Assembly: GCA_943736015.1 (NCBI GenBank)
Contig: OX031062.1
Span: 59,446,962-59,510,961, forward strand
DNA from: Tridacna crocea
Lineage: Eukaryota; Mollusca; Bivalvia; Cardiida; Cardiidae
DNA: 64,000 nt
Direction: 5' to 3'
Shown in pieces: positions 1-64,000 of the stretch. Position 1 is the first letter of the stretch. Each line of letters begins with the position of its first letter. The notes under the pieces are model-generated. The model was not told where the DNA came from and ran no database searches. It worked only from the letters and a program-made list of their open reading frames with translations. The position numbers were made by a program, and so were the translations under genes.

Positions 1-162
1 TTGCATGCATCTGGCGTAGATATGGGTTACTATAATACTTCTCCAGAAACTAACTGTCGAGAAAAAATAGATCGCCAAAAAAGCGCGAAAACCCATGACA
101 CTACAATGAGCAGCGTGGCGTCGTCCGATCAGAAGGACTTCACACTATCTTCTTATCCTTAA
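1..162 (+). CDS. C-terminal end of an unidentified protein (5' end outside window)
   Basis: Frame 1 is open from the first base to a TAA at 160-162, giving 53 residues with no internal stop. The residues are polar and Ser/Thr-rich (begins LHASGVDMGYYN, contains MSSVASSDQKDF, ends TLSSYP) and do not have the Lys/Asn/Ile/Phe bias of AT-rich junk. A second stop follows after TAA, and AATAAA lies 38 bases downstream. This fits the last coding exon of a gene that begins to the left. I do not recognise the protein; a Ser/Thr-rich cytoplasmic tail is only a guess. An intron boundary inside the first bases cannot be excluded. Confidence 0.5.
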   Translation: MHASGVDMGYYNTSPETNCREKIDRQKSAKTHDTTMSSVASSDQKDFTLSSYP

Positions 163-199
163 TAATGAATTTTAAAAGTGAATTCACACAAATTTCTGA

Positions 200-205
200 A
201 TAAAG
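200..205 (+). promoter_or_regulatory. Polyadenylation signal AATAAA
   Basis: AATAAA 38 bases after the TAA of the open frame at 1-162, followed by GCAATAAG. Position suits the 3' end of that gene; AATAAA also occurs by chance in AT-rich DNA. Confidence 0.4.
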
Positions 206-1580
206 CAATAAGTGGAAGCTAAAATTCTGTTCATGAGTGAAAATAATGTTGTTTTATGAAATGAAAATAAAAAGGGAAGGGGGGGGGGGGGCAGAGAGGG
301 GTTGTCTGCAAATGTTTGAACTATTAAGTATAATTAATAATATGACTTGCTTAGAGGAAATGTTCGTGATCCGAATGCAACCAACGAAAATGAAAATATC
401 ACTTTACAATCGTGAGCTTTACTAATTGTTTGTACAATATGCTTTTCGTAACCTGTGCGTCCCAAGGGACGCACATTTATTGCTTTTGTGCGTCTCAAGC
501 AATTTTTGTGCGTCAGGGACGCGGGACGCGCAGCTAGATTATTCTCTGTGTACAGTAGGTACAGTAAATAGAAAGGTGCAAGAATTTAATAATTGAGAAA
601 GATTCAATAATTACACTATAGCTGCTTAAACCATGGCCAAATATCTCAGTGTTTGCACTTACAGCCCCTTATTAACGCTACTGTCATACACCTATGGGTG
701 CCGAATGTAATACTTCTGCAGAACTGCTTACCAGCCGTCATAATGATACAAGGGAATAACTATCTGTGGCTTGGTTATTGTGTCTGGAGATGTAGAGTTT
801 GCATGATACGCAGTGATAATAACGGTCTACTTTTCAGACAACGGGAGATCGGCGATGTCCAACACTTCAGACTGAGACTCAGAAAGCAGATAGTTGATTA
901 CCTGCAAAGAATTTCACGCCGAAATTTCACGCCTAAAGTAAAACGGCTGCGCTGGCTTTTATCATCTACAGCCCTTTTAACAAACTGTTTGTAATGTTTC
1001 CCGGTTCTTGACATGTTTTACATGGATACAGCTTGTTTTGTTTTCTTTCAAATACTGCGACCGAGTAAGAATGTGTTCCACAGTGTTAAATTGAGACAAC
1101 TTCTCTTTTGTCAACTGTAAGTTCTTGCAAACGACAAAAAAGAATTTAATTTTGAATGATAGAGATTGAATGACAACCGCATCTAGTCTATGTGCGATGT
1201 AATCATGTGCAAAAAAAGCAAAAAAAAAATAGGCTAACTCGATTCGGTTATTGTTGCCTCCATTAAACAAACCAAATGGAGCCAAGAAATCACAACATTT
1301 TGGCTGCACTGCGTAGGGGATAAAGTCAGAGTCAGCCAAATATTCGGGCTTTTTTCAGATTCCAGATATCAGGGAATAGTTTATCATAATTCAATTTAAA
1401 AATGTTCTTGTTCTTGTAGAAAGAACATATCTGTTTCACAAGGATAATGTTATTTAATAATGATCTTTTCTTCCAAATTACCCCTCGTTTTCTACTTGTC
1501 CACAGACAAGTAGATTGCAAAAAGCCACTTGTCCGACGTCAAATTTACCCGAGTCGGACGTAGGAATTCCACACCCCTGG
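206..1580. other. No gene seen; poly-G tract and GTGCGTC hairpin cluster
   Basis: There is a 13-base G run at 279-291. At 455-474 a 9-bp stem (GTGCGTCCC / GGGACGCAC) with a 2-base loop is followed by three more GTGCGTC or GACGCG motifs up to about 535. The ORFs at 653-994 and 977-1339 have no recognisable domain and no convincing composition. Confidence 0.4.
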
Positions 1581-1692
1581 TATAGGGGAGATTTTTTTTC
1601 ATACTTTATCATTTATTTTGGTTATAGAATGTCAAATTCCTGTGTTTTTATCCATGATAAGATTTATTTTGTTGTGTGACATTGAACAAAAG

Positions 1693-1802
1693 TGTCAGGG
1701 TCCTGTCTTCAAAAGTGTCGGAGAACTGTCTCCAAATCTGTCGGGGGAACTGTCTCAAAAACTTGTGTCGGGGAACAGTCTTGTTGTGGAACTGTCTTGT
1801 TC
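1693..1802. repeat. Degenerate tandem repeat, about 20-23 bp unit
   Basis: About five imperfect copies of a unit like GTGTCGGGGAACTGTCTCAA inside the TIR element. Copies vary in length and in the A-rich part. Confidence 0.55.
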
Positions 1803-1939
1803 CCATACTTATTGACAGGTCGTACAGAAGGTCAACATACTAAATTCGTATCGTAAGCTGTTGGCTGAGCTGTACAGTAGTTATTTTTTCTTATATACAC
1901 TAGTTCCTCTATACTGGGAAAAAAGAACTTTTGAAACTT

Positions 1940-2090
1940 GAAACTGGTGAGAGCATGCACTTTCTCCTTTTCCCTCTTTCATCTCAAATACATCCAAAAT
2001 ATTTTCAATTAAGTTTTAATTGTCGTCTGCAAATGCCTTCAAATTGGATATGTTGAAAATTCGTATTGTTGGCCTTTAAGTAACGTGTTA
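1940..2090 (+). repeat. THM fragment, right half, decayed
   Basis: GCATGCACTTTCTCCTTTTC followed by TTAATTGTCGTCTGCAAATG and CTTCAAATTGGAT match the right half of THM subfamily A. The left half and both TTAA ends are missing. Confidence 0.5.
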
Positions 2091-2678
2091 AACGAGAACG
2101 AACATGAAATGGTGATACGGTATCGTATATGACAGCTGCAGTTTGAACTAAGCCAAAAAATTTTACCTGTAATTCATACTTATGTCTAGTGTGTGACATT
2201 TTCTCGTTTCAAAAAGTTTGTTGTCATTCTTGTTGTCGATCGTCTCCAGTCAATACAACACATGCGCAAACTTGTTTCCTGTCTGAAGCGGGTCACGGGA
2301 GGTAACTCTGCAGGTTATTTCAAAGTACCTTGAGTAGAAGTAACACTCTGGGTTACCGGTATATTGTTTGAGCACAGGAATTTGACATTCTATAACCAAA
2401 ATAAATGATAAAATATGAAAAAAAATTCTCCCCTATATAATTAAACACAGTTGTTTGTAGCAATTATAGATAGAACACCATGTACTGGAGTTTTTGCTAT
2501 CATTATTCATTTGTCAAGTCGATTTACAGCTTACATACATTTCACTTAATGAAATATTTACTCAATTACTTACATGTGTACAGTACAAAGGTTAGCTTTT
2601 GCTTGAAATGACCAGTCTTGAGAGACAATCTACCCCCCTGCCCCTTCTACCCCTAATTTTCTGTTTTCCACAAGTCTA

Positions 2679-2815
2679 CTATGGGACAGAATCTGTGTAG
2701 TCATAAAGTGCTGTCTCAGATTAGACTGTGTGGACTGCAGGCTGATCTGTAACGTCACTGTCCACAAATGTCCAAATCCCTTTTTGCATGATGCAAGCCA
2801 TATGATGTACGTATG
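2679..2815. repeat. Dispersed GATCAGACTGC-type repeat, decayed
   Basis: Contains AGATTAGACTGTGTGGACTGC and GCAGGCTGATCTGTAACG then CACAAATGTCC and a CCCTTTTTGCATGATGC tail, the same word order as at 27797-28062. It resembles a common bivalve hairpin repeat from memory. Confidence 0.45.
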
Positions 2816-2956
2816 AAATACTTTTCGTGCATGATCTATTTCAGGTAAGAAATCGAGGAAAAGGCCTATATTTCACAATTGTCACTGTATACTTTATATG
2901 TGATCAGCCTCCATACTCATCTATCATTGGTCTGTCTTGTTGTCTACGTTTTTCTA

Positions 2957-3216
2957 GATATAAAAGTAACACAACTTCTGATTTGATTTCGTCTGGCCAA
3001 TCAGAATTGGTGTTACTTTCAAATTAAGAAGACTCTGGAGAATAAGCTCGATAATGTTCTTGGATCTGTATTCACCAACCATTCCAAATAATATTCTTGG
3101 TCTTTTTCTCAAGATTTTTCTAAATCTGAAAGTAACACAACTTTTCATTAGCTGAGACAAATGTTTTAGCCAATTAGAAGTTGTTTTGCTTTCTTAATGT
3201 AGAATAAGACAAACAC
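2957..3216. repeat. Two partial copies of the ACCAACCATTCTTAAG palindromic MITE
   Basis: Shares AAGTAACACAACTTCTGATT, TTAGCCAAT-type inverted CCAAT pairs, TTCTGGAGAATAAG and TATTCACCAACCATTC with the full copy at 23694-23881. The first copy lacks its left end, the second its right end. Confidence 0.6.
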
Positions 3217-3416
3217 TATTAAGGATTAAACTCAATGCCTATTTTAATTCCAGACGATCCTTTCCACACATTTAATCAAGATTGTATTTTACATAAATGC
3301 TGTGCAATATCAAACCAGTCCCATTCACAAATCCGATAACCACATTTTTGTCAAAATTTCAGGAGGGGTCCGGACCCCTGGTCCCCCCCACCCCTCTGGA
3401 ACCGTGCATGCACTAT

Positions 3417-3556
3417 AACCAGCATTTTCTCCTTTTCCCACAATGTTTTCTACCATTCACAAGACAAATTTCAAATTTTTAGTCATTTTTATTTGTCGTC
3501 TGCAAATGCTTTAAATTTGCACAAACCTAAAATTTTGTCGTTTGGTAAAGAGTTAA
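3417..3556 (+). repeat. THM-A, 5'-truncated in the hairpin
   Basis: Begins at the hairpin tip (AACCAGCATTTTCTCC), continues through TTGTCGTCTGCAAATGC and ends GGTAAAGAGTTAA. Left of it is a C/G-rich stretch (GGGGTCCGGACCCC at about 3365). Confidence 0.75.
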
Positions 3557-3818
3557 ACCATCTCCAAGAAGTGAAGTACAAATGTGTTGATAAATTGGCT
3601 GATCTGCACTTTTGTAGTTTGCTTTAATATGGCACAGTGCAGGTCTTCTCTTCCTGTGGCAAATTATTTCCCTACTGATATCACAGTAAATTTTCAGGCA
3701 GTCAATTGTATAAGCATCATTAAGGACCCAAATCAGGCAGCCCCCTGAAGAGCTGTCTGATCAGAGTCCACAATAATTGTCATTCAGTCTTCAGCTTTAC
3801 GACCCATGTTATAGTCTC

Positions 3819-4013
3819 AGAGCTCCAGATAGAGGGAGTGATTTTGATTTCAAAATTGAAATTATTAATTATTCTCCGGTAAACCCTTTATTGTGGGTAC
3901 TCATTAGAATCATCTCATCGAGACGATTCTAATGAGTATCCACAACATAGGGTTTCAAAGAAAAATGATGGATTTAGAAAACTATCATTCCTTCTTATCT
4001 GAAGCTCTGAGTC
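3819..4013. mobile_element. Palindromic MITE, GAGCTCCAGAT family
   Basis: Outer arms AGAGCTCCAGATAGAGGGAG and its mirror ending TCTGAAGCTCTGA. The inner stem is ACTCATTAGAATCATCTC paired with GAGACGATTCTAATGAGT. A second copy lies at 55832-56063. Confidence 0.7.
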
Positions 4014-4036
4014 TGCTGTAAAATGTTGGAACTTTT

Positions 4037-4717
4037 CGATATTGGTCAATCTTTATGTATGTCCCATTTCACTATTGGTCAGTCTTTATGCGTGTCCCAC
4101 TTTGCTATTGGTCAGTCTTTATGCATGTCCCATTTCATTATTGGTCAGTCTTTATGCGTGTCCCTTTTTGCTATTGGTCAGTCTTTATGTGTGTCCCATT
4201 CGCTATTGGTCAGTCTTTATGCGTGTCCAATTTCACTATTGGTCAGTCTTTATGCGTGTCCCATTTAATTATTAGTCAATCTTTATGCATGTCCCATTTC
4301 ACTATTGGTCAGTCTTTGTGTATGTCCCATTTCGTTATTGGTCAATCTTTATGTATGTCCCATTTCACTATAGGTCATTCTTTATGTATGTCCCATTTCG
4401 ATATTGGTCATTCTTTAGGTATGTCCCATTTCACTATTGGTCAATCTTTATGCGCGTCTTGTTTTGCTATTGGTTAATCTTTTTGCGTGTCCGTTTTCGC
4501 TATTGGTCAATCTTGCCCATTTCGCTATTGGTCAGTCTTTATGTATGTCCCATTTTGCTATTGGTCAATATTTACATATGTCCCATTTCGCTATTGGTCA
4601 ATCTTTATGTGTGTTCCATTTCGCTATTGGTCAATCTTTTTGTATGTCCCATTTCGCTATTGGACAATCTTTATGTGTGTTCCTTTTCACTATTGGTCAA
4701 TCTTTATGTATGTCCCA
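4037..4717. repeat. 33-bp tandem array, 21 copies, with inverted CCAAT boxes
   Basis: The unit is CTATTGGTCARTCTTTATG + YRTGTCCCATTTC, 33 bp. ATTGG starts at 4041, 4074, 4107, 4140, 4173, 4205, 4238, then at 33-bp steps to 4692, with one 32-bp and one 25-bp step. Copies at 4271 (ATTAG) and 4370 (ATAGG) lack the exact box, leaving 19. Because 33 is divisible by three, all three plus frames stay open for long stretches; those ORFs are a by-product. Reverse strand reads TGACCAATAG, a good NF-Y-type CCAAT box. Confidence 0.95.
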
Positions 4718-5021
4718 GGACCACTCTACCTAATGGTTCTATTGGTTGTTACACAAAACTAAATTCTATACAGTTATGTTGCTGACCTATACAAGTATGA
4801 CTCAACATGTCTCTGAAGTTGATATTTGTTGAACAAAATGTGAAAAAAGGAGCATTTGCTTGTGACAGTCAATCACTCCTTTTGCACAGATTTTTCAATA
4901 CTAATATTTTCCAACCTTTTTCAATTAATCTTCTTTAGTGATTAATGTTCTGTTCTGTTATTTTTTACCACTGTGTGGCCAGTGGCCAAGAGCGTTGCCT
5001 GCATGTACAGTGATGGGTTAT

Positions 5022-5567
5022 TAAAGGTGGGTATTTAGAATTTTTACATCTCACCAAATTAAGAAATATATATATCACTGAAATCCATATGAAAAAATAA
5101 TACAAATCATCAATAATTAAGATTCATAAAATTACAAAAAAAAATTTTTTTGATGGTATTCCCTTAAAAGGCTACGTAGCCTCTTAAGCTATTTTTAGAT
5201 TTCGCGCCAAAAATCAATAAAGCATAGTGGGAATGTCAAGTGACTGGCACGTGACTCATAACGCTTAAATTCCCTATCATAACAAACATGTAATAATTGT
5301 TTTCCATAATGTCTTCTTCGGACGCTATGTTTGAAGCTTCTTCTATGTATTCCTGTAAGTAAATGAGCGAACTGATCATCTAAAAATAGAATGTGTCTCC
5401 CGTTGGTGTCAACCTGGGCCGTAATAAATCTCTAATTTTCGTATTGTCGGACGCTTTTCGACTACTTGGGTTTTATGAATGAAAATTAAACGGCTTTGGG
5501 AGTGTTAGGATGATTTTTTAGCACTTTTGTAAAATTTTCGACCCAAAATCTGAAGGGCCACCTTTAA
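5022..5567 (-). mobile_element. TTAAAGGTGG family element, full length
   Basis: Ends TTAAAGGTGG at the left and CCACCTTTAA at the right, about 546 bp, with TTAA at both ends. Related copies sit at 20695-21110 and 38658-38910. The interior has GGCTACGTAGCC, an E2F-like TTTCGCGCC at 5200-5208 and CACGTG at 5248-5253. No coding potential seen. The right TTAA is shared with the THM that follows. Confidence 0.7.
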
Positions 5568-5792
5568 GCCTTTACCAAATAATCCCTGTTTTTTACAACC
5601 CTGAGATAGAAGCCTGTTGAAAACATTGTGGGAAAAGGAGAAAATGCTGGTAACCAGCATTTTCTCCTTTTCCCACAATGTTTTCTTCTCGGCTGGAAAC
5701 AAATTTCAATTTTTGAGTTACATTTATTTTATTGACTGCAATTGCTTTCAATTTGGACTAGTGTAAATTTTTGTCGTTTGGTAAAGGGTTAA
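5564..5792 (+). mobile_element. THM-A, full length
   Basis: TTAAGCCTTTACC to GGTAAAGGGTTAA, with a perfect core hairpin (GTGGGAAAAGGAGAAAATGC mirrored). It abuts the TTAAAGGTGG element through one TTAA. Confidence 0.9.
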
Positions 5793-5980
5793 GTGTCTGA
5801 CATTTATCATGAATCAGAAATAATAGAGATGATTGCATATACACGTATTGTTATGTTTTCTATGTTACCACACAGAAATTGTCATGTTTGTTACACTTGC
5901 ACCAGATGGCTCCTTCACTTTGCAGGGGTTCAACTCTATACAAGAATTTATATAAGGCTAGAGTTTCCATCTTCACTTCA

Positions 5981-6270
5981 CCAGCTGATATAGCTCTGTA
6001 GGTAGAGCATAGGACTCGTGAAAACAATGTTTTGGGTCACTACAGGTTGTGAGTTCGAATCCCCGGCTGGCCAACTAAAATTACTAATAGTCCTTCAGAT
6101 GAGACATTTATTTAAAGCGAGGTCCCATGTGATGGTGCTATACGCTGAGCACGTTATAGAACCAGACAAAGCTCTCAATAGTATCCTTGCACTATCCCCC
6201 GTGACAACTAAAAATCTTCTTGGGGCATCGCTCAGATGGGCAACCGGTAGCGACGATAAATAATTGGAAA
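5981..6270 (+). repeat. tRNA-derived SINE
   Basis: The A-box-like TAGCTCTGTAGGTAGAGC and the B-box GAGTTCGAATCCCC are framed by CCAGC ... GCTGG, as in a tRNA acceptor stem. The spacing between boxes is too long for a tRNA and no anticodon arm is clear. A non-tRNA body with CTCAGATGGGCAACCGG follows. Confidence 0.65.
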
Positions 6271-6289
6271 TAACCAAACCTATTCACTT

Positions 6290-6420
6290 CTTACCTAATG
6301 ACAGAATTTTAGACATGACCAAATTTAAAGCATTTGCAGATGACATACTTTAACTCTTTACCACACAATCCTGAGTTTTAACAACCCTAATGTAATATAT
6401 TGTCTGCAGATGGTTTCACA
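6290..6420. repeat. THM end fragments
   Basis: CAGAATTTTAGACATGACC and AAGCATTTGCAGATGAC (reverse-oriented end) run into TTTAACTCTTTACCACACAA (forward-oriented end). No hairpin remains. Confidence 0.55.
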
Positions 6421-6490
6421 AAGGACTGAGAGTCTAACAATTCTGTCATCTGGTGTCAAAATTAATCCATACTATAAAATCAAATTTCAA

Positions 6491-6604
6491 TCCCTTACTT
6501 CATGAACCGAAAATTTTTCAGTAAAAAAAAGATAGGAAAAATGAAACTCCCTTACTTCATGAACCGAAAATTTTTCAGTAAAAAAAAAATAGGAAAAATA
6601 AAAA
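6491..6604. repeat. 57-bp tandem duplication
   Basis: TCCCTTACTTCATGAACCG + AAAATTTTTCAGT and an A-rich tail occurs at 6491 and again at 6548. The ORFs on both strands here come from this duplication. Confidence 0.85.
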
Positions 6605-6786
6605 AAAAAGAAAAATACAAATTTCATTTCAGTGAATTTGTGAATATGTGTACAATATTTTTTATAACTCTTCATTTGAATTTTTTACCCTTTATAAGAG
6701 AACAAAAGTTTGGGTTCTTCAGAAAAAAAACAAACTTGTGGACAGCAAAATAAGTGCATGTGGCTACACTAATGGGATTTGTCCTA

Positions 6787-6931
6787 GAAGACATTGTGGA
6801 AAAGAGAATTGATGACATTGTGGATAAAAGGAGTACATGCTGGTTACCAGCATTTTGTCCTTTTCCCACAATGTTTACAAAAGCTGGTTTTAGTGTTGTA
6901 AAGTCACAGGTCCATTTCGCAAAGGGTTTTA
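6787..6931 (-). repeat. THM fragment
   Basis: GACATTGTGG appears twice before ATGCTGGTTACCAGCATTTTG and CCTTTTCCCACAATG. Ends are lost or unclear. Confidence 0.6.
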
Positions 6932-6984
6932 AGTCAATGAAATTTTAGTTGGATTATCAACAATAATAACTTAGCTTTATTGGA

Positions 6985-7210
6985 TTAATCCTTTACCGTG
7001 CAATGCCGACTTTTAACACCCCTGTGAAAGAAGCCTTTTGAAAACATTATGGGAAAAAGAGAAAATGCTGGTAACCAGCATTTTCTCCTTTTCCCACAAT
7101 GTTTTCTACCCTTCCCAAATCATATTTCTATTCTTCAGCCACATTCATTTTCTCGTCTGCAGATGCTTTCAATTTGGACCAGTCTATAAAATTGTTGTTT
7201 GGTAAAGAGA
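6985..7210 (+). mobile_element. THM-A, nearly full length
   Basis: TTAATCCTTTACC start, intact hairpin, TTGTTTGGTAAAGAGA end with the last TTAA mutated. Confidence 0.85.
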
Positions 7211-7354
7211 GACAGATATACTTGTACCTTGTTTCAAATTGCATTGCATGCAATTATTAGATTTGTGTCATAACCTCCAGCAGACGACATTTTTTGTCTA
7301 GCAGTACCATCCTTTTATGGACAGATACGCTTATCACATGAGCCACATTTATCT

Positions 7355-7412
7355 TGTTGTTAGCAAACTCTTCAAATTTGGAAGAGTCGACAATTTTGTT
7401 GTCTTGTAAAGC
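7355..7412 (+). repeat. THM right-end fragment
   Basis: GAGCCACATTTATCTTG, CAAACTCTTCAAATTTGGAA and TTTTGTTGTCTTGTAAAG match the right third of a THM, subfamily B-like in CTCTT. Confidence 0.4.
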
Positions 7413-7557
7413 TTCAAGACAAAATTCATATTTTTCTCTGTGTGTGTGCCATTGTTTACCACAGAAACATGAATCCACCTGAATAGCACAAAAGCATAGA
7501 TTAATTATTTAAATAATTAAATGGGGGTTTAATTGCTAATTTGACTCTTTATGAAAC

Positions 7558-7763
7558 AACTCTTTACCACACAATGCCTACTTTTGATGACCCGCGGAAA
7601 GAAGCCTTTTGAAAACATTGTGGCAAAAGGAGCAGAATGTTCTCCTTTTTCCCACAATGATTTCAATTACCTTTCAGAAAACGAAATCCAAATTTTCTGT
7701 CACTTTTATTTTGTTGTCTGCAAATGCTTTCTATTTGGACAAGCCTAAAATTTCATCGTTTTA
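7558..7763 (+). mobile_element. THM-A, shortened hairpin
   Basis: CTCTTTACCACACAATGCC start. The core lacks the GCTGGTAACC tip (AAAAGGAGCAGAATGTTCTC). The right end decays after CTAAAATTTCATCG. Confidence 0.75.
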
Positions 7764-8231
7764 TATCTATATTCCCTGAAAGACAAATTTAATGGATTTA
7801 ATTTGCTTTGAGTATGGACCGGTCTAATTCTTTTTTTTTGGGGGGGGGGATAACAAATAACTCATTCCTTCACAAAGACACTTAATATGATGTTTGAGGA
7901 AATGTTTTTTCGGAAAACATTAAAGCAGACATTAATTAGAAAAAAAAAAACTTCCTCTTGACCTCAATTTCTTTTTTTATTGAGTGATGTCAAAATATGT
8001 AATATGTCATTCAACTGTAATTTCATTTTCTACATTTTCTACAATTTGAAAGATGTTTTTTATGAGGTAAAAGCTTAAAACTTTATAATAACATTTATGT
8101 TGAACAAATGGTGAAAAGAGGTATCATTCTCGATGTGGACGATAAAGTGTATTATGCTTTTATAAATGGATTAACTTGAAGGGCTTAGCGAATTTTCTGA
8201 TCCATAAAACAGGTATGCTGTTTGACTTTTT
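7764..8231. other. No gene or repeat recognised
   Basis: AT-rich DNA with a T/G homopolymer pair near 7835 and an A run near 7945. No ORF of interest. Confidence 0.4.
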
Positions 8232-8505
8232 CATTCACCAAACAAACCTTTGCTTTTATAACCCTTAGGAAAATTATATTTGAAAACACAGTGGGAAAAA
8301 GGAGAAAGTGCTGGAAACAAGCATTTTCTCCTTTTCCCACTGTGTTTTCAAACACTAAGACAGGAGCATCATTATAGCACCTATGTAAATCGTCACAAGT
8401 AAATTTATAAATCCTAGATTAGACAGCCATTGAAAATATTGAGCGAAACAGATCAAGTGCTTGTTACAAGGAATTGCTTCTTTTTCAACAATGTTTTCAG
8501 TGGTA
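8232..8505. repeat. Two decayed THM hairpins
   Basis: 8232-8362 keeps AAAACACAGTGGG with the matching CCCACTGTGTTTT, an arm-matched substitution. 8425-8505 is a far weaker hairpin (CAAGTGCTTGTTACAAGG). Confidence 0.55.
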
Positions 8506-8623
8506 TTTTTTTTTATCATTTGTCTGACTCGAGTCCATACTTTTTTAAAAATGCAATAAGCCCCCTTTGCATAGAGCATGGCTCATGTATTCACATTTAT
8601 ACATAGAGTTATTTTGTATACCT

Positions 8624-8846
8624 TTAATCCATTATCACACAATCCCTACTTTTGTCAACTCTGAGAAAGAAGCCTCTAGAAAACATTGTGGGAAAAGGAG
8701 AAAATGCTGGTAACCAGCATTTTCTCCTTTTCCCACAATGTTTTCTACCCTTCACAAAACAAATTTCAAATTTTCAGCCACTTTTATTTTGTCGTCTGCA
8801 AATGCTTTCAATTTGGACAAGCCTAAAATATTGTCGTTTGGTGATT
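8624..8846 (+). mobile_element. THM-A, full length
   Basis: TTAATCCATTATCACACAATCC to ATTGTCGTTTGGTGATTC, perfect core palindrome. The final TTAA is mutated. Confidence 0.88.
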
Positions 8847-9133
8847 CAAATTGTACCTGAGCTGGTATTTTGACATATTACCACCTTTTTCATCTTCCCT
8901 CTGAGCATAAGAGAGTATTTTGGCAAAAGGTTACAAAAATGTACATATATCCCCTTTTCTTTTTATGTTTTCAAAAGAAAATACAAATCCTTATATTGTA
9001 TATGCAAATTGTCCTGCAATTCCATGTGGTTTTTTTTTCAAAGTTTTACTTGATTCATTTCACTAGAAAACTGTTTGGATGTTTAACTCCACTTTAAAGA
9101 CTTTAAACACTATTTCACTTACCAGTACATTAA

Positions 9134-9371
9134 TTAACCCTTTCCCAAACAATCCCTGGTTTTTACGACCCTAAGATAGGTGCCTTTTGAAAACACTGTG
9201 AATAAAGGTGAAAATGCTAGTAACCAGCATTTTCTCCTTTTCCCACAGTGTTTTCCATCCTGCTGGAAACAAATTTCAAATTTTTGAGGTATATTTATTT
9301 TGTCATCTGCAAGACTTTTTAGTGCTTTCAATTTGTACCAGTCCAAAATTTTATCGTTTGGTAAAGACTAA
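9134..9371 (+). mobile_element. THM-A with AAACAATCCCTGG left end
   Basis: TTAACCCTTTCCCAAAC to GGTAAAGACTAA. The left end is B-like but the hairpin tip is A-like. Arms share the matched change CACTGTG / CACAGTG. Confidence 0.85.
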
Positions 9372-9990
9372 AGAGTAAAGGTGGCTCCTCACTTATTTAC
9401 ATCTTTACATATTATCAGTAGAGCTGTGCAGGGGCCATGCAGAGCCTTCATTACAGACAGTCCCAAATGATTTGTAGGTTTGACTGGAAGCTTTCTTAGA
9501 ATGGCTCCCCCCCAACCCCCAACCCCTAAAAAAATTATGATGCATCAAGGGGTGATGTAAACTGATAATTGATTATTTGCAAGAAGAGTTAAGGCTAAGT
9601 ATTACAGAATCCAATGATTTACGCCTGACATCATGATTACTTTATTTGTGACAGGAAAAAATACTTTTAGAAAGGTCAAGGTTGAGACAACATGCAGTTA
9701 ATCATCTTGGTGAAACATTACATCGCTACCATGTTCTTGTCAGATACTCTTGGTGCTTTCATTCATCATTCATTCATTAAATTAAGTCATAATAGTTTAA
9801 GAGCACAACACAATTCTGTCTGTCATGGTTAAAATGTAGACTCAACTTTAAATATCCCAGGTTAACTCTTTACCAAGTGGTGTACTGAACCCGAGTTCGA
9901 TACCTGGGAGCGTGTCTCAACTTTGGGATTTTTCATTGGCCCACACATTCGGCGCAAGTACTGGTGTAGTTCCCAGGAAGCAGAATCGAG
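9372..9990. other. No gene; a tRNA-like B-box near 9895
   Basis: GAGTTCGATACCTGGG at about 9893 resembles the B-box of a tRNA-derived SINE, with no good A-box partner. The rest is unrecognised AT-rich DNA. Confidence 0.35.
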
Positions 9991-10005
9991 AGAGATTAAT
10001 ATAAG

Positions 10006-10263
10006 TTGTACGGAGATCTAACTTTAAATAACATGTTATTTGGATTTATAGAATCCGCATGCAAAATGAACAATTTGCTGTTAATTCTTTTCAAAATGTA
10101 CATTTTCAAATGTAGGAACATAAATGTAAAACCATCGATACAAGGAGCAAAAAACTACTTAACATTTCAATACAAAATTTTAAAAAATAAATTATTGTTA
10201 AGTGAAAAACACGACGAGTCTATAGAACAGTTGGATGTTGTCTGGTCTCCTTTTATAGACTGA
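10006..10263 (+). pseudogene. Non-LTR retrotransposon ORF2 C-terminus, 5'-truncated
   Basis: The 85-residue frame contains LLLILFKMYIFKCR and KPSIQGAKNY, then KNKLLLSEKHDE and a terminal VVWSPF. An aliphatic stretch, then K-x-Y-I-x-K-C-R, a KPS motif and a closing W-x-P is the usual C-terminus of LINE reverse-transcriptase proteins as I remember it. The frame is closed by a stop just upstream and there is no RT domain, so this is a dead 3' copy. The AT-rich trailer to about 10500 may be its 3' UTR. Confidence 0.55.
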
Positions 10264-10958
10264 ATTGTTTTTGAGTATTTAAATGCTGAGGTGCAAAGGA
10301 ATATCATATTATACAAATGAATATACAAAACATAACGAAACTGACTACTCTAGAGTCTGGCTACGGATAGTTTGGGTTTTTTTTTTTTCCCCTTTTTAAC
10401 CATACGTTTTTCAATTTTATATTGTCTGTTTCTTTGTTTGTATCATAAATGTTATTACTCTTATATTAGAAAAACCAGGTGCTGTTGGAGTACCAAGATT
10501 ATGAATAATTTTGATCACTCCTATCCGGCAAGCCACTGAATCTCTATACGTTTATGATGGCAGAATATACAAAAAGATCAATTATTCCCGATAGGCAATT
10601 TTAAAGATTCCACTTTTTTTTTTTTTTTTTTGAAAATAGTGTGTAATTAACCGTTTCCCAAAAGAAAAATTTCAGACTATTCCAAATTAAGCCATCAGCA
10701 ATTGGCAATATTGTGATTGTTATACTTGAGATATAGTAGTATGAAAAGATAAGAACCATGGTGGGAAACGGAGATATGTATCTTTTTGAGTTTTTTTTTT
10801 CTAAAATGTTCTTCAAATCCAATATATCTCAGAGTCGTAGTAGGAGGTGATCGATATTGAAGAGGTCAAACCGGAAATTGTGGATCAGGATCTGAATGAA
10901 TTTTTGCTCATTCTGATGCTGATCTGCAGTATTCGCATAACCAACAAAACGGTATATA
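10264..10958. other. LINE 3' trailer then unrecognised DNA
   Basis: Includes T runs at about 10377-10390 and 10613-10630. No supported gene. Confidence 0.35.
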
Positions 10959-11201
10959 TTAACTCTTTATCACTCAAGCCCGAATTTTAATGACCGTGAG
11001 AAAGAGAGTTTTTGAAAACATTGAGGGAAAAGGAGAAAATGGTGTAACCAGCGTTTTCTCCTTATTCTAAGATGTTTACTGCCCTTTCAAATACAAATTT
11101 CAATTTTTGAGTCACATTTATTTTGTCGTCTGCAAACGCGACTGCAAATGTTTTTTCAGTTTGGGCAGGCCTAAAATTTTTGCAGTTTGTTAAAAATTTA
11201 A
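10959..11201 (+). mobile_element. THM-A, diverged
   Basis: TTAACTCTTTATCACTC start, AAATTTAA end. Hairpin arms imperfect (TTATTCTAAGATG on the right). Contains a small duplication of the GCAAA(C/T)G segment. Confidence 0.8.
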
Positions 11202-11346
11202 GGTGCAGGATCGATCTTATATGTTATTGTAATTTGTGTACTATATTATAGAGAAATAAACGAGGCCCTCTCTGACAGGACCTGAAAAAAAAAATATAAG
11301 TTGTAAGAACTTGTTTCTCAATCGATGTAAAATAAATGTTTAAACT

Positions 11347-11769
11347 AAACTAAACCAAATGACAAAATTTGCGACTGGTCTGAATTCAACACATTTGCAG
11401 ACGGCAAAATAAAGTTGACTGAATATTTGAAATTTTAAGGAAGAGTAGAAAACATTGTGGCAAAAGGAGAAAATGCTGGTTTCAAGCATTTTCTCCTTTT
11501 CCTACAACGCTTACAGAAGGGTTCTTTCACAAGGTCATTAAAAGTCAGGATTATGTGGTAGAGGGTTAACTCTACCAAACAACAAAATTTTGGGGAAGTT
11601 TAAATTCAAAGCATTTACAGAGAACAAAATAAATGTGAATCCAAAGTTCAAATTTGATTTGGAAAAGGTACAAAACATTGTACAAAACATTGTGGAAAAA
11701 GAAAATGCTGGTAATGTTTAAAAAGGCTTTCTTTCTCCGAGTCGTCGCGATTGTGTAGTAAAGAGTTAT
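11347..11769 (-). mobile_element. Two THM copies sharing one TTAA
   Basis: 11347-11569 is a reverse A copy ending GGTAGAGGGTTAA. The second begins at the same TTAA (11566) and runs to about 11769 with its right hairpin arm lost and CAAAACATTGT duplicated. Confidence 0.8.
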
Positions 11770-11879
11770 ATACTCATTTGAGGCAATAGGCTTTATTGTG
11801 GGAGTGTTCTTTGACAAGATGCGTCTGGTTGGTTGGTTGTATTGGGGTTTAATGCCACTTTAACAGCTAAGGTCATATC

Positions 11880-12080
11880 ATGGCGGTCGGTGACGCACAT
11901 GTGTTTCCTGGCTTTCTCACACCGGTACTTACACTACTTTCTTTCCAAAGCCACCGACTACTTTTCTCACATGCTTCAGCAGAGGTGAGAGGCGAAAATA
12001 CACCAGATAGAAAGTTCGCCTCAACCGGGTATCGAACTCACAACCACCAGGTCATGAGTCCGACACCTGGAAATGAGCTT
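11880..12080 (-). repeat. tRNA-derived SINE, reverse strand
   Basis: The minus strand reads GGTTGTGAGTTCGATACCCGG (B-box) preceded by a TCATGACCTGGT segment. The GGTACTTACACTACTTTCTTT body resembles 23920-24060. Confidence 0.5.
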
Positions 12081-12400
12081 CTGCATTGATGGGAGCATAT
12101 AGTCACCACTTTGTCTGTCTGTCTGTCCTTCTGTCCGCTTTTCCATCCTTATGTCCATCATCCGACTGATGCCATTTCTCCAGAACCCCTGAACTAAATT
12201 GGATGAAACTTCATTTAGGAATTATTTAGGATATTGCGCCAATGTCTTTTTCCAAATTTGATGCTGTGTCACGGAAAAAGGGGTTTTCTTGTAAAATTCC
12301 AAATTTGACTAATATCTCCTTCAGTTTATGTCAAAATTTCATGAAACTTCACATTTATATTGTTTTTTAACGGTTTCACCGTGTGCCCTTGTTTCTTTGT
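12081..12400. repeat. Dispersed repeat with TCTG microsatellite
   Basis: (TCTG)n at about 12112-12127, then GTCCATC and AACCCCTGAACTAAATTGGAT, which resembles a widespread mollusc repeat body from memory. Confidence 0.35.
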
Positions 12401-12466
12401 CAATGCAAAACCATGTTATGGGAAAAGGATGCTTAATGTCTAATAAGTTATTGCCCTTAGTAAATT

Positions 12467-13062
12467 TTAACTTTTCCTTTACCGCACATTGCCAACTTTT
12501 GACACTTCTTGAAAAGAAGCCTTTTGAAAACATTGTAGGAAAAGAAGAAAATGCTGGTAACCAGCATTTTCTTCTTTTCCCACAATGTTTTCTACTCTAT
12601 CAAAGAAAAGCTACACTATTTGAGCCACATTGAAATTGTCATCTTCAAATGCTTTAAATTTGGACAAGACAAAAATTTTGTTGTCTGGTACAGGGTTTAA
12701 CTCTTTACCACACAAAAAATTTTTAGACTAGTCCAAATTCAAAGCATTTGCAGACAACTAAACAAAGGTGACTTTTCCCACAATGTTTTCAGAAGGCTTC
12801 TCTGTCAGGGTTGTTAAAAGTCGGGATTGTGTTGTAGAGAGTTAACCACACAATCCTGACTTTTAACGACCCTGAGAAAGAAAGCCTTTGAAAACATTGT
12901 GGAAAAAGGAGAAAATGCTGATAACCAGCATTTTCTCCTTTTCCCACAATGTTTTCTACCTTTCCCAAATCGATTTCAACTTTTGATTCACATTTATTTT
13001 GTCATCTGCAAATGCTTTCAATTTGGAGCAGTCTAGAATTTTGTTGTTTGGTAAAGAGTCAA
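12467..13062. mobile_element. Chain of three THM copies sharing single TTAAs
   Basis: Members: 12467-12700 (+), with both arms carrying AAAAGAAGAAAATG / CATTTTCTTCTTTT; 12697-12845 (-), an internal-deletion copy without hairpin; 12842-13062 (+), full. Adjacent members share exactly one TTAA with no spacer. Confidence 0.9.
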
Positions 13063-13362
13063 AGGATGCATTCAGAGTTCGCAACTGCAAATTTTTAATA
13101 ATTCCAAAGAAGGTTTTTAAGGACAAATTTTACAACAGCCATTTGTGGTAGCTATGATACATCATGACATACAATTTCTTTTCAAATAAAAAAAGTTCAA
13201 CATTTTGTGTACTTGGATTATAATTGAAGGTAGACTCTATTTAAATATACATTAATTTTCAGATCAGTTTCACATAAACTTTGATGGAAAAGATATAAAC
13301 CTGTAATAAAAGTGACAAATTATAAAATTTATCTCTTACAGACGACAAAATGTTGGGCTTGT

Positions 13363-13821
13363 TTAACTCTTTAGCACACAATCCTGACTATTAACAGCCC
13401 TAAGAAAGAAGCCTATAGAAAACATTGTGGGAAGAGGAGAAATTTCTGGTAACCAGCATTTTCTTCTTTTTCCCACAATGTTTTCTGCTCTTCCAAAGTC
13501 AAGTTTCAATTTTCGATTCACATTTACTTTGTTGCCTGCAAGTGCATTCAATTCCGACTAGTCCAAAATTTTATCATTTTACATTTGGTAAAAAGTTAAC
13601 TCTTTACCACACAATCCCGACTATTAATGACCCTGAGAAAGAAGCCTATAGAAAACATTGTGGGAAGAGGAGAAAATGCTGGTAATCAGCATTTTCTCCT
13701 TTTCTCACAACAGTTTCTACCCATTGACAGTCAGAAATCATATTACTAAGATTTAATTTGTTATCTGCAGATGCTTTGGATTTGGTCCAGTGCAAAACTT
13801 TGTTGTTTGGTAAAGAGTTAA
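13363..13821 (+). mobile_element. Two direct THM copies sharing one TTAA
   Basis: 13363-13599 and 13596-13821 lie in the same orientation. Both carry GAAGCCTATAGAAAAC and GGGAAGAGGAG in the left arm while the right arm reads CTTTTTCCCAC or CTTTTCTCAC. Confidence 0.88.
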
Positions 13822-14040
13822 ATCGAAGGCATTTTCATACAACAAATGTTTCTTAAGTAAAGAGTTGCGTCTTTTAAAGGGGGAAAAATTGTAGGAAAAG
13901 GAGAAAACGGTTACCAGTAAGTTTAGTAACAATTTCTTGTTGCTGTAAGGTAGGTGAAATTTTACAAAGGCTTTTATCTATTTAAATGCTTTGTATAAGC
14001 ATTTGGTTCACTTTCAACAATGTTTTTTTTTTATAATGGT

Positions 14041-14254
14041 TTAACCCTTTACAACACAATCAGGACTTTAAATGAGCCTCAGGAAATAGGCTTTAAAAAA
14101 CACTGTGGGAAAAGCTGAAAAGTTGGTAACCAGAATCTTTTATTTATCCCTCAATGTTTTCTATTCCATTAAGCATAAATTTCATCATATGGACCTCTAA
14201 ACTGTTGTCTGCGAGTACTTGCACCTTGGACAAATCTTATACATATGGTACAGT
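14041..14254 (+). mobile_element. THM-A, diverged
   Basis: TTAACCCTTTACAACAC start. Weak hairpin (AAAGCTGAAAAGTTGG). The right end is lost next to the foldback element. Confidence 0.65.
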
Positions 14255-14701
14255 ATGAGTTTTATACCCCGGTCACATATTCACGGAAGGCCGCCACGGA
14301 AGAGCCACGGATTCGTTCCGGCATTGTCCGTGACAACTCGTACTAGTCTGTAGCTCTCCGTATTGTAACCGTAGTCATTCGTAGTAGTCCTTGTATATCC
14401 GTAGCGGTCCTTGACAATTTTTGAACATGCACAAAAATTCGCTACGGATCAAACGACCGTAGCGTATCCTTACTAGTCCGTATTAGACCGTACTGATACG
14501 TTCTGGTCCGTATTAAAACCGTATCAGTCCGTACTTATCCGTAGGCCCAATTTTTTTTCAGGATTTGATACGGAGAACTACGTATTAGCACGGTTTCACT
14601 ACGCTTTAGTTACGTTATGATACGGATTTATCACGGAAAGTCATGACCTTAATACGTTTTACTACGGAGAGGCAGGGATTCGCACGGTCTTTTACGGTTT
14701 A

Positions 14702-15139
14702 CTACGTTGCAACACGACACATCACGGAATTGTAAGGACCACTATTGTTTGGTAGGATAAATTCAAAATCATGTACTTCATCAAGGGTATTTTTACTCTG
14801 TCTTTGTAGAATACAACGCAATTGCGCTTTGTTGTTGAGTTCACAATCATTAACCGTCAACAAATGATGTTTGCAATAAATTGGCGGCAACTGGATATTG
14901 GTATTGCACAAAATGTCAAGGCACTGGTCCAGCAACTTGATGACATACACAGATGTAATGATTATATTGTTATCTACTACTAATAATACCTTTAATTTAA
15001 GGTTAAATATTTTACAAAACATTGTACGAAAATGAATAAACATCAGTATTATAATGTGACATTCTGCCCAAACAACGATGCTAAACATGCAAGTAAAACG
15101 AGTACATAAAACTGTCACCGTTTCTGGTGGTTCTGACAA
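14702..15139 (-). CDS. 145-residue ORF inside the foldback, function unknown
   Basis: It is long for AT-rich DNA and starts MSEPPETVTVL. A hydrophobic, Cys-containing first half is followed by a more polar end (SKNTLDEVHDFEF). The last codons run into the arm repeats (to RVAT). I recognise no domain. It could be a relic of the element's own gene or chance. Confidence 0.2.
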   Translation of the reverse strand: MSEPPETVTVLCTRFTCMFSIVVWAECHIIILMFIHFRTMFCKIFNLKLKVLLVVDNNIIITSVYVIKLLDQCLDILCNTNIQLPPIYCKHHLLTVNDCELNNKAQLRCILQRQSKNTLDEVHDFEFILPNNSGPYNSVMCRVAT

Positions 15140-15400
15140 CCGCCAACGAAACGGGAGGTCACAGGTTCGAACCCCAGGAGCTTGTTCTGATATGGCTGTT
15201 GGTGAACCGCCAGCTAGTTAAATGTATGGTTACTGGTTACCTGCCTGGTGCCAGGCTGGCCCTTTCGAAATGAGTGATACTAACTATAAAGACAAGCACT
15301 TTACTTTTAAAACATAAACATTCACGATAATCAGTGTAATTGTGGAATAAACAGCAGTTTTTATGAACATAAGAGAAACGTTATTGATCAATATTTTCAT

Positions 15401-15634
15401 TTAACCTTTTGCCATTCAGTCCCTTCTTTTTATGGGTCTGCAACAGACAAGTCAAGAAAACATTTTGATTCTAGGAAATCGAAAAAAATGCTCAAAATGG
15501 GCAATTTCTCCATTTCCCAAAATGCTTTCTACCTTATTGTAGAACTGAAGCTCATTTGTGCCAAAATTGCAGTTGTTGTCTGCAGATGCTTTGAATTTCG
15601 TGGAGGCCAAATTTTGTCAACTTGTGATGGGTTA
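15401..15634 (+). mobile_element. Old THM nested in the foldback
   Basis: TTAACCTTTTGCCATTCAGTC to TTGTGATGGGTTATT. The hairpin is strongly diverged (AATGCTCAAAATGGGCAATTT) but the TTGTTGTCTGCAGATGC word remains. Confidence 0.65.
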
Positions 15635-16194
15635 TTGATTATAATAATCAGGTAATAAAAGACAGAGAGTATGTGGACTAGAGATTGGCTTTTACGAAGA
15701 CCCGTCCATGGCCAGTATGAGGCTCTCATTGCCGAACTTGTTGCATTTTGAAAGTGAGCGGGCTAGAGCATTTGGACGGAATGCTAAATCGTGGTAGGTC
15801 CGTATCGATCCGTGACGATTCGTACTACTACGTATCGGATCGTTCTTATTCGTACTAATCCGTACCTGTACCGTGGCAAATCGTAGTGTATCCGTACTAC
15901 AATCGTCCTGATTCGTGTCGCTCCGTATTAAACCGTGTCCAACCGTAACAGTCCGTATCACTCCTGGAACTGTGACCTACATTTTGGCTGTAGATTCGTC
16001 GAACTCCGTACTCACACCGTTGTGTATCCGTATTGGAACCGTAGCGGACTACGGAATTTGTCATTTCCGTAGTCATCCGTGAGCGATTAGAACGTAGCTC
16101 TTCCGTGGCGGTCTTCCGTGAATATGTGACCGGGGCTTTAAGTGTATCATTCTTCTGGCCCGTTTTACTGTTTTGGGTTTTGAAGACTTTTGGC

Positions 16195-16422
16195 TTAACC
16201 CTTTCCCAAACGATAAATATTGGACTCTTCCAAACCAAAAGAGTTTGCATACGACAATTTTGAATTCAGAGAAAATGAAAGAAAGTTCTCAAAAAGGGTA
16301 GAAAACACTGTAGAAAGAGGAGAAATTGCTCGTTACGAGCAATTTCTCCTTTTCCCACTGTGTTTTCAAAAGACTTTTACTGCAGACACGTAAAAACCAG
16401 GGCTTGTTTAGGAAAGGCTTAA
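16195..16422 (-). mobile_element. THM-B, full length
   Basis: TTAACCCTTTCCCAAACG to GGAAAGGCTTAA. Tip GCTCGTTACGAGC. The distal part carries GCAGACACGTAAAAACCAGG, diagnostic of subfamily B. Confidence 0.88.
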
Positions 16423-16424
16423 TT

Positions 16425-16965
16425 TCTGATTCCCTTGTTTTTTCACAAGCTTTAGTATGAAGGTTTTTGAAAAGTCTCCTTTTTAAGAAAGTGTTCTACC
16501 CCGTCAAAAACAAAATCCACCCTTTTGGCCGCAATGAAGTTGTTATTTCAAAAGCCGAAGAGTCCAAAATGTTGATGTCTGGTATTAATACAGGGTAAGT
16601 ACATGTTTGCCTGTATTTGCCATTGGGAAAGTAACAATACCCTTCAAAATTTTTATGAAGTATCTCTAAGGTATAAGATCAAAAGGGAACCATTAACCTA
16701 TTAAAAAGTACTTACAGGGGCCAGTGAGTTTACCTGGCTCAATTTTTGGCCCCTCACCAAAAAATGCCTTCATTTTTAGGATTGGAAGAAAGCTTTTCAA
16801 AATAATGAGGGAAAAGAAGAGAATGCTGATGACCAGCATTTTCTCCTTTTCCCTAAATGCTTTCTACCTTCCATAAGCAAATTTCCTGTTGTGCAAGACA
16901 CATTTACTTTGTTGTCTGCAAATGCTTTTGGTTTGGATAAGCATAGCATTTTTGACCTCTGAGAA
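16425..16965 (+). repeat. Two decayed THM copies
   Basis: 16425-16600 keeps TTTTGAAAAGTCTCC and the right-end words only. 16760-16965 keeps a hairpin with tip GCTGATGACCAGC and TTTGTTGTCTGCAAATGC. Confidence 0.55.
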
Positions 16966-16988
16966 AGCATGAAATGAAAATACATGTA

Positions 16989-17536
16989 TTAAACTCGTTG
17001 GCAAATGACAAAATTTTAGGTTGGTGCAAATCAAAGGCATTTGCAGATGACAAAATAAAAGTGACTGAAAATTTGTAATTTGTTTTGTAAAGGGTAGAAA
17101 ACATTGTGGAAAAGGAGAAAATGCTGGTTACCAGCATTTTCTCCTTTTCCCACAATGTTTCCTAAAGGCGTCTTTCTCAGGGTCGTTAAAAGTCAATATT
17201 TTCTACCCTTCCCAAAATAGAATTTCAATTTTTCAGTCACATTTATTTTGTCTGTTGCAAATACTTTCCATTTGGACCGGTCTAAAATTTTCTTATGTGG
17301 TAAAGAGTTAACCCATTACCACACAATCCCTACTTTTGATGACCCTGAGAAAGAAGCCTTTTGAAAACATTGTAGGAAAAGGAGAAAATGCTGGTAACCA
17401 GCATTTTCTCCTTTTCCTACAGTGTTTTCTAACCTTCCCAGAACAAACTTCAATTTTTCAGTCACCTTTGTTTTCTTATCTGCAAATGCTTTCAATTTGA
17501 ACCAGTCTAAAATTTTCTTATGTGGTAAAGAGTTAA
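16989..17536. mobile_element. THM chain: composite plus full copy
   Basis: 16989-17311 begins as a reverse A copy and switches at about 17194 into the right half of a forward copy, so both outer ends are right ends. 17308-17536 is a full forward copy sharing TTAA 17308-17311, with arm-matched AGGAAAAGG / CCTTTTCCT. Confidence 0.85.
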
Positions 17537-17636
17537 GCCGGATGTTTTCAAAGCTGTCTGCTGTACTTTGTTTTGGAAGTTAATGATTTCTACCCTCCAT
17601 TTTCTTGCTTAAGTAGATTGACATTTGAAACTGGCA

Positions 17637-18020
17637 TTAACTCTTTACCAAACTGCAAAATTTGAAGACTTGCTTTAACCCTTTACCCCATAAGGCATTT
17701 CTATGGTATTTCTAATTGACCCTAAATAACAGCAAGGATGAAGCCGTTTCTTATGTGTATATGACACCTTTTGATAGTGTAGAAAACATTGTTGCAAAAA
17801 GTGAAATTGCTCGCCACGAGCAATTTCATCTTTTGCCACAACGTTTTCCAAAGGCTCCTATAAGCAATGCGTAGAAATGAGTATCTATGGAGTAAAGGGT
17901 TAAATTGAGAGCATAAAGTTTTGCTTACAACAAATTACATTTTGTCTCCGATAATGAGACTTGTCTGTAAAGGGAAGAAAACATTGACGAATAAAGAGAA
18001 AAATCTGGTTCCCAACTAAT
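17637..18020 (-). mobile_element. THM-C with flanking THM pieces
   Basis: 17675-17903 runs TTAACCCTTTACCCCATAAGG to GGAGTAAAGGGTTAA with tip GCTCGCCACGAGC. A short A-type end precedes it and a decayed THM follows to about 18018. Confidence 0.85.
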
Positions 18021-18071
18021 ACTATGTACCAACCAATCACAGAAGTGCAAACCATGAACCAGCCATCTCCT

Positions 18072-18489
18072 GGGTCCATATTCACCAACCATTCTTTACC
18101 CTGTACCAAATGACAAAATTTGGAATGTGACCAAATTTAAAGCATTTGCAGATGACAAATTAAACATTGATGAAATGATGATTTCTCTCTTTGATAGTGT
18201 AGAAAACACTGAGGGTAAAGGAGAAAATGCTGATTACCAGCATTTTCTCCTTTTCCCACAGTGTTTTCCAAAGACTTTAGGGTTGTTGAAAGTCGGGATT
18301 AAGTGGTAAAGACTTAAGAACATTCTTAATCTTATTCTTCAGAATTTTGTCAATGTGAGAGTAACATAAAATCTGACTGGCTAAACCAATTGGCTCAGCC
18401 AATCAGAAGTTCTGTTACTTTCGCAAATCAGAAAATCTTGAAGATTAAGAGAAAGAACATTCTTAAGAATGGTTGGTGAATACAGACTC
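18072..18489. mobile_element. ACCAACCATTC MITE interrupted by a THM
   Basis: The left end CATATTCACCAACCATTC stops at 18094 and resumes after 18317 as GAACATTCTTAATC, ending ATGGTTGGTGAATACAG. The interior has an ATTGGCTCAGCCAATC inverted CCAAT pair. Confidence 0.85.
18095..18317 (-). mobile_element. THM-A inserted in another MITE
   Basis: TTTACCCTGTACC (TTAA mutated to TTTA) to GGTAAAGACTTAA. Removing it restores CCATTC-TTAA-GAACATTC, the sequence seen intact (reverse) at 18470-18480. Confidence 0.9.
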
Positions 18490-19420
18490 TAGTCTCTTGT
18501 CCTTACTCTGTGTGCAGGTACCAGTCTGTGCAGTTCAGAAATTTAAGTCTCTATGATGTGGGTATTAATATTACAGACTGAACAAACATCCATTTCAATT
18601 ATTGAACACCCCAAGGGTAAGAGCAGAAAATAAGTCCTGGAATTGCTTTAAAGCTGGCAAATTTTTGTGAAAATTAATGATACTTTTTTTTGTACTTGAA
18701 GTAGGTTGTTTATCGCCCATCAAAATGTCAAGTGAACAGATAATCCTGTTTTTTGTCTGGTTTTTCCTGTCTGCAAGCTAATAGAGTTGGCCCACGTCAA
18801 AATTGAATGAGTCATTTTCTGTAAAAAGAGGACTTGATTCATCCCACCATCCCTGTGATGTATGATGATAAGCAAGTCATTACAGTGTTATAAGTCCTTA
18901 AAATCTGTTTTGTATTACAATCAACGAAAACATGAGGTACATTGGTCCTTTGATGTGCAGAATACTAACAAGAGCAGCATGTGCAGATTGCATAGCCTGA
19001 TATTGGTCTATACCGGTTACAAATCATTGTCTGCACATGTCATATAATTATATTCGTCGAAGATTCAACTGTCTTATGTGAAGCATCACTCCCCACAATA
19101 CTGGGGGGGTTGCAGTAATACGCGCTATAAAGTTGCAATGGAGAAAATGGCTATTATCAATATGTTTGAGGAGAAATCAGGTATATTTTAGCTCCAGGTT
19201 TCTCCAAACTGCTGAACATAGCTGAATGCATCGTACTAGGTAGTGTTTTACTGTGTAAACTTTTACTTTAGTTTGAAATTCAAAGGTCGTCGCGAAGAAA
19301 ATTAGTCTGGTTCCGTACCCAGGATGCGCAAATTAGATAGATGTGTTTTTGTAGAATGCCATCTAGCGGAGATAATGGGTTACAAATATATTAACTCTTA
19401 CTCTTTACCAAACGACAAAA
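18490..19420. other. Single-copy-looking DNA, no supported gene
   Basis: The ORF at 18862-19047 has no recognisable domain. A short Met-initiated frame at 19138 is listed separately. GAATGCCATCTAGCGGAGATAA at about 19352 recurs in altered form at about 27570. Confidence 0.35.
19138..19180 (+). CDS. Possible first coding exon, very short
   Basis: ATG opens MEKMAIINMFEEKS and the frame meets a donor-like G|GTATAT at 19181. TATAAA lies a few bases upstream, too close for a TATA box of this start. It could be chance. Confidence 0.15.
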
Positions 19421-19423
19421 TAT

Positions 19424-19692
19424 AGAGTCGGACATAAGTTAAGCATCACTAGAACAAATTCAGTCATTATTTTTTTTCATGAATAACCTCACATATGGTA
19501 TATTTTGAAGCTATGAATGGACCCACTAGACAAGTAACAGGCTGATTTATGAGCCAAATGAAAGGATGGCTACCAGAAAACTTTCTGAAGCCCAGAAATG
19601 GCAAATTGTGGGCATGAGTAATGCTGTTTTAAGCACATGGGCTATAGCTGGTCAGTTCTGGTGATGCTCAACTTATGTCTGACTGTATATTT
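19424..19692 (+). mobile_element. Tc1-like remnant with terminal repeats
   Basis: Left AGTCGGACATAAGTTAAGC, right GCTCAACTTATGTCTGACTG, flanked by TA. About 270 bp, so nearly all of the transposase is deleted. Confidence 0.75.
19566..19664 (+). pseudogene. Tc1-like transposase N-terminus, 32 residues
   Basis: The frame reads MATRKLSEAQKWQIVGMSN, ending at TGA in GGTCAGTTCTGGTGA. This matches the start of the paired-like helix-turn-helix of Tc1-type transposases (R-x-L-S-E, then W-Q-I-V-G-M). No catalytic DDE domain remains. Confidence 0.7.
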
Positions 19693-19889
19693 ATCTACAA
19701 CCAAGGAATGACGAACAACAAAAATGTTGCAGCACCAGCTGTAGCTTGTATACTGTTAACTAGTACCCTTGTACAAGACTAGTATATTTTAGATTTTAAA
19801 TGTGTACATACTGAAGAAGATAGCTCTACTATATTAACATCACAATCAGAATTCTTAAAGGAGCAGAGCAGTTTTCAGATGTCTATTGA

Positions 19890-20441
19890 CCTAACCCTTT
19901 CCTACACAATAACGACTTTGGACGCCCCTGAGAAAGAAGCCTTTAGAAAACATTGTGGAAAAGGAGAAAATGCTGATAACCAGCATTTTCTCCTTTTCCC
20001 ACAATGTTTTCTACCCTTCCCAAAACAAATTTTAATTTTTGAGCCATGCTTTATTTGTCGTCTGCAACTTATGTCTGACTGTATATTAGACTTGTCCAAA
20101 TCTAAAGCATTTGTAGACAACAAAATAAAGTGTGACTCAAAAATTGAAACTTTACTTGTTTTCAGAAGGCTACTTTCTCTGGGTCATAAAAACCAGGAAT
20201 TGTTTGGTAAATGGTTAACCCTTTCCCAAACAACAAATTTTGGACCCTTCCAAACCAAACGAGTTTGCAGACGACAATTCTAGATTTGGAGAAAATTGCA
20301 GAAAGTTCTCAAAAAGGGTAGAAAACACTGTGGGAAAAGGAGAAATTGCTCGTTACGAGCAATTTCTCCTTTTCCCACAGTGTTTTTAAATACTTTTACT
20401 GCAGACACGTAAAAACCAGGGCTTGTTTGGTAAAGGGTTAA
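19890..20441. mobile_element. THM chain: composite A then THM-B
   Basis: 19890-20218 is two partial A copies joined through the Tc1-type end CAACTTATGTCTGACTGTAT at about 20066. 20215-20441 is a full reverse B copy (tip GCTCGTTACGAGC) sharing TTAA 20215-20218. Confidence 0.85.
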
Positions 20442-20694
20442 GCCCCTAAGCCCCCTTTTCACAAAGCATGCTTCTAATGTTTGTTTGTAACCCAGAGGGA
20501 AATGAAAATGTTTTATACTGTAAGATGTTTTGCACCTCTGTGATTGACAGCTTTGGAAAACAGGGTAGGAAAAAGATGAAGCTTGCCATATGCAATAAGC
20601 CACTGCATCTTTTCCAGCAATGTTTTTCAAGCTTCTACAAAGAATGTATTTCTTTCACTCAATATTTTGTCCTATGACTTTGTACATATCAGTT

Positions 20695-21110
20695 TTAAAG
20701 GTGGCCCTTCAAAATTTGGTACAAAAAATTTACAAACATACAAAAATTTCATCTTGATACTCCCAAACCCTTATAATTTCCATTCATAAAACCCTAGTAG
20801 TCGACAACCATTCGGCAACAGGTGAAATCAGAGATTTACTATAGCCAAAGGCTCCTACAAGCAATGCGTAGAAATGAGTATCTATGGAGTAAAGGGTTAA
20901 GCATCATTAGACAGGTGCCAGTCACTTAACATTCCCATGATGCTTTTTTGATATTTGGCGCGAAATCTAAAAATAGCTTAAGGGGCTACATAGCCTATTA
21001 AGGAAATACCACCCAAATTTTTTTTTGTAATATTATGAATCTAAATTGTTGATGAAAGAAAATTGTTTTCTCATCTAAATTTCTATATATATTTTTTAAT
21101 TTAGCCTCGA
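20695..21110 (+). mobile_element. TTAAAGGTGG family element, 3'-truncated
   Basis: TTAAAGGTGGCCCTTC start, same word order as the reverse of 5022-5567, including GGCGCGAAA at 20957-20965. A THM-C end fragment (20842-20900) interrupts it. Confidence 0.65.
20842..20900 (-). repeat. Solo THM-C end
   Basis: AAAGGCTCCTACAAGCAATG through GGAGTAAAGGGTTAA only; hairpin and other end absent. Confidence 0.75.
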
Positions 21111-21416
21111 TATTGTAATCTGTATAATATTGGTATGCCATAATTATGCAGTTATTCAAGTTTATTACATTTAGAAGAAATTGTCCCGATAAAAGTTTGT
21201 GTAGTTTTGTGAAGAGTGTTGAAAATTCCAAAACTGATATAAAATGTCATACATAGCCCAAACATACCCCAACTGCTTATCAACAGAGTTATTCCAACAC
21301 CTTCATCCTACATGTACTGGTATATGGTAAACTATTCACAAATAAGGAGACACAACTTAGAAAGAAATTAAGAGAATTTGTCTGTAAAATTCAGAGGTAC
21401 CAGCTAGACGATGTAT

Positions 21417-21825
21417 ATCTGCAGACAACAAGTTTAAATGTGACTAAAAACTGAGATTTCACATCAGAAGGGTAGAAAATGTAGTAGGAAAAAGTTAACA
21501 TGCTGTTTACCAGCGTTTTCTCCTTTTCTCACAATGTTTCTGAAAGGCCTACCTTGCCAGGGTCTTTACAGGTCTCAATTGTGGTGATGTTGAGAGTTAA
21601 CCCTTTTCTCCATAGATACTCATTTCTACACATCGCTTGTAGGAGCCTTTGGAAAACATTGTGGCAAAAGGTGAAATGGCTCGTGACGAGCAATTTCACC
21701 TTTTGTCACAATGTTTTCTGTGCTATCAAAAGGTGTCCTATACACATAAAAAACAGCTTCATCCTTGCTGTTATTTACAGTCAATTAGAGATACCATAGA
21801 AATGCCTTATGGGGTAAAGGGTTAA
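21417..21825. mobile_element. Decayed THM-A then THM-C sharing TTAA
   Basis: 21417-21600 (-) keeps a weak hairpin (CATGCTGTTTACCAGCG). 21597-21825 (+) is a full C copy with CTCCATAGATACTCATTTC and tip GCTCGTGACGAGC. Confidence 0.85.
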
Positions 21826-22062
21826 GGAAATGGCTCTTATAATGGTAGAAGCCATGCTCTGTGAAAAGGGGCCATCTGCAAAAAATATGTCCCCCTTATT
21901 AATGGAATTCCAAGCTAATATGTCATATAGCGCCATAGCAGTAGACAGTCTTGAAATCATGGTGGAAAAAGGAGGAATTTTTCTAACAAACAATTATTCC
22001 CTCTTTTGAACAATTATTTCATTTCTTTTCCTTTGCACAGATTTCTCTCGTTTGTTAGATTG

Positions 22063-23401
22063 TTAGCTCACTTTAGCACAAAATGCTAAAGGTGAGCTAT
22101 TGTGATCGCCCTATGGCCGGTATCTGTCGTCCATCAACAATTTCTTTAACCCATTACCACACAATCCCTACTTTTGATGCCCCTGAGAAAGAAGCCTTTA
22201 GAAAACCTAAAATGTCTTTAGAAAACATTGTGGGAAAAGGAGAAAATGCTGGTAACCAGTATTTTCTCCTTTTCCCACCATGTTTTCTACCCTTCACAAA
22301 AAAATTTTTGAATTTTCAGTCACGTTTATTTTGTCGTCTGCAAATGCTTTCGATTTGGATAAGCCTAAAATATAGTCGTTTGGTAATGAGTTAAACATCT
22401 TCTTCTCCTAAACCACAGGGCCAATCTCAATGAAACTTGGCAGGGATGTTCTTGGGTGAAGCTCTACCAAAATTGTTCAAAGAAATGAATTTCACCCATA
22501 ACTCTGGTTGCCATGACAGAAAGGAAAGAAATACAAAATCTTTGAAAATCTTCTTCTCTGAAAGTGGAAGGTGTAGAACTTTGATATTTGGTCTGTGGCA
22601 TCTCCTAGTGGATCTCTACCAAATTTGTTCAAATGATGCCCCTGGGGTCAAAACTGGCCCCATCCCGGGGGTCACAAATTTGAGTACAGGAACAAAGAAG
22701 GAAAACTTTAAAAATTTTCTCCTCTGAAATTTGAAGGCATACAGCTTTGATATTTGGTATGTATTATCTCCTAGTAGACCTCTACCAAGTTTCTTCACAT
22801 GATACACCTGGGGTCAAAACTGGCGCTTGCCTGGGAGTCACAAGTTGAAACATAGGAACATAGGAACAAAGAAAGAAAATTTTAAAATTCTTCTTCTCTA
22901 AAACTAGAAGGCATAGTGCTTTGATATTTGGCATGTAGCAATTCCTAGTGGACCTCTGCCAAGTTTGTTCTGCCCTTTGGGTAAAAGATTCAAAACTGGT
23001 CCTGCCCCAGGGTCATAGGTTCGAACATAGCACCAAAGAAGGAAAACTTGAAAAATCTTCTTCTCTGAAACTTGAAGGTGCAGAGCTTTGATATTTGGTA
23101 TGGAGAATCTCATAGTGGACTTCTACTACGTTTGGTCATATGATGTCCCTGGCGTCAGAACCTTGAGGTCACAGGTTGAAACATAGAAACAAAGAAGGAA
23201 AACTTTAAATTTCTTTTTCTCTTAAACAGGACGGTGTAGAGCTTTCATATTTGGTATGTAGTATCTCCGAGTGGACCTCTAACAAGTTTGTTCTGGTCAA
23301 AACTGGCCTAACCCTGGGGATCACAAGTTGGAACATAGGAACAAAGAAGGAAAATTTAAAATTCTACTTTGAAACTGGAAGGTGTAGAGCTTTGATATTT
23401 G
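22063..23401 (+). mobile_element. Helentron-like element with tandem core
   Basis: It starts TTAGCTCAC followed by the small hairpin CTTTAGCACAAAATGCTAAAG. After GATCGCCCTATG comes the core: units beginning TTTGATATTTGGTATGTAG recur at about 22580, 22745, 22919, 23087 and 23245, spaced about 150-175 bp. A sixth start at about 23390 is cut off by the next element. No helicase or Rep coding. The assignment rests on resemblance to bivalve tandem-core Helitron-like repeats, known to me only generally. Confidence 0.65.
22146..22394 (+). mobile_element. THM-A inserted in the Helentron-like element
   Basis: TTAACCCATTACC to GGTAATGAGTTAA, with CTTTAGAAAAC duplicated before the hairpin. The sister element has the uninterrupted site CAACAATTTCATTAAACATC at 23468-23487, so the insertion duplicated TTAA exactly. 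Confidence 0.95.
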
Positions 23402-23630
23402 TTAGCTCACCATAGCACGAAGTGCTATAGGTGAGCTATTGTGATCGCCCTATGTCCGTCATCCGTCAACAATTTCATTAAACATCTTCTCCTAAACCAC
23501 TGGGCCAATCTTGATGAAATTTGACAGGGATGTTCCTTGGGTGAAGCTCTACCAAAGATGTTCAAAGGAGTGAATTCCACCCATAAGCTATAGTCTCAGG
23601 TGAGCGCTCCAGGGCCAATGGCCCTCTTGT
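23402..23630 (+). mobile_element. Second Helentron-like element, core deleted
   Basis: TTAGCTCACCATAGCACG with hairpin, GATCGCCCTATGTCCG, then a 3' end with GGGCCAATGGCCC (23612-23624) followed by TCTTGT. It abuts the truncated first element directly. Confidence 0.7.
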
Positions 23631-23693
23631 TTTTTACGCTGTGTTGAAAAGGCCTTTATGCTCTCATAAATCTCAGTGATATTGCCTCTACCA

Positions 23694-23881
23694 GGGCCCA
23701 TATTCACTAACCATTCTTGAGAATATTCTTATCCAGAAATTTCTAAATTTATAAGTTACACAACTTCTGATTGGCTAAACCAAATAATTTAGCCAATCAC
23801 AAGTTGTGTTATTTGCAAATGTAGAAAATTCTGGAGAATAAGACAAAGAACGTTCTTAAGAATGGTTGGTGAATACGACCC
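23694..23881. mobile_element. ACCAACCATTCTTAAG palindromic MITE, full copy
   Basis: GGGCCCATATTCACTAACC to GGTTGGTGAATACGACCC. The arms pair throughout and the centre is ATTGGCTAAACC / TTTAGCCAAT. About 188 bp. Confidence 0.85.
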
Positions 23882-23899
23882 AGAGTACCTATCCATACT

Positions 23900-24090
23900 T
23901 TCCATGTTTCTTTTTTACCTGGAACAGTTTGTTTTCCAGAGCCACTGACTGCTTTCCCACATAAGCATTTTGGAACTATGTCAAGCAGTAAGAAAAGACT
24001 GCCTCTGCCATAATAACTCCTCTGAAAGAAATTTACAGGACTAGTGGATGGAACTAGTGACTCTATGGTTAGCTCACTGTATTAAAATAC
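23900..24090 (-). repeat. Decayed SINE-like repeat
   Basis: Shares the body words CCAGAGCCACTGACTGCTTT and AAACTCCT-type segments with 11880-12080. No clear B-box. Confidence 0.3.
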
Positions 24091-24179
24091 CATGCTTTGT
24101 AGATTTCTCTCATACTGGGTACTTTTAAGTTTGACAACAGTCTGTATGACTCAACGACAAAGTTTTGAACATGGCCAAA

Positions 24180-24794
24180 TTAAACCATTACCACACAATC
24201 CCTACTTTTGACGCCCCTGAGAAAGAAGCCTTTAGAAAACATTGTGGGAAAAGGAGAAAATGCTGGTAACCAGCATTTTCTTCCTTTTCCTACAATGTTT
24301 TCTACCCTTCACAAAACAAATTTCGAATTTTCAGTCACTTTTATTTTGTTGTCTGCAAATGCCTTCAATTTGGACAAGCCCAAAATATTGTTGTTTGGTA
24401 ATGAGTTAAAAGGATTTTCAGATAACATTTTAATTGTAGCTTACATTGTGATAAAAGCTAGGGTAGGAAACATTGTGAGAAAAGGAAAAAATGCAGCATT
24501 TTCACCTTTTCCCACTATCATTCATGATCCTTCATTTTTAGGGTTGTTAAAAGTTACCTCTTCACCAAGCGATAGAGTTTTTAAACTTGTCCAAATTCAA
24601 AGCTGTTGCAGACGACTAATTACATGTGGCTTAGTTGATTAAAGTTGTCTCTAAAAAGACAGAACACATTATGGGAAAAGGAGAAAATGCTGGAGAATGC
24701 TGGTTACCAGCTTTCTGTCCTGAACCCACAATATTTTCAAAAAGATTCTTATTCAAAGTCATCAAAACTAAACATTGATATGGTAAAGGATTAA
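24180..24794. mobile_element. THM run: one full, two partial
   Basis: 24180-24409 (+) is full. 24406-24562 (-) lacks its left end. 24556-24794 (-) has a duplicated AATGCTGG at the hairpin and ends GGTAAAGGATTAA. Confidence 0.85.
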
Positions 24795-24988
24795 ACTGAC
24801 TTCTGGCTGGGTGACCTGACTTTTGAATGTAACTTCATCATGCTGTTCTCTTCAATTTGTCAGGTTTAATTAGGTCTTTTGATGGTGACATTTTTCTTTT
24901 ATTATTGTTAGTCATTTTTGATTTTGCTTCGCCTTTTATTGCCTGGGACAGACTATGAATGACATTTTGATAGCATCTTTGTATTTTC

Positions 24989-25954
24989 TTAACTCTTTAC
25001 CACACAATCCCTACTTTTGACGCCCCTGAGAAAGAAGCCTTTTGAAAACACTGTAGGAAAAGGAGAAAATGCTGGTAACCAGCATTTTCTCCTTTTCCCA
25101 CAGTGTTTTCTACCCTTCCCAGAACAAATTTCAATTTTTCAGTCACCTTTATTTTGTCGTCTGCAAATGCTTTCAATTTGAACCAGTCTATAATTTTGTC
25201 GTTTGGTAATGGGTTAACTCTTTACCAAGCGAGAATATATTGGACTTTACCAAATTGAAAGCATTTGCCGACAATAACTTATATGCAGCTCGATCGATGA
25301 TTTCTGTCCTTGATAAAATAGAAAACATTGTGGGAAAAGGAGAAAATGCTGGTTACCAGCATTTTCTCCTTTTCCCTCAATGTTTTCAAGAGCTTTCTAT
25401 TTCAGGGTCATTAACCCATTACCAAACGACAATATTTTAGGTTTGTCAAAACTGAAAAGAATTGCCGACGACAAAATAAAAGTGACTGAAAATTTGAAAT
25501 TTGTTTTGTGAAGGGTAGAAAACATTGTGGGAAAAGGAGAAAATGTTTTCTACCCTGCTGGAAACCAATTTCATTTTTTTGAGTTAGGTTTATTTTGTAG
25601 TCTGCAAGTGCTTTCAATTTAGACCAGTCTGAAATTTTGTCGTTTGGGAGAGGGTTGTCTACAAATGCTTCCAAAATCAGATTGTCATTTGGTAAAGGGT
25701 TAACTCTTTACCAAACAACAAAATTTTAGACTTGTGCAGTTTGAGAAGATTTACAGACTTGTCCAGTTTGAGAAGATTTACAGACGAAAAAATAAACATG
25801 ACTCAAAAATTAAAATTTGATTCCAGCAAGGTAGAAAATATTGTGAGAAAAGGAGAAAATACTGGTTACCAGGATTTTCTCCTTTTCCTGCAGTGTTTTT
25901 AGAAGGCTTCTTTTCCAGGTTTGTAGAATTTAGGATTGTGTCGTAAAGGGTTAA
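24989..25954. mobile_element. Chain of four THM copies sharing TTAAs
   Basis: Members: 24989-25217 (+) with arm-matched CACTGT / ACAGTG; 25214-25414 (-) missing the end beyond the hairpin; 25411-25703, a reverse left half fused to a forward right half with a doubled right end; 25700-25954 (-) with an internal 28-bp duplication (AGTTTGAGAAGATTTACAGAC). Each junction is a single TTAA. Confidence 0.9.
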
Positions 25955-26075
25955 ACAACAAATTTATTTTTGGGATTGGTTACCAGCATTTTTTCTTTTT
26001 CCAACATTGTTTTCAAAGTCTTTCCGGATCATTAAAAGCTGGTATTTTCTGGTTATTGTTTAATCATACAATTTT
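25955..26075 (-). repeat. Decayed THM fragment
   Basis: GGTTACCAGCATTTTTTC and CATTGTTTTCAAAG remain; ends absent. Confidence 0.45.
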
Positions 26076-26263
26076 TTTTTTTAATTTCAAGGCTGTGTTT
26101 GCAGATATTGCTAAAAACTATTGAATTGTGCTGTCCAACGATCAGGCTACAGAGCTTTTTTTGTAATCATTCACTTGTATCTTCAGACATTTACATTTGA
26201 AATTTATTATGTGTCAGGAAGCAAGTTTGCACGGACTTCCCAAAAATAATTTTTGCTGCTTCA

Positions 26264-26492
26264 CTAACCCTTTACTCCATAGATACTCATTTCTAGGCAT
26301 TAGTTGTAGGAGCCTTTTGAAAACATTGTGGCAAAAGATGAAATTGCTCGTCACAAGCAATTTCACCTTTTGTCACAATGTTTTCTATGCTATCAAAAGG
26401 TGTCATATACACATAAGAAACGGCTTCATCCTTGCTGTTATTTAGGGTCAATTACAGATACCATAGAAATGCCTTATGGGGTAAAGAGTTAA
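26264..26492 (+). mobile_element. THM-C, full length
   Basis: CTAACCCTTTACTCCATAGAT to GGGGTAAAGAGTTAA. Tip GCTCGTCACAAGC. Confidence 0.9.
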
Positions 26493-26658
26493 TGTCAAGG
26501 CACTTTGGAATACGATTTTTCTAGAGCTAGGTCATATTTTATGCATTCTAGAGAAATTGTATGCAATAATATTGGAGAATTGCTGTATTGACATATCCCT
26601 GGAAAATGAAAACGATTTGCAAAAGCCCGACCCTCACTGCCTGTAGCATGCTACAGAC

Positions 26659-26887
26659 TTAACTCATTACCATTTGACAAAATTTTAGACTGGTCCAAAT
26701 TGAAAGCATTTGCAGACGACAAAATAAAGGTGACTAAAAAATTCAAATTTATTCTGGGAAGGGTAGAAAACACTGTGGGAAAAGGAGAAAATGCTGGGTA
26801 CCAGCATTTTCTCCTTTTCCCACAGTGTTTTCAAAAGGCTTCTTTCTCAGGGGTGTCAAAAGTAGGGATTGTGTGGTAATGGGTAAA
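26659..26887 (-). mobile_element. THM-A, full length
   Basis: TTAACTCATTACC to GGTAATGGGTAAAA. Both arms carry the matched CACTGTGGG / CCCACAGTG. Confidence 0.9.
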
Positions 26888-27048
26888 ACGGAGACAGCTG
26901 AATGAAAGGAAAACAAACTGGTTCACACAGAATGCTGGGCAGAATTTTGAAGTTCGAGACAGTTTGCCGTGTCCTAGCAGTATCATATTACAAGTTTCCG
27001 AGATTTTTTTTTTGCAAGTATTGTCCATCATCATAGCATCCTTTTGTA

Positions 27049-27629
27049 TCCCTTTACCAAACTACAGAATTTTAGACTGGTCCAAATTGAAAGTATATGC
27101 AGACGAAACATTACATGTGGCTACATTGATGATTTCTATTTCTCATGGGGTAGAAAACATTGCGGAAAAAGGAGAAAATGCTGGTTACCAGCATTTTCTC
27201 CTTTTCCCTGAATGTTTTAAAAAAGCTTTTCATTTAGCTTTTCATTCAGAGTAGTTAAAAGTCGGGATTGTGTGGTAAAAGTTGGAATTGAACGATAAAC
27301 CACGATGGAAAGAAGATTATTTCTGAACCAAATGACAAAATTTTAGACTGGTTCAAATTGGAAACATTTGCACATCACAAATATAATGTGACTCGAAAAT
27401 TGAAATTAGTTTTTGGATGGGTAGAAAACATTGTGGAAAAAGGAGAAAATGCTGGTTACCAGCAATTTATTCCTTTTCCCACAAAGTTTTCAAAAGGCTT
27501 CTTATTCTGTGTCATGAAAACTATATTGTCTGTGCTTGTCATATTCTTCGGAGACTGGACTGTGTATTTTAGAATGCGATCTAACGGGAGATAACAGTGA
27601 AAACCAGGGATTGTTTGGGAAAGTGTTAA
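27049..27629 (-). mobile_element. Two THM-A copies with foreign pieces between and inside
   Basis: 27049-27282 is a reverse copy. 27287-27325 (GAACGATAAACCACGATGG) is a piece of the palindrome at 60695-61290. 27326-27629 is a second reverse copy with about 80 bp of unrelated DNA at about 27518-27598. Its closing TTAA joins the next MITE. Confidence 0.75.
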
Positions 27630-27787
27630 GAATATTCTTGATCTGATCATAGATTTTGAAAGCTACACAACTTCTGATTGGCAAAACCATTTGGTTCAGC
27701 CAATCAGAGGGTGTTCATTTAAAATTTAGAAAAATTCTGGAGAATAAGACCGAGAATGTTACTGTAAATTATTGGTGAACATGGACA
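27629..27787. repeat. ACCAACCATTC MITE, left end missing
   Basis: Starts at the internal TTAAGAATATTCTTG, has ACACAACTTCTGATTGGC and TCAGCCAATCAGAGG, and ends near ATTGGTGAACATGG. Confidence 0.65.
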
Positions 27788-27796
27788 CTGCATGAT

Positions 27797-28062
27797 GTAG
27801 CATCATCATACTCATTTCAGTATGGCTTGCCAGACGTGAAACAGGACATTCGGAAATTTGCATAAAGTGTTGTTTCTGATCAGCCTGCGTAGTCCTGCAT
27901 AGGCCAAGACTACACTTTCCGTTCCGATGTAATTTTCTGTAGTGCCCAAGTCTACTGTAGCACAAAATTTAATGTAGTCTCGGATTAACCTGCACAGACT
28001 TCGCAGGTTGATCCGAGGCGACATCTTACACAAATGTCCGAATGCCCCTTTTTTGCAAACCA
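27797..28062. repeat. Dispersed bivalve-type hairpin repeat
   Basis: GATCAGCCTGCGTAGTCCTGC, then ACACTTTCCG, then CTCGGATTAACCTGCACAG + ACTTCGCAGGTTGATCC, an inverted pair, then ACACAAATGTCCGAATGCCCC. The 88-residue minus ORF here is repeat translation. Confidence 0.6.
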
Positions 28063-28066
28063 TATG

Positions 28067-28288
28067 AGTACCACACAATCCCTACTTTTGACGACCCTGA
28101 GAAAGAAGCCTATAGAAAACATTGTGGGGAAAGGAGAAAATGCTGGTAACCAGCATTTTCTCCTTTTCCCACAATGTTTTCTACCCTTCCCAAAACAAAT
28201 TTTAAATTTTCAGTTATTTTCATTTTGTCGTCTGCAAATGCTTTGATTTGGGACCAGTCTAAAATTTTGTCGTTTGGTAAAGAGTTAA
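28067..28288 (+). mobile_element. THM-A, left TTAA lost
   Basis: ACCACACAATCCCTAC to GGTAAAGAGTTAA, perfect hairpin. Its final TTAA is also the first base group of the 155-bp tandem array. Confidence 0.9.
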
Positions 28289-29062
28289 TCAAAGGACTTT
28301 TCTACAAGTCTTTATGAAACTCTTTCATAAAATCTAAAATTGCCTTTGGAAGCAATGTATCGCTTACATTTTTTTTTCTTTTGTTTGTCTGGTTTACTGA
28401 TGATTTACCCAATATCGCTTTTCTTCAGTCAGAGATAAATTAATCAAAGGACTTTTCTACAAGTCTTTATGAAACTCTTTCATAAACTCTAAAATTGCCT
28501 TTGGAAGCAATGTATCGCTTACATTTTTTTTTCTTTTGTTTGTCTGGTTTACTGATGATTTACCCAATATCGCTTTTCTTCAGTCAGAGATAAATTAATC
28601 AAAGGACTTTTCTACAAGTCTTTATGAAACTCTTTCATAAAATCTAAAATTGCCTTTGGAAGCAATGTATCGCTTACATTTTTTTTTCTTTTGTTTGTCT
28701 GGTTTACTGATGATTTACCCAATATCGCTTTTCTTCAGTCAGAGATAAATTAATCAAAGGACTTTTCTACAACTCTTTATGAAACTCTTTCATAAACTCT
28801 AAAATTGCCTTTGGAAGCAATGTATCGCTTACATTTTTTTTTCTTTTGTTTGTCTGGTTTACTGATGATTTACCCAATATCGCTTTTCTTCAGTCAGATT
28901 TGAAATTAATCAAAGGACTTTCTACAAGTCTTTATGAAACTCTGGCATAAAATCTAAAATTGCCTTTGGAGGCAATGTACCGCTTACATTTTTTTTCTTT
29001 TTAGGTTTGTCTGGTTTACTGATGATTTGCCCAATATCGCTTTTCTTCGGTTAGAGATATAT
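28285..29062. repeat. 155-bp tandem array, five units
   Basis: Units start at TTAATCAAAGGAC 28285, 28440, 28595, 28750 and 28906. The first four are nearly identical (Ct/aA changes at CATAAA(A/C)TCT and AAGTC/AACTC); the fifth is clearly diverged. Each contains TTTATGAAACTCTTTCATAAA, a 9-bp inverted repeat. Confidence 0.95.
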
Positions 29063-29140
29063 TAATTTGTTAAGTTTGATGAGGTTATAAAATTCTGAAC
29101 ACATGTAGTTTCAAATAAATACCAACAAACAAACTGTCAG

Positions 29141-29795
29141 TTAACCCTTACTCAAACGACAAACTTTTGGAACAGACCAAATTGAAAGCATTTGCAGACG
29201 ACAATTCAACGCTTGCTGAAAAGATGATTTCTGTCTATGAAAGGGTTGAAAAGATTTTGGGAAAAGGAGAAAATGCTGGTTACCAGTATTTTCTCCTTTC
29301 TCCACAATGTTTTCAAAAGAATACTATTCTAAACCAGTAAAAACCAGAGATTGTTTGGGAAAGGAATAACCCTATACCACACAACCTCAATTTTTAACTT
29401 ATTACCAAACGACACTGTTTTAGGCTTGTCCAAATTCAAAGCATTTGCAGACGACAAAATAGTAGTGACTGAAAATTTGAAATTTGTTTTGTGCAGGGTA
29501 GAAAACATTGTGGGAAAAGGAGAAAATGCTGGTTACCAGCATTTTCTCCTTTTCCCACAATGTTTTCTAAAGGCTTCTTTCTCAGGGTCGTCAAAAGTAG
29601 GGATTGTGTGGTAAAGGGTTAAAGACTCTGAAAAAGACATCTTTTGAAAACATTGCTGAATATTGTCCTCTTTTTACCACAGTGTTTTTCTACCCTTAGA
29701 AAACTAACAGTCAATTTTTGAGTCGCATTTATTTTCTTGTCTGTAATTACTTTCAATTTGAACTGGTATAAAATGTGGCATTCAGTAAAAGTTAA
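29141..29795. mobile_element. THM run: three copies
   Basis: 29141-29369 (-) ends GGGAAAGGAATAA. A short forward left end follows. 29394-29622 (-) is full. 29619-29795 (+) has a collapsed hairpin (CATTGCTGAATATTGTCC) and shares TTAA 29619-29622. Confidence 0.85.
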
Positions 29796-29995
29796 TAGAA
29801 GATGTAATTGTCAAAACAGGAAATGGAGAAATTGCTCAATAAATGTTTCCTGTTTTTAAAGGCATTTTCATGGAGCCCAAAAGTACCATTATTCACATAA
29901 AGGTGTAGGGCAAACCCCCTGTCTTTTATACCGTTTTATATCTAAACTGTTTGTCCTTCTATACCCCTGCGAAACAAAATGCATGAAATCAAGAA

Positions 29996-30290
29996 TTTTT
30001 CACTCCTTTAAGAATACTTCATGAACTATTCTTAATCAATGCTTGAAGTCATATTCATGAAGTTTTATTCATGAAGTATGTCACTATTCACTTCATGAAG
30101 AGGTCAAGAATTATTGAAGAGTTCCAAATGTTCATGAAGTATTCATGATAGTATCACAGAGATTTTTTTGATTATTTCATGAATAAATGTGTTCCTTAAA
30201 AGTTCAAGAATCATGAATTACTAGTTTTCAAATTAACATCAACTTGAAATGGACTACCTTTCAAGAATAGTTCATGAATTTCTAAAGTAG
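29996..30290. repeat. TTCATGAA-rich palindromic repeat
   Basis: Repeated TTCATGAA and TTCAAGAA words in both senses (ATTCATGAAGTTTTATTCAT, ACTTCATGAAGAGGTCAAG). Same composition as 36405-36862. Confidence 0.7.
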
Positions 30291-30439
30291 TTGGCTTTTG
30301 TTTTAAGAAAGTTGTGTAATTAACCAAGGGTGGTTTTACATAAATGAATGAATACTATTTATTCTTTAAAATATTTTACAAAAATTTCTGTATTCATATT
30401 TAATACACAGCTGATTTTTGGACAATCAATACTAAAAAG

Positions 30440-30545
30440 ACTCAGAACTTTTAATGACCCTGAGGAACTAGGCCTTTGCAAACATAAGAAAGGGAATAAT
30501 GCCGATACCAGGTTTTTTTCTCCTCTTCATACTATAATTCTCACC
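30440..30545 (+). repeat. Decayed THM fragment
   Basis: TTTTAATGACCCTGAGGAACT and a broken hairpin are all that is left. Confidence 0.45.
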
Positions 30546-30559
30546 TTCTAAACATAAAA

Positions 30560-31022
30560 AGGAACATCTCTTTAAAATTATTTCAAAATCTGACATGCAG
30601 TTTCAGAGAAGAAGAATTTTTAGGAATTCCTTCATTTATGTGTAGTGCAAGTAGCCCCCATTCACCAGAGCCACGTTTCTTGACGGATCAGAATTTCACG
30701 AACACTGTTTGAAAAGGGTCACCAAAAGAACACCTCTGAGAAATTATTTCAAAATCTGTCCTGCAGTTTTAGAGAAGAAGATTGTCAAAAAAAATCCTAG
30801 AAAATTCCATTTGGTTGCCATGGCAACCACAGTTTTTGATGGAATCAAATTTTGTGAACAATTTTAAAGAGGACCTCCCAAGGAACATTCCAGCCAAGTT
30901 TGGTCCAAATTGGCCAAGTGGTTTAGGAGGAGTTGATGTTTAAAGAATTGTTGACAACGCATGATGGACACCGGGTGATCCTAAAAGCTCCGCTTGAGCA
31001 TGTTGTGCTCAGGTGAGCTAAA
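30560..31022 (-). mobile_element. Helentron-like element, reverse strand
   Basis: Ends AGGTGAGCTAA, with a GAGCATGTTGTGCTC hairpin just inside, mirroring the 22063 start. Two core units with ATTATTTCAAAATCTG lie at about 30580 and 30745. GGTTGCCATGGCAACC, a perfect RFX-type palindrome, is at 30813-30828. Confidence 0.65.
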
Positions 31023-31023
31023 G

Positions 31024-31105
31024 ACAAATGCAGAAAAGAAGAAATTGCTATATACAGGGGTTTTCTCAATTTCCAACAATGTTTTCTATCTTAAGGTTAC
31101 AAATC
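31024..31105. repeat. Decayed THM hairpin
   Basis: GAAAAGAAGAAATTGCTAT and TTTCCAACAATGTTTTCTA remain. Confidence 0.4.
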
Positions 31106-32041
31106 CCAGCATTTGAACCATGTGATGTAAGCACACTAAGTTTTTTTTTCCTAGATCCTGACATAATAGCCAGTGATAAAAAGTTGTCAAATTTGCGTAC
31201 AGTGCACAATGCCTTTGCAGTTGACAGTTAATTTGATTCCATAATTCATGAGTTGAGAAGTAGCAAATTGGTATTAGTCTTCAATAAAAGCAAAAAAAGT
31301 GCAACAATAAAGCTTAGCTTTGTGTCCTGGATTAAGTGGTGTGGAGAACGAGAGGCTCTTGGGAGCCTGAATTTGATTGACCAACAGGGATTTTGCTTAT
31401 TTTCCAGCAAAAATCACTAATTCTTCACGGAAAATGTAACACATTTCGGAAGTGAAATAAACACTTTTTGATTCTTTTAAGGATCGTTTTTAGTATTCAT
31501 ATTTCATAATCATTGATTAAGAATGGGTGCCAGCCCAGTTTAGTAGGGTGCCGGGTCACACGTGAGTAAGTAAAAGATTCTGCGAATGGAATGGATTGGC
31601 AAAAAAAAAAAACGCAAACGAAAATAGGGACGAATGTATTCCTACCATTTTTCCCGTGTTCGCTATGCAAAAATTTATAAGAGTAATACCATGCGTCGGC
31701 CAAAGCAAACGCTTACAAACGTAAAAATTTTTCGTCTGATAATTCGCCTTTTTACACATTGAAGCAACACCTTTCGATGTTTTACATCACTCATCCCCGT
31801 GACTCTTGGATGACGTAAATAGATGACGAATTAGACCGGATATTGTATTTAGCCAATATGCGGGTTCCACCGAATGTAATCAAGGATTTCCGATGGTTCG
31901 TACATTTACGACGTAAACCGGACTGAAAGAAACGTTTCGAACAGATCATATTTTGCATCTGTTTAATTTCTGTTAGTGTTTGTATAATATTTTCGATAGA
32001 AATCTCGTATTAATTCACATTTCCACGGCATTCCTTTCCAA
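31106..32041. other. Non-repetitive region upstream of a candidate exon
   Basis: No supported gene. GC is higher from about 31790. TGACGTAA (CRE-like) at 31811-31818, another TGACG at 31824, and TACGACGTAAAC near 31905. This could be the promoter region of the Met-initiated frame at 32042; inference from position only. Confidence 0.3.
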
Positions 32042-32274
32042 ATGAAATTAAAGAAATTACCTCGGAAAGTTTCGGAAATTTCCGACATTTACCATGCGTT
32101 TGAAGTTGAAGCGGGTCCGGTCGAAGCAAATGAAACGGAACTTTTGAAACTATTTCCTGACGTTTTGGACCCAAGAAAATGCTTGGCTGTTGCAAACACC
32201 GAGAGAAGGAGACAGGCCATCGACGAGATTTAGCGGAAGGGTTTATCAAGCTCTTATAGCGAACTACAAAAACT
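32042..32274 (+). CDS. Candidate first coding exon, unidentified protein
   Basis: ATG after CTTTCCAA opens MKLKKLPRKVSEISD, then AFEVEAGPVEANETEL and LFPDVLDPRKCLAVAN, a charged, non-AT-biased composition. The frame meets TAG at 32231-32233 but resumes in frame as RKGLSSSYSELQK up to a strong donor, ACT|GTAAGT at 32275. CAG to TAG would be one change. It is either a 63-residue ORF ending at TAG, or an exon with a nonsense codon. I recognise no family. The 119-residue minus ORF over it is a shadow. Confidence 0.35.
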
Positions 32275-32539
32275 GTAAGTGGATTTCTCGGTGTACGTAT
32301 TCGCCCCCTTGAATTATCACCCCCCAATTTGCTTTTGAACCATTTGTTGTATACATACTTCGAATTCACTTATATAAATTCAAGATGTCAACTGCAACAC
32401 TTTCCTCCTTGTATCTTCTAAGTATTTTATTAACCCCCATTCCTTCTTAATTAGGTGAAATGAAACTTTCAAACCGATTGAAAAATTTAAATTTTGCTGT
32501 TTCTAACTTTTTTTTTTAGGGAATGATAATCCTGCCTTG

Positions 32540-32620
32540 GAGAGTGTAGATCTAAGATCAGACTGCACATTCTCTGCAGTCTGATCTTAACCTACACTGG
32601 CTCTAAACGATCAGTGAGTC
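32540..32620. repeat. GATCAGACTGCA hairpin repeat
   Basis: AGATCAGACTGCACATTCTC paired with CTGCAGTCTGATCTTAA. Same short repeat near 33080, 38225, 44480, 45520, 55120, 57420 and 60075. Confidence 0.6.
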
Positions 32621-32828
32621 GGGCTTAGCGAACTAGTAAGAAATACAAGTGCTGTTTGATTGCCATGTCATTCTTGCTACAGTAAATTTCACACAAACAG
32701 GGTACTTTCAACACCTGTCACAGACATGTGTGGATGAAGAGCAAGGGACTGTCTCAAATCATAATGACTTGCTAATACATTGGATTCCAATAACTTGCAA
32801 GTCATATTTATTGGAGTAAATATTTTGA

Positions 32829-33054
32829 TTAACCCTTTACCACACAGTCCCAACTTTTGACGACCCTGAGATAGAAGCCTTTTGAAAACATTGTGGGAAA
32901 AGAAGAAAATGCTGGTAACCAGCATCTTCTCCTTTTCTCACAATGTTTTCTACCCTGCTGGAAACAAATGTCAATTTTTGAGTTACATTTATTTTGTCGT
33001 CTACAAGTGCCTTCATATTGGACCAGTCTAAAATTTTGTCCTTTAGTAAAGTAA
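32829..33054 (+). mobile_element. THM-A, nearly full
   Basis: TTAACCCTTTACCACACAG to TTTAGTAAAGTAAC. The last TTAA is mutated; the hairpin has one mismatch pair (GAAGAAAA against TCTTCTCC). Confidence 0.85.
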
Positions 33055-33219
33055 CTTTTGCTGAAAATATAAACAAAGATCAGACTGCAAAGTAAGCGCA
33101 GTCTCATTTTAAATCAACTATGTCCATATTTTTACCAAAACAAGGTGTAAATAGCCATGTTTTTGCCATTTTTTTTCTACCTGAAAATAACATTTATTTC
33201 TACACTAATCAGTTTCCAG

Positions 33220-33370
33220 ATTTAATGACCTAGACATTACAGGCTTATGAATACATTGTGGAAAAAGAAGAAAATGCTTGTACCCTTCCCAAAGGTAAAA
33301 AGCGATATTGAGACAATTTTAATTTTTTGTCTGTAACTGCGTTCACAGATGCACCAGCTTGATACAATAT
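33220..33370 (+). repeat. Decayed THM
   Basis: AATGACCTAGACATTAC, CATTGTGGAAAAAGAAG and a fused right half with CAGATGCACCAGCTTGA. Confidence 0.45.
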
Positions 33371-33425
33371 ACAAGCAAAGGCTACATTGTCACAGCCAAG
33401 ATATAGTTGTATGCATTTATTTCAG

Positions 33426-33550
33426 ATTAAGATTATCTAATAGAGAAGGTGCATATTTACAAGATTTCGTCAATGTTGTCCATGTTGATGGAGAATGAGT
33501 TGGAGGCATCTGAACATGTGGAGAGGATAAGCTGGGAATATAGTAAGCAT
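33426..33550 (+). CDS. Candidate exon with frame breaks
   Basis: After TTTATTTCAG the most protein-like frame reads KISSMLSMLMENELEASEHV + ERISWEY up to donor TATA|GTAAGC. That frame is closed by TAA just after the acceptor and does not join in phase to the donor at 32275. A decayed gene or chance. Confidence 0.22.
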
Positions 33551-33791
33551 GAATCATTATTTATCAATTTTTTAATAGGTTTTTTCTGAAACATTTGCTA
33601 GGCAATTGACAAAATTTTTCAAACATCGACTGATCAGAGGCACTTAAAACTATCTTATCATTTTTTATGATGAATTTCAAGAGTAAATAACTTTGTGTAC
33701 ACAAATTCCTGTTTAAAACATTATCAGTATAAAAATTTGGAAAACTTTTGGTTGCATTTGGAATGAAAATATGTAATAACCAATTAATTAG

Positions 33792-33835
33792 ATGAGGATG
33801 CGGAAAGAATGGAGGTTGAACCTTCTTGTCTTACA
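33792..33835 (+). CDS. Candidate short exon (acidic)
   Basis: Acceptor TTAATTAG at 33791, donor ACA|GTATAA at 33836. In phase with the previous candidate it gives N-EDAERMEVEPSCLT. 44 bases. Confidence 0.22.
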
Positions 33836-33845
33836 GTATAAGCAC

Positions 33846-34058
33846 TTAACTCTTTACCACACGAGAAAATTTTACACTGGTCCAAACTGAAAGCATTTTC
33901 AGACAACAAAATAAAGGTGACGAAAAAATAGAAATTTGTTCGGGAAGGGTAGAAAACACTGGGGGGAAAGGAGAAAATGCTGGTTACAAGCATTTTCTCC
34001 TTTTCCCACAGTGTTTTTCAGAGGCTTCTATCTCCGGGATTGTTTGGTAAAGGGTTAA
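33846..34058 (-). mobile_element. THM-A filling a candidate intron
   Basis: TTAACTCTTTACCACACGAG to GGTAAAGGGTTAA. It occupies all but about 39 bases of the interval between donor GTATAA (33836) and acceptor TTTTTACAG (34083). Confidence 0.9.
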
Positions 34059-34083
34059 AACTTTTTAAATTTGATTTTTACAG

Positions 34084-34305
34084 TCCAGTTGTGAAGAGTC
34101 CAAATCTTGGTTGCAAATTTGTGAGGAATACTAAAGGCTTGTTGAATCTGGTCAAAACGTAACACAAAGGTGGAGAAGAACAAAGTGAGCTGCTAATAAG
34201 CCCCATGGTTTTGAGAAATTATCTCCTATGAAGAGGAAACTGAAGAAAAATTCACGGATATTAGAAAAATCAAGTTGGTACAGAAAGAATTCGAGAGAAA
34301 TGTGA
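34084..34305 (+). pseudogene. Candidate exon remnant, basic protein, frameshifted
   Basis: A strong acceptor (GATTTTTACAG) is followed by PVVKSPNLGCKFVRN + TKGLL to TAA at 34160. Other frames then read SKRNTKVEKNKVSC, and from 34201 PHGFEKLSPMKRKLKKNSR + ILEKSSWYRKNSREM to TGA at 34303. Three frames in 220 bases, all Lys/Arg/Ser-rich, fit an exon broken by small indels. Confidence 0.25.
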
Positions 34306-34346
34306 AAAAATACAGATGAAGATCCATGTTACAGCCCCGTTTGATG

Positions 34347-34711
34347 GCTTATACCAAACAATTCTGTGTTTTAACGACACTTATGAAGAGAAAGTGTTTG
34401 AAAGTAGTTAGGGGAAAAATGAGAAAATATTGCTTACCAGTATTGCTCCTGTTCTCACAATGTATTTACGATTTGAAGAACAAAAATCCTCTTTCAACCC
34501 TAAATTACCACACAACAAAATTTCAGACCTATAGAAAGTATTTGCAGATAACAGTTTCATTGTGGCTCATATCAAATGATTTTAGGGTAGAAAACATTGT
34601 GGGAAAAAGAGAAAATGCTGGAAACCAGCATTTTCTCCTTTTCCCACAATATTTTCAAAAGCTTTCTCTTTCAGGGGTGTTAAAAGTCGTCATTGTGTTG
34701 TAAAGGGTTAA
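34347..34711. mobile_element. Decayed THM then THM-A
   Basis: 34347-34490 (+) keeps AATTCTGTGTTTTAACGAC and a weak hairpin. 34501-34711 (-) has a good hairpin (tip GCTGGAAACCAGC) and ends GTAAAGGGTTAA. Confidence 0.75.
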
Positions 34712-35870
34712 GCTTCACTTAGTCTTCTGCTAAGCTTTCAATTTGGATCTATCTAAAATTCTGTTGTTTGGTGGAGGGTTGAACAATTTCAAGTGACTGT
34801 AGAGAATAGGGATGTTTATGATATTTTTGTTTCTTCCATATCATTGGCATTGTAAAAGGTCTTTATCTGGCTTTCGTTTTAGTAATAATCAAGATGGTGG
34901 TAAAACTTCATGAATAAAGAGTTCAATTTGGGTCTATATAAAATTTTGTCATTAGGTAAAGAGTTTTGCAAATGACTACGTACCATAGAGATGTCTCTGA
35001 TATTTTTCTTTCCATGGAAAGCAGCCAGTGGCTTGGAAAGAAAAGTGTGCGAAGTACTGGTAAAAGAAATTCACGGGACACATGGTTAGGTGCACTGGGT
35101 GCTGTGATATAACTGAAATAATGTTTGAAACGCCGTTAAACACCATCAATCCATATCATTTGCATTGTAAAATGTCTTGACTTAGCTATTATTTTAGTGA
35201 TAATCAAGTTGGGTGTCAAAACTTAAAAAATTTAAAACAATGTGGGAAAAGGAGAAATTGCTGCTTACCAGCATTTTCTCCGCTTCTCATAATGTATGTA
35301 CTATTTCAGGAACAGAAATTATCTTTAAAGTATGGCTAATTTGTCGTCGGCTAAAGCTTTTAATTTGGATCTGTCGAAATTTTAGTCATCTGGTACAGAG
35401 TAACTATTGCAAGTGAATATATAGAATAGAGATGTTCATGATATTGTTGTATGGTTCATGTATTTTGCACTGTAAAATGTCTTGACCTGGCATTCATTTT
35501 CTGAAAATTCTGATTAGAGGCAGTACTGATGAAGAGGATATTGAAAATAATGTGGAAAAAAGAGAAAATGCTGTTAAACAGCATTTTCTCCTCTTCTCAC
35601 AGAACTTTTACCATTTCAATAATAGAAATCAACTTTCAAACTTCACTGAATGTGTCGTCGGCGGAAGCTTTCAATTTGGATCTATCTAGAATTTTGTTAT
35701 CTAGTAGAAAGTTTAACTATTGAAGTGGCTATATACTGTAGCTTAGTGATGTTTATCTGGCATTCATTTAAGTGATAATCAAGTTAGTAGAGAAACTAAA
35801 TAGAGCATTTGAAAACAGTGTGGGAAAAAGAGAAAATACTGGTAACCAGTGTTGTTTCATGGTTATGAAC
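34712..35870. repeat. Degenerate tandem segment: THM right halves plus spacer
   Basis: The words GGATCTATCTAAAATT recur at about 34745, 34930, 35361 and 35676, each followed by spacer words GAATAGGGATGTTTATGAT, GCATTGTAAAATGTC and GTGATAATCAAGTTGG. Hairpins remain at 35229-35300 and 35550-35605. Confidence 0.65.
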
Positions 35871-35892
35871 TGACGATGACTGCATTTTGCAG

Positions 35893-36007
35893 GGTTCATG
35901 CTAGAGTACATTCTGTGCCATTGGAGTGCATCTTGGCAGGGTGTGGTAAGGAATTAAACATTTGGCATCACCTAACCAGGCATCTAACCCACACCCTCTT
36001 ATATTAA
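35893..36007 (+). CDS. Candidate exon, zinc-finger-like
   Basis: After CATTTTGCAG the frame from 35894 reads VHARVHSVPLECILAGCGKE + LNIWHHLTRHLTHTLLY and stops at TAA. C-x4-C-G-K-E-L-x5-L-T-R-H followed by LTH resembles a C2H2 finger, with only two residues instead of three or more between the last histidines. A donor G|GTAAGG at 35950 would cut it before the histidines. Confidence 0.3.
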
Positions 36008-36404
36008 AGGATTCAATATCATTTGTAACAGACTAGAATTTGTAAACTAAATTACTTTAATATACATTGATCATATGTTGAAGTTTTGCAAGACGCCATT
36101 TGGAAGCATTAACTCCCCTTAGCTGAAAAATTAGACACTTTTTTGCTGGCAGGGGTATCAAATCACATTCAGTGACAGCTCTAGTTGGATTTTTGTGTTG
36201 GATCAATGAGCAATTTCAGTTAGACCATGGTCAGTTAGGCCATAATGGTCACTTTCACCATAAATTAAAAAGGAAATATTCTACTGTATGAATTGTTCTT
36301 GAATCTCTATTTCATGCCTGATATACTGTTGAAAACGGCGTAAAACGCCATTCAATCCATCCATATTTCATGAGATTTTAATGCATTTTGCACATCTTCT
36401 GCTT

Positions 36405-36862
36405 GCCTCATATTCATGAAGTATTCATGAATTTGACCAATTTAAAAACTTGTTTTCATGAAGTATTCATGAATACCCTACTAGACAAAATTCATGAAAT
36501 TTCAAGAATATTAATTCATGAAGAATTCATGAAGAAGAAGTGAACAGAAAATGAGACAATACGTTTATGAATAAAAAAATGCATGAAAACTTCATAAAAA
36601 ATGTATGTTCATAAAAATTTCATGAATTCTTCATGAAGATAAACCAATGCTTCATTCATGATTTTTTTAAGAACTTGTATGTGTTCTTGATTTATGAATG
36701 TTTTATGCATTTTATTCTTCATGAACAATTCATGAACCATTATTTCACGATTTTTTCATGAATTTGTCTCATTTTCTGTTCACTTCTTATTCATGAAGTA
36801 TTCATGAATTCAACTCATGAACACTTCATGTTGTTTTCATGAAATATTCATGAAGAATTCAT
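36405..36862. mobile_element. Foldback built of TTCATGAA motifs
   Basis: AAGTGAACAGAAAATGAGACA at about 36539 is mirrored by TGTCTCATTTTCTGTTCACTT at about 36764, and both are flanked outward by ATTCATGAAGTATTCATGAA. More than 15 TTCATGAA or one-off variants. Confidence 0.8.
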
Positions 36863-36990
36863 AAACACGACACAGGGGTAATGTGTCATTTTGGCTGCTG
36901 GCAATGTCAACTTCACCCATTATAGGTATCTAGTGTTTTGGACTGCTGTGTTTAATTCTTTGAAAAGATTCTCTTGTCCAGCCTGGTCTA

Positions 36991-37638
36991 TTAACACTTA
37001 ACCAAATGACAACATTTTAGACCAGTCCAAACTGAAAGCATTTGCAGACGACAAAATAAATGTGGTTGAAAAATTTAAATTTGTTGCTGGAAGGGTAGAA
37101 AATATTGTGGGTAAAAGGAGAAAATGCTGGTTACCAGCATTTTCTCCTTTTCCCACAATGTTTTTAAAAGGCTTCTAGCATATGGTCGTAAAAACCCAGG
37201 GATTGTTTGGCAAAGGCTAAACCCACAACCCTTGGGTTGAGGTGGATGTTAGTCTGAAGTGTGGTGCAATTGATTAACCCATTACCAAACGACAATGTTT
37301 TAAACTGGTCCAAATTGAAAGCATTTGCAGACGACAAAATAAAAGTGACTGAAAATTTGAAGTTTGTTTTGTGAAGGGTAGAAAACACTGTGGGAAAAGG
37401 AGAAAATGCTGGTTACCAGCATTTTCTCCTTTTCCCACAATGTTTTCTAAAGGGTTCTTTCTCAGGGGCGTCAAAAGTAGGGATTGAGTGGTAGTGGGTT
37501 AAAATTGTCTTTTGATCAGTAGAAAACATTGTCGGAAAAGTCAGGAAAATGTTAGTATTTTATCCTTTTCTTGCACTATTTCAAAATCTTTGTTCTTTAG
37601 GGTTGTAATGAAGAATGGATTGTGTGGTTCAGCATTAA
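36991..37638 (-). mobile_element. Three THM-A copies
   Basis: 36991-37220 ends CAAAGGCTAA. 37274-37502 is full, with CACTGTGGG on one arm but CCCACAATG on the other. 37499-37638 is a short decayed copy sharing TTAA 37499-37502. Confidence 0.85.
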
Positions 37639-37750
37639 AGCACATTGAAAAATCAAGAGATTTTTCACCTGTCCAAATAACGGTCTTTCTTGTCCCCCAT
37701 ATGACAAAATTATCATGGATTTACTGATAGTGCAAAAGAAGTACAAGGAC

Positions 37751-37979
37751 TTAACTGCTTACCAAACAACAAAATTTTAGACTGGTCCAAACTGAAAGCA
37801 TTTGCAGACGACAAATTAAAAGTAACTGTAAATTTGAAATTTGATTTAAGAAGGGAAGAAAACATTGTGGGAAAAGGAGAAAATGCTGGTTACCAGCATT
37901 TTCTCCTTTTCCCACAATGTTTTCTGAAGTCTTCTTTCTCAGGGTTGTTAAAAGTAGGGATTGTGTGGTAAAGACTTAA
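37751..37979 (-). mobile_element. THM-A, full length
   Basis: TTAACTGCTTACCAAAC to GGTAAAGACTTAA, perfect hairpin. Confidence 0.9.
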
Positions 37980-38655
37980 AAGGGGGTTACAAAAAAGTAA
38001 CAGATATAAAATAAGGGGAAAAAATTGCCTAACATTTTATGAAGGAAACAAGTTGAGAAAATTATGTAGTCAGGCCTTTATTAGAGGCTACCTCCTGTTG
38101 ACACATTCAATTTCTAATTGAATTTTATCTGCTCTCTGACTTTTAAAATGTATTTGTGATTCAACTATCCTTATAGCATAGGATGCAAAGATTGAAATCA
38201 GGTAACTTATGTGGAAGTGCGGTTCAAGATCAGAATGCGCAGCCTGATCATTGATCAGTGATCTACACTACCCTGAGTACATATTTTGAGAGTTTGGTGG
38301 ATATAAAGCTCTTTTGCATTTCCAATATCAAGTCTTATAGATTATATTGACGAAAAAAATATTTTGTTATATACCTGAGGTAGCCAAAGAGTTATTCATG
38401 TTCCAAAGTTAAGTATCTAGGCTAACTGGATGTAACATAATATAGCATACACAGGATTTATTTTGTGATGGTAGGTAAGTTACTTTTTGGCTATAAATTT
38501 TGCAAACTGCATTTATAAACGCATCTGATTTACAAATCTATGATTATAAACATTTTGATAAGGAGAGAATTAGGTAGAAAAAAAAATGCGAACATTCTCT
38601 ATAAACTGCATTCACCAGCAGTGTCTCTGTTTCAAAGTGTCATTCACTTGTATTA
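37980..38655. other. No supported gene; short GATCAG repeat
   Basis: AAGATCAGAATGCGCAGCC with TGATCATTGATCAGTGATC at about 38226. The rest is AT-rich and unrecognised. Confidence 0.35.
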
Positions 38656-38657
38656 CT

Positions 38658-38910
38658 TAAAGGTGGCCCTTCAGATTTTGGGACGAAAATTTTACAAAAA
38701 TACCAAAAAGTCTATTGTACCCACAAAGCAACAGCTTAGGCTACGTAGCCTTTTAAGGGAATACAATGAAAAAAAAAAATATTTTTTTTAAATCTCATGA
38801 TTCTTGATTATTGATGATTTGTATTGTTTTATCATACAGATTTCAGTGATATACATGTATATGTATATTTCACTTTGGTGTGGTGTGATGTGAAAAATCT
38901 AAATAATCAC
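38658..38910 (+). repeat. TTAAAGGTGG family element, internally deleted
   Basis: TTAAAGGTGGCCCTTCAG start and a GGCTACGTAGCC block, then the TTGATTATTGATGATTTGTAT region. The middle with the E2F-like site is missing and the last bases are not conserved. Confidence 0.6.
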
Positions 38911-38944
38911 TAAGTTCCAACACAGATTGCACTGAACTTGTAAT

Positions 38945-39396
38945 TTAACCATTACCAAATGGCAAAATTTTAGGTTTGTCTAAATCGAAAGCATTTGCCG
39001 ACGACAATATAAAGTGACTGAAAATTTGAAATTCATTTTGTGAAGGGTGGAAAAAATTGTGGGAAATGGAGAAAATGCTGATTACCAGCATTTTCTCCTT
39101 TTCCCACATTGTTTTCCAAAGGCTTCTTTCTCAGGGTCGTCAAAAGTAGGGACCGAGTGGTAATGGGTTGACCCTTTACCAAACAATCCCTGGTTTTTAC
39201 CACCCAGACGGAGAAACCTTCAGAAAACATTATGGGAAAAGGAGAAAATGCTGGTAACCAGCATTTTCTCCTTTTCCCACAATGTTTTCTTATCTTCTAA
39301 AGTCAAGTTTCATTTTGTTAAATTCATTTTGTCATCTGCAGTACTTTGCTTTCAATTTGGACATGTCTAAAATTTTGTTGTTTGGTAAAGACTTAA
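38945..39396. mobile_element. Two THM-A copies, opposite orientation
   Basis: 38945-39171 (-) and 39168-39396 (+) share TTGA, a mutated TTAA. Confidence 0.85.
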
Positions 39397-39572
39397 TCAC
39401 GAGTCAATGCTGTCTGATCTGAACATCTTTTTTTGCAAAGGTGGTGGGAGGATACTGAAATTGCGACAATGTTTTTTTTTTTTAATCATTGGCTAGAAAT
39501 GTTTATTTTATTTATTTAGCTTGTTCTTGGCCAAGATTGCAATGCAGAGGTAGGTTAAGGGGTAAAATTTTA

Positions 39573-39803
39573 TTAACCTTTTCCCAAACAATAAATTCTA
39601 GACTCTTCCAACCTGAAAGAGTTTGAAGACAACAGTGTCAAGGTTGATAAAAGTAGCAGACAGTTCTCCAATAGGATAGAAAATTTTGTGGGAAAAGGAG
39701 ATATGGCTCGTTGAAAGCAATTTCTCCTTTCCCCACAGTGTTTTCAAATGTCACACTTATACTGCTGACACATAAAAACACAGTTTGTTTGGGAAGGGGT
39801 TAA
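39573..39803 (-). mobile_element. THM-B
   Basis: TTAACCTTTTCCCAAAC to GGGAAGGGGTTAA. The tip is decayed to GCTCGTTGAAAGC, with B-type CTGACACATAAAAACAC near the right. Confidence 0.85.
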
Positions 39804-40206
39804 TTAACCTTTACCACATAACAGGCCCGTAGGAATGGGGGGGGGGGGGCGCTAGGGGGGGGCTTAGCCCCCTCAATAATTTTGAAAATCATATTAACTA
39901 AAGTATGAGTTTTTATTGCAATGCAACAAGAACACAAAAAAAATCGCAGTATTTCGAAGTTAGCCCCCCCAATCTTGAAATGCTTCCTACGTGGCTGTCA
40001 TAATCCCAGTTTTAACATCCCTAATAGAAATGTTGCGGAAAAGGGAGAAAATGCTGGTATCATGCGTCTCTTTTTCCCCACAGTGTTTTCTACGCTTTTG
40101 AAGTCAACTCTAATCATATAAGTCATAATGATATTTTGTTATGTGCAAATGCTTTGGATTATAATTGATCTCACGTCATAAATTCTCTCATTTGGTAAAG
40201 AGATAA
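39804..40206 (+). mobile_element. THM-A interrupted by a G-rich element
   Basis: TTAACCTTTACCACATA, interruption, then CATAATCCCAGTTTTAAC onward to GGTAAAGAGATAAT. Confidence 0.8.
39822..39998. mobile_element. Small TIR element in a THM
   Basis: CAGGCCCGTAGGAA is mirrored by TTCCTACGTGGCTG. Flanked by CATAA on both sides (39817-39821, 39999-40003). Contains a 13-base G run and GCTTAGCCCCC. Confidence 0.7.
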
Positions 40207-40432
40207 TTGCAGAAAGTGAAATGGGTTGAATTCAAAAGAAACTTAGAGGTTTATCAGATTTTATCAATATTTGCAGAAGTTTCTGTATATTTGTATACAG
40301 TTTGCATAAAATTTGTATACAGTTGTACAGTACAGATTATGAAAAAAGTGTAAATATTTGGTGAGTTTTTGATGTTTCATTGAAGATATTGTTCCCTATG
40401 CATTCAAAATAATCTCCCTGTTATCCTTTCAG

Positions 40433-41250
40433 ACTACCAAACAATCAAGAGATTCAATGACCTTGGATAAAATAACTTTTGAAAACTTTTCAAATAGTAT
40501 CGAAAACATTGTGGGAAAAGGAGAAAATGCTGGTTACCAGCATTTTCTCCTTTTCCATTATGTTTTTTAACCCATTACCACACAATCCCTACTTTTGATG
40601 CCCCTGAGAAAGAAGTCTTTAGAAAACATTGTGGGAAAAGGAGAAAATGCTAAAGTTTCAATGTGACCAATCAATTATCAGATGTTTTAGGCTATATCCC
40701 AGCACCTGACCATGGAATGTTGAAGTATGTTTGTGGTTATTGCTTCATGTTGAATTATTGTATTTGTAAGCGGTTTGTAAAACGACATTTCATTGGCTGT
40801 AAGAAATATGATGTAAAGGGAGATAATAAGCAGCATCCAATAGGGCGCGTGCCGCAGGAATCTCGAAATAGGGCTCGATCCACCGAGGAAAGATCCACGT
40901 AGTGATTGATACCATGGCTCACGAAGATGCTATATAAGGGGCAACTTCATTTGGGCTTCCTCTGATTTGTCATCTCCAACTGCTTTGAATTTGGATGTGT
41001 CTAAAACTGTATCATGTACATTAACTCATTACCAAACGCCAAAATCTTAGGTCTATCCAAATCAAAAGCATTTGCAGATGACAAAATAAAAGTGACCAAA
41101 AATTTGAAATTTGTTTTGTGAAAGGTAGGAAACATTGAAGGAAAAGGAGAAAATGCTGGTTAACAGCATTTTCTCCTTTTCCCCACAATGTTTTCTACAG
41201 GCTTCTTTCTCAGGGGTGTCAAAAGTAGGGATTGTGTGGTAATGGGTTAA
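40433..41250. mobile_element. THM chain with an insertion at a hairpin tip
   Basis: 40433-40570 is a partial copy. 40567-41024 (+) is interrupted inside the hairpin at 40653-40929. 41021-41250 (-) is full. Neighbours share single TTAAs. Confidence 0.85.
40653..40929 (-). mobile_element. Half copy of the CATCTTCGTGAGCC element
   Basis: TAAAGTTTCAATGTG to GGCTCACGAAGATG is the reverse complement of 43208-43459 (shared words TTTTAGGCTATATC, CAGCACCTGACCATGG, GGGAGATAATAAGCAGCAT). It sits where the THM hairpin tip should be. The 79-residue ORF here is repeat translation. Confidence 0.8.
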
Positions 41251-41564
41251 GCAGGAACATGAAGCAAAATGGTTATCGTTAATAAAGTTAAAAAAGGTCT
41301 TTTGGTAGTCAAAAATCTAGAACAGTTCAATTTACAAATTAATTAACAGTGATTTTTGTAATTACGTGTGGTATGTGAATGACAAGTAAGGCAAACCATT
41401 TTGTCAAATTTGACAATTACTGATTGAAATGGATTTTTTTTTTTGCACAAAAAGGTTCTAGGGTCAAAACTGAAGCACATAAAAGAAATGCTTTTTTTAG
41501 GTTGAAATAATTATCAATAGATCTATTCAGCAATGATATTAATCTTCATCCAAACAGTCCCAGA

Positions 41565-42503
41565 TTAACCCATTACCACACAATCCCTACTTTTGACGAC
41601 CCTGGGAAAGAAGCCGTCAGAAAACATAATGGGAAAAGGAGAAAATGGTGGTAACCAGCATTTTCTCCTTTTCCCACAATATTTTCTACCCTTCACAAAA
41701 CAAATTTCAAATTTTTTAGTCACTTTTATTTTGTCGTCTGCAAATGCTTTAGATTTGGACAAATCTAAACTTTTGTTTGGTGATGAGTTAAATGACTCTA
41801 AAGAAGAGCTTATGAAAACAATGTAAGGAAAGAAGAAAATTCTGGTAACCAGCCGTTTCTCCTTTTCAACAATTTTTTTCTCACTCTTCAAAGCCAAATT
41901 CCAACAATTTAGCCTCATTTCTATTTGTCATCTGCAGTTGCTTTTAATTTGAAGTCAAAGATGATGTCTTCAGCTTAACTTTTTACCAAACAATCCCTTG
42001 ATTTTATGACCCTATGGTTGAAAGAAGCCTTTTGAAAACATGTGGGAAAATGAGAAATTGCTGGTTACCAGCATTTTCTCCTTTTTCCACAATTTTTTTT
42101 ACCCTTCACAAAAACAAATTTCAATTTTTGAGTCATTTTAATTTTGTGGCCTGCTAATGCTTTCAGTTTGGACCAATCCAAAACTTTGTTGTCTGGTAAA
42201 GTATTAACTCGTTACCAAATGACAATATTTTTGACTTGTCCAAATCGAAAGCATTGTTTTCAAAAGCTGTCTGTTGTTGATATGTCAAATGTGCATCTAT
42301 AGAGTAAAGGGTTAGCAACTCTGGAAAGGAAAGTTTTTAAAACTATTGTAGGAACAGGAGAAAATGCTGGTACCAGTATTTTCTCCTTTTCCCACAATGT
42401 TTTCTACCCTTTCAGATACAAATCATATAATTTAGGCAACATTTATTTCGCAGTCTACAAAATTATGCTCTCAATATGCCTGAGTCTGTCAAAGTAAAGT
42501 TAA
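41565..42503 (+). mobile_element. Chain of five THM copies sharing TTAAs
   Basis: 41565-41791 full A; 41788-41978 without left end; 41975-42207 full A; 42204-42314 chimera of an A left end with a C right end (GCATCTATAGAGTAAAGGG); 42311-42503 without left end. Confidence 0.88.
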
Positions 42504-42739
42504 GGGTAAACTTAGCTACATGTATTTGTAATGGTAGAAGTTATTGTCGTCATTTGTGCTACAATGATATCTGACAAAATAGTAAAAGAATTTTACCAAT
42601 AAAAATCCATTTAATGATCTTTTTGTCGTTGTGACTGTTTGACATTTTTGGTTCCAAGCAAAGGCCATGAATACCACTTAATTCATATAAAAAGACCTCA
42701 AATTAAATTTGAGCTGTTGCTTGATTGACATTTATTGTA

Positions 42740-43735
42740 CATGTACTTCATCACGGCGGGGAATCACGTGACACAACAACAACAACAATGACCGTTATTT
42801 GAAAAAATTCCCCAACTTCAGGTAAGAAAATCTTCAATAATTCCGTTAATACATGACCGATTGGAATTTGGTTTGAAGCAGAGAAGGCGGAAGGACTCCG
42901 GGGATTTGCTTGATGTGTTAGATTTTTTAAACAACACCCGATAAAAAAAGTTATTGACGAGCAAACAAATTATCCAGGGTAAAAAATTCGTTTGCTCGTC
43001 AATAACTTTTTTATCAGTTGTTGTTTAAAAAATCTAACACATCAAGCAAATCCCTGGAGTCCTTCCGCCTTCTCTGCTTCAAACCAAATTCCAATCGGTC
43101 ATGTATTAACGGAATTATTGAAGATTTTCTTACCTGAAGTCGGGGAATTTTTTCAAATAACGGTCATTGTTGTTGTTGTTGTGTCACGTGATTCCCCGCA
43201 GTGACTTCATCTTCGTGAGCCAATGTTACGATCAAGTATGTGGATATTACCCTGGTGGATTGAGCCCGATTTCGAGATTCCCGCAACACGCCCCCTATTG
43301 AATGCTGCTTATTATCTCCCTTTACATCTATTTCTTATAGCCAATAAAATATTGTTTTAGGAAGCAATAACCACAAACGTACTTCGACATTCCATGGTCA
43401 GGTGCTGAGATATAGCCTAAAACACCTGATAACTGATTGCTCACATTGAAACTTTATGTAAATATTGTTCGTGTATGTTTTCTTCGCTAATAACACATTA
43501 CAGATCCTGCACACATCCACGGAGGTATTAATGTTTTCCTTCTATTTTATCGCGACTCTGTTCTATTTTTATCAAAGATGAAATGCTATGAGCGATTTGA
43601 TTTGATGCAGTTAGAGCTAGCTGCAACCAATGAAAATGCATATCGGGTGATTGTCGAAATCAAGCTCAATCTGCCAAGGGTAGAGTAGCGTAGCACTTGG
43701 ATCGTAACCCTTGGCTAGCGAATATGCGTGTACTT
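42740..43735 (+). mobile_element. CATCTTCGTGAGCC element split by a large palindrome
   Basis: Flanks ATGTACTT (42740) and GTGTACTT (43728) fit a worn 8-bp duplication. The body after the palindrome runs from CATCTTCGTGAGCCAA (43208) to CCCTTGGCTAGCGAATATG (43726). It shares long words with 49529-49924 (AAAGATGAAATGCTATGAG, GCCAAGGGTAGAGTAGCGTAG). Confidence 0.7.
42752..43203. mobile_element. Near-perfect 450-bp palindrome element
   Basis: Arms of about 215 bp around a 22-base centre (42968-42989). Outer ends CACGGCGGGGAATCACGTGA and TCACGTGATTCCCCGCAGTG. ACTTCATC repeats at 42745-42752 and 43204-43211, a 7-8 bp duplication. Arms differ at only a few positions (CTCCGGGG / CCCTGGAG, ACCCGAT / ATCAGT). 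Both arms carry (CAA)n and CACGTG. The 70-residue ORF is arm translation. Confidence 0.92.
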
Positions 43736-43821
43736 ATTGTAGCTCATATTGAAGATTGGGAATCATCTGCTAATGCATACAATGTGGACCAGTAGGCTTT
43801 CGATTTGTTTGTATGTAAGGT

Positions 43822-44407
43822 AAACTCTTTACCAAATAATAACATTTTAGACTTGTCCAAACTGATAACATTTGCAGACGACAAAGTAAGTATTGCTCAA
43901 ATGACTTGATTTTCTATGTAAGGTTAGAAAACATTGTGGGAAAATGAGAAAATGTTGGTAACCAGCATTTTCTCCTTTTCCCACAATGTTTTTTACTGTA
44001 TCAAAATGCAACAATCACCTATAAACCCTTTACCAGACAGGGTTTTAATGACCGTGAGAAAGAAGCCTTTAAATTTAAAAAACTTGTAAGCAAAGGAGAA
44101 AATGCTGGTAACCCGCATTTTCTCCTTTTCCCACATGTTTTCTATGCTTTCCAAACCAAATTTCAGATTTTGTGTGGTAAAAAGTTAACTCATTATCCAA
44201 CAACAAAATTTTAAACTAGTCCAAATTGGAAGCATTTGCAGCCGACAGAATTAAAGCCCTTGAAAATTTTGTAGGAAAAGGAGAAAATTTTAACACCCCT
44301 GAGAAAGATGCCTTTTGAAAACATGGTAAATAGCATTTTCTTCTATTCCCACAATGTTTCTACCCTTTCCAAATCAAAATTCAAATTTCATTTTCATTTA
44401 TTTTGAC
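43822..44407. mobile_element. Three THM copies, one composite
   Basis: 43822-44022 (-); 44024-44188 (+), right part deleted; 44185-44407, a reverse left half fused to a forward right half. Confidence 0.75.
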
Positions 44408-44439
44408 TTGAGTCGATACACTTCGCAGATGCATTGAGC

Positions 44440-44560
44440 CCCTTCTCACAGAGCATGACTCGTATATGTAGAGGAAAATGTAGACCCAAGATCAGACTGC
44501 TTGCTTAGGACAATCTTATTTTACGAGTAAACTACTTCGAATATTTTCCGTACACCACTG
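44440..44560. repeat. GATCAGACTGC repeat
   Basis: GAGCCCCTTCTCACAGAGC + ATGACTCG and CCAAGATCAGACTGCTTGC. This tail word order is typical of the bivalve repeat recalled from memory. Confidence 0.5.
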
Positions 44561-44665
44561 GTGTCACAAGCCGTCCGAGGACGCGATCACATAAACTTAC
44601 ATGTATTCAAGTCATTTTAATATCAACAGTTTTCCCTGGTTCCCGATTTTTCAACTATCAATAAA

Positions 44666-44860
44666 ATGATACATGCAATGAAGCCGGTTGGAATCTACGA
44701 GTGCTGCCATCTTGTAAAAGTTTACGACAAAATCTTATTCAAACTTGGTTTTTCATCACACATCAAACAGAAAACTCTGGAAGAAAATAAAACAGAGTTT
44801 TATAATTGGACGAGGGTTGAAAATATGGGAAGAAACCCTTACAACAACATTGTAAAGTAA
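44666..44860 (+). CDS. 64-residue ORF, possible exon of an unidentified protein
   Basis: MIHAMKPVGIYECCHLVKVY, then KILFKLGFSSHIKQKT and NWTRVENMGRNPYNN. Codon use and residues look more like protein than most frames here. No family recognised. It ends just before the AGAAGATTCGG array. Confidence 0.3.
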   Translation: MIHAMKPVGIYECCHLVKVYDKILFKLGFSSHIKQKTLEENKTEFYNWTRVENMGRNPYNNIVK

Positions 44861-44904
44861 ATCAAGGGAGAAATGTGTCACTGTGCCCGACGCGGGACTC
44901 GAAA

Positions 44905-45030
44905 CTCCGGGTGGAGGAAGATTCGGACCCAAGAAGATTCGGCCCAACACGAAATCTTGAGAAGATTCGGACCCAAGAAGATTCGGACCACCTACGAGAA
45001 GATTCGGCCCAAGGTAGAAGAAGATTAGGC
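44905..45030 (+). repeat. AGAAGATTCGG minisatellite, plus sense
   Basis: AAGAAGATTCGGRCC occurs six to seven times. The mirror array lies at 46752-46872. Confidence 0.85.
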
Positions 45031-45458
45031 CCTAATTCTAATAACAGTATAGTCAAGGCAGTTTCCATAATTATCTTGTAATTATACAGTTTACTTTAAT
45101 TACATAAAGGAGATCGAATGTCCATTTTTAGAGTTACTTTGATACCGGTTTTGTCCCACTTTATTGTTACGTAATGTATGTTTGCATACATATCAAAGTG
45201 AAGAGAACAATTTTTTAACTATTTGTAAATGATTATACGGGATGATGAAGGGTTTTGAAAAGAAATTGTTTGCTTTTTTTTCTTTCCTTATCTACATCGT
45301 TTTCGTATGTTCTTGCTGCAATCTTTAAGCATGGTACAATATTCTAAAATCGTCTGAAAATGTCACTTTCATGATCATAGTCTGGGACGGATTAGAAAGG
45401 ATGCATTCTGTTCTTGTCTGCACATCACCTTTATAGGATCGCCAAATTACTATTTGGT

Positions 45459-45735
45459 TTGTCAGAAAATTCTTAATCTAGGAACTGTTTTTAGTCAATT
45501 ACATCTTGTCGGGATTGTGATGCTAGATCAGACTGCAGTAAATTGCTATCCGGTCTTGAAGCCACACCGCTTTGCTATGTCTATGTATTAATGCTTGGTA
45601 TGTTAGAAAATCTCCTAATCTAGTTCCTGGTTGTGGTTAATTGAATATTTTAGAGAGTGTGGTGCAAAATCAGACTGCAGTAAATTACGATCCCATCTTA
45701 AAGACCAATTTGTAATTCTGTGTATTACGATGTTG
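45459..45735. repeat. 140-bp tandem duplication
   Basis: GTYAGAAAATY..TAATCTAG at 45461 recurs at 45601, each followed by GATCAGACTGCAGTAAATT. About 75% identity by eye. Confidence 0.7.
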
Positions 45736-45949
45736 AAGTACACTCTTCGCAAAGGCGAGTAAAACGGGGTGCAGGGTTTAATCCTATTAGAGTCAAACAA
45801 GCGTTATCAGTTTGTGAAGTGATATTGTTGATTGACTTGGAGAAGGTCAGTCTATTATTATGTTATCAACTTTTTCATAGTTTTGATTTTCCTGAGAAAA
45901 AGTTATCTTTCTGCTTTTTAACGTTTGTATGGCTATGCCAATTATGGAG

Positions 45950-46085
45950 AGATTGCTGGCAGTCAACGTTTTCTCCATTTTCCAAAATGTTTTATATCTC
46001 TTCAAAAGAATCCCAACCATATGAGCAAGATTCAGTTTCTTCATTGCAAATGATTTTTTTTTGACAAGTCTACATTTTCCAAGTT
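45950..46085 (+). repeat. Decayed THM
   Basis: GAGATTGCTGGCAGTC, CCATTTTCCAAAATGTTTT and CATTGCAAATGATTTT. Confidence 0.4.
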
Positions 46086-46740
46086 GTAAAAAAAAATAAT
46101 TAATGTCCAATATCTTAATGTGCATAACATCATGAATGGAGAGAATTTGCTGGTGGCCAACACGTTTCTTAAATTATCTTACAATTAATTTTTTTTTTCA
46201 TATCCCATAATAACAGTCAGCTCTTGAGCCATATAAAATTGTCGACTCAAAATGTTTTGAAATTGACAAGTTCACACCTTTCTCCTGTCTACATTTTTCG
46301 TTTGAAGAAGTAATAGGTAAAACCAATGCATTTATTACTCAATAACAGAAATTTCATGACAAAAGTACTTTCTCCAAGGCCAAATAAAGTGCAAATATAA
46401 TTTAAAACCAATTTTTTTCAATGTCTCAGTAAAAACGCTCCAGAACAAAGAGAAAATTACGCTCCTAAGTTATTAAATGAAACAAAACATACAGCCAATA
46501 ATGCAAAAAGAAAATAATAATGATAAAAAAAAAAATGAACCGAGTTCTCTCTATTTCTCAAGGATTGGGCCAAATCTTCTCCAAAAAAGGGATGAGAAGT
46601 ACACCACTAAAATCAGCAAATAATGGCCTTAGCAGAACACGGTAATACTCATATAACGTTCTGCAAAACAATATGGGCGATTAAGATTACTAAAACGTTT
46701 AAGAATAACTAGTCCAATCAGGTAATTTTACTGATAAAAG
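46086..46740. other. AT-rich DNA, nothing recognised
   Basis: No ORF, repeat or RNA gene that I can support, apart from one AGGATTGGGCCAAATCTTCTCC word at 46560 related to the following array. Confidence 0.4.
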
Positions 46741-46751
46741 CAATATAATAC

Positions 46752-46872
46752 AACATGGGCCGAATCTTCTCACCCTCGGGGCCGAATCTTCTTACCTGCT
46801 GGGCCGAATCTTCTCGAAAATCGCTGGAAGGCCCTGGGCCGAATCTTCTTGGGTCCGAATCTTCTGACATCC
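46752..46872 (-). repeat. AGAAGATTCGG minisatellite, minus sense
   Basis: GGGCCGAATCTTCT occurs five times. Inverted relative to 44905-45030, 1.7 kb away. Both outer sides carry GAAACTCCG. Confidence 0.85.
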
Positions 46873-46918
46873 GAAACTCCGATCTTACTTTTTGTGATTG
46901 GGTCATCAAGAGCCTTCA

Positions 46919-47461
46919 CATCTTCACGAGCCAAGGATACTAACTCCACTTAGTTCGTTATGTACCTTGGCCGCTCGCCTCTTTAAAAATCGAAACTCCC
47001 GCTGCGCCACCTATCGAATATCAGAAGTTGCGTAACCTTTGCTGATGTTATTTCTGACCAATCAAGATGCTCGTAAAAAAATTGTTGGGCAATGCATCAA
47101 ATATGGCTGCGCTTTCGGAATCATCAGATCAGAAACAAGACGAACAGGCATACGTTAATCCGCAATCATTTGGCTGTAGAACCCGTCCTAATACTTCACA
47201 TCGTAAACTATATAAAACTTATTAAATATCGATCGTCTACTATTTTTTGGCAAATTTTCGTCACAGACACGATAACTTTCGTTTTTGATGGGCGCCACCA
47301 TTGTTGTTTTCTGTTTTGCGAAAGATTTCTTGTTACGAATGGTTTGATTGGATGCGATGGGTTTTGATCGCATCCAATGAAATGGCTTAGCGGGAGCTTC
47401 GATTTTTAAAGAGGCGAGAGGCCAAGGGTACTACCTTAGTATCCTTGGCTTGTGAAGATGA
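46919..47461. mobile_element. hAT-like MITE with 8-bp duplication
   Basis: CATCTTCACGAGCCAAGGAT and its mirror ATCCTTGGCTTGTGAAGATG; arms extend about 100 bp (CTTTAAAAATCGAA / TTCGATTTTTAAAG). AGCCTTCA flanks both sides (46911-46918, 47462-47469). The 91-residue ORF inside is not supported as a gene. Confidence 0.85.
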
Positions 47462-47482
47462 AGCCTTCACCGCAATCCTTCT

Positions 47483-47618
47483 TTAAAAAAAATGTTGGAA
47501 AAGGAGGAAATACTGGTGACAAGAATTTTCTCCTCGTTCCACCTTTCCACCTTGATTTGAAATTAATCTCTTTCAGGGTTTTTGAACTTTACAGTAGGGC
47601 TGTTTGGTAAAGCGTAAA
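47483..47618. repeat. Decayed THM
   Basis: AATGTTGGAAAAGGAGG and a right end GGCTGTTTGGTAAAGCGTAA. Confidence 0.5.
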
Positions 47619-47838
47619 GGAACTACAATGTTTGTTCAACCGATTATTGTCAAAAGATGATTATTGTGAGAACAAGGAGCCCTAAAGCGTCATCTATTGA
47701 CTTTTTGGATATAAAGTAATTACAATCAGTCCATTTCATCTGTAGTCAGTTATTCTCTGATCTCACTTGATCCTCGCACCTGGTATTGACAATTTAGCAC
47801 TTTCTAGCTAAATGGTTTCACACCAGCCTGTAAAATGT

Positions 47839-48559
47839 TTAACTCTTTACCAAACAACAAAAAAAGTAGGCAGGTCCAAATTGAAAGCTCTTGAAGATGA
47901 CTAAAGACTAAATGAATGTGACTCCAAAATTGAAATTGGTTTCCAGCAGGGTAGAAAACACTGTGGGAAAAGGAGAAAATGCTGGTTACCAGCATTTTCT
48001 TCTTTTCCCACAATGTTTTCAAATGGCTTCTATCTCAGGGTTGTAAAAACAAGGGATTATTTGGTAAAGGGTTAACTCTAAACCAAACAACAAAATTTGG
48101 ACTCATCAGTGGTTTGCAGAGAATGAATTAAATGTATCTAAAATGAGGTCTGTATATGATAAGTTAAAAAACATTGTGGGAAAATGAGAAAATACTGGTT
48201 AACAGCATTTTCTCCTGATCTCACAATTTTTTCAATATACGCATTACCAGTAGTTGTTAAAAACAGGACTATGTGGTAAAGAGTAAGAACAAAAAAAGGC
48301 TTGGCAATTTTATTGCAGCCACATTTCTGTTTTACACCTAGATAATTTTCTGACAAAAGTTTCGTTGCACCCTGAACTGATCACCAAATAAAAAAAATTG
48401 ACCAAGCCTTAATCCTTTACCAAACAATCCCTTGTTTTCACATCTCTGAAGTTTTTGAAAACATTGTAGGAAATGGCGAAAATGCTGGTATAAAATGATA
48501 GTAACCAACATTTTTCCTTTTCCCACTACCTTTTCTGCCCTTTAAAGACAAATTTAATC
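47839..48559. mobile_element. Three THM-A copies
   Basis: 47839-48075 (-) full; 48072-48286 (-) decayed, sharing TTAA; 48409-48559 (+), right end lost and tip expanded by TATAAAATGATAG. Confidence 0.82.
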
Positions 48560-48762
48560 GATAAAAAGTGGGACTGCACATTCTATGCTACCTGATTGTG
48601 ATTGTTATACTATCTCTTAAAGAAACCAACCTTGCTCTTTCCACTCAAAGACTGTAAATATTTTATTTTCTGTATCACATTCATGCAATACTGTCCTGTT
48701 TTTTTTCCTCCATGCAATTTAATGTAGCATCACTTAATGTTTTACATATTGATTTTTTTCAG

Positions 48763-49052
48763 CATTGTTGCTAGGGAACCTGCTCTAACAGTCAGAACGG
48801 AAAGTTTAGTGGAGTATGATCTGTACAAGCTTTTTCTTCTGCAAATGCTCAGCTGAAGCTTGGAGAAAATTTGTCAATACTGTGTTCCAGTGACTGTGTC
48901 TCGGGGAAATTTTGTCGATATTTCCTATCCGGATTTCCAATTAGACAGTGACACAAGGAGTACCAATTTTGGGGGAGAAAACATTCCTATACAGTGTTAG
49001 TCTTGTAGAAACATTTGTAACCAGTCTGGATTGTAAATTACTCTAATTTTTG
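48763..49052 (+). pseudogene. Candidate exon, 290 bases, in-frame stops
   Basis: Strong acceptor GATTTTTTTCAG and strong donor TTTTTG|GTAAGT. From 48764 the frame reads IVAREPALTVRTESLVEYDL + YKLFLLQMLS, TGA (48854), SLEKICQYCVPVTVSRGNFV + DISYPDFQLDS, to TAG at 48998. 78 codons with one internal TGA. Spliced but untranslated, or a decayed coding exon. Confidence 0.3.
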
Positions 49053-49059
49053 GTAAGTT

Positions 49060-49520
49060 TCACCGTAATACAGTACTTTGATTTTGTTTTTCTATTTTAT
49101 TTTTTATTCTTATTTAACATCATCTTCTTCATTCCTAACACATGTATATAATTTTTGAAATGCTGTCTCTTTTTGAAGGGGAACATTTCATACATTTTTA
49201 GTGCATTTCCTTTGTATTAAAATAGTTTACAGCATACAATATTTTTCGGTATAAATGTAAATCTTTTTTCTTTCAAAGCATTGTTGGAAAGAAGCATTTG
49301 TTCATAAGCAATTGCATCTGTTCCAGTAAGGCTTTTTAAGGATTCATGACATCAGTGTTCCATACCTTCAAGTTATCAGTATTTTTTTCATACTTTTGTA
49401 TATTATAAATTCTTAATATATTCATTTTCTTTGATTGATCTTTTTTGAAACCCTATGAGGTTATTGGTTATAACAGATTTAGACTGGTGTGTATTCTGCC
49501 TCATCTATAAATAATGACCA
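49060..49520. other. Intron-like AT-rich DNA
   Basis: Nothing recognised beyond a possible very decayed THM hairpin at about 49275-49340. Confidence 0.35.
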
Positions 49521-49528
49521 ATGGCTGC

Positions 49529-49924
49529 CATCTTCGTGAGCCAAGTTTACGGTCACTACGTGGATCTTACCTTGGCTGATTGAGCCTGATTTCCAGATTC
49601 CTTCGATGTGCCCTGTATTGGATGCTGGTTATTACCCCTTTTACATCATATTTCTAAAAGCCAATGAAATATTGTTTTACAAACTGCTTACACATGAAGT
49701 GATAAGCAGACATCCACGTGGGTTTCCATGTTTACCTTCTATTCAAAAGGTAGCGACCTTGTTCTATATTTTATCAAAGATGAAATGCTATGAGAGATTT
49801 CATTCATTGCAGTTAGAGCTGGCTGCATCCAATGAAAAAGGGTATCGGGGGAATGTAAAAATCAAGCGTGATCCGCCAAGGGTAGAGTAGCGTAGTGAAT
49901 CGTCAGCCTTGGCTTCCGAAGATG
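49529..49924 (+). mobile_element. hAT-like MITE, intact 8-bp duplication
   Basis: CATCTTCGTGAGCCAAG to TTGGCTTCCGAAGATG, with ATGGCTGC on both sides (49521-49528, 49925-49932). Same family as 43208-43726. The 94-residue ORF inside is repeat translation. Confidence 0.88.
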
Positions 49925-49959
49925 ATGGCTGCCTGACTTTAAATTTTTAATGAAGAACT

Positions 49960-50290
49960 TTAACTCTGTACAAAACTATCTGGTGTTTTGACAACATTGG
50001 GGTAACAGGCTTTTCAAAATATTGCTGGAAAAGGAGGAAATGCTTGTTACCATCATTTTTTTTTTCCTACAATTTCTTTTATCCTGCGATAGAAAAATCC
50101 TATCATATGAATGACATTGCATTTAGTAGCTGCAAAATTAAAAATTGAAATGTGTTGTGGGGAGGGTAGAAAACATTGAGGGAAAAGGAGAGAATGCTGG
50201 TTACCAGCTTTTTCTCCTTTTCCCACTATGTTCTTAGAAGGCTTCTTTTTCTGGTTTGCAAAAACCCTGGGTTGTTTGGTATAGGGTTAA
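49960..50290. mobile_element. Two fused THM copies
   Basis: 49960-50130 (+) is decayed; 50131-50290 (-) has a fair hairpin and ends GGTATAGGGTTAA. Confidence 0.7.
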
Positions 50291-50408
50291 GATATTTACT
50301 TCAAATTTGGGCTGGATGTTTACAACCAATAGGAAAATCCTTACCAGAAGGGCAGATACGGTAACTTGTATTTTTTATGCCTTCTTATTTGGTGTCAAAA
50401 TTTTCTAG

Positions 50409-50452
50409 GAAAATGTACTTGCAGTGAAAGAAGAACCAACAGTTTTTAACAG
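50409..50452 (+). CDS. Candidate 44-base exon with GC donor
   Basis: Acceptor TTTTCTAG, donor AACAG|GCAAGT, the consensus form of a GC-AG intron. Frame ENVLAVKEEPTVFN plus two bases, which join in phase to the exon at 57709. VKEE is a SUMO-type motif; that is only a pattern match. Confidence 0.3.
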
Positions 50453-50528
50453 GCAAGTGCTCATCTCATCAAGATATATGAAACCTAAATTTTTGCCGAT
50501 TTGTAACTTCTAGATTTACATGGGTGTC

Positions 50529-50751
50529 TTAACCCTTTCCCAAACAATCCCTGGTTTTTACGACCCTGAGTTAGAAGCCTTTTGAAAACATTGTGGGAAA
50601 AGGAGAAAATGCTGGTAACCAGCATCTTCTCCTTTTCCCACAATATTAACTACCCTGCTGGAAACATATTTTGATTTTTGAGGTATTATGTTGTCTGCAA
50701 ATGCTTTCAATTTGGACCAGTCCAAAATTTTGTTGTTTGGTAAATGGTTAA
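50529..50751 (+). mobile_element. THM-A, full length
   Basis: TTAACCCTTTCCCAAAC to GGTAAATGGTTAA. Confidence 0.88.
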
Positions 50752-51101
50752 AAGCCGTTTCATGCAAATTTTATGCTCCAAGATAACATGTACACACGTT
50801 CATTCATAATGTGAATGAAATGGATCATTCAAAGTATTACCTAAGAACAAATATAAAGGGAGGTAATGGGTTACTGCATGGGAACATTTGAAGAAGGTGG
50901 GTGGAGTAAGTACATTATAATTATGAAAATTGTATGTCATTACTACAGGTAGCTTAGATATTGTAGAGCTTTTTTTTCCCCGTGCTCTGTGATGTATTAA
51001 GACATTCTTGGACACTCGTCAACTTGGCAAGTCAGTTGTGTGTTTTTTTTACAATATCCAGCTAAAAAGTAGAAAGGCTTCCATATCAGTGGACTCTTTA
51101 C

Positions 51102-51808
51102 TTAACTCTTTGCCACACTGTCACAATTTTTAACAACTTGAAAGGAAAAGTCTTTTGAAGACTTTTAATGACCCTTGGAGAGGCACCTTTTGAAAACAAG
51201 GTGAGAAAAGGAGAAAATACTTGTAACCAGCATATTCTCCTTTTCCCACAATGTTTTCTACCCGATAAAAGAAAAATTTCACCATTCAAGCCACACTGAA
51301 ATTGTCATCTGCAAATGCTTTGTGCTTTGAATTTGGAAAAGGCTAAAATTTCACAGTGTGGTAAAGGGTTAACAGCATTTGCAGAGAACAACTGGAATTT
51401 AGGTCAAGTGATTATTTTTGCCTTCGATAAAGTTGAAAATATTGTGGGAAAAGCAGAAAATGCTGATTAGATTTCCACACAATATTTTCAGAAGGCTTCT
51501 TCCTCAGGGACAAGAAAACCAGGGATTGTGTGGAAAAGGGTCACAGAAAGTACTTTATCAGACAAAAAAATATTTTTTTCTCTAAAACAAAGGCCATAAT
51601 ATGCAGTAAAAAATTTAGTTGGGTTTATTGATGCGATATTTCTTTGAAAGGGTAGAAATCATTGTGGAAAAAGGAGAAGATTTGATTTATACAAGCATTT
51701 TATCCTATTCCCACAATGTATAAATTATTATTATTATTATTATTATTAAAGCCTTGTTCTTTAGGGACGTGAAAACTTTCACCAAAGCGTGGATTTATAA
51801 AGGGTTAT
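51102..51808. mobile_element. Three THM copies
   Basis: 51102-51372 (+) with an internal duplication of the left part; 51369-51541 (-) with the right arm lost; 51640-51808 (-) with a (TTA)n microsatellite at 51721-51748 inside the right arm. Confidence 0.75.
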
Positions 51809-51970
51809 AGAATTTGGAAACCCAAAGTCAAAATCCATATGTAGAACAGATTTTCTGTATTGAAAATTGATTATAATGATTCCATGAAGATTCTTGAAGT
51901 AATTAAGTTTGAAGTGTTCATAAATTTCATTACTGCTTGATTAAGTATTGGATAAAACCATTTCCACCGG

Positions 51971-53777
51971 TTAACCCTTCACCAAATGATAAAATTTTAG
52001 ACTGGTCCAAATTCAAAGCTGTTGCAGACGACAAATTAAACGTGAATAAAAAATTGAAATTTGTTCCCAGCAGGATAGAAAACATTGTGGGTAAATGAGA
52101 AAATGCTGGTTACCAGCATTTTCTCCTTTTCCCACAATGTTTTCAGGGTCATAAAAACCAGGGATTGTTTAGGAAAGGGTTAACTGTTTACCAAACGACA
52201 AAACTATGGACCGGTTCATATTCAAAGCATTTGCAGACGACAAAATAATGTGACTTGAAAAGTTGAAATTTGGTTTGGAAAGCGTAGAAAACATTGTGGG
52301 AAACGGAGAAAATGCTGGTTTCCAGCATTTTCTCCTTTTCTTACAATGTTTTTGAAAGGCTTCTGTCTTAGTGTCGTTAACTGATATTTTATTCCTGTAC
52401 AGGGTCCAAAAAAAATTTCAGAATTCTTACTTGTCCTGCCATTTTGCACTCATCCTACAGTAAGACAAAGAATGATAATCTAATTGCCCTCACCAAATTT
52501 TTACTAGTAAGTACGAGCAGACAAGTGGATTCTTTGGACCCTGCCGTAGCTCTGAGATAAAAGGTCTTTTGGAAACATTGTTGAAAAAGGAGAAAACCAG
52601 CATTTTCTCCTTTTTCCACAATCTTGACTGCCTTTTCATAGACTGAATATCAGCATTTAACCCTTTACCACACAATGACGACTTTAACCCTTTCCCAAGC
52701 AATCCGTGGTTTTCACGGGTCTGGAATAGAGCCTTTTGAAAACATTGTGTGGGAAAAAGGAGAAAATGCTGGTAACCAGCATTTTCTCCTTTTCCCACAA
52801 CGTTTTCTACCCTATCATAGACAGAAATCATCTTTTCAGCAAGAGTTGAATTGTCGTCTGCAAATGCTTTCAATTTAGTCTAGTCCAAAAGTTTGTCGTT
52901 TGGGAAAGGGTTAAACGACCCTGATGAAGAAGCCTTCTGAAAACATTGTGGGAAAAGAAGAAAATGCTGTTAACCAGAAACCAGCATTTTCTCCTTTTAC
53001 CACAAGGTTTTGTACCATTATATAGACGAACTTCCATCATTACAGCCACATCTAAATTGACGTCAGCAAATGCTTTCAATTTAGATGAGTCTAAGGGATA
53101 GCTCTTTACCACAAAACATAATATTATTTCAGACACTTTGAAATTGAGAGCATCTGCAGACAAGAAATCTTAACCCTTTCCCAAACAAGCCCTGGTTTTT
53201 ACGTATCTGCAGTAAAAGTCTTTTGAAAACACTGTGGGAAAAGGAGAAATTGCTCGTAACGAGCAATTTCTCCTTTTCCCACAGTGTTTTCTACCCTGTT
53301 TGAGAACTTTCTGACATTTTCTCCAAACCTGAGATTGTCGTCTGCAAACTCTTTTGGTTTGGAAGAGTCTAAAATTTGTTGTTTGGGAAAGGGTTAAAGC
53401 GATACAAATGAACTGACATTCTTTGATGGGGTAGAAAACAGTGTGGGAAAAGGAGAAAATGCTGGTTACCAGCATTTTCTGCTTTTTCTCACAATGTTTC
53501 AGAAGACCTCTTTCTCAGGACTGTCTTTACCAGACAACAAAGTTTTAGCCTTGCCCAAATTGAAAGCATTTGCAGACGACAATTTCAGTGTGGCTCAAAT
53601 GGTGAAATTTTTCTTTGATAGAGTAGAAAACATTGTGTGGGAAATGGAGAAAATGTTTGTTACCAGAATTTTCTTCTTTTCCCACAATATTTTCATAAGG
53701 CTTCTTTTCCAGAGGCATCAAAAGTTTGGATTGTGTGGGAAAGGGTTAAAACCTGGTACTGTGTGATAAAGGGTTAA
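51971..53777. mobile_element. Longest THM chain, at least nine pieces
   Basis: 51971-52183 (-); 52180-52380 (-); unrelated DNA to about 52549; 52550-52660 without ends; 52684-52914 (+), entered after a 27-base solo left end; 52911-53173 mixed; 53170-53397 (+), full B with tip GCTCGTAACGAGC; 53394-53525 (-); 53523-53749 (-); a solo right end to 53777. Confidence 0.88.
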
Positions 53778-53850
53778 TTTCGTGAGGGAGGCAAAGAAAG
53801 CCATTGAACTGTATGATGGATGTTCTTGAACAGTTGCCTGTAATAATAAA
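53778..53850 (+). CDS. Possible exon piece beside a THM
   Basis: The frame TTCGTGAGGGAG... reads FVREAKKAIELYDGCS then TGA. Good composition but no acceptor, because the THM end lies directly upstream. Confidence 0.15.
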
Positions 53851-53876
53851 AATCCAAATTTTCTGTTTGCTGGTAG

Positions 53877-53950
53877 ATTATGGCGCCATGTTTCACAAAA
53901 TTTCAAAAGCACGAGCATTTGAAGAAACGGAAATTAGTTTGGAAGAATGA
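53877..53950 (+). CDS. Candidate terminal exon
   Basis: Acceptor TTTGCTGGTAG; the frame YGAMFHKISKARAFEETE + ISLEE ends at TGA 53948. Short, charged, no family recognised. Confidence 0.25.
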
Positions 53951-53990
53951 TATAATTTGTAAATGAAGATTATTGCAAATGAATTGTCAA

Positions 53991-54598
53991 TTAACCCATT
54001 ACCACACAATTCCTACTTTTGAAGCCCCTGAGAAAGAAGGCTTTTGAAAACATTGTGGGAAAAGGAGAAAATGCTGGTAACCAGCATTTTTTCCTTTTCC
54101 CACAATGTTTTCTACCCTTCACAAAACAAATTTCAAATTTTCAGTCACTGTTATTTTGTCGTCTGCAAATGCTTTCGATTTGGACAAACCTAGAATTTTG
54201 TTGTTTGGTAATGAGTTAACCCTTTACCACACAATCCTTAGTCATAATGACCCTAACAGAGAGGGCTTTGAAAACATTGTGGGTAAAGGAGAGAATGCTG
54301 GAAACCAGCAATTCTCCTTTACCCACAATGTTTTTAAAGCCCTCTCTGTTAGGCTCATTATAACTCGGGGTAAAGGAGTATCTAATGTTTTCAATGTTTT
54401 CAAAGCCCTCTCTGTTAGGGTCATTATAACTCCGGGTAAAGGAGAATTGCTGGTTTCCAGCATTCTCTCCATTCCCCTGAATGTTTTCTGATCTTTCTGA
54501 GGCAAGTCTCATTATTTTGATCCACTTTGCAGTTTGATCTGCAAGTGTTTTTAATTTGGACCAGTCAGCAATTGCTGTGTCGTTTGGTAAAGAGTTAA
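53991..54598 (+). mobile_element. THM-A then a rearranged THM
   Basis: 53991-54219 is full. 54216-54598 shares its TTAA and contains the left arm once, the right arm twice and AAAGCCCTCTCTGTTAGG twice, so the core was duplicated and partly inverted. Confidence 0.88.
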
Positions 54599-54619
54599 TA
54601 CTTAGAGGAAATAGATATT

Positions 54620-54770
54620 AGCTCACCCTGGATTTCATCAATACAAGGTTGAGGCACTGTAGTGCTGTGCCCAAGGGAACTCCAATATAATCCAGCTGCC
54701 TGCAAGTGGGATCAAACCTGGATTTCTAACCAGGACATATCGAACACCTTATCCACAAAGTCATGGTAAA
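54620..54770 (-). repeat. Decayed SINE-like repeat, reverse strand
   Basis: The minus strand has CCAGGTTTGATCCCACTTGC, a B-box-like word. Confidence 0.4.
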
Positions 54771-54998
54771 CTCTTTACCACACAATCCTGACTTTTAATA
54801 ACCTTGAGAGAGGCCTTTTGAAAACATTGTGGGAAAAGGAGAAAATGCTGGTAACCAGCATTTTTTCCTTTTCCCATAATGTTTCCTAACTTTCCCAAAC
54901 CACGGTTCATCTTTTCAATCAGATTTATTTTTTCGCCTGTAAATTAATGCTTTCAATTTGAACTAGTTTAAAATTTTGTATTCTAGTGAAGAGTTCAA
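54767..54998 (+). mobile_element. THM-A
   Basis: CTCTTTACCACACAATCCTG to AGTGAAGAGTTCAA; both TTAAs mutated. Confidence 0.8.
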
Positions 54999-55069
54999 TG
55001 GGCAGCCAGCTGCCATTTCATGGCTCAAATGAAATGGACATCCTCAAACAGGAAAAAATGACCGAGTAG
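54998..55069 (+). CDS. Short ORF, doubtful exon
   Basis: MGSQLPFHGSNEMDILKQEK + MTE to TAG. The composition is good, but it starts inside a THM end and has no splice signals. Confidence 0.12.
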   Translation: MGSQLPFHGSNEMDILKQEKMTE

Positions 55070-55104
55070 CAATTTCAAGATAGGTTTTACAAAAATATGT
55101 CTGA

Positions 55105-55200
55105 AAATAGCGGATAGTGAAGATCAGAGATCAGACTTTGTGTTCTGTGCTGTCTGATCTTGATTGAGATTGTCCATAAAAGGCAGGCTAATCTTGATCT
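55105..55200. repeat. GATCAGACT hairpin repeat
   Basis: AGATCAGACTTTGTGTTCTG paired with GCTGTCTGATCTTGATT. Confidence 0.55.
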
Positions 55201-55236
55201 ACTTTGCCCACATAAACAACAAAAGTTGTACTAGGT

Positions 55237-55811
55237 CAGTGTTGTGCCTAGGCCAAAATTTTTGGGGGACACAGGTGTCCCCCTACCTTAATTTCAAGGG
55301 GACACTAGAAAAATCGAGGGAACACATTTCATACTTCCATCCGACTCTTCTAACCACGGAAATTTTATGAGCCGATTTCTTCTGAAATGTTCTGTCCTTT
55401 TTCTTACTAGCTCCGGAGGTTGAAGAAGCTGCGATCAATTCGGGGTTTTCACAGTACTCTTTCATTCAATTTCGTCTGCAACTTTTCTATTTTTAACCTT
55501 TCCCGACATAAAGTCGGTCAACCGCATCCGGCGTTTCGCCATATTGTTTTATTGACAACAGTAAGACTGGTTTAAATATCGGATTTCCCTAAGCGACTTT
55601 ATCTCAGTAAATTCCGCGGTCACAGTCTACGTTGTGCAGGTGCCCATTGTAATTAACGCAATGTATGTAAATACCGAAATGGACTCCAGATAAGGAAAAT
55701 TCGTCGGATTTTCGTGAGCGCGCCCGACATCCTGCAATGGCTTAAATTCTAAGGGACATTGTTAAAAAAATTGCGGGAATCCCGCAATCCCGCGGCCTAG
55801 GCACAACACTG
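55237..55811. mobile_element. hAT-like TIR element, CAGTGTTGTGCCTAGG
   Basis: CAGTGTTGTGCCTAGGCC is mirrored by GGCCTAGGCACAACACTG. The flanking duplication is not convincing (CTAGGT / CGAGGT). A minus ORF (55283-55465, Ser/Lys-rich SSTSGASKKKDRTF) may be a relic of coding sequence but shows no domain. Confidence 0.75.
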
Positions 55812-55831
55812 CGAGGTGCTTTAAAGTGCTT

Positions 55832-56063
55832 GTCAGAGCTCCAAATAAAGGGAGTGATTTTGATTTAAAAATTAAAGATATTAATCATTCTTCACTAAAC
55901 CTTGTGATGTGGGTACTCATTAGAATCATCTTATCAAGACAATTCTAATGTACTCATTAGAATTGTCTTGATTGCAACAATTCTAATGAGTACCCACAAC
56001 AGAGGGTTTCAAAGAAAAATAATGGATGCAAAATACCATCATTCCCTGTTATCTGGTGCTCTA
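55832..56063. mobile_element. Palindromic MITE, GAGCTCCAGAT family
   Basis: GAGCTCCAAATAAAGGGAGTG to ATTCCCTGTTATCTGGTGCTC. The central stem is doubled: ACTCATTAGAATCATCTTATC, then a second ACTCATTAGAATTGTCTTG. Confidence 0.75.
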
Positions 56064-56064
56064 G

Positions 56065-56184
56065 CTAGCAATCAAAAAGGTTGATTATGCTTTTGACATA
56101 AATAGTGATGAGCAGATGTTGCTCAGGAATTTGGAGAGATTACCACAGCTCATAACCTACAGCAGCAAAATGTGGTGTAGATAA
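56065..56184 (+). CDS. Candidate exon, unidentified
   Basis: Open for 39 codons: AIKKVDYAFDINSDEQMLLR + NLERLPQLITYSSKMWC to TAA. It has an acidic and leucine pattern unlike AT-rich noise. Acceptor CTCTAGCTAG at 56068; donor-like GTG|GTGTAG at 56175. No family recognised. Confidence 0.3.
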   Translation, partial: LAIKKVDYAFDINSDEQMLLRNLERLPQLITYSSKMWCR

Positions 56185-56364
56185 ATTAAAACCTGTTAAA
56201 TTTCTTGTAGATAAAGTATTAGTAGATCTACCTGAAAACATTTGAAAATTTACGGGCAAAAAAGTTGGCAAGAAGGAATTTCTACTTCTCCTTTGGTCAC
56301 AATATATCTTTATTTTTATTAATCTGCTGCAATATGAAAAAGACTGTCTGCAGATGATATTGTA

Positions 56365-56859
56365 TTAACTCTTTACCACACAACCCCAACTTTTAATGAT
56401 CCTGAGGAAGAAAGCCTTTGAAAACATTGTGGGAAAAGGAGAAAATGCTGGTAACCAGCATTTTCTCCTTTTCCCACAATGTTTTCTACCCTATCAAAGT
56501 CAGAAATCACCATATTACCAAGATTTAATTTGTTGTCTGTAGATGCTTTGAATTTGGTCCAGTCCAAAAATTTTTCGTTTGGTAACACGTTAACTCTTCA
56601 CCAAAGAGCAAGATTTTGGACATATCCAAACTAACTCTTTACCACACGAGAAAATTTTAGACTGGTCCAAATTGAAAGCATTTGTAGACGACAAAATAAA
56701 GGTGACTAAAAATTAGAAATTTGTTCTGGGAAGGGTAGAAAACACTGTGGGAAAAGGAGAAAATGCTGGTTACCAGCATTTTCTCCTTTTTCCACAGTGT
56801 TTTCAAAAGGCATCTTTCTCAGGGTCGTCAAAAGTAGGGATTGTGTGGTAATGGGTTAA
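56365..56859. mobile_element. THM-A, solo end, THM-A
   Basis: 56365-56593 (+) full; 56590-56632, a reverse end only; 56632-56859 (-) full with matched CACTGTGG / CCACAGTG arms. Confidence 0.88.
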
Positions 56860-56882
56860 ACATTAATTATGAACATCACATA

Positions 56883-57088
56883 TTAGCCCTTTACCTTATA
56901 AGGCATTTCTATTGTATCTCTAATTGACCCTAAATAACAGCAAAGATGAAGCTGTTTCTTACGTGTATATGACACCTTTTGATAGTGTAGAAAACATTGT
57001 TGCAAAAGGTGAAATTGCTCGTCACAATGTTTTCCAAAGGCTCCTACAAGCAATGCGTAGAAATGAGTATCTATGGAGAAAAGGGTTA
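56883..57088 (-). mobile_element. THM-C, right hairpin arm lost
   Basis: TTAGCCCTTTACCTTATAAGG to GGAGAAAAGGGTTAC. The hairpin jumps from GCTCGTCAC directly to AATGTTTTCC. Confidence 0.8.
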
Positions 57089-57700
57089 CATGTGATTCAA
57101 AAATTGATATAACTTTAGGATGGTAGAAAATAGTGGTTACAGCTTTCTCTCTTCCTTCATGTCTCCACTTGGCACTCCATAAAGTCAAAAAAAAAATAAT
57201 TTTCTCATTTAATTCTGTGATGGCATTGTGTTACGAAAGATTACAATCAGTTGGAGATGCTCAATAGAATACTTGTGTTTGATTACCTCTTTACCTTCTT
57301 ACCGTTAAAAAACTGAAAAAGAATTTTCCAGCCAATAGTAACAATCCAAATAATTGCAAATTCAAAGTTCATTTTAAAAGGGAGAAAGTCTTTATGTATA
57401 AAACAGTGTAGAACAAACATAAGACTGCATGTTTTGCACAGTCTGATCTAGATCTATACTGTCCACAACAGTGATTAGACTCAAACTTAGAAACTTAAGG
57501 GTTAAAATGAAAACAGCACTTGATTGTTTACAGACACTAATATTGATCCCTGTTTTGTGTGGAAGGCTTCCCTAATGACTGAAACAAGTGTACCAGTCTA
57601 GTTTCTTGTTGCCTGTTGGTTGAGATCATTTCCTGTTTTAGACAAACCCATCATGTTCTTTATTTCCTGGATCTTGTTCATTAATGTGTTCATCTTTTTT
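57089..57700. other. No supported gene; short GATCAG repeat
   Basis: CATAAGACTGCATG and GCACAGTCTGATCTAGAT at about 57420-57460. The rest is AT-rich. Confidence 0.35.
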
Positions 57701-57708
57701 TTTTTCAG

Positions 57709-57753
57709 ATTGCCTGAAAATTTAACGATTAAAGTTTGTTTTTCAGGTTTAAG
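57709..57753 (+). CDS. Candidate 45-base exon
   Basis: Very strong acceptor (TTTTTTTTTTTTCAG), donor AAG|GTAGAC. In phase after the 50409 exon it gives R-LPENLTIKVCFSGL. If unspliced, TAG follows, then TAIELIVLEGAPVLLAID in the same frame. Confidence 0.28.
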
Positions 57754-57757
57754 GTAG

Positions 57758-58279
57758 ACAGCTATTGAACTCATTGTCTTGGAAGGAGCACCAGTCCTGC
57801 TTGCTATAGATATTTTGTCTTTTAGTCAATACAATAGACAGTTTTAATTTTGTCTTTCATTGGCCCCTTCAGATTACAAGGCAATTTATGAAGGCTGTTA
57901 AGTCAGACGGACAGTTACTTTGAAAGTTGTTTTTACTCAGTTATGTCCCCTTTTCAACGTAAAAACTGAATAAGTAGGTGCAGACTGAAGCACATTTGTA
58001 AAGTGTGGTGGTCTTTTTTTCTGCAGCCAAGAAGGAAATCATTACAAGATCATTATCTCCTAAAACAAATCTGCAGCATTCTCGTTTTAATAACATAAAA
58101 CTATAATAAAATAAAAGGTGGCTAATTCTTTTAAATCTAATGTTCAATACATTAATGAATTTATGTTCAACAAGTTAACAAATGTTGAAACTTTTTCGTG
58201 GCAAAAGAAATCGATCGCTTTTTGTGGTCTGCAAGAGCCAAAAAGTCAGTTGGCAGATATAGTAAGTTAAGAGGCCAAA
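57758..58279. other. No supported gene
   Basis: AT-rich DNA; the minus ORF at 57941-58147 shows no domain. Confidence 0.3.
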
Positions 58280-58553
58280 GGGCTTAACTACTATCACTAT
58301 CTTTTTCAACTATGTTAACATGTATGTAAGTTAGAAATGTTTTACATCGATCGAAATCCATAGCAATTGCAGATGAAAAATTAAATGTGCCTCTAGTAAT
58401 ATAGTTTGTGTCTGTAGAAAGCATAATGGGAAAAGGAGAAAATTCGAGAATTCTAGTTAACAGCATGTTCTCCTTTTACCTCAGTATTGGTAAATGAGTT
58501 TTTTTCTTTTTTTTTCAGAATTGTTAAAACTTGTTATTGCATGGTGAAGTGTT
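58280..58553 (-). mobile_element. Diverged THM
   Basis: GGGCTTAACTACTATCAC start, AATGGGAAAAGGAGAAAATTC / TGTTCTCCTTTTACCTC arms, ATGGTGAAGTGTTAG end. Confidence 0.55.
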
Positions 58554-58803
58554 AGAAAATTTTTATAACACTACATGATTTTTGTGCTGCAGAAAGTCAG
58601 TCAGTACACATGAACATAGTCATGATCTACTATAATGACATCTTTGATGGTAATAAAGAAAAGTATCATAATGAAAGGTTTATTACTTTGTTCCTCAAAA
58701 GAATTTGGTCGTTTGAAATAAATAAAAAAGGTGTTTATTCTGATATCATATGTGTAATTACCTTATTTCTGTTTATATTTGATGGTCAATAAATCAGGCA
58801 TCA

Positions 58804-59028
58804 ATGTTTACTCCATAGATACTCATTTCTACGCATTGCTTGTAGGAACTTTTGGAAAACATTGTGGCAAAAGGTGAAATTGCTCGTCACGAGCAATTTC
58901 ACCTTTTGCCACAATGTTTTCTATGCTATCAAAAGGTGTCATAAACACACAAGAAATAGCTTCATCCTTGCTGTTATTTAGGGTCAATTAGAGATGCCAT
59001 AGAAATGCCTTATGGGGTAAACGGTTAA
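58804..59028 (+). mobile_element. THM-C, full length
   Basis: TTTACTCCATAGATACTC to GGGGTAAACGGTTAA. Perfect hairpin with tip GCTCGTCACGAGC and GGCAAAAGGTG arms. Confidence 0.92.
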
Positions 59029-59164
59029 TAAATAAAACCGCTATCAGGATGGGTATCAACATATACAAAATACTATATCACATTTTTCTCTAATCATTTT
59101 TTTCTTTGAATGGGATATTCAAAGCATTTTGAAATCAACTGTCATGATAATTTTGTTGGTACAG

Positions 59165-59255
59165 GATTGTATGCTGACTGACATGGCTGCCATCAAAGAA
59201 AATGTCTTAAAAGCTAGGAAGCCTGATGCACTTGACAGTGACATTAGATATTTTG
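59165..59255 (+). CDS. Candidate exon, best-supported gene (1 of 3)
   Basis: Acceptor GTTGGTACAG, donor TTTTG|GTTAAG. Frame DCMLTDMAAIKENVLKARKP + DALDSDIRYF plus one base. Joining to the exon at 59500 keeps one open frame of 62 codons across the splice, with no internal stop. Unidentified; charged and helical in character. Confidence 0.42.
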
Positions 59256-59499
59256 GTTAAGAGAAAATTGCTATATGATCGTCCATACTCATTCTCCATT
59301 CTTCCAGTTATTTTTCCTGTTTTTCTCTCTCATGTCTTGTTATGGCATTTAATTTGTATGTACAAAACGCATGTGTATGCATAAGTACAATTGTATTCAT
59401 TAAATCAAATCTATGAAGCTACTTAAAACAATTATCCGTTTTTATGGCAGTTTTTTTGTGCTCTTTCTAACCCCATTTGTTCTTCATTTTGTAAGAGAG

Positions 59500-59594
59500 G
59501 GTTGCCTGTAGATGATATCATCAAGGGTAGAATTTCACAATTACCAGTAATTGAAAAGGAATGTAGCACAGCGGTCTTCCAACATGACTTTAAG
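59500..59594 (+). CDS. Candidate exon, best-supported gene (2 of 3)
   Basis: Acceptor TTTTGTAAGAGAG (weak tract), donor TTTAAG|GTAAAT. Frame G-LPVDDIIKGRISQLPVIEKE + CSTAVFQHDFK, ending in phase 0. Composition is strongly protein-like. Confidence 0.42.
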
Positions 59595-59894
59595 GTAAAT
59601 AATCAGTGTAATTACAGCTGGTTGTTGATGGTCATAATAGTGATACTACTGGTATTCCCTTGTGTCACACACATAAATTAGTAAAGAAATCATAAATAAG
59701 TATGAATGACCCAGAAATTACAGTTCTATCTGACAGTGTTGTTCAAAAATCGTCTGTGCAAAGCATGATGTAAGATGCATTAGTCTGTTACAAGTTATTG
59801 TTTCTGCAGTATTTTTTTTTCCATTAACCAGTATGCTAAGCCAGTCATATTTTTATAGGGTTGGTGCTACATTGCATGTTTTTCATTATCTCAG

Positions 59895-59915
59895 ATCAAC
59901 AAGAAGAGTATCTAG
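59895..59915 (+). CDS. Candidate terminal exon (3 of 3)
   Basis: Acceptor TTTCATTATCTCAG; phase 0 gives INKKSI then TAG. Short, so weak alone; the phase fits the previous exon. Confidence 0.22.
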   Translation: MNKKSI

Positions 59916-60059
59916 GTCAAACTGGATGATTATTCCTAAAACTTCTTATCTTGTTACCAACTGCCAAAGTTATAACCTAAGATGCAATTGTCCAGCCCAT
60001 GGTAATGTCGCCAATAGATCAACTCCAGTTTCATTCTTTTGATTCTTTTTGTAATGAAT

Positions 60060-60130
60060 ATCACCAGACTCCATAGATCCAAGATCAGACTACATAATTA
60101 TTCTGTGCAGTTTGATCCTGATTGTCACTT
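60060..60130. repeat. GATCAGACT hairpin repeat
   Basis: CCAAGATCAGACTACATAATT paired with TGTGCAGTTTGATCCTGATT. Confidence 0.55.
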
Positions 60131-60220
60131 AACGAAAGCACTTTGTGTGGCGGTTGGCCGTCAAATAGTTGAGAGAGTCTACATGTTACGGGTAAGATTT
60201 ATTGTTACCCTAGCTGTTAC

Positions 60221-60695
60221 TTAACCAATTACCACACAATCCCTACTTTTGATGCCCCTGAGAAAGAAGCCTTTTGAAAACACTGTGGGAAAAGGAGAAA
60301 AATGCTGGTTACCAGCATTTTCTCCTTTTCCCACAGTGTTTTCTACCCTTCCCAGAACAAATTTCTATTATTTTTCAGTCACCTTTATTTTGTCGTCTGC
60401 AAATGCTTTCAATTTGGACCAGTCTAAAATTTTCTTATGTGGTAATGAGTTAACTAGAGGAAAAAAAATTTATACTGATTCAAATTGCAAGCATTTGCAG
60501 AGGAAAAATTAAAGCACATACAGACGACATAATAAATGTAGCTTACATTTTGAAATTTGTTTTTGAAAGGATAGAAAACATTGTGGGAGTAGGAGAAAAT
60601 GCTGGTAATCAGCATTTTCTCCTTTTCCCACAATGTTTTTTAAAAGCTTCCTTTTCAGGGTTGTTAAAGGTCAGGATTGATTGATAAAGGGTTAA
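60221..60695. mobile_element. Two THM-A copies sharing a TTAA
   Basis: 60221-60453 (+) full with CACTGTGGG / CCCACAGTG arms. 60450-60695 (-), left end altered, ends GATAAAGGGTTAA. Confidence 0.88.
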
Positions 60696-61365
60696 TGCAA
60701 GCACAGCCATGATTGTGACAATTGAAGAAATCACTTTTGAGGTCTATGGCTCTAACTCATCAGTAAACATCAGTGCTTTGTAAGGCTCTTCGACCAATCT
60801 CGGCAGTTTCGGTCTTTAATATGAGAATTAGGGGCCGTAGATCCATTAACTTATTGATAAATATAATTCTAACATGACACGTGACTTTGGCTCTATAAAC
60901 ACAGTGCAAGGCAAACGTGGTGAAACCTGCAACAATACATGTAGAGTGACGTCATTCAATGAGTGAGTTATTCATTGGAACGTAATCTCCATCCGTGTTT
61001 TTACTCTTAATTTGAACTCGTTTTCCTTTCATTAAGAACTGGCCATGTTAGAATCGAAATAATCTTCTTTCTATCGTGGTATATCGTTCAATAAACCACG
61101 TTGTGAGTTATGAGGCGCAATGAATAACCCACTCGGGCTATCGCCCTCGTGGATTATTTATAGCGCCTCATAACTCACAACTGTGGTTTATTGAACGATA
61201 TACCACGATAGAAAGAAGATTATTTCTTAACTTAACATCACCATTTTCTTAAAAGTGATTTCTTCAATTGTCACAATCATGGCTGTGCTAGCATTAATCC
61301 TTTATCAATCAATTCTGACCTTTAACAACCCTGAAAAGGAAGCTTTTAAAAAACATTGTGGGAAA
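60620..61365. repeat. Composite 745-bp inverted repeat
   Basis: Outer arms run from a THM half (CACAATG, AAAGCTTCCTTTTCAGGGTTG) through TTAATGCAAGCACAGCC and ATGATTGTGACAATTGAAGA to AATCACTTTTGAG; all are mirrored at about 61245-61365. Inside is a second palindrome at about 61055-61220 (CTTCTTTCTATCGTGGTATA and mirror; centre near CGGGCTATCGCCC), off-centre. Confidence 0.85.
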
Positions 61366-61643
61366 AGTAGAAAATGCTGGTTACCAGGTGCTAGATATTA
61401 AGTTTTTTGATAAAAAATATACTGTTTTCAGGGAGAGTGATTCCTTTTGGTTTATTAGTTATGCTCACATGAGTGGAATATTAAATTCAGAGTAAGGTTT
61501 CTGTCATTCAGGTTTTTTTCGCAAGAACTTTACCTTTCATGCCAATGAATTAACCTGCTTGTATTGCCTGACAGTGTTCATTGTTTTCGAAGACCGTCTT
61601 ATTCAGGGTCATGAACAGTTCAATTTGTGTGGAAAAGGGTTAA
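61294..61643 (+). mobile_element. THM-A split by unrelated DNA
   Basis: The left half TTAATCCTTTATCAATCAATT stops in the hairpin tip at about 61398. A reverse right end (TTATTCAGGGTCATGAAC to GGAAAAGGGTTAA) lies at 61570-61643. Confidence 0.65.
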
Positions 61644-61789
61644 AAAGCCAGTGGAGCGATACACGGCCATCAAGGTCCTCTTGTTACAATATACTGGTAT
61701 GTGAAGCATTGTACAAGACAGCCAACATTTCCTCTGATACCTTAATTCTTTTCCTTGCTGTTTTCACATTTTCACTCATGATTTTTCAC

Positions 61790-61853
61790 AAATTATTTGT
61801 CATCTGCAAATAGTTTCAACAAGACTAAAATTTTCTGTTATTTTAGTAAGGAG
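61790..61853 (+). repeat. THM right-end fragment
   Basis: ATTTGTCATCTGCAAATAG and AAGACTAAAATTTTCTGTTA. Confidence 0.5.
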
Positions 61854-62197
61854 TTTAGCATGCAGGCTAGCTTCTGTTACACCAGAATGAGGGCTTTTAA
61901 CTGTGTGCTTTCTCTGGAGCCATGTAAAGCCCATAAACTCATCTGGGTGTGATCATCATTGCCAGTTTGATGAGGAGCTGGGCACTTACTCAAGGTGAAA
62001 CATGAAAGTAATTGTAGAAAGTACATGATTTGTCTCTTTGAATCTGGACTGCCTTTGTTTTCTGGCAATTAATTAGACATAAACATCAGTCTAGGGTTAT
62101 AGGTATTATTCTTTGCATGTTTTTCATTCAAGTAGAAGATTTTTGGCTGCAAGATTGATATCCATTGCCATGCAATAAAGTTTAGTTGTTGACCCGT
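61854..62197. other. No gene or repeat recognised
   Basis: The minus ORF at 61877-62068 has no domain. Confidence 0.35.
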
Positions 62198-62426
62198 TTA
62201 ACTCTTCACCAAACAACAAAATTTTAGACTAGTCCAAAATGAAAGCATTTGCAGACGACAAGATAAAATTGTCTGGAAATTTGAAAATTATTTTAGGAAG
62301 GGAAGAAAACATGGTGGGAAAAGGAGAAAATGCTGGTTACCAGCATTTTCTCCTTTTCCCTCCATGTTTTCAGAAGGCTTCTTTCTCAGGGTCGTTATAA
62401 GTCGGGATTGTGTGGTAAAGAGTTAA
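62198..62426 (-). mobile_element. THM-A, full length
   Basis: TTAACTCTTCACCAAAC to GGTAAAGAGTTAA. Arm-matched CATGGTGGG against CCCTCCATG is only partial. Confidence 0.9.
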
Positions 62427-62711
62427 ATTTCATCAATAGCCAATTCTTTACCTGCCTATATACTTTTTGCACCTATTTACAGACAGCATAATTATAAAAA
62501 TGTGTCTTGAACAATAGAAATTGTCTTTGAAAGAGTAGAAGTTGGGGAAAAAGAGCATCATAAGAACATCTTTTTTCTTTTTTTTTTACAGATAATTTAC
62601 ACTTTAATCTGTTTAAAAATGATTTCACCCTTTTCCTCAAAGATACCTACTGCAGACACATTAAAATAACATTGGCAAAACATCCTATATTTACTGGTTA
62701 TGTTCTTTCAG

Positions 62712-62900
62712 CTTGCCAAGCCTGGTCTTGGTCAAAATGTCCTGGCCAAACTTCCTTGGCCAGAATGACCTACATCCATACAAGTGCCACAAAGAAATAC
62801 TGTGCAGAAAAAAAAATTATTACAGGGCAAAAGGAGTCCTATGACTAAATCTAGTTTTCCAGAATATATTGTATTCATCTACATATCAGTCAGCATGTGA
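62712..62900 (+). pseudogene. Candidate exon with one in-frame TGA
   Basis: Acceptor GTTCTTTCAG; the frame reads LAKPGLGQNVLAKLPWPE, TGA (62766), PTSIQVPQRNTVQKKKLLQG + KRSPMTKSSFPEY on to TGA at 62898. 62 codons with a single break that one C-to-T change in CGA would explain. Unidentified, basic in its second half. Confidence 0.28.
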
Positions 62901-63560
62901 AGACTGATCTCTATACTATATACACTGATCTGTAAAGTACCTCAACTTGTGCTTGGCACTGCAAAATTTCAATATTGTAATGAATGAGAAAAAAGAAAGT
63001 AGATACAGATAAAGCTGAGCTACCTATCTTGAAGTGGTAGTACAAGCTACAGAAGAGAGAAAGAGGGAAATATATTTGAGAAACATATTTTCTTTCACTA
63101 TTGCACAAAGAGCATTTGGATCAAACAAAAATTGTATGACTCAATCTCATTATCCAGATTTCAGGAGAATTTCAAGATTTTCCATGAGTTTTTTTTTTCT
63201 CTTGCCTGCCAGGATTCCCCCACATCTGGGAAGGATAATGTCTGGGTACCAGGCATGCATGACAAAGCTTTGGTTCCATGCTTGTTAACAAAATATTTAT
63301 GAATGGGTTATTACTTACAAGTGGTTCGGCTTTATCACCTGCCTTTTGTTATGGGGGTATCAATTTCAGAAGAACCATCCAGCATGAATAAGCCTGACAT
63401 CCATATAATTTATGAGTAGTTTATTGACCTTCATTTGCTTTGTCTTTTTTCTGTATTTGTTTGAATGATGTATGTGGTTTTCAACAATATTAATGGGACC
63501 TAGATAACAGTGACAGTTCAACTATTGTTTTACTTGTTGATTTAAACGTCGGATTAAGAT
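62901..63560. other. No supported gene
   Basis: An 84-residue plus ORF at 63034-63288 lacks a domain and runs through a T-rich tract. Confidence 0.3.
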
Positions 63561-63561
63561 T

Positions 63562-63802
63562 CAACTCTTTACCAAATGACAACATTTTACACCTATCTAA
63601 ACTGAAAGGAATTTTGCAGGCAACACATTTAATGTGGCTGAAATAGTCGAATTTGTGGTGAAAATTGGGTAGAAAACACTGTGGGTAAACCGTAAAGGAA
63701 AAAATGCTGGTTACCAGCATTTTCTCCTATTCTTGTGTTGTTTTCAAAAGGCTTCTTTCTCATGGTCATCAAAACTTGTAATTGTTTGGTAAAGAGTGAA
63801 AA
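63562..63802 (-). mobile_element. THM-A with insertion in one arm
   Basis: AACTCTTTACCAAATGAC to GGTAAAGAGTGAA. The left arm has CCGTAAA inserted after CACTGTGGGTAAA; the other arm reads TCTCCTATTCTTGTG. Confidence 0.8.
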
Positions 63803-63846
63803 AGAAAAAAAAAAACAAGCTTCATTTCATCACTAATCCTTTTCTT

Positions 63847-64000
63847 TTAACCCTTTACCACACAATCCCAACTTTTAACGACCCTGGGAAAAAGGCCTTT
63901 TGAAAATGTGGTGGGAAAAGGAGAAAATGCTGGTAACCAGCATTTCCTCCTTTTCCCACAATGTTTTGTACCCTTCCCAAATTCTTATATTTTAGTCACA
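63847..64000 (+). mobile_element. THM-A, cut by window end
   Basis: TTAACCCTTTACCACACAATC, full hairpin, right end beyond 64000. Confidence 0.88.

Follow-up and report, generated by a model that had tools for sequence, protein, structure and literature searches.

Copies in the window

The window, a stretch of 64,000 nt from the genome of the bivalve Tridacna crocea, is densely populated by one short repetitive element. A profile built from window copies gave 244 raw nhmmer matches in the window at E≤1e-2, and 1 match in five dinucleotide-shuffled windows that were searched together with it. Overlapping matches, which arise because the palindrome of the element matches itself on both strands, and matches with E>1e-3 were removed. 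The remaining 132 non-overlapping pieces span positions 1917-63998 and correspond to 129 copies once joined, 70 in plus and 59 in minus orientation; 58 single pieces are full-length (59 after joining) and 74 are partial. Together they cover 22,872 bp, or 35.7% of the window. The sequence-only reading had described at least 75 pieces in both orientations, making up about a quarter of the window between 5564 and 64000. It was right about the abundance and the orientations, but its number and share were too low, and the copies, which do fill this region, are not confined to it, since three pieces lie before 5564 (1917-2061, 3416-3556 and 4806-4922).

According to the profile, full-length copies on the plus strand are located at 5564-5792, 6985-7209 (the query of the first searches), 8624-8844, 9134-9370, 10959-11193, 12476-12697, 12845-13061, 13363-13598, 13596-13820 (sharing its TTAA with the preceding copy), 14041-14252, 15401-15634, 16747-16971, 17308-17536, 22146-22393, 24180-24409, 24989-25217 (the top profile score), 28069-28288 (adjoining a 155-bp tandem array), 32829-33051, 39168-39395, 41565-41790, 41975-42206, 50529-50751, 52684-52914, 53170-53397, 53991-54219, 54769-54995, 56365-56592 and 60221-60453. 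Those on the minus strand are found at 6685-6928, 10648-10868, 11350-11569, 11570-11768 (abutting the preceding copy), 16195-16422, 18096-18317, 20215-20441, 24555-24794, 25701-25954, 26659-26886, 27048-27281, 29141-29367, 29395-29622, 33846-34058, 34505-34711, 36991-37220, 37274-37502, 37752-37979, 38946-39169 (head to head with 39168-39395), 39573-39803, 41021-41250, 47839-48075, 48073-48285 (sharing a TTAA with the preceding copy), 51553-51806, 51971-52183, 53525-53749, 56632-56859, 62198-62426 and 63562-63799.

Among the 132 pieces are a few from a sister family, named B, which has the same layout and a different 3' half; the minus-strand match at 17638-17903, for example, is better described as a B copy at 17670-17904. 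Further B copies lie at 21593-21834, 26263-26503 and 58806-59033 on the plus strand and at 56874-57090 on the minus strand. A Pfam scan of 10 reading frames outside the copies revealed no domain above the cut-off, and frames of at least 110 aa that cross copies extend past the copy edges (e.g. 24184-24642).

Structure and classification of the element

The consensus of the main family (family A) is 229 bp long, non-coding and too short for a transposase, and contains an internal 67-bp palindrome. The copies are short, uniform in length and dispersed, being full-length in many cases in the window and present in all random genomic stretches analyzed (see below). The terminal inverted repeats (TIRs) of the consensus, TTAACCCTTTACCACAC and TTAACTCTTTACCAAAC, match at 15 of 17 positions. 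Inside the flanking TTAA, family A starts with CCC and ends with GAG or GGG. In 294 kb comprising the window, random stretches and flanks, TTAA is present on both sides of 105 of the 140 pieces that are complete at both ends. Moreover, paralogous empty sites with a single TTAA were detected for three copies: 22146-22393 (empty at 23425-23535 on the plus strand of the window and at L016:195-329), 18096-18317 (empty at L013:8851-8763) and L016:3234-3462. In these three good cases the best matches are 81-92% identical with no gap at the junction, although individual paralogs deviate even here (TGAA in L031, a gap in L015); among the 67 queries with junction-spanning matches not labelled as MITE, the majority of matches were weak or MITE-derived. 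The TTAA-flanked MITE with a hairpin core that had been proposed from the sequence is supported.

Helitrons, which start with 5'-TC, end with 3'-CTRR, insert between A and T and cause no duplication, were considered and rejected, since family A has TIRs, a TTAA duplication and other termini. Kolobok and Sola3 elements also use TTAA, so the target by itself is not decisive. However, the CCCTTT termini agree with those of the PF13843 piggyBac elements of the same genome, which makes an assignment to one of these two superfamilies very improbable.

The genome contains at least 118 PF13843 matches, split matches included. Among 17 elements examined, both termini were recognised in five and one terminus in five more (TTAACCCTTTATATAC, TTAACCCTTTCAG, TTAACCCATTTATGCC and TTAACCCTAGTCATGC). 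These elements (e.g. G000:C10:43135503, C12:18056727 and C6:1762957) have in common with the MITE the TTAA target and the termini TTAACCCTTT, with CCC directly after TTAA. They differ from it in that they encode a transposase, are approximately 2.7 kb long and have ends that diverge past the first 10 bp. An autonomous element with CCCTTTACCA ends was not among the 17 of 118 PF13843 matches examined. Taken together, it is highly probable that the 229-bp family is a non-autonomous, piggyBac-type MITE which is distributed genome-wide, makes up between about one fifth and one quarter of the genome, and is represented in the window by an ordinary, moderately dense sample.

A piggyBac-family transposase would move the copies in trans, cutting at the TIRs (TTAACCCTTTACCA...) and inserting the element into TTAA, whose duplication is visible in the copy flanks and empty paralogous sites. 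The TIR ends covary among 208 copies (columns 8/222, p=1e-14; 11/219, p=1e-10; p-values that ignore relatedness), and amplification probably drew on several source lineages, in each of which the end variants are matched. The median divergence from the consensus is approximately 14%. Judged by sequence divergence, the majority of the copies is old and would be decaying, and one subfamily (ATTACC ends) appears younger.

Load in the genome

The family was found in each of twenty random 10-kb stretches, where it covers 25.7% on average (range 5.3-62.0%, bootstrap 95% CI 18.8-33.4%). The coverage was 24.4% at E≤1e-10 and 23.4% when blastn was used with one consensus at 1e-10, with no matches in shuffled stretches. 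In the whole genome, a 23-mer from the palindrome arm has 367,061 exact occurrences (reversed control, 0), and the entire 67-bp palindrome is present in 26,428 exact copies. The 23-mer is more frequent in the 200 kb of random stretches (4.35 per 10 kb) than genome-wide (3.50 per 10 kb), so the value of 25.7% is probably too high; the calibrated value is 20.7%. With this calibration, we estimate that the family makes up about 20-26% of the 1.05 Gb, in more than 1 million pieces.

The high density had been taken to suggest a local burst or a preferred landing zone. There are indeed signs that insertions could have strongly favoured the window over other parts of the genome, or that its copies arose by local hopping: it contains 44 exact 23-mers where 22.4 are expected (6.9 versus 3.5 per 10 kb, 1.96-fold) and five exact 67-mers where 1.6 are expected, flanking sequences within approximately 100 kb are also dense (41% in six 5-kb pieces), and for 21 of 64 window copies the nearest relative is another copy in the window (15.9 expected). 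However, random 10-kb stretches carry between 0 and 11 exact 23-mers, so that the two-fold enrichment is within their spread, and 5 of the 20 stretches exceed the coverage of the window, reaching 62%. In addition, copies that are approximately 14% diverged from the consensus argue against a recent burst, and the 32 TTAA sites shared by two complete ends in the 294 kb are in line with the 26-32 expected, by a hand estimate, for random use of TTAA. Across the random stretches, density was unrelated to TTAA density (rho 0.08) or GC content (rho -0.22, p=0.36). Local targeting or hopping is therefore hardly probable; since the element makes up an estimated 20-26% of the whole genome, the window fairly represents an extreme, genome-wide invasion and is not a special hotspot.

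The internal palindrome

The palindromic core occupies approximately columns 55-123 of the 229, with arms of 33-34 bp and the centre at column 89; in the copy at 6985-7209 it corresponds to the self-complementary match at 7039-7108. A core of about 66 bp had been attributed to each piece. Its size is confirmed, but "each" applies only loosely, since 28 or more of the 33 pairable positions are retained in 94 of 132 pieces, with a mean complementarity of 85%. Among these 94, eight cores are perfectly complementary and 31 have at most two mismatches. All 18 exact hairpins of the window (arms of at least 20, loop of at most 12) are located within copies.

In each of the four copy groups, conservation is higher in the core than in the spacers. 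The consensus sequences of subfamilies C11 and T8 differ at 0 of 69 palindrome positions, as compared with 11 of 34 to the left and 18 of 47 to the right, and between subfamily A8 and the others 1 of 69 palindrome sites is changed. Even in the young A8 group, divergence from its own consensus is lower in the palindrome than in the spacers (4.5% versus 7.9%, p=4e-5), which suggests that copy decay may not be fully neutral, or that the spacers hold substructure. Families A and B have 58 of 69 palindrome bases in common; four changed pairs are still complementary and one is broken. An A-type profile is biased toward relatives with the same palindrome. The right half of B is unrelated to that of A (46.1% similarity versus 45.9% for shuffled sequence). 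Across the source lineages, spacers have drifted or been replaced and the palindrome has persisted, so that it probably acts in cis as part of the mobile element.

Could selection act on the RNA instead? Transcripts through the copies would then be substrates of a small-RNA or dsRNA-editing pathway, and the hairpins themselves would be the product for which the arms are kept complementary. The conserved core, the 31 window copies with at most two mismatches and the 26,428 perfect palindromes in the genome would be in line with this. The arms, however, change largely independently (273 single-arm and 10 paired changes, 4.3 expected, in 70 nearest-neighbour pairs), and none of 4227 Rfam families matched the window at the gathering threshold, a search which an undescribed family would escape. 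We consider this explanation improbable. The MADE1 mariner MITE, linked to miR-548, is likewise a short palindromic DNA element able to give hairpin RNA, but it belongs to another superfamily (TA target) and has far fewer copies.

Alternatively, the palindrome could owe its conservation to being copied from one element to another, by gene conversion or by template switching at hairpins, rather than to a function in transposition. This would fit the identical palindromes in subfamilies with strongly different spacers, the four paired A/B differences, each of which inverts a pair (from G-C to C-G or from A-T to T-A), the 73 compensated doubles outside the five main pairs (approximately 40 expected) and the presence of a million homologous donors. 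Against it, the same 273 single and 10 paired changes indicate little arm correction after insertion, and we regard such copying as rather unlikely. Tentatively, we propose that the palindrome may be a portable amplification module: TTAA elements with an intact palindrome, such as A and B with their unrelated 3' halves, would be mobilised so efficiently that one of them fills a fifth or more of the genome, and changes in source elements would occur mostly in complementary pairs because the function needs symmetry. This is possible, though still less than probable.

By analogy with the short palindromes in known piggyBac ends, our best guess is that the palindrome is a candidate site for transposase docking or synapsis via paired C-terminal domains. 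Palindromes of approximately 14-19 bp are described for piggyBat and Trichoplusia ni piggyBac (PMC11707139), whereas the MITE has one internal palindrome of 67 bp; this length, far beyond that of known binding palindromes of approximately 19 bp, counts against the docking idea. Some piggyBac elements of the same genome have subterminal palindromes, one of them the same 18-bp palindrome in both ends. No 10-mer of the MITE palindrome is present in the ends located for ten piggyBac elements of this genome (300 bp per end), and inverted repeats with arms of at least 7 were absent from most.

Implications

Occupying about 20-26% of an animal genome of 1.05 Gb with more than 1 million pieces, the family is far more abundant than is usual for a single MITE family. 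For scale, a published count for mulberry is 286,122 MITE-related sequences, all families together. The published annotations of Tridacna crocea, as far as their available text goes, agree with our data in reporting a very high repeat load (PMC11700175, PMC10858879), with 34.9% DNA "Unknown" in 2,578,864 elements in PMC10858879. This available text names neither the family nor any piggyBac MITE. The two annotations conflict on the Helitron or rolling-circle share (1.03% versus 22.48%, the latter in PMC11700175), and the MITE family may explain this disagreement. The family would be a main cause of the genome size in this clam, and it makes two questions testable: how an element without a transposase reached such numbers, and whether a long internal palindrome acts in transposition.

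The MITE in the window

The profile built from the copies in the window yielded 244 raw matches at E<=1e-2, while five shuffled windows, searched together with the same profile as a control, yielded one. Removal of overlaps left 132 pieces, which were joined to 129 copies (70 on the plus strand and 59 on the minus strand) and cover 35.7% of the window; 58 single pieces are full-length. The element, referred to as family A, starts with TTAACCCTTTACCACAC and ends with the near-inverse GTTTGGTAAAGAGTTAA. Its palindrome spans approximately columns 55-123 of the 229-bp consensus and has arms of 33-34 bp. Profile matches, palindrome and TTAA flanks thus bear out a sequence-only reading, which had described a TTAA-flanked element with a hairpin core. 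That reading was right about the family, but its counts (at least 75 pieces, about a quarter of the window) were too low, and three pieces are located upstream of position 5564, where it had placed the beginning of the family.

The exact 67-bp palindrome is present in 26,428 copies genome-wide and in five copies in the window. A search against Rfam gave no match, and no similar DNA was found in phages; a 27-mer of its core had no match in viral_contigs and none in genome_contigs. When ten non-MITE frames of the window were compared to Pfam as candidate coding genes, none scored above the cut-off.

Other repeats were also seen. A minisatellite with a 33-bp unit in 21 copies (4034-4717) contains several open frames, with lengths between stops of 151 and 169 aa, and a 155-bp unit repeated five times with 96% match (28285-29066) starts at the TTAA closing the MITE copy 28069-28288. 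Clusters of the GAAGATTCGG(A/C)CC-type motif at 44917-45032 and 46757-46865 are in opposite orientations, with about 1.8 kb between them. The region 5987-6260 resembles by eye a tRNA-like SINE with the box-B-like motif GTTCGAATCC; ARAGORN with the bacterial code detected no tRNA. At the sampled genome locus L025, six MITE pieces (columns 1-153) with a regular spacing of about 1.85 kb share the same downstream sequence, and here the MITE is caught within a long tandem repeat.

Genome-wide abundance

The window corresponds to G000:C7:59446962-59510961 in an assembly of 1,048.8 Mb in 31 contigs. Of the first 18 contigs, 17 are 40-77 Mb long and together make up 1,003.5 Mb, so that about 18 chromosomes carry nearly the whole assembly. 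The MITE was found in all 20 random 10-kb stretches, the first 20 of 100 drawn positions, with a mean share of 25.7% (bootstrap 95% interval 18.8-33.4%; median 21.4%, range 5.3-62.0%) and 15.2 pieces per 10 kb; the draw relied on lower-bound or guessed contig ends, so that distal chromosome parts are under-sampled in these values. The copy-centred loci L001-L008 were excluded from this density estimate, and L001, which overlaps the window, also from the alignments. The estimate was robust to stricter criteria: at E<=1e-10 the mean share was 24.4%, and blastn with a single consensus gave 23.4% at 1e-10, 19.5% at 1e-20 and 13.5% when 80% identity was required. Coverage of shuffled stretches was zero.

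In the whole genome, an exact 23-mer of the palindrome arm has 183,652 + 183,409 matches, corresponding to 3.50 per 10 kb, and the reversed 23-mer used as a control has none. The random stretches contain 4.35 per 10 kb (spread 0-11) and are thus somewhat rich in the MITE; therefore the share was calibrated (25.7 x 3.50/4.35), resulting in 20.7% of the genome and approximately 1.28 million pieces. With the MITE masked, the next repeat groups recurring among the random stretches account for 7.8, 1.4 and 1.4%, a comparison that misses families which are too diverged or too rare; by eye, the 7.8% group looks like diverged tandem units.

The window itself harbours 44 exact 23-mers (6.9 per 10 kb), which is twice the genome mean and within the spread of the random stretches, and its flanks (up to about 100 kb away) match it in density, with 41% MITE in six 5-kb stretches. 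The local burst or preferred landing zone proposed from the sequence was rejected in view of the random stretches, the whole-genome counts, the copy ages and the nearest relatives. Two further candidates were rejected. Preferential insertion into the ends of older copies was considered since at 32 sites in 294 kb two complete ends meet at a common TTAA (64 of the 483 complete ends), but random use of TTAA would lead to 26-32 such sites according to a hand estimate. Neither GC nor TTAA content correlated with MITE density across the 20 stretches.

Two stretches of contig C1 are poor in MITE k-mers. Positions 1-272643 lack the forward arm 23-mer, which first occurs at 272,644 (about 48 expected at the genome mean), and 2,674,922-3,502,492 lacks the palindrome 67-mer (about 21 expected). 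Satellite or subtelomeric DNA is among the possible reasons.

The family is unnamed in the openly licensed literature we searched. The repeat figures quoted from PMC11700175 for T. crocea are 22.48% rolling-circle, 16.01% SINE and 14.19% DNA elements. The MITE share of about 20-26% exceeds this DNA bin, and therefore part of the family was probably filed there under another label; it is plausible that the rolling-circle bin is mislabelled MITE. The genome does encode Helitron proteins (32 PF14214 matches). For another T. crocea assembly, the corresponding figures in PMC10858879 are 1.03% Helitron and 34.9% DNA 'Unknown' (2,578,864 elements).

Age and subfamilies

Among copies aligned over 200 columns or more (254 in all), the median pairwise difference is 25%, and close relatives (within 5%) exist for only 10 of them. 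The two ends show parallel variation, columns 8/222 and 11/219 covarying. The A8/T222 end-variant group (34 copies, nine of them in the window) differs from its own consensus by a median of 6.2%, as compared to 14.1% in the T8 group (96 copies), 13.8% in the C11/G219 group (14 copies) and 14.0% in a mixed group (110 copies). The family thus spread in several waves, one of them younger.

Insertion at TTAA and relationship to piggyBac

In 294 kb, 140 pieces have both ends complete, and 105 of these are flanked by TTAA on both sides. A joined-flank search revealed three clear insert-free paralogous sites with a single TTAA: L016:195-329 and window 23425-23535 for the MITE at 22146-22393, L013:8851-8763 for that at 18096-18317, and window 5124-5247 for that at L016:3234-3462. 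The empty-site evidence is limited to these cases, with the best subjects in the window, L013 and L016 (loci above L034 were unmasked); some of their paralogs differ (TGAA in L031, a gap in L015), and the remaining junction matches were mostly weak or MITE-derived. The site 23425-23535 lies shortly after a diverged tandem array with a 166-bp unit (22535-23293).

The genome contains at least 118 matches to the piggyBac transposase domain PF13843, some of which are pieces of one element. Recent activity is suggested by several groups of matches that score identically and have frames open over 492-624 aa. Among 17 elements examined, TTAACCCTTTATATAC was recognised at both ends of 624f, 515g and 474h and at one end of 549e, TTAACCCTTTCAG at both ends of 599i and one of 600o, TTAACCCATTTATGCC at both ends of 552c, and TTAACCCTAGTCATGC at one end each of 593j, 653n and 546m; in seven, the ends were not recognised. 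No autonomous partner with TTAACCCTTTACCA termini was found among these 17 of the 118 matches. Since the MITE has TTAACCCTTT in common with two of the piggyBac end groups and lacks a Helitron signature, we file it with the piggyBac-type MITEs.

Conservation and possible role of the palindrome

The palindrome is the best conserved part of the MITE. The C11 and T8 consensus sequences differ at none of its 69 positions, compared to 11 of the 34 positions in the left spacer and 18 of the 47 in the right one, and the A8 consensus differs from the rest at one of 69. The sister family B, also 229 bp long, carries the palindrome at the same position with 58 of 69 bases identical, while its 3' half has no detectable similarity to family A (46.1% identity, shuffled 45.9%) and its left spacer is 57% identical (shuffled 40%). 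Four of the changed palindrome pairs are altered on both sides and still complementary, and one is broken. The compensated pairs (columns 69/109, 76/102, 81/97 and 86/92) are all flips (G-C to C-G, A-T to T-A), with no transition pairs.

Ongoing correction between the arms was considered as an explanation, since an initial count found 211 compensated doubles where 62 were expected. However, five pairs account for 138 of these (23 expected), and at four of the five the change is one that distinguishes family A from family B. Furthermore, 70 nearest-neighbour pairs showed 273 single-arm changes versus 10 paired (4.3 expected) and 12 unpaired double changes. We rejected this explanation, although the remaining 73 doubles are more than the approximately 40 expected. 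Divergence within the young A8 group is 4.5% for the palindrome and 7.9% for the spacers (p=4e-5). Because the palindrome is conserved across subfamilies and in family B and the arms drift in inserted copies, its symmetry was kept in the source elements and mostly lost after insertion, a picture complicated by the 73 doubles and by the A8 difference.

In PMC11707139 the transposase of known piggyBac elements is described as a dimer whose two cysteine-rich domains bind short palindromes close to the element tips. Such palindromes are also present in some of the piggyBac elements found here, for example CGTCCCCTTTTGGGGACG in both ends of 552c. Based on this analogy, our preferred guess is that the MITE palindrome may be a docking site for transposase, although none of its 10-mers occurs in the ends of the ten piggyBac elements checked; the main alternative is that the palindrome was copied between elements. 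The surprise in T. crocea is the genome-wide load of this MITE together with its conserved palindrome, rather than the window.
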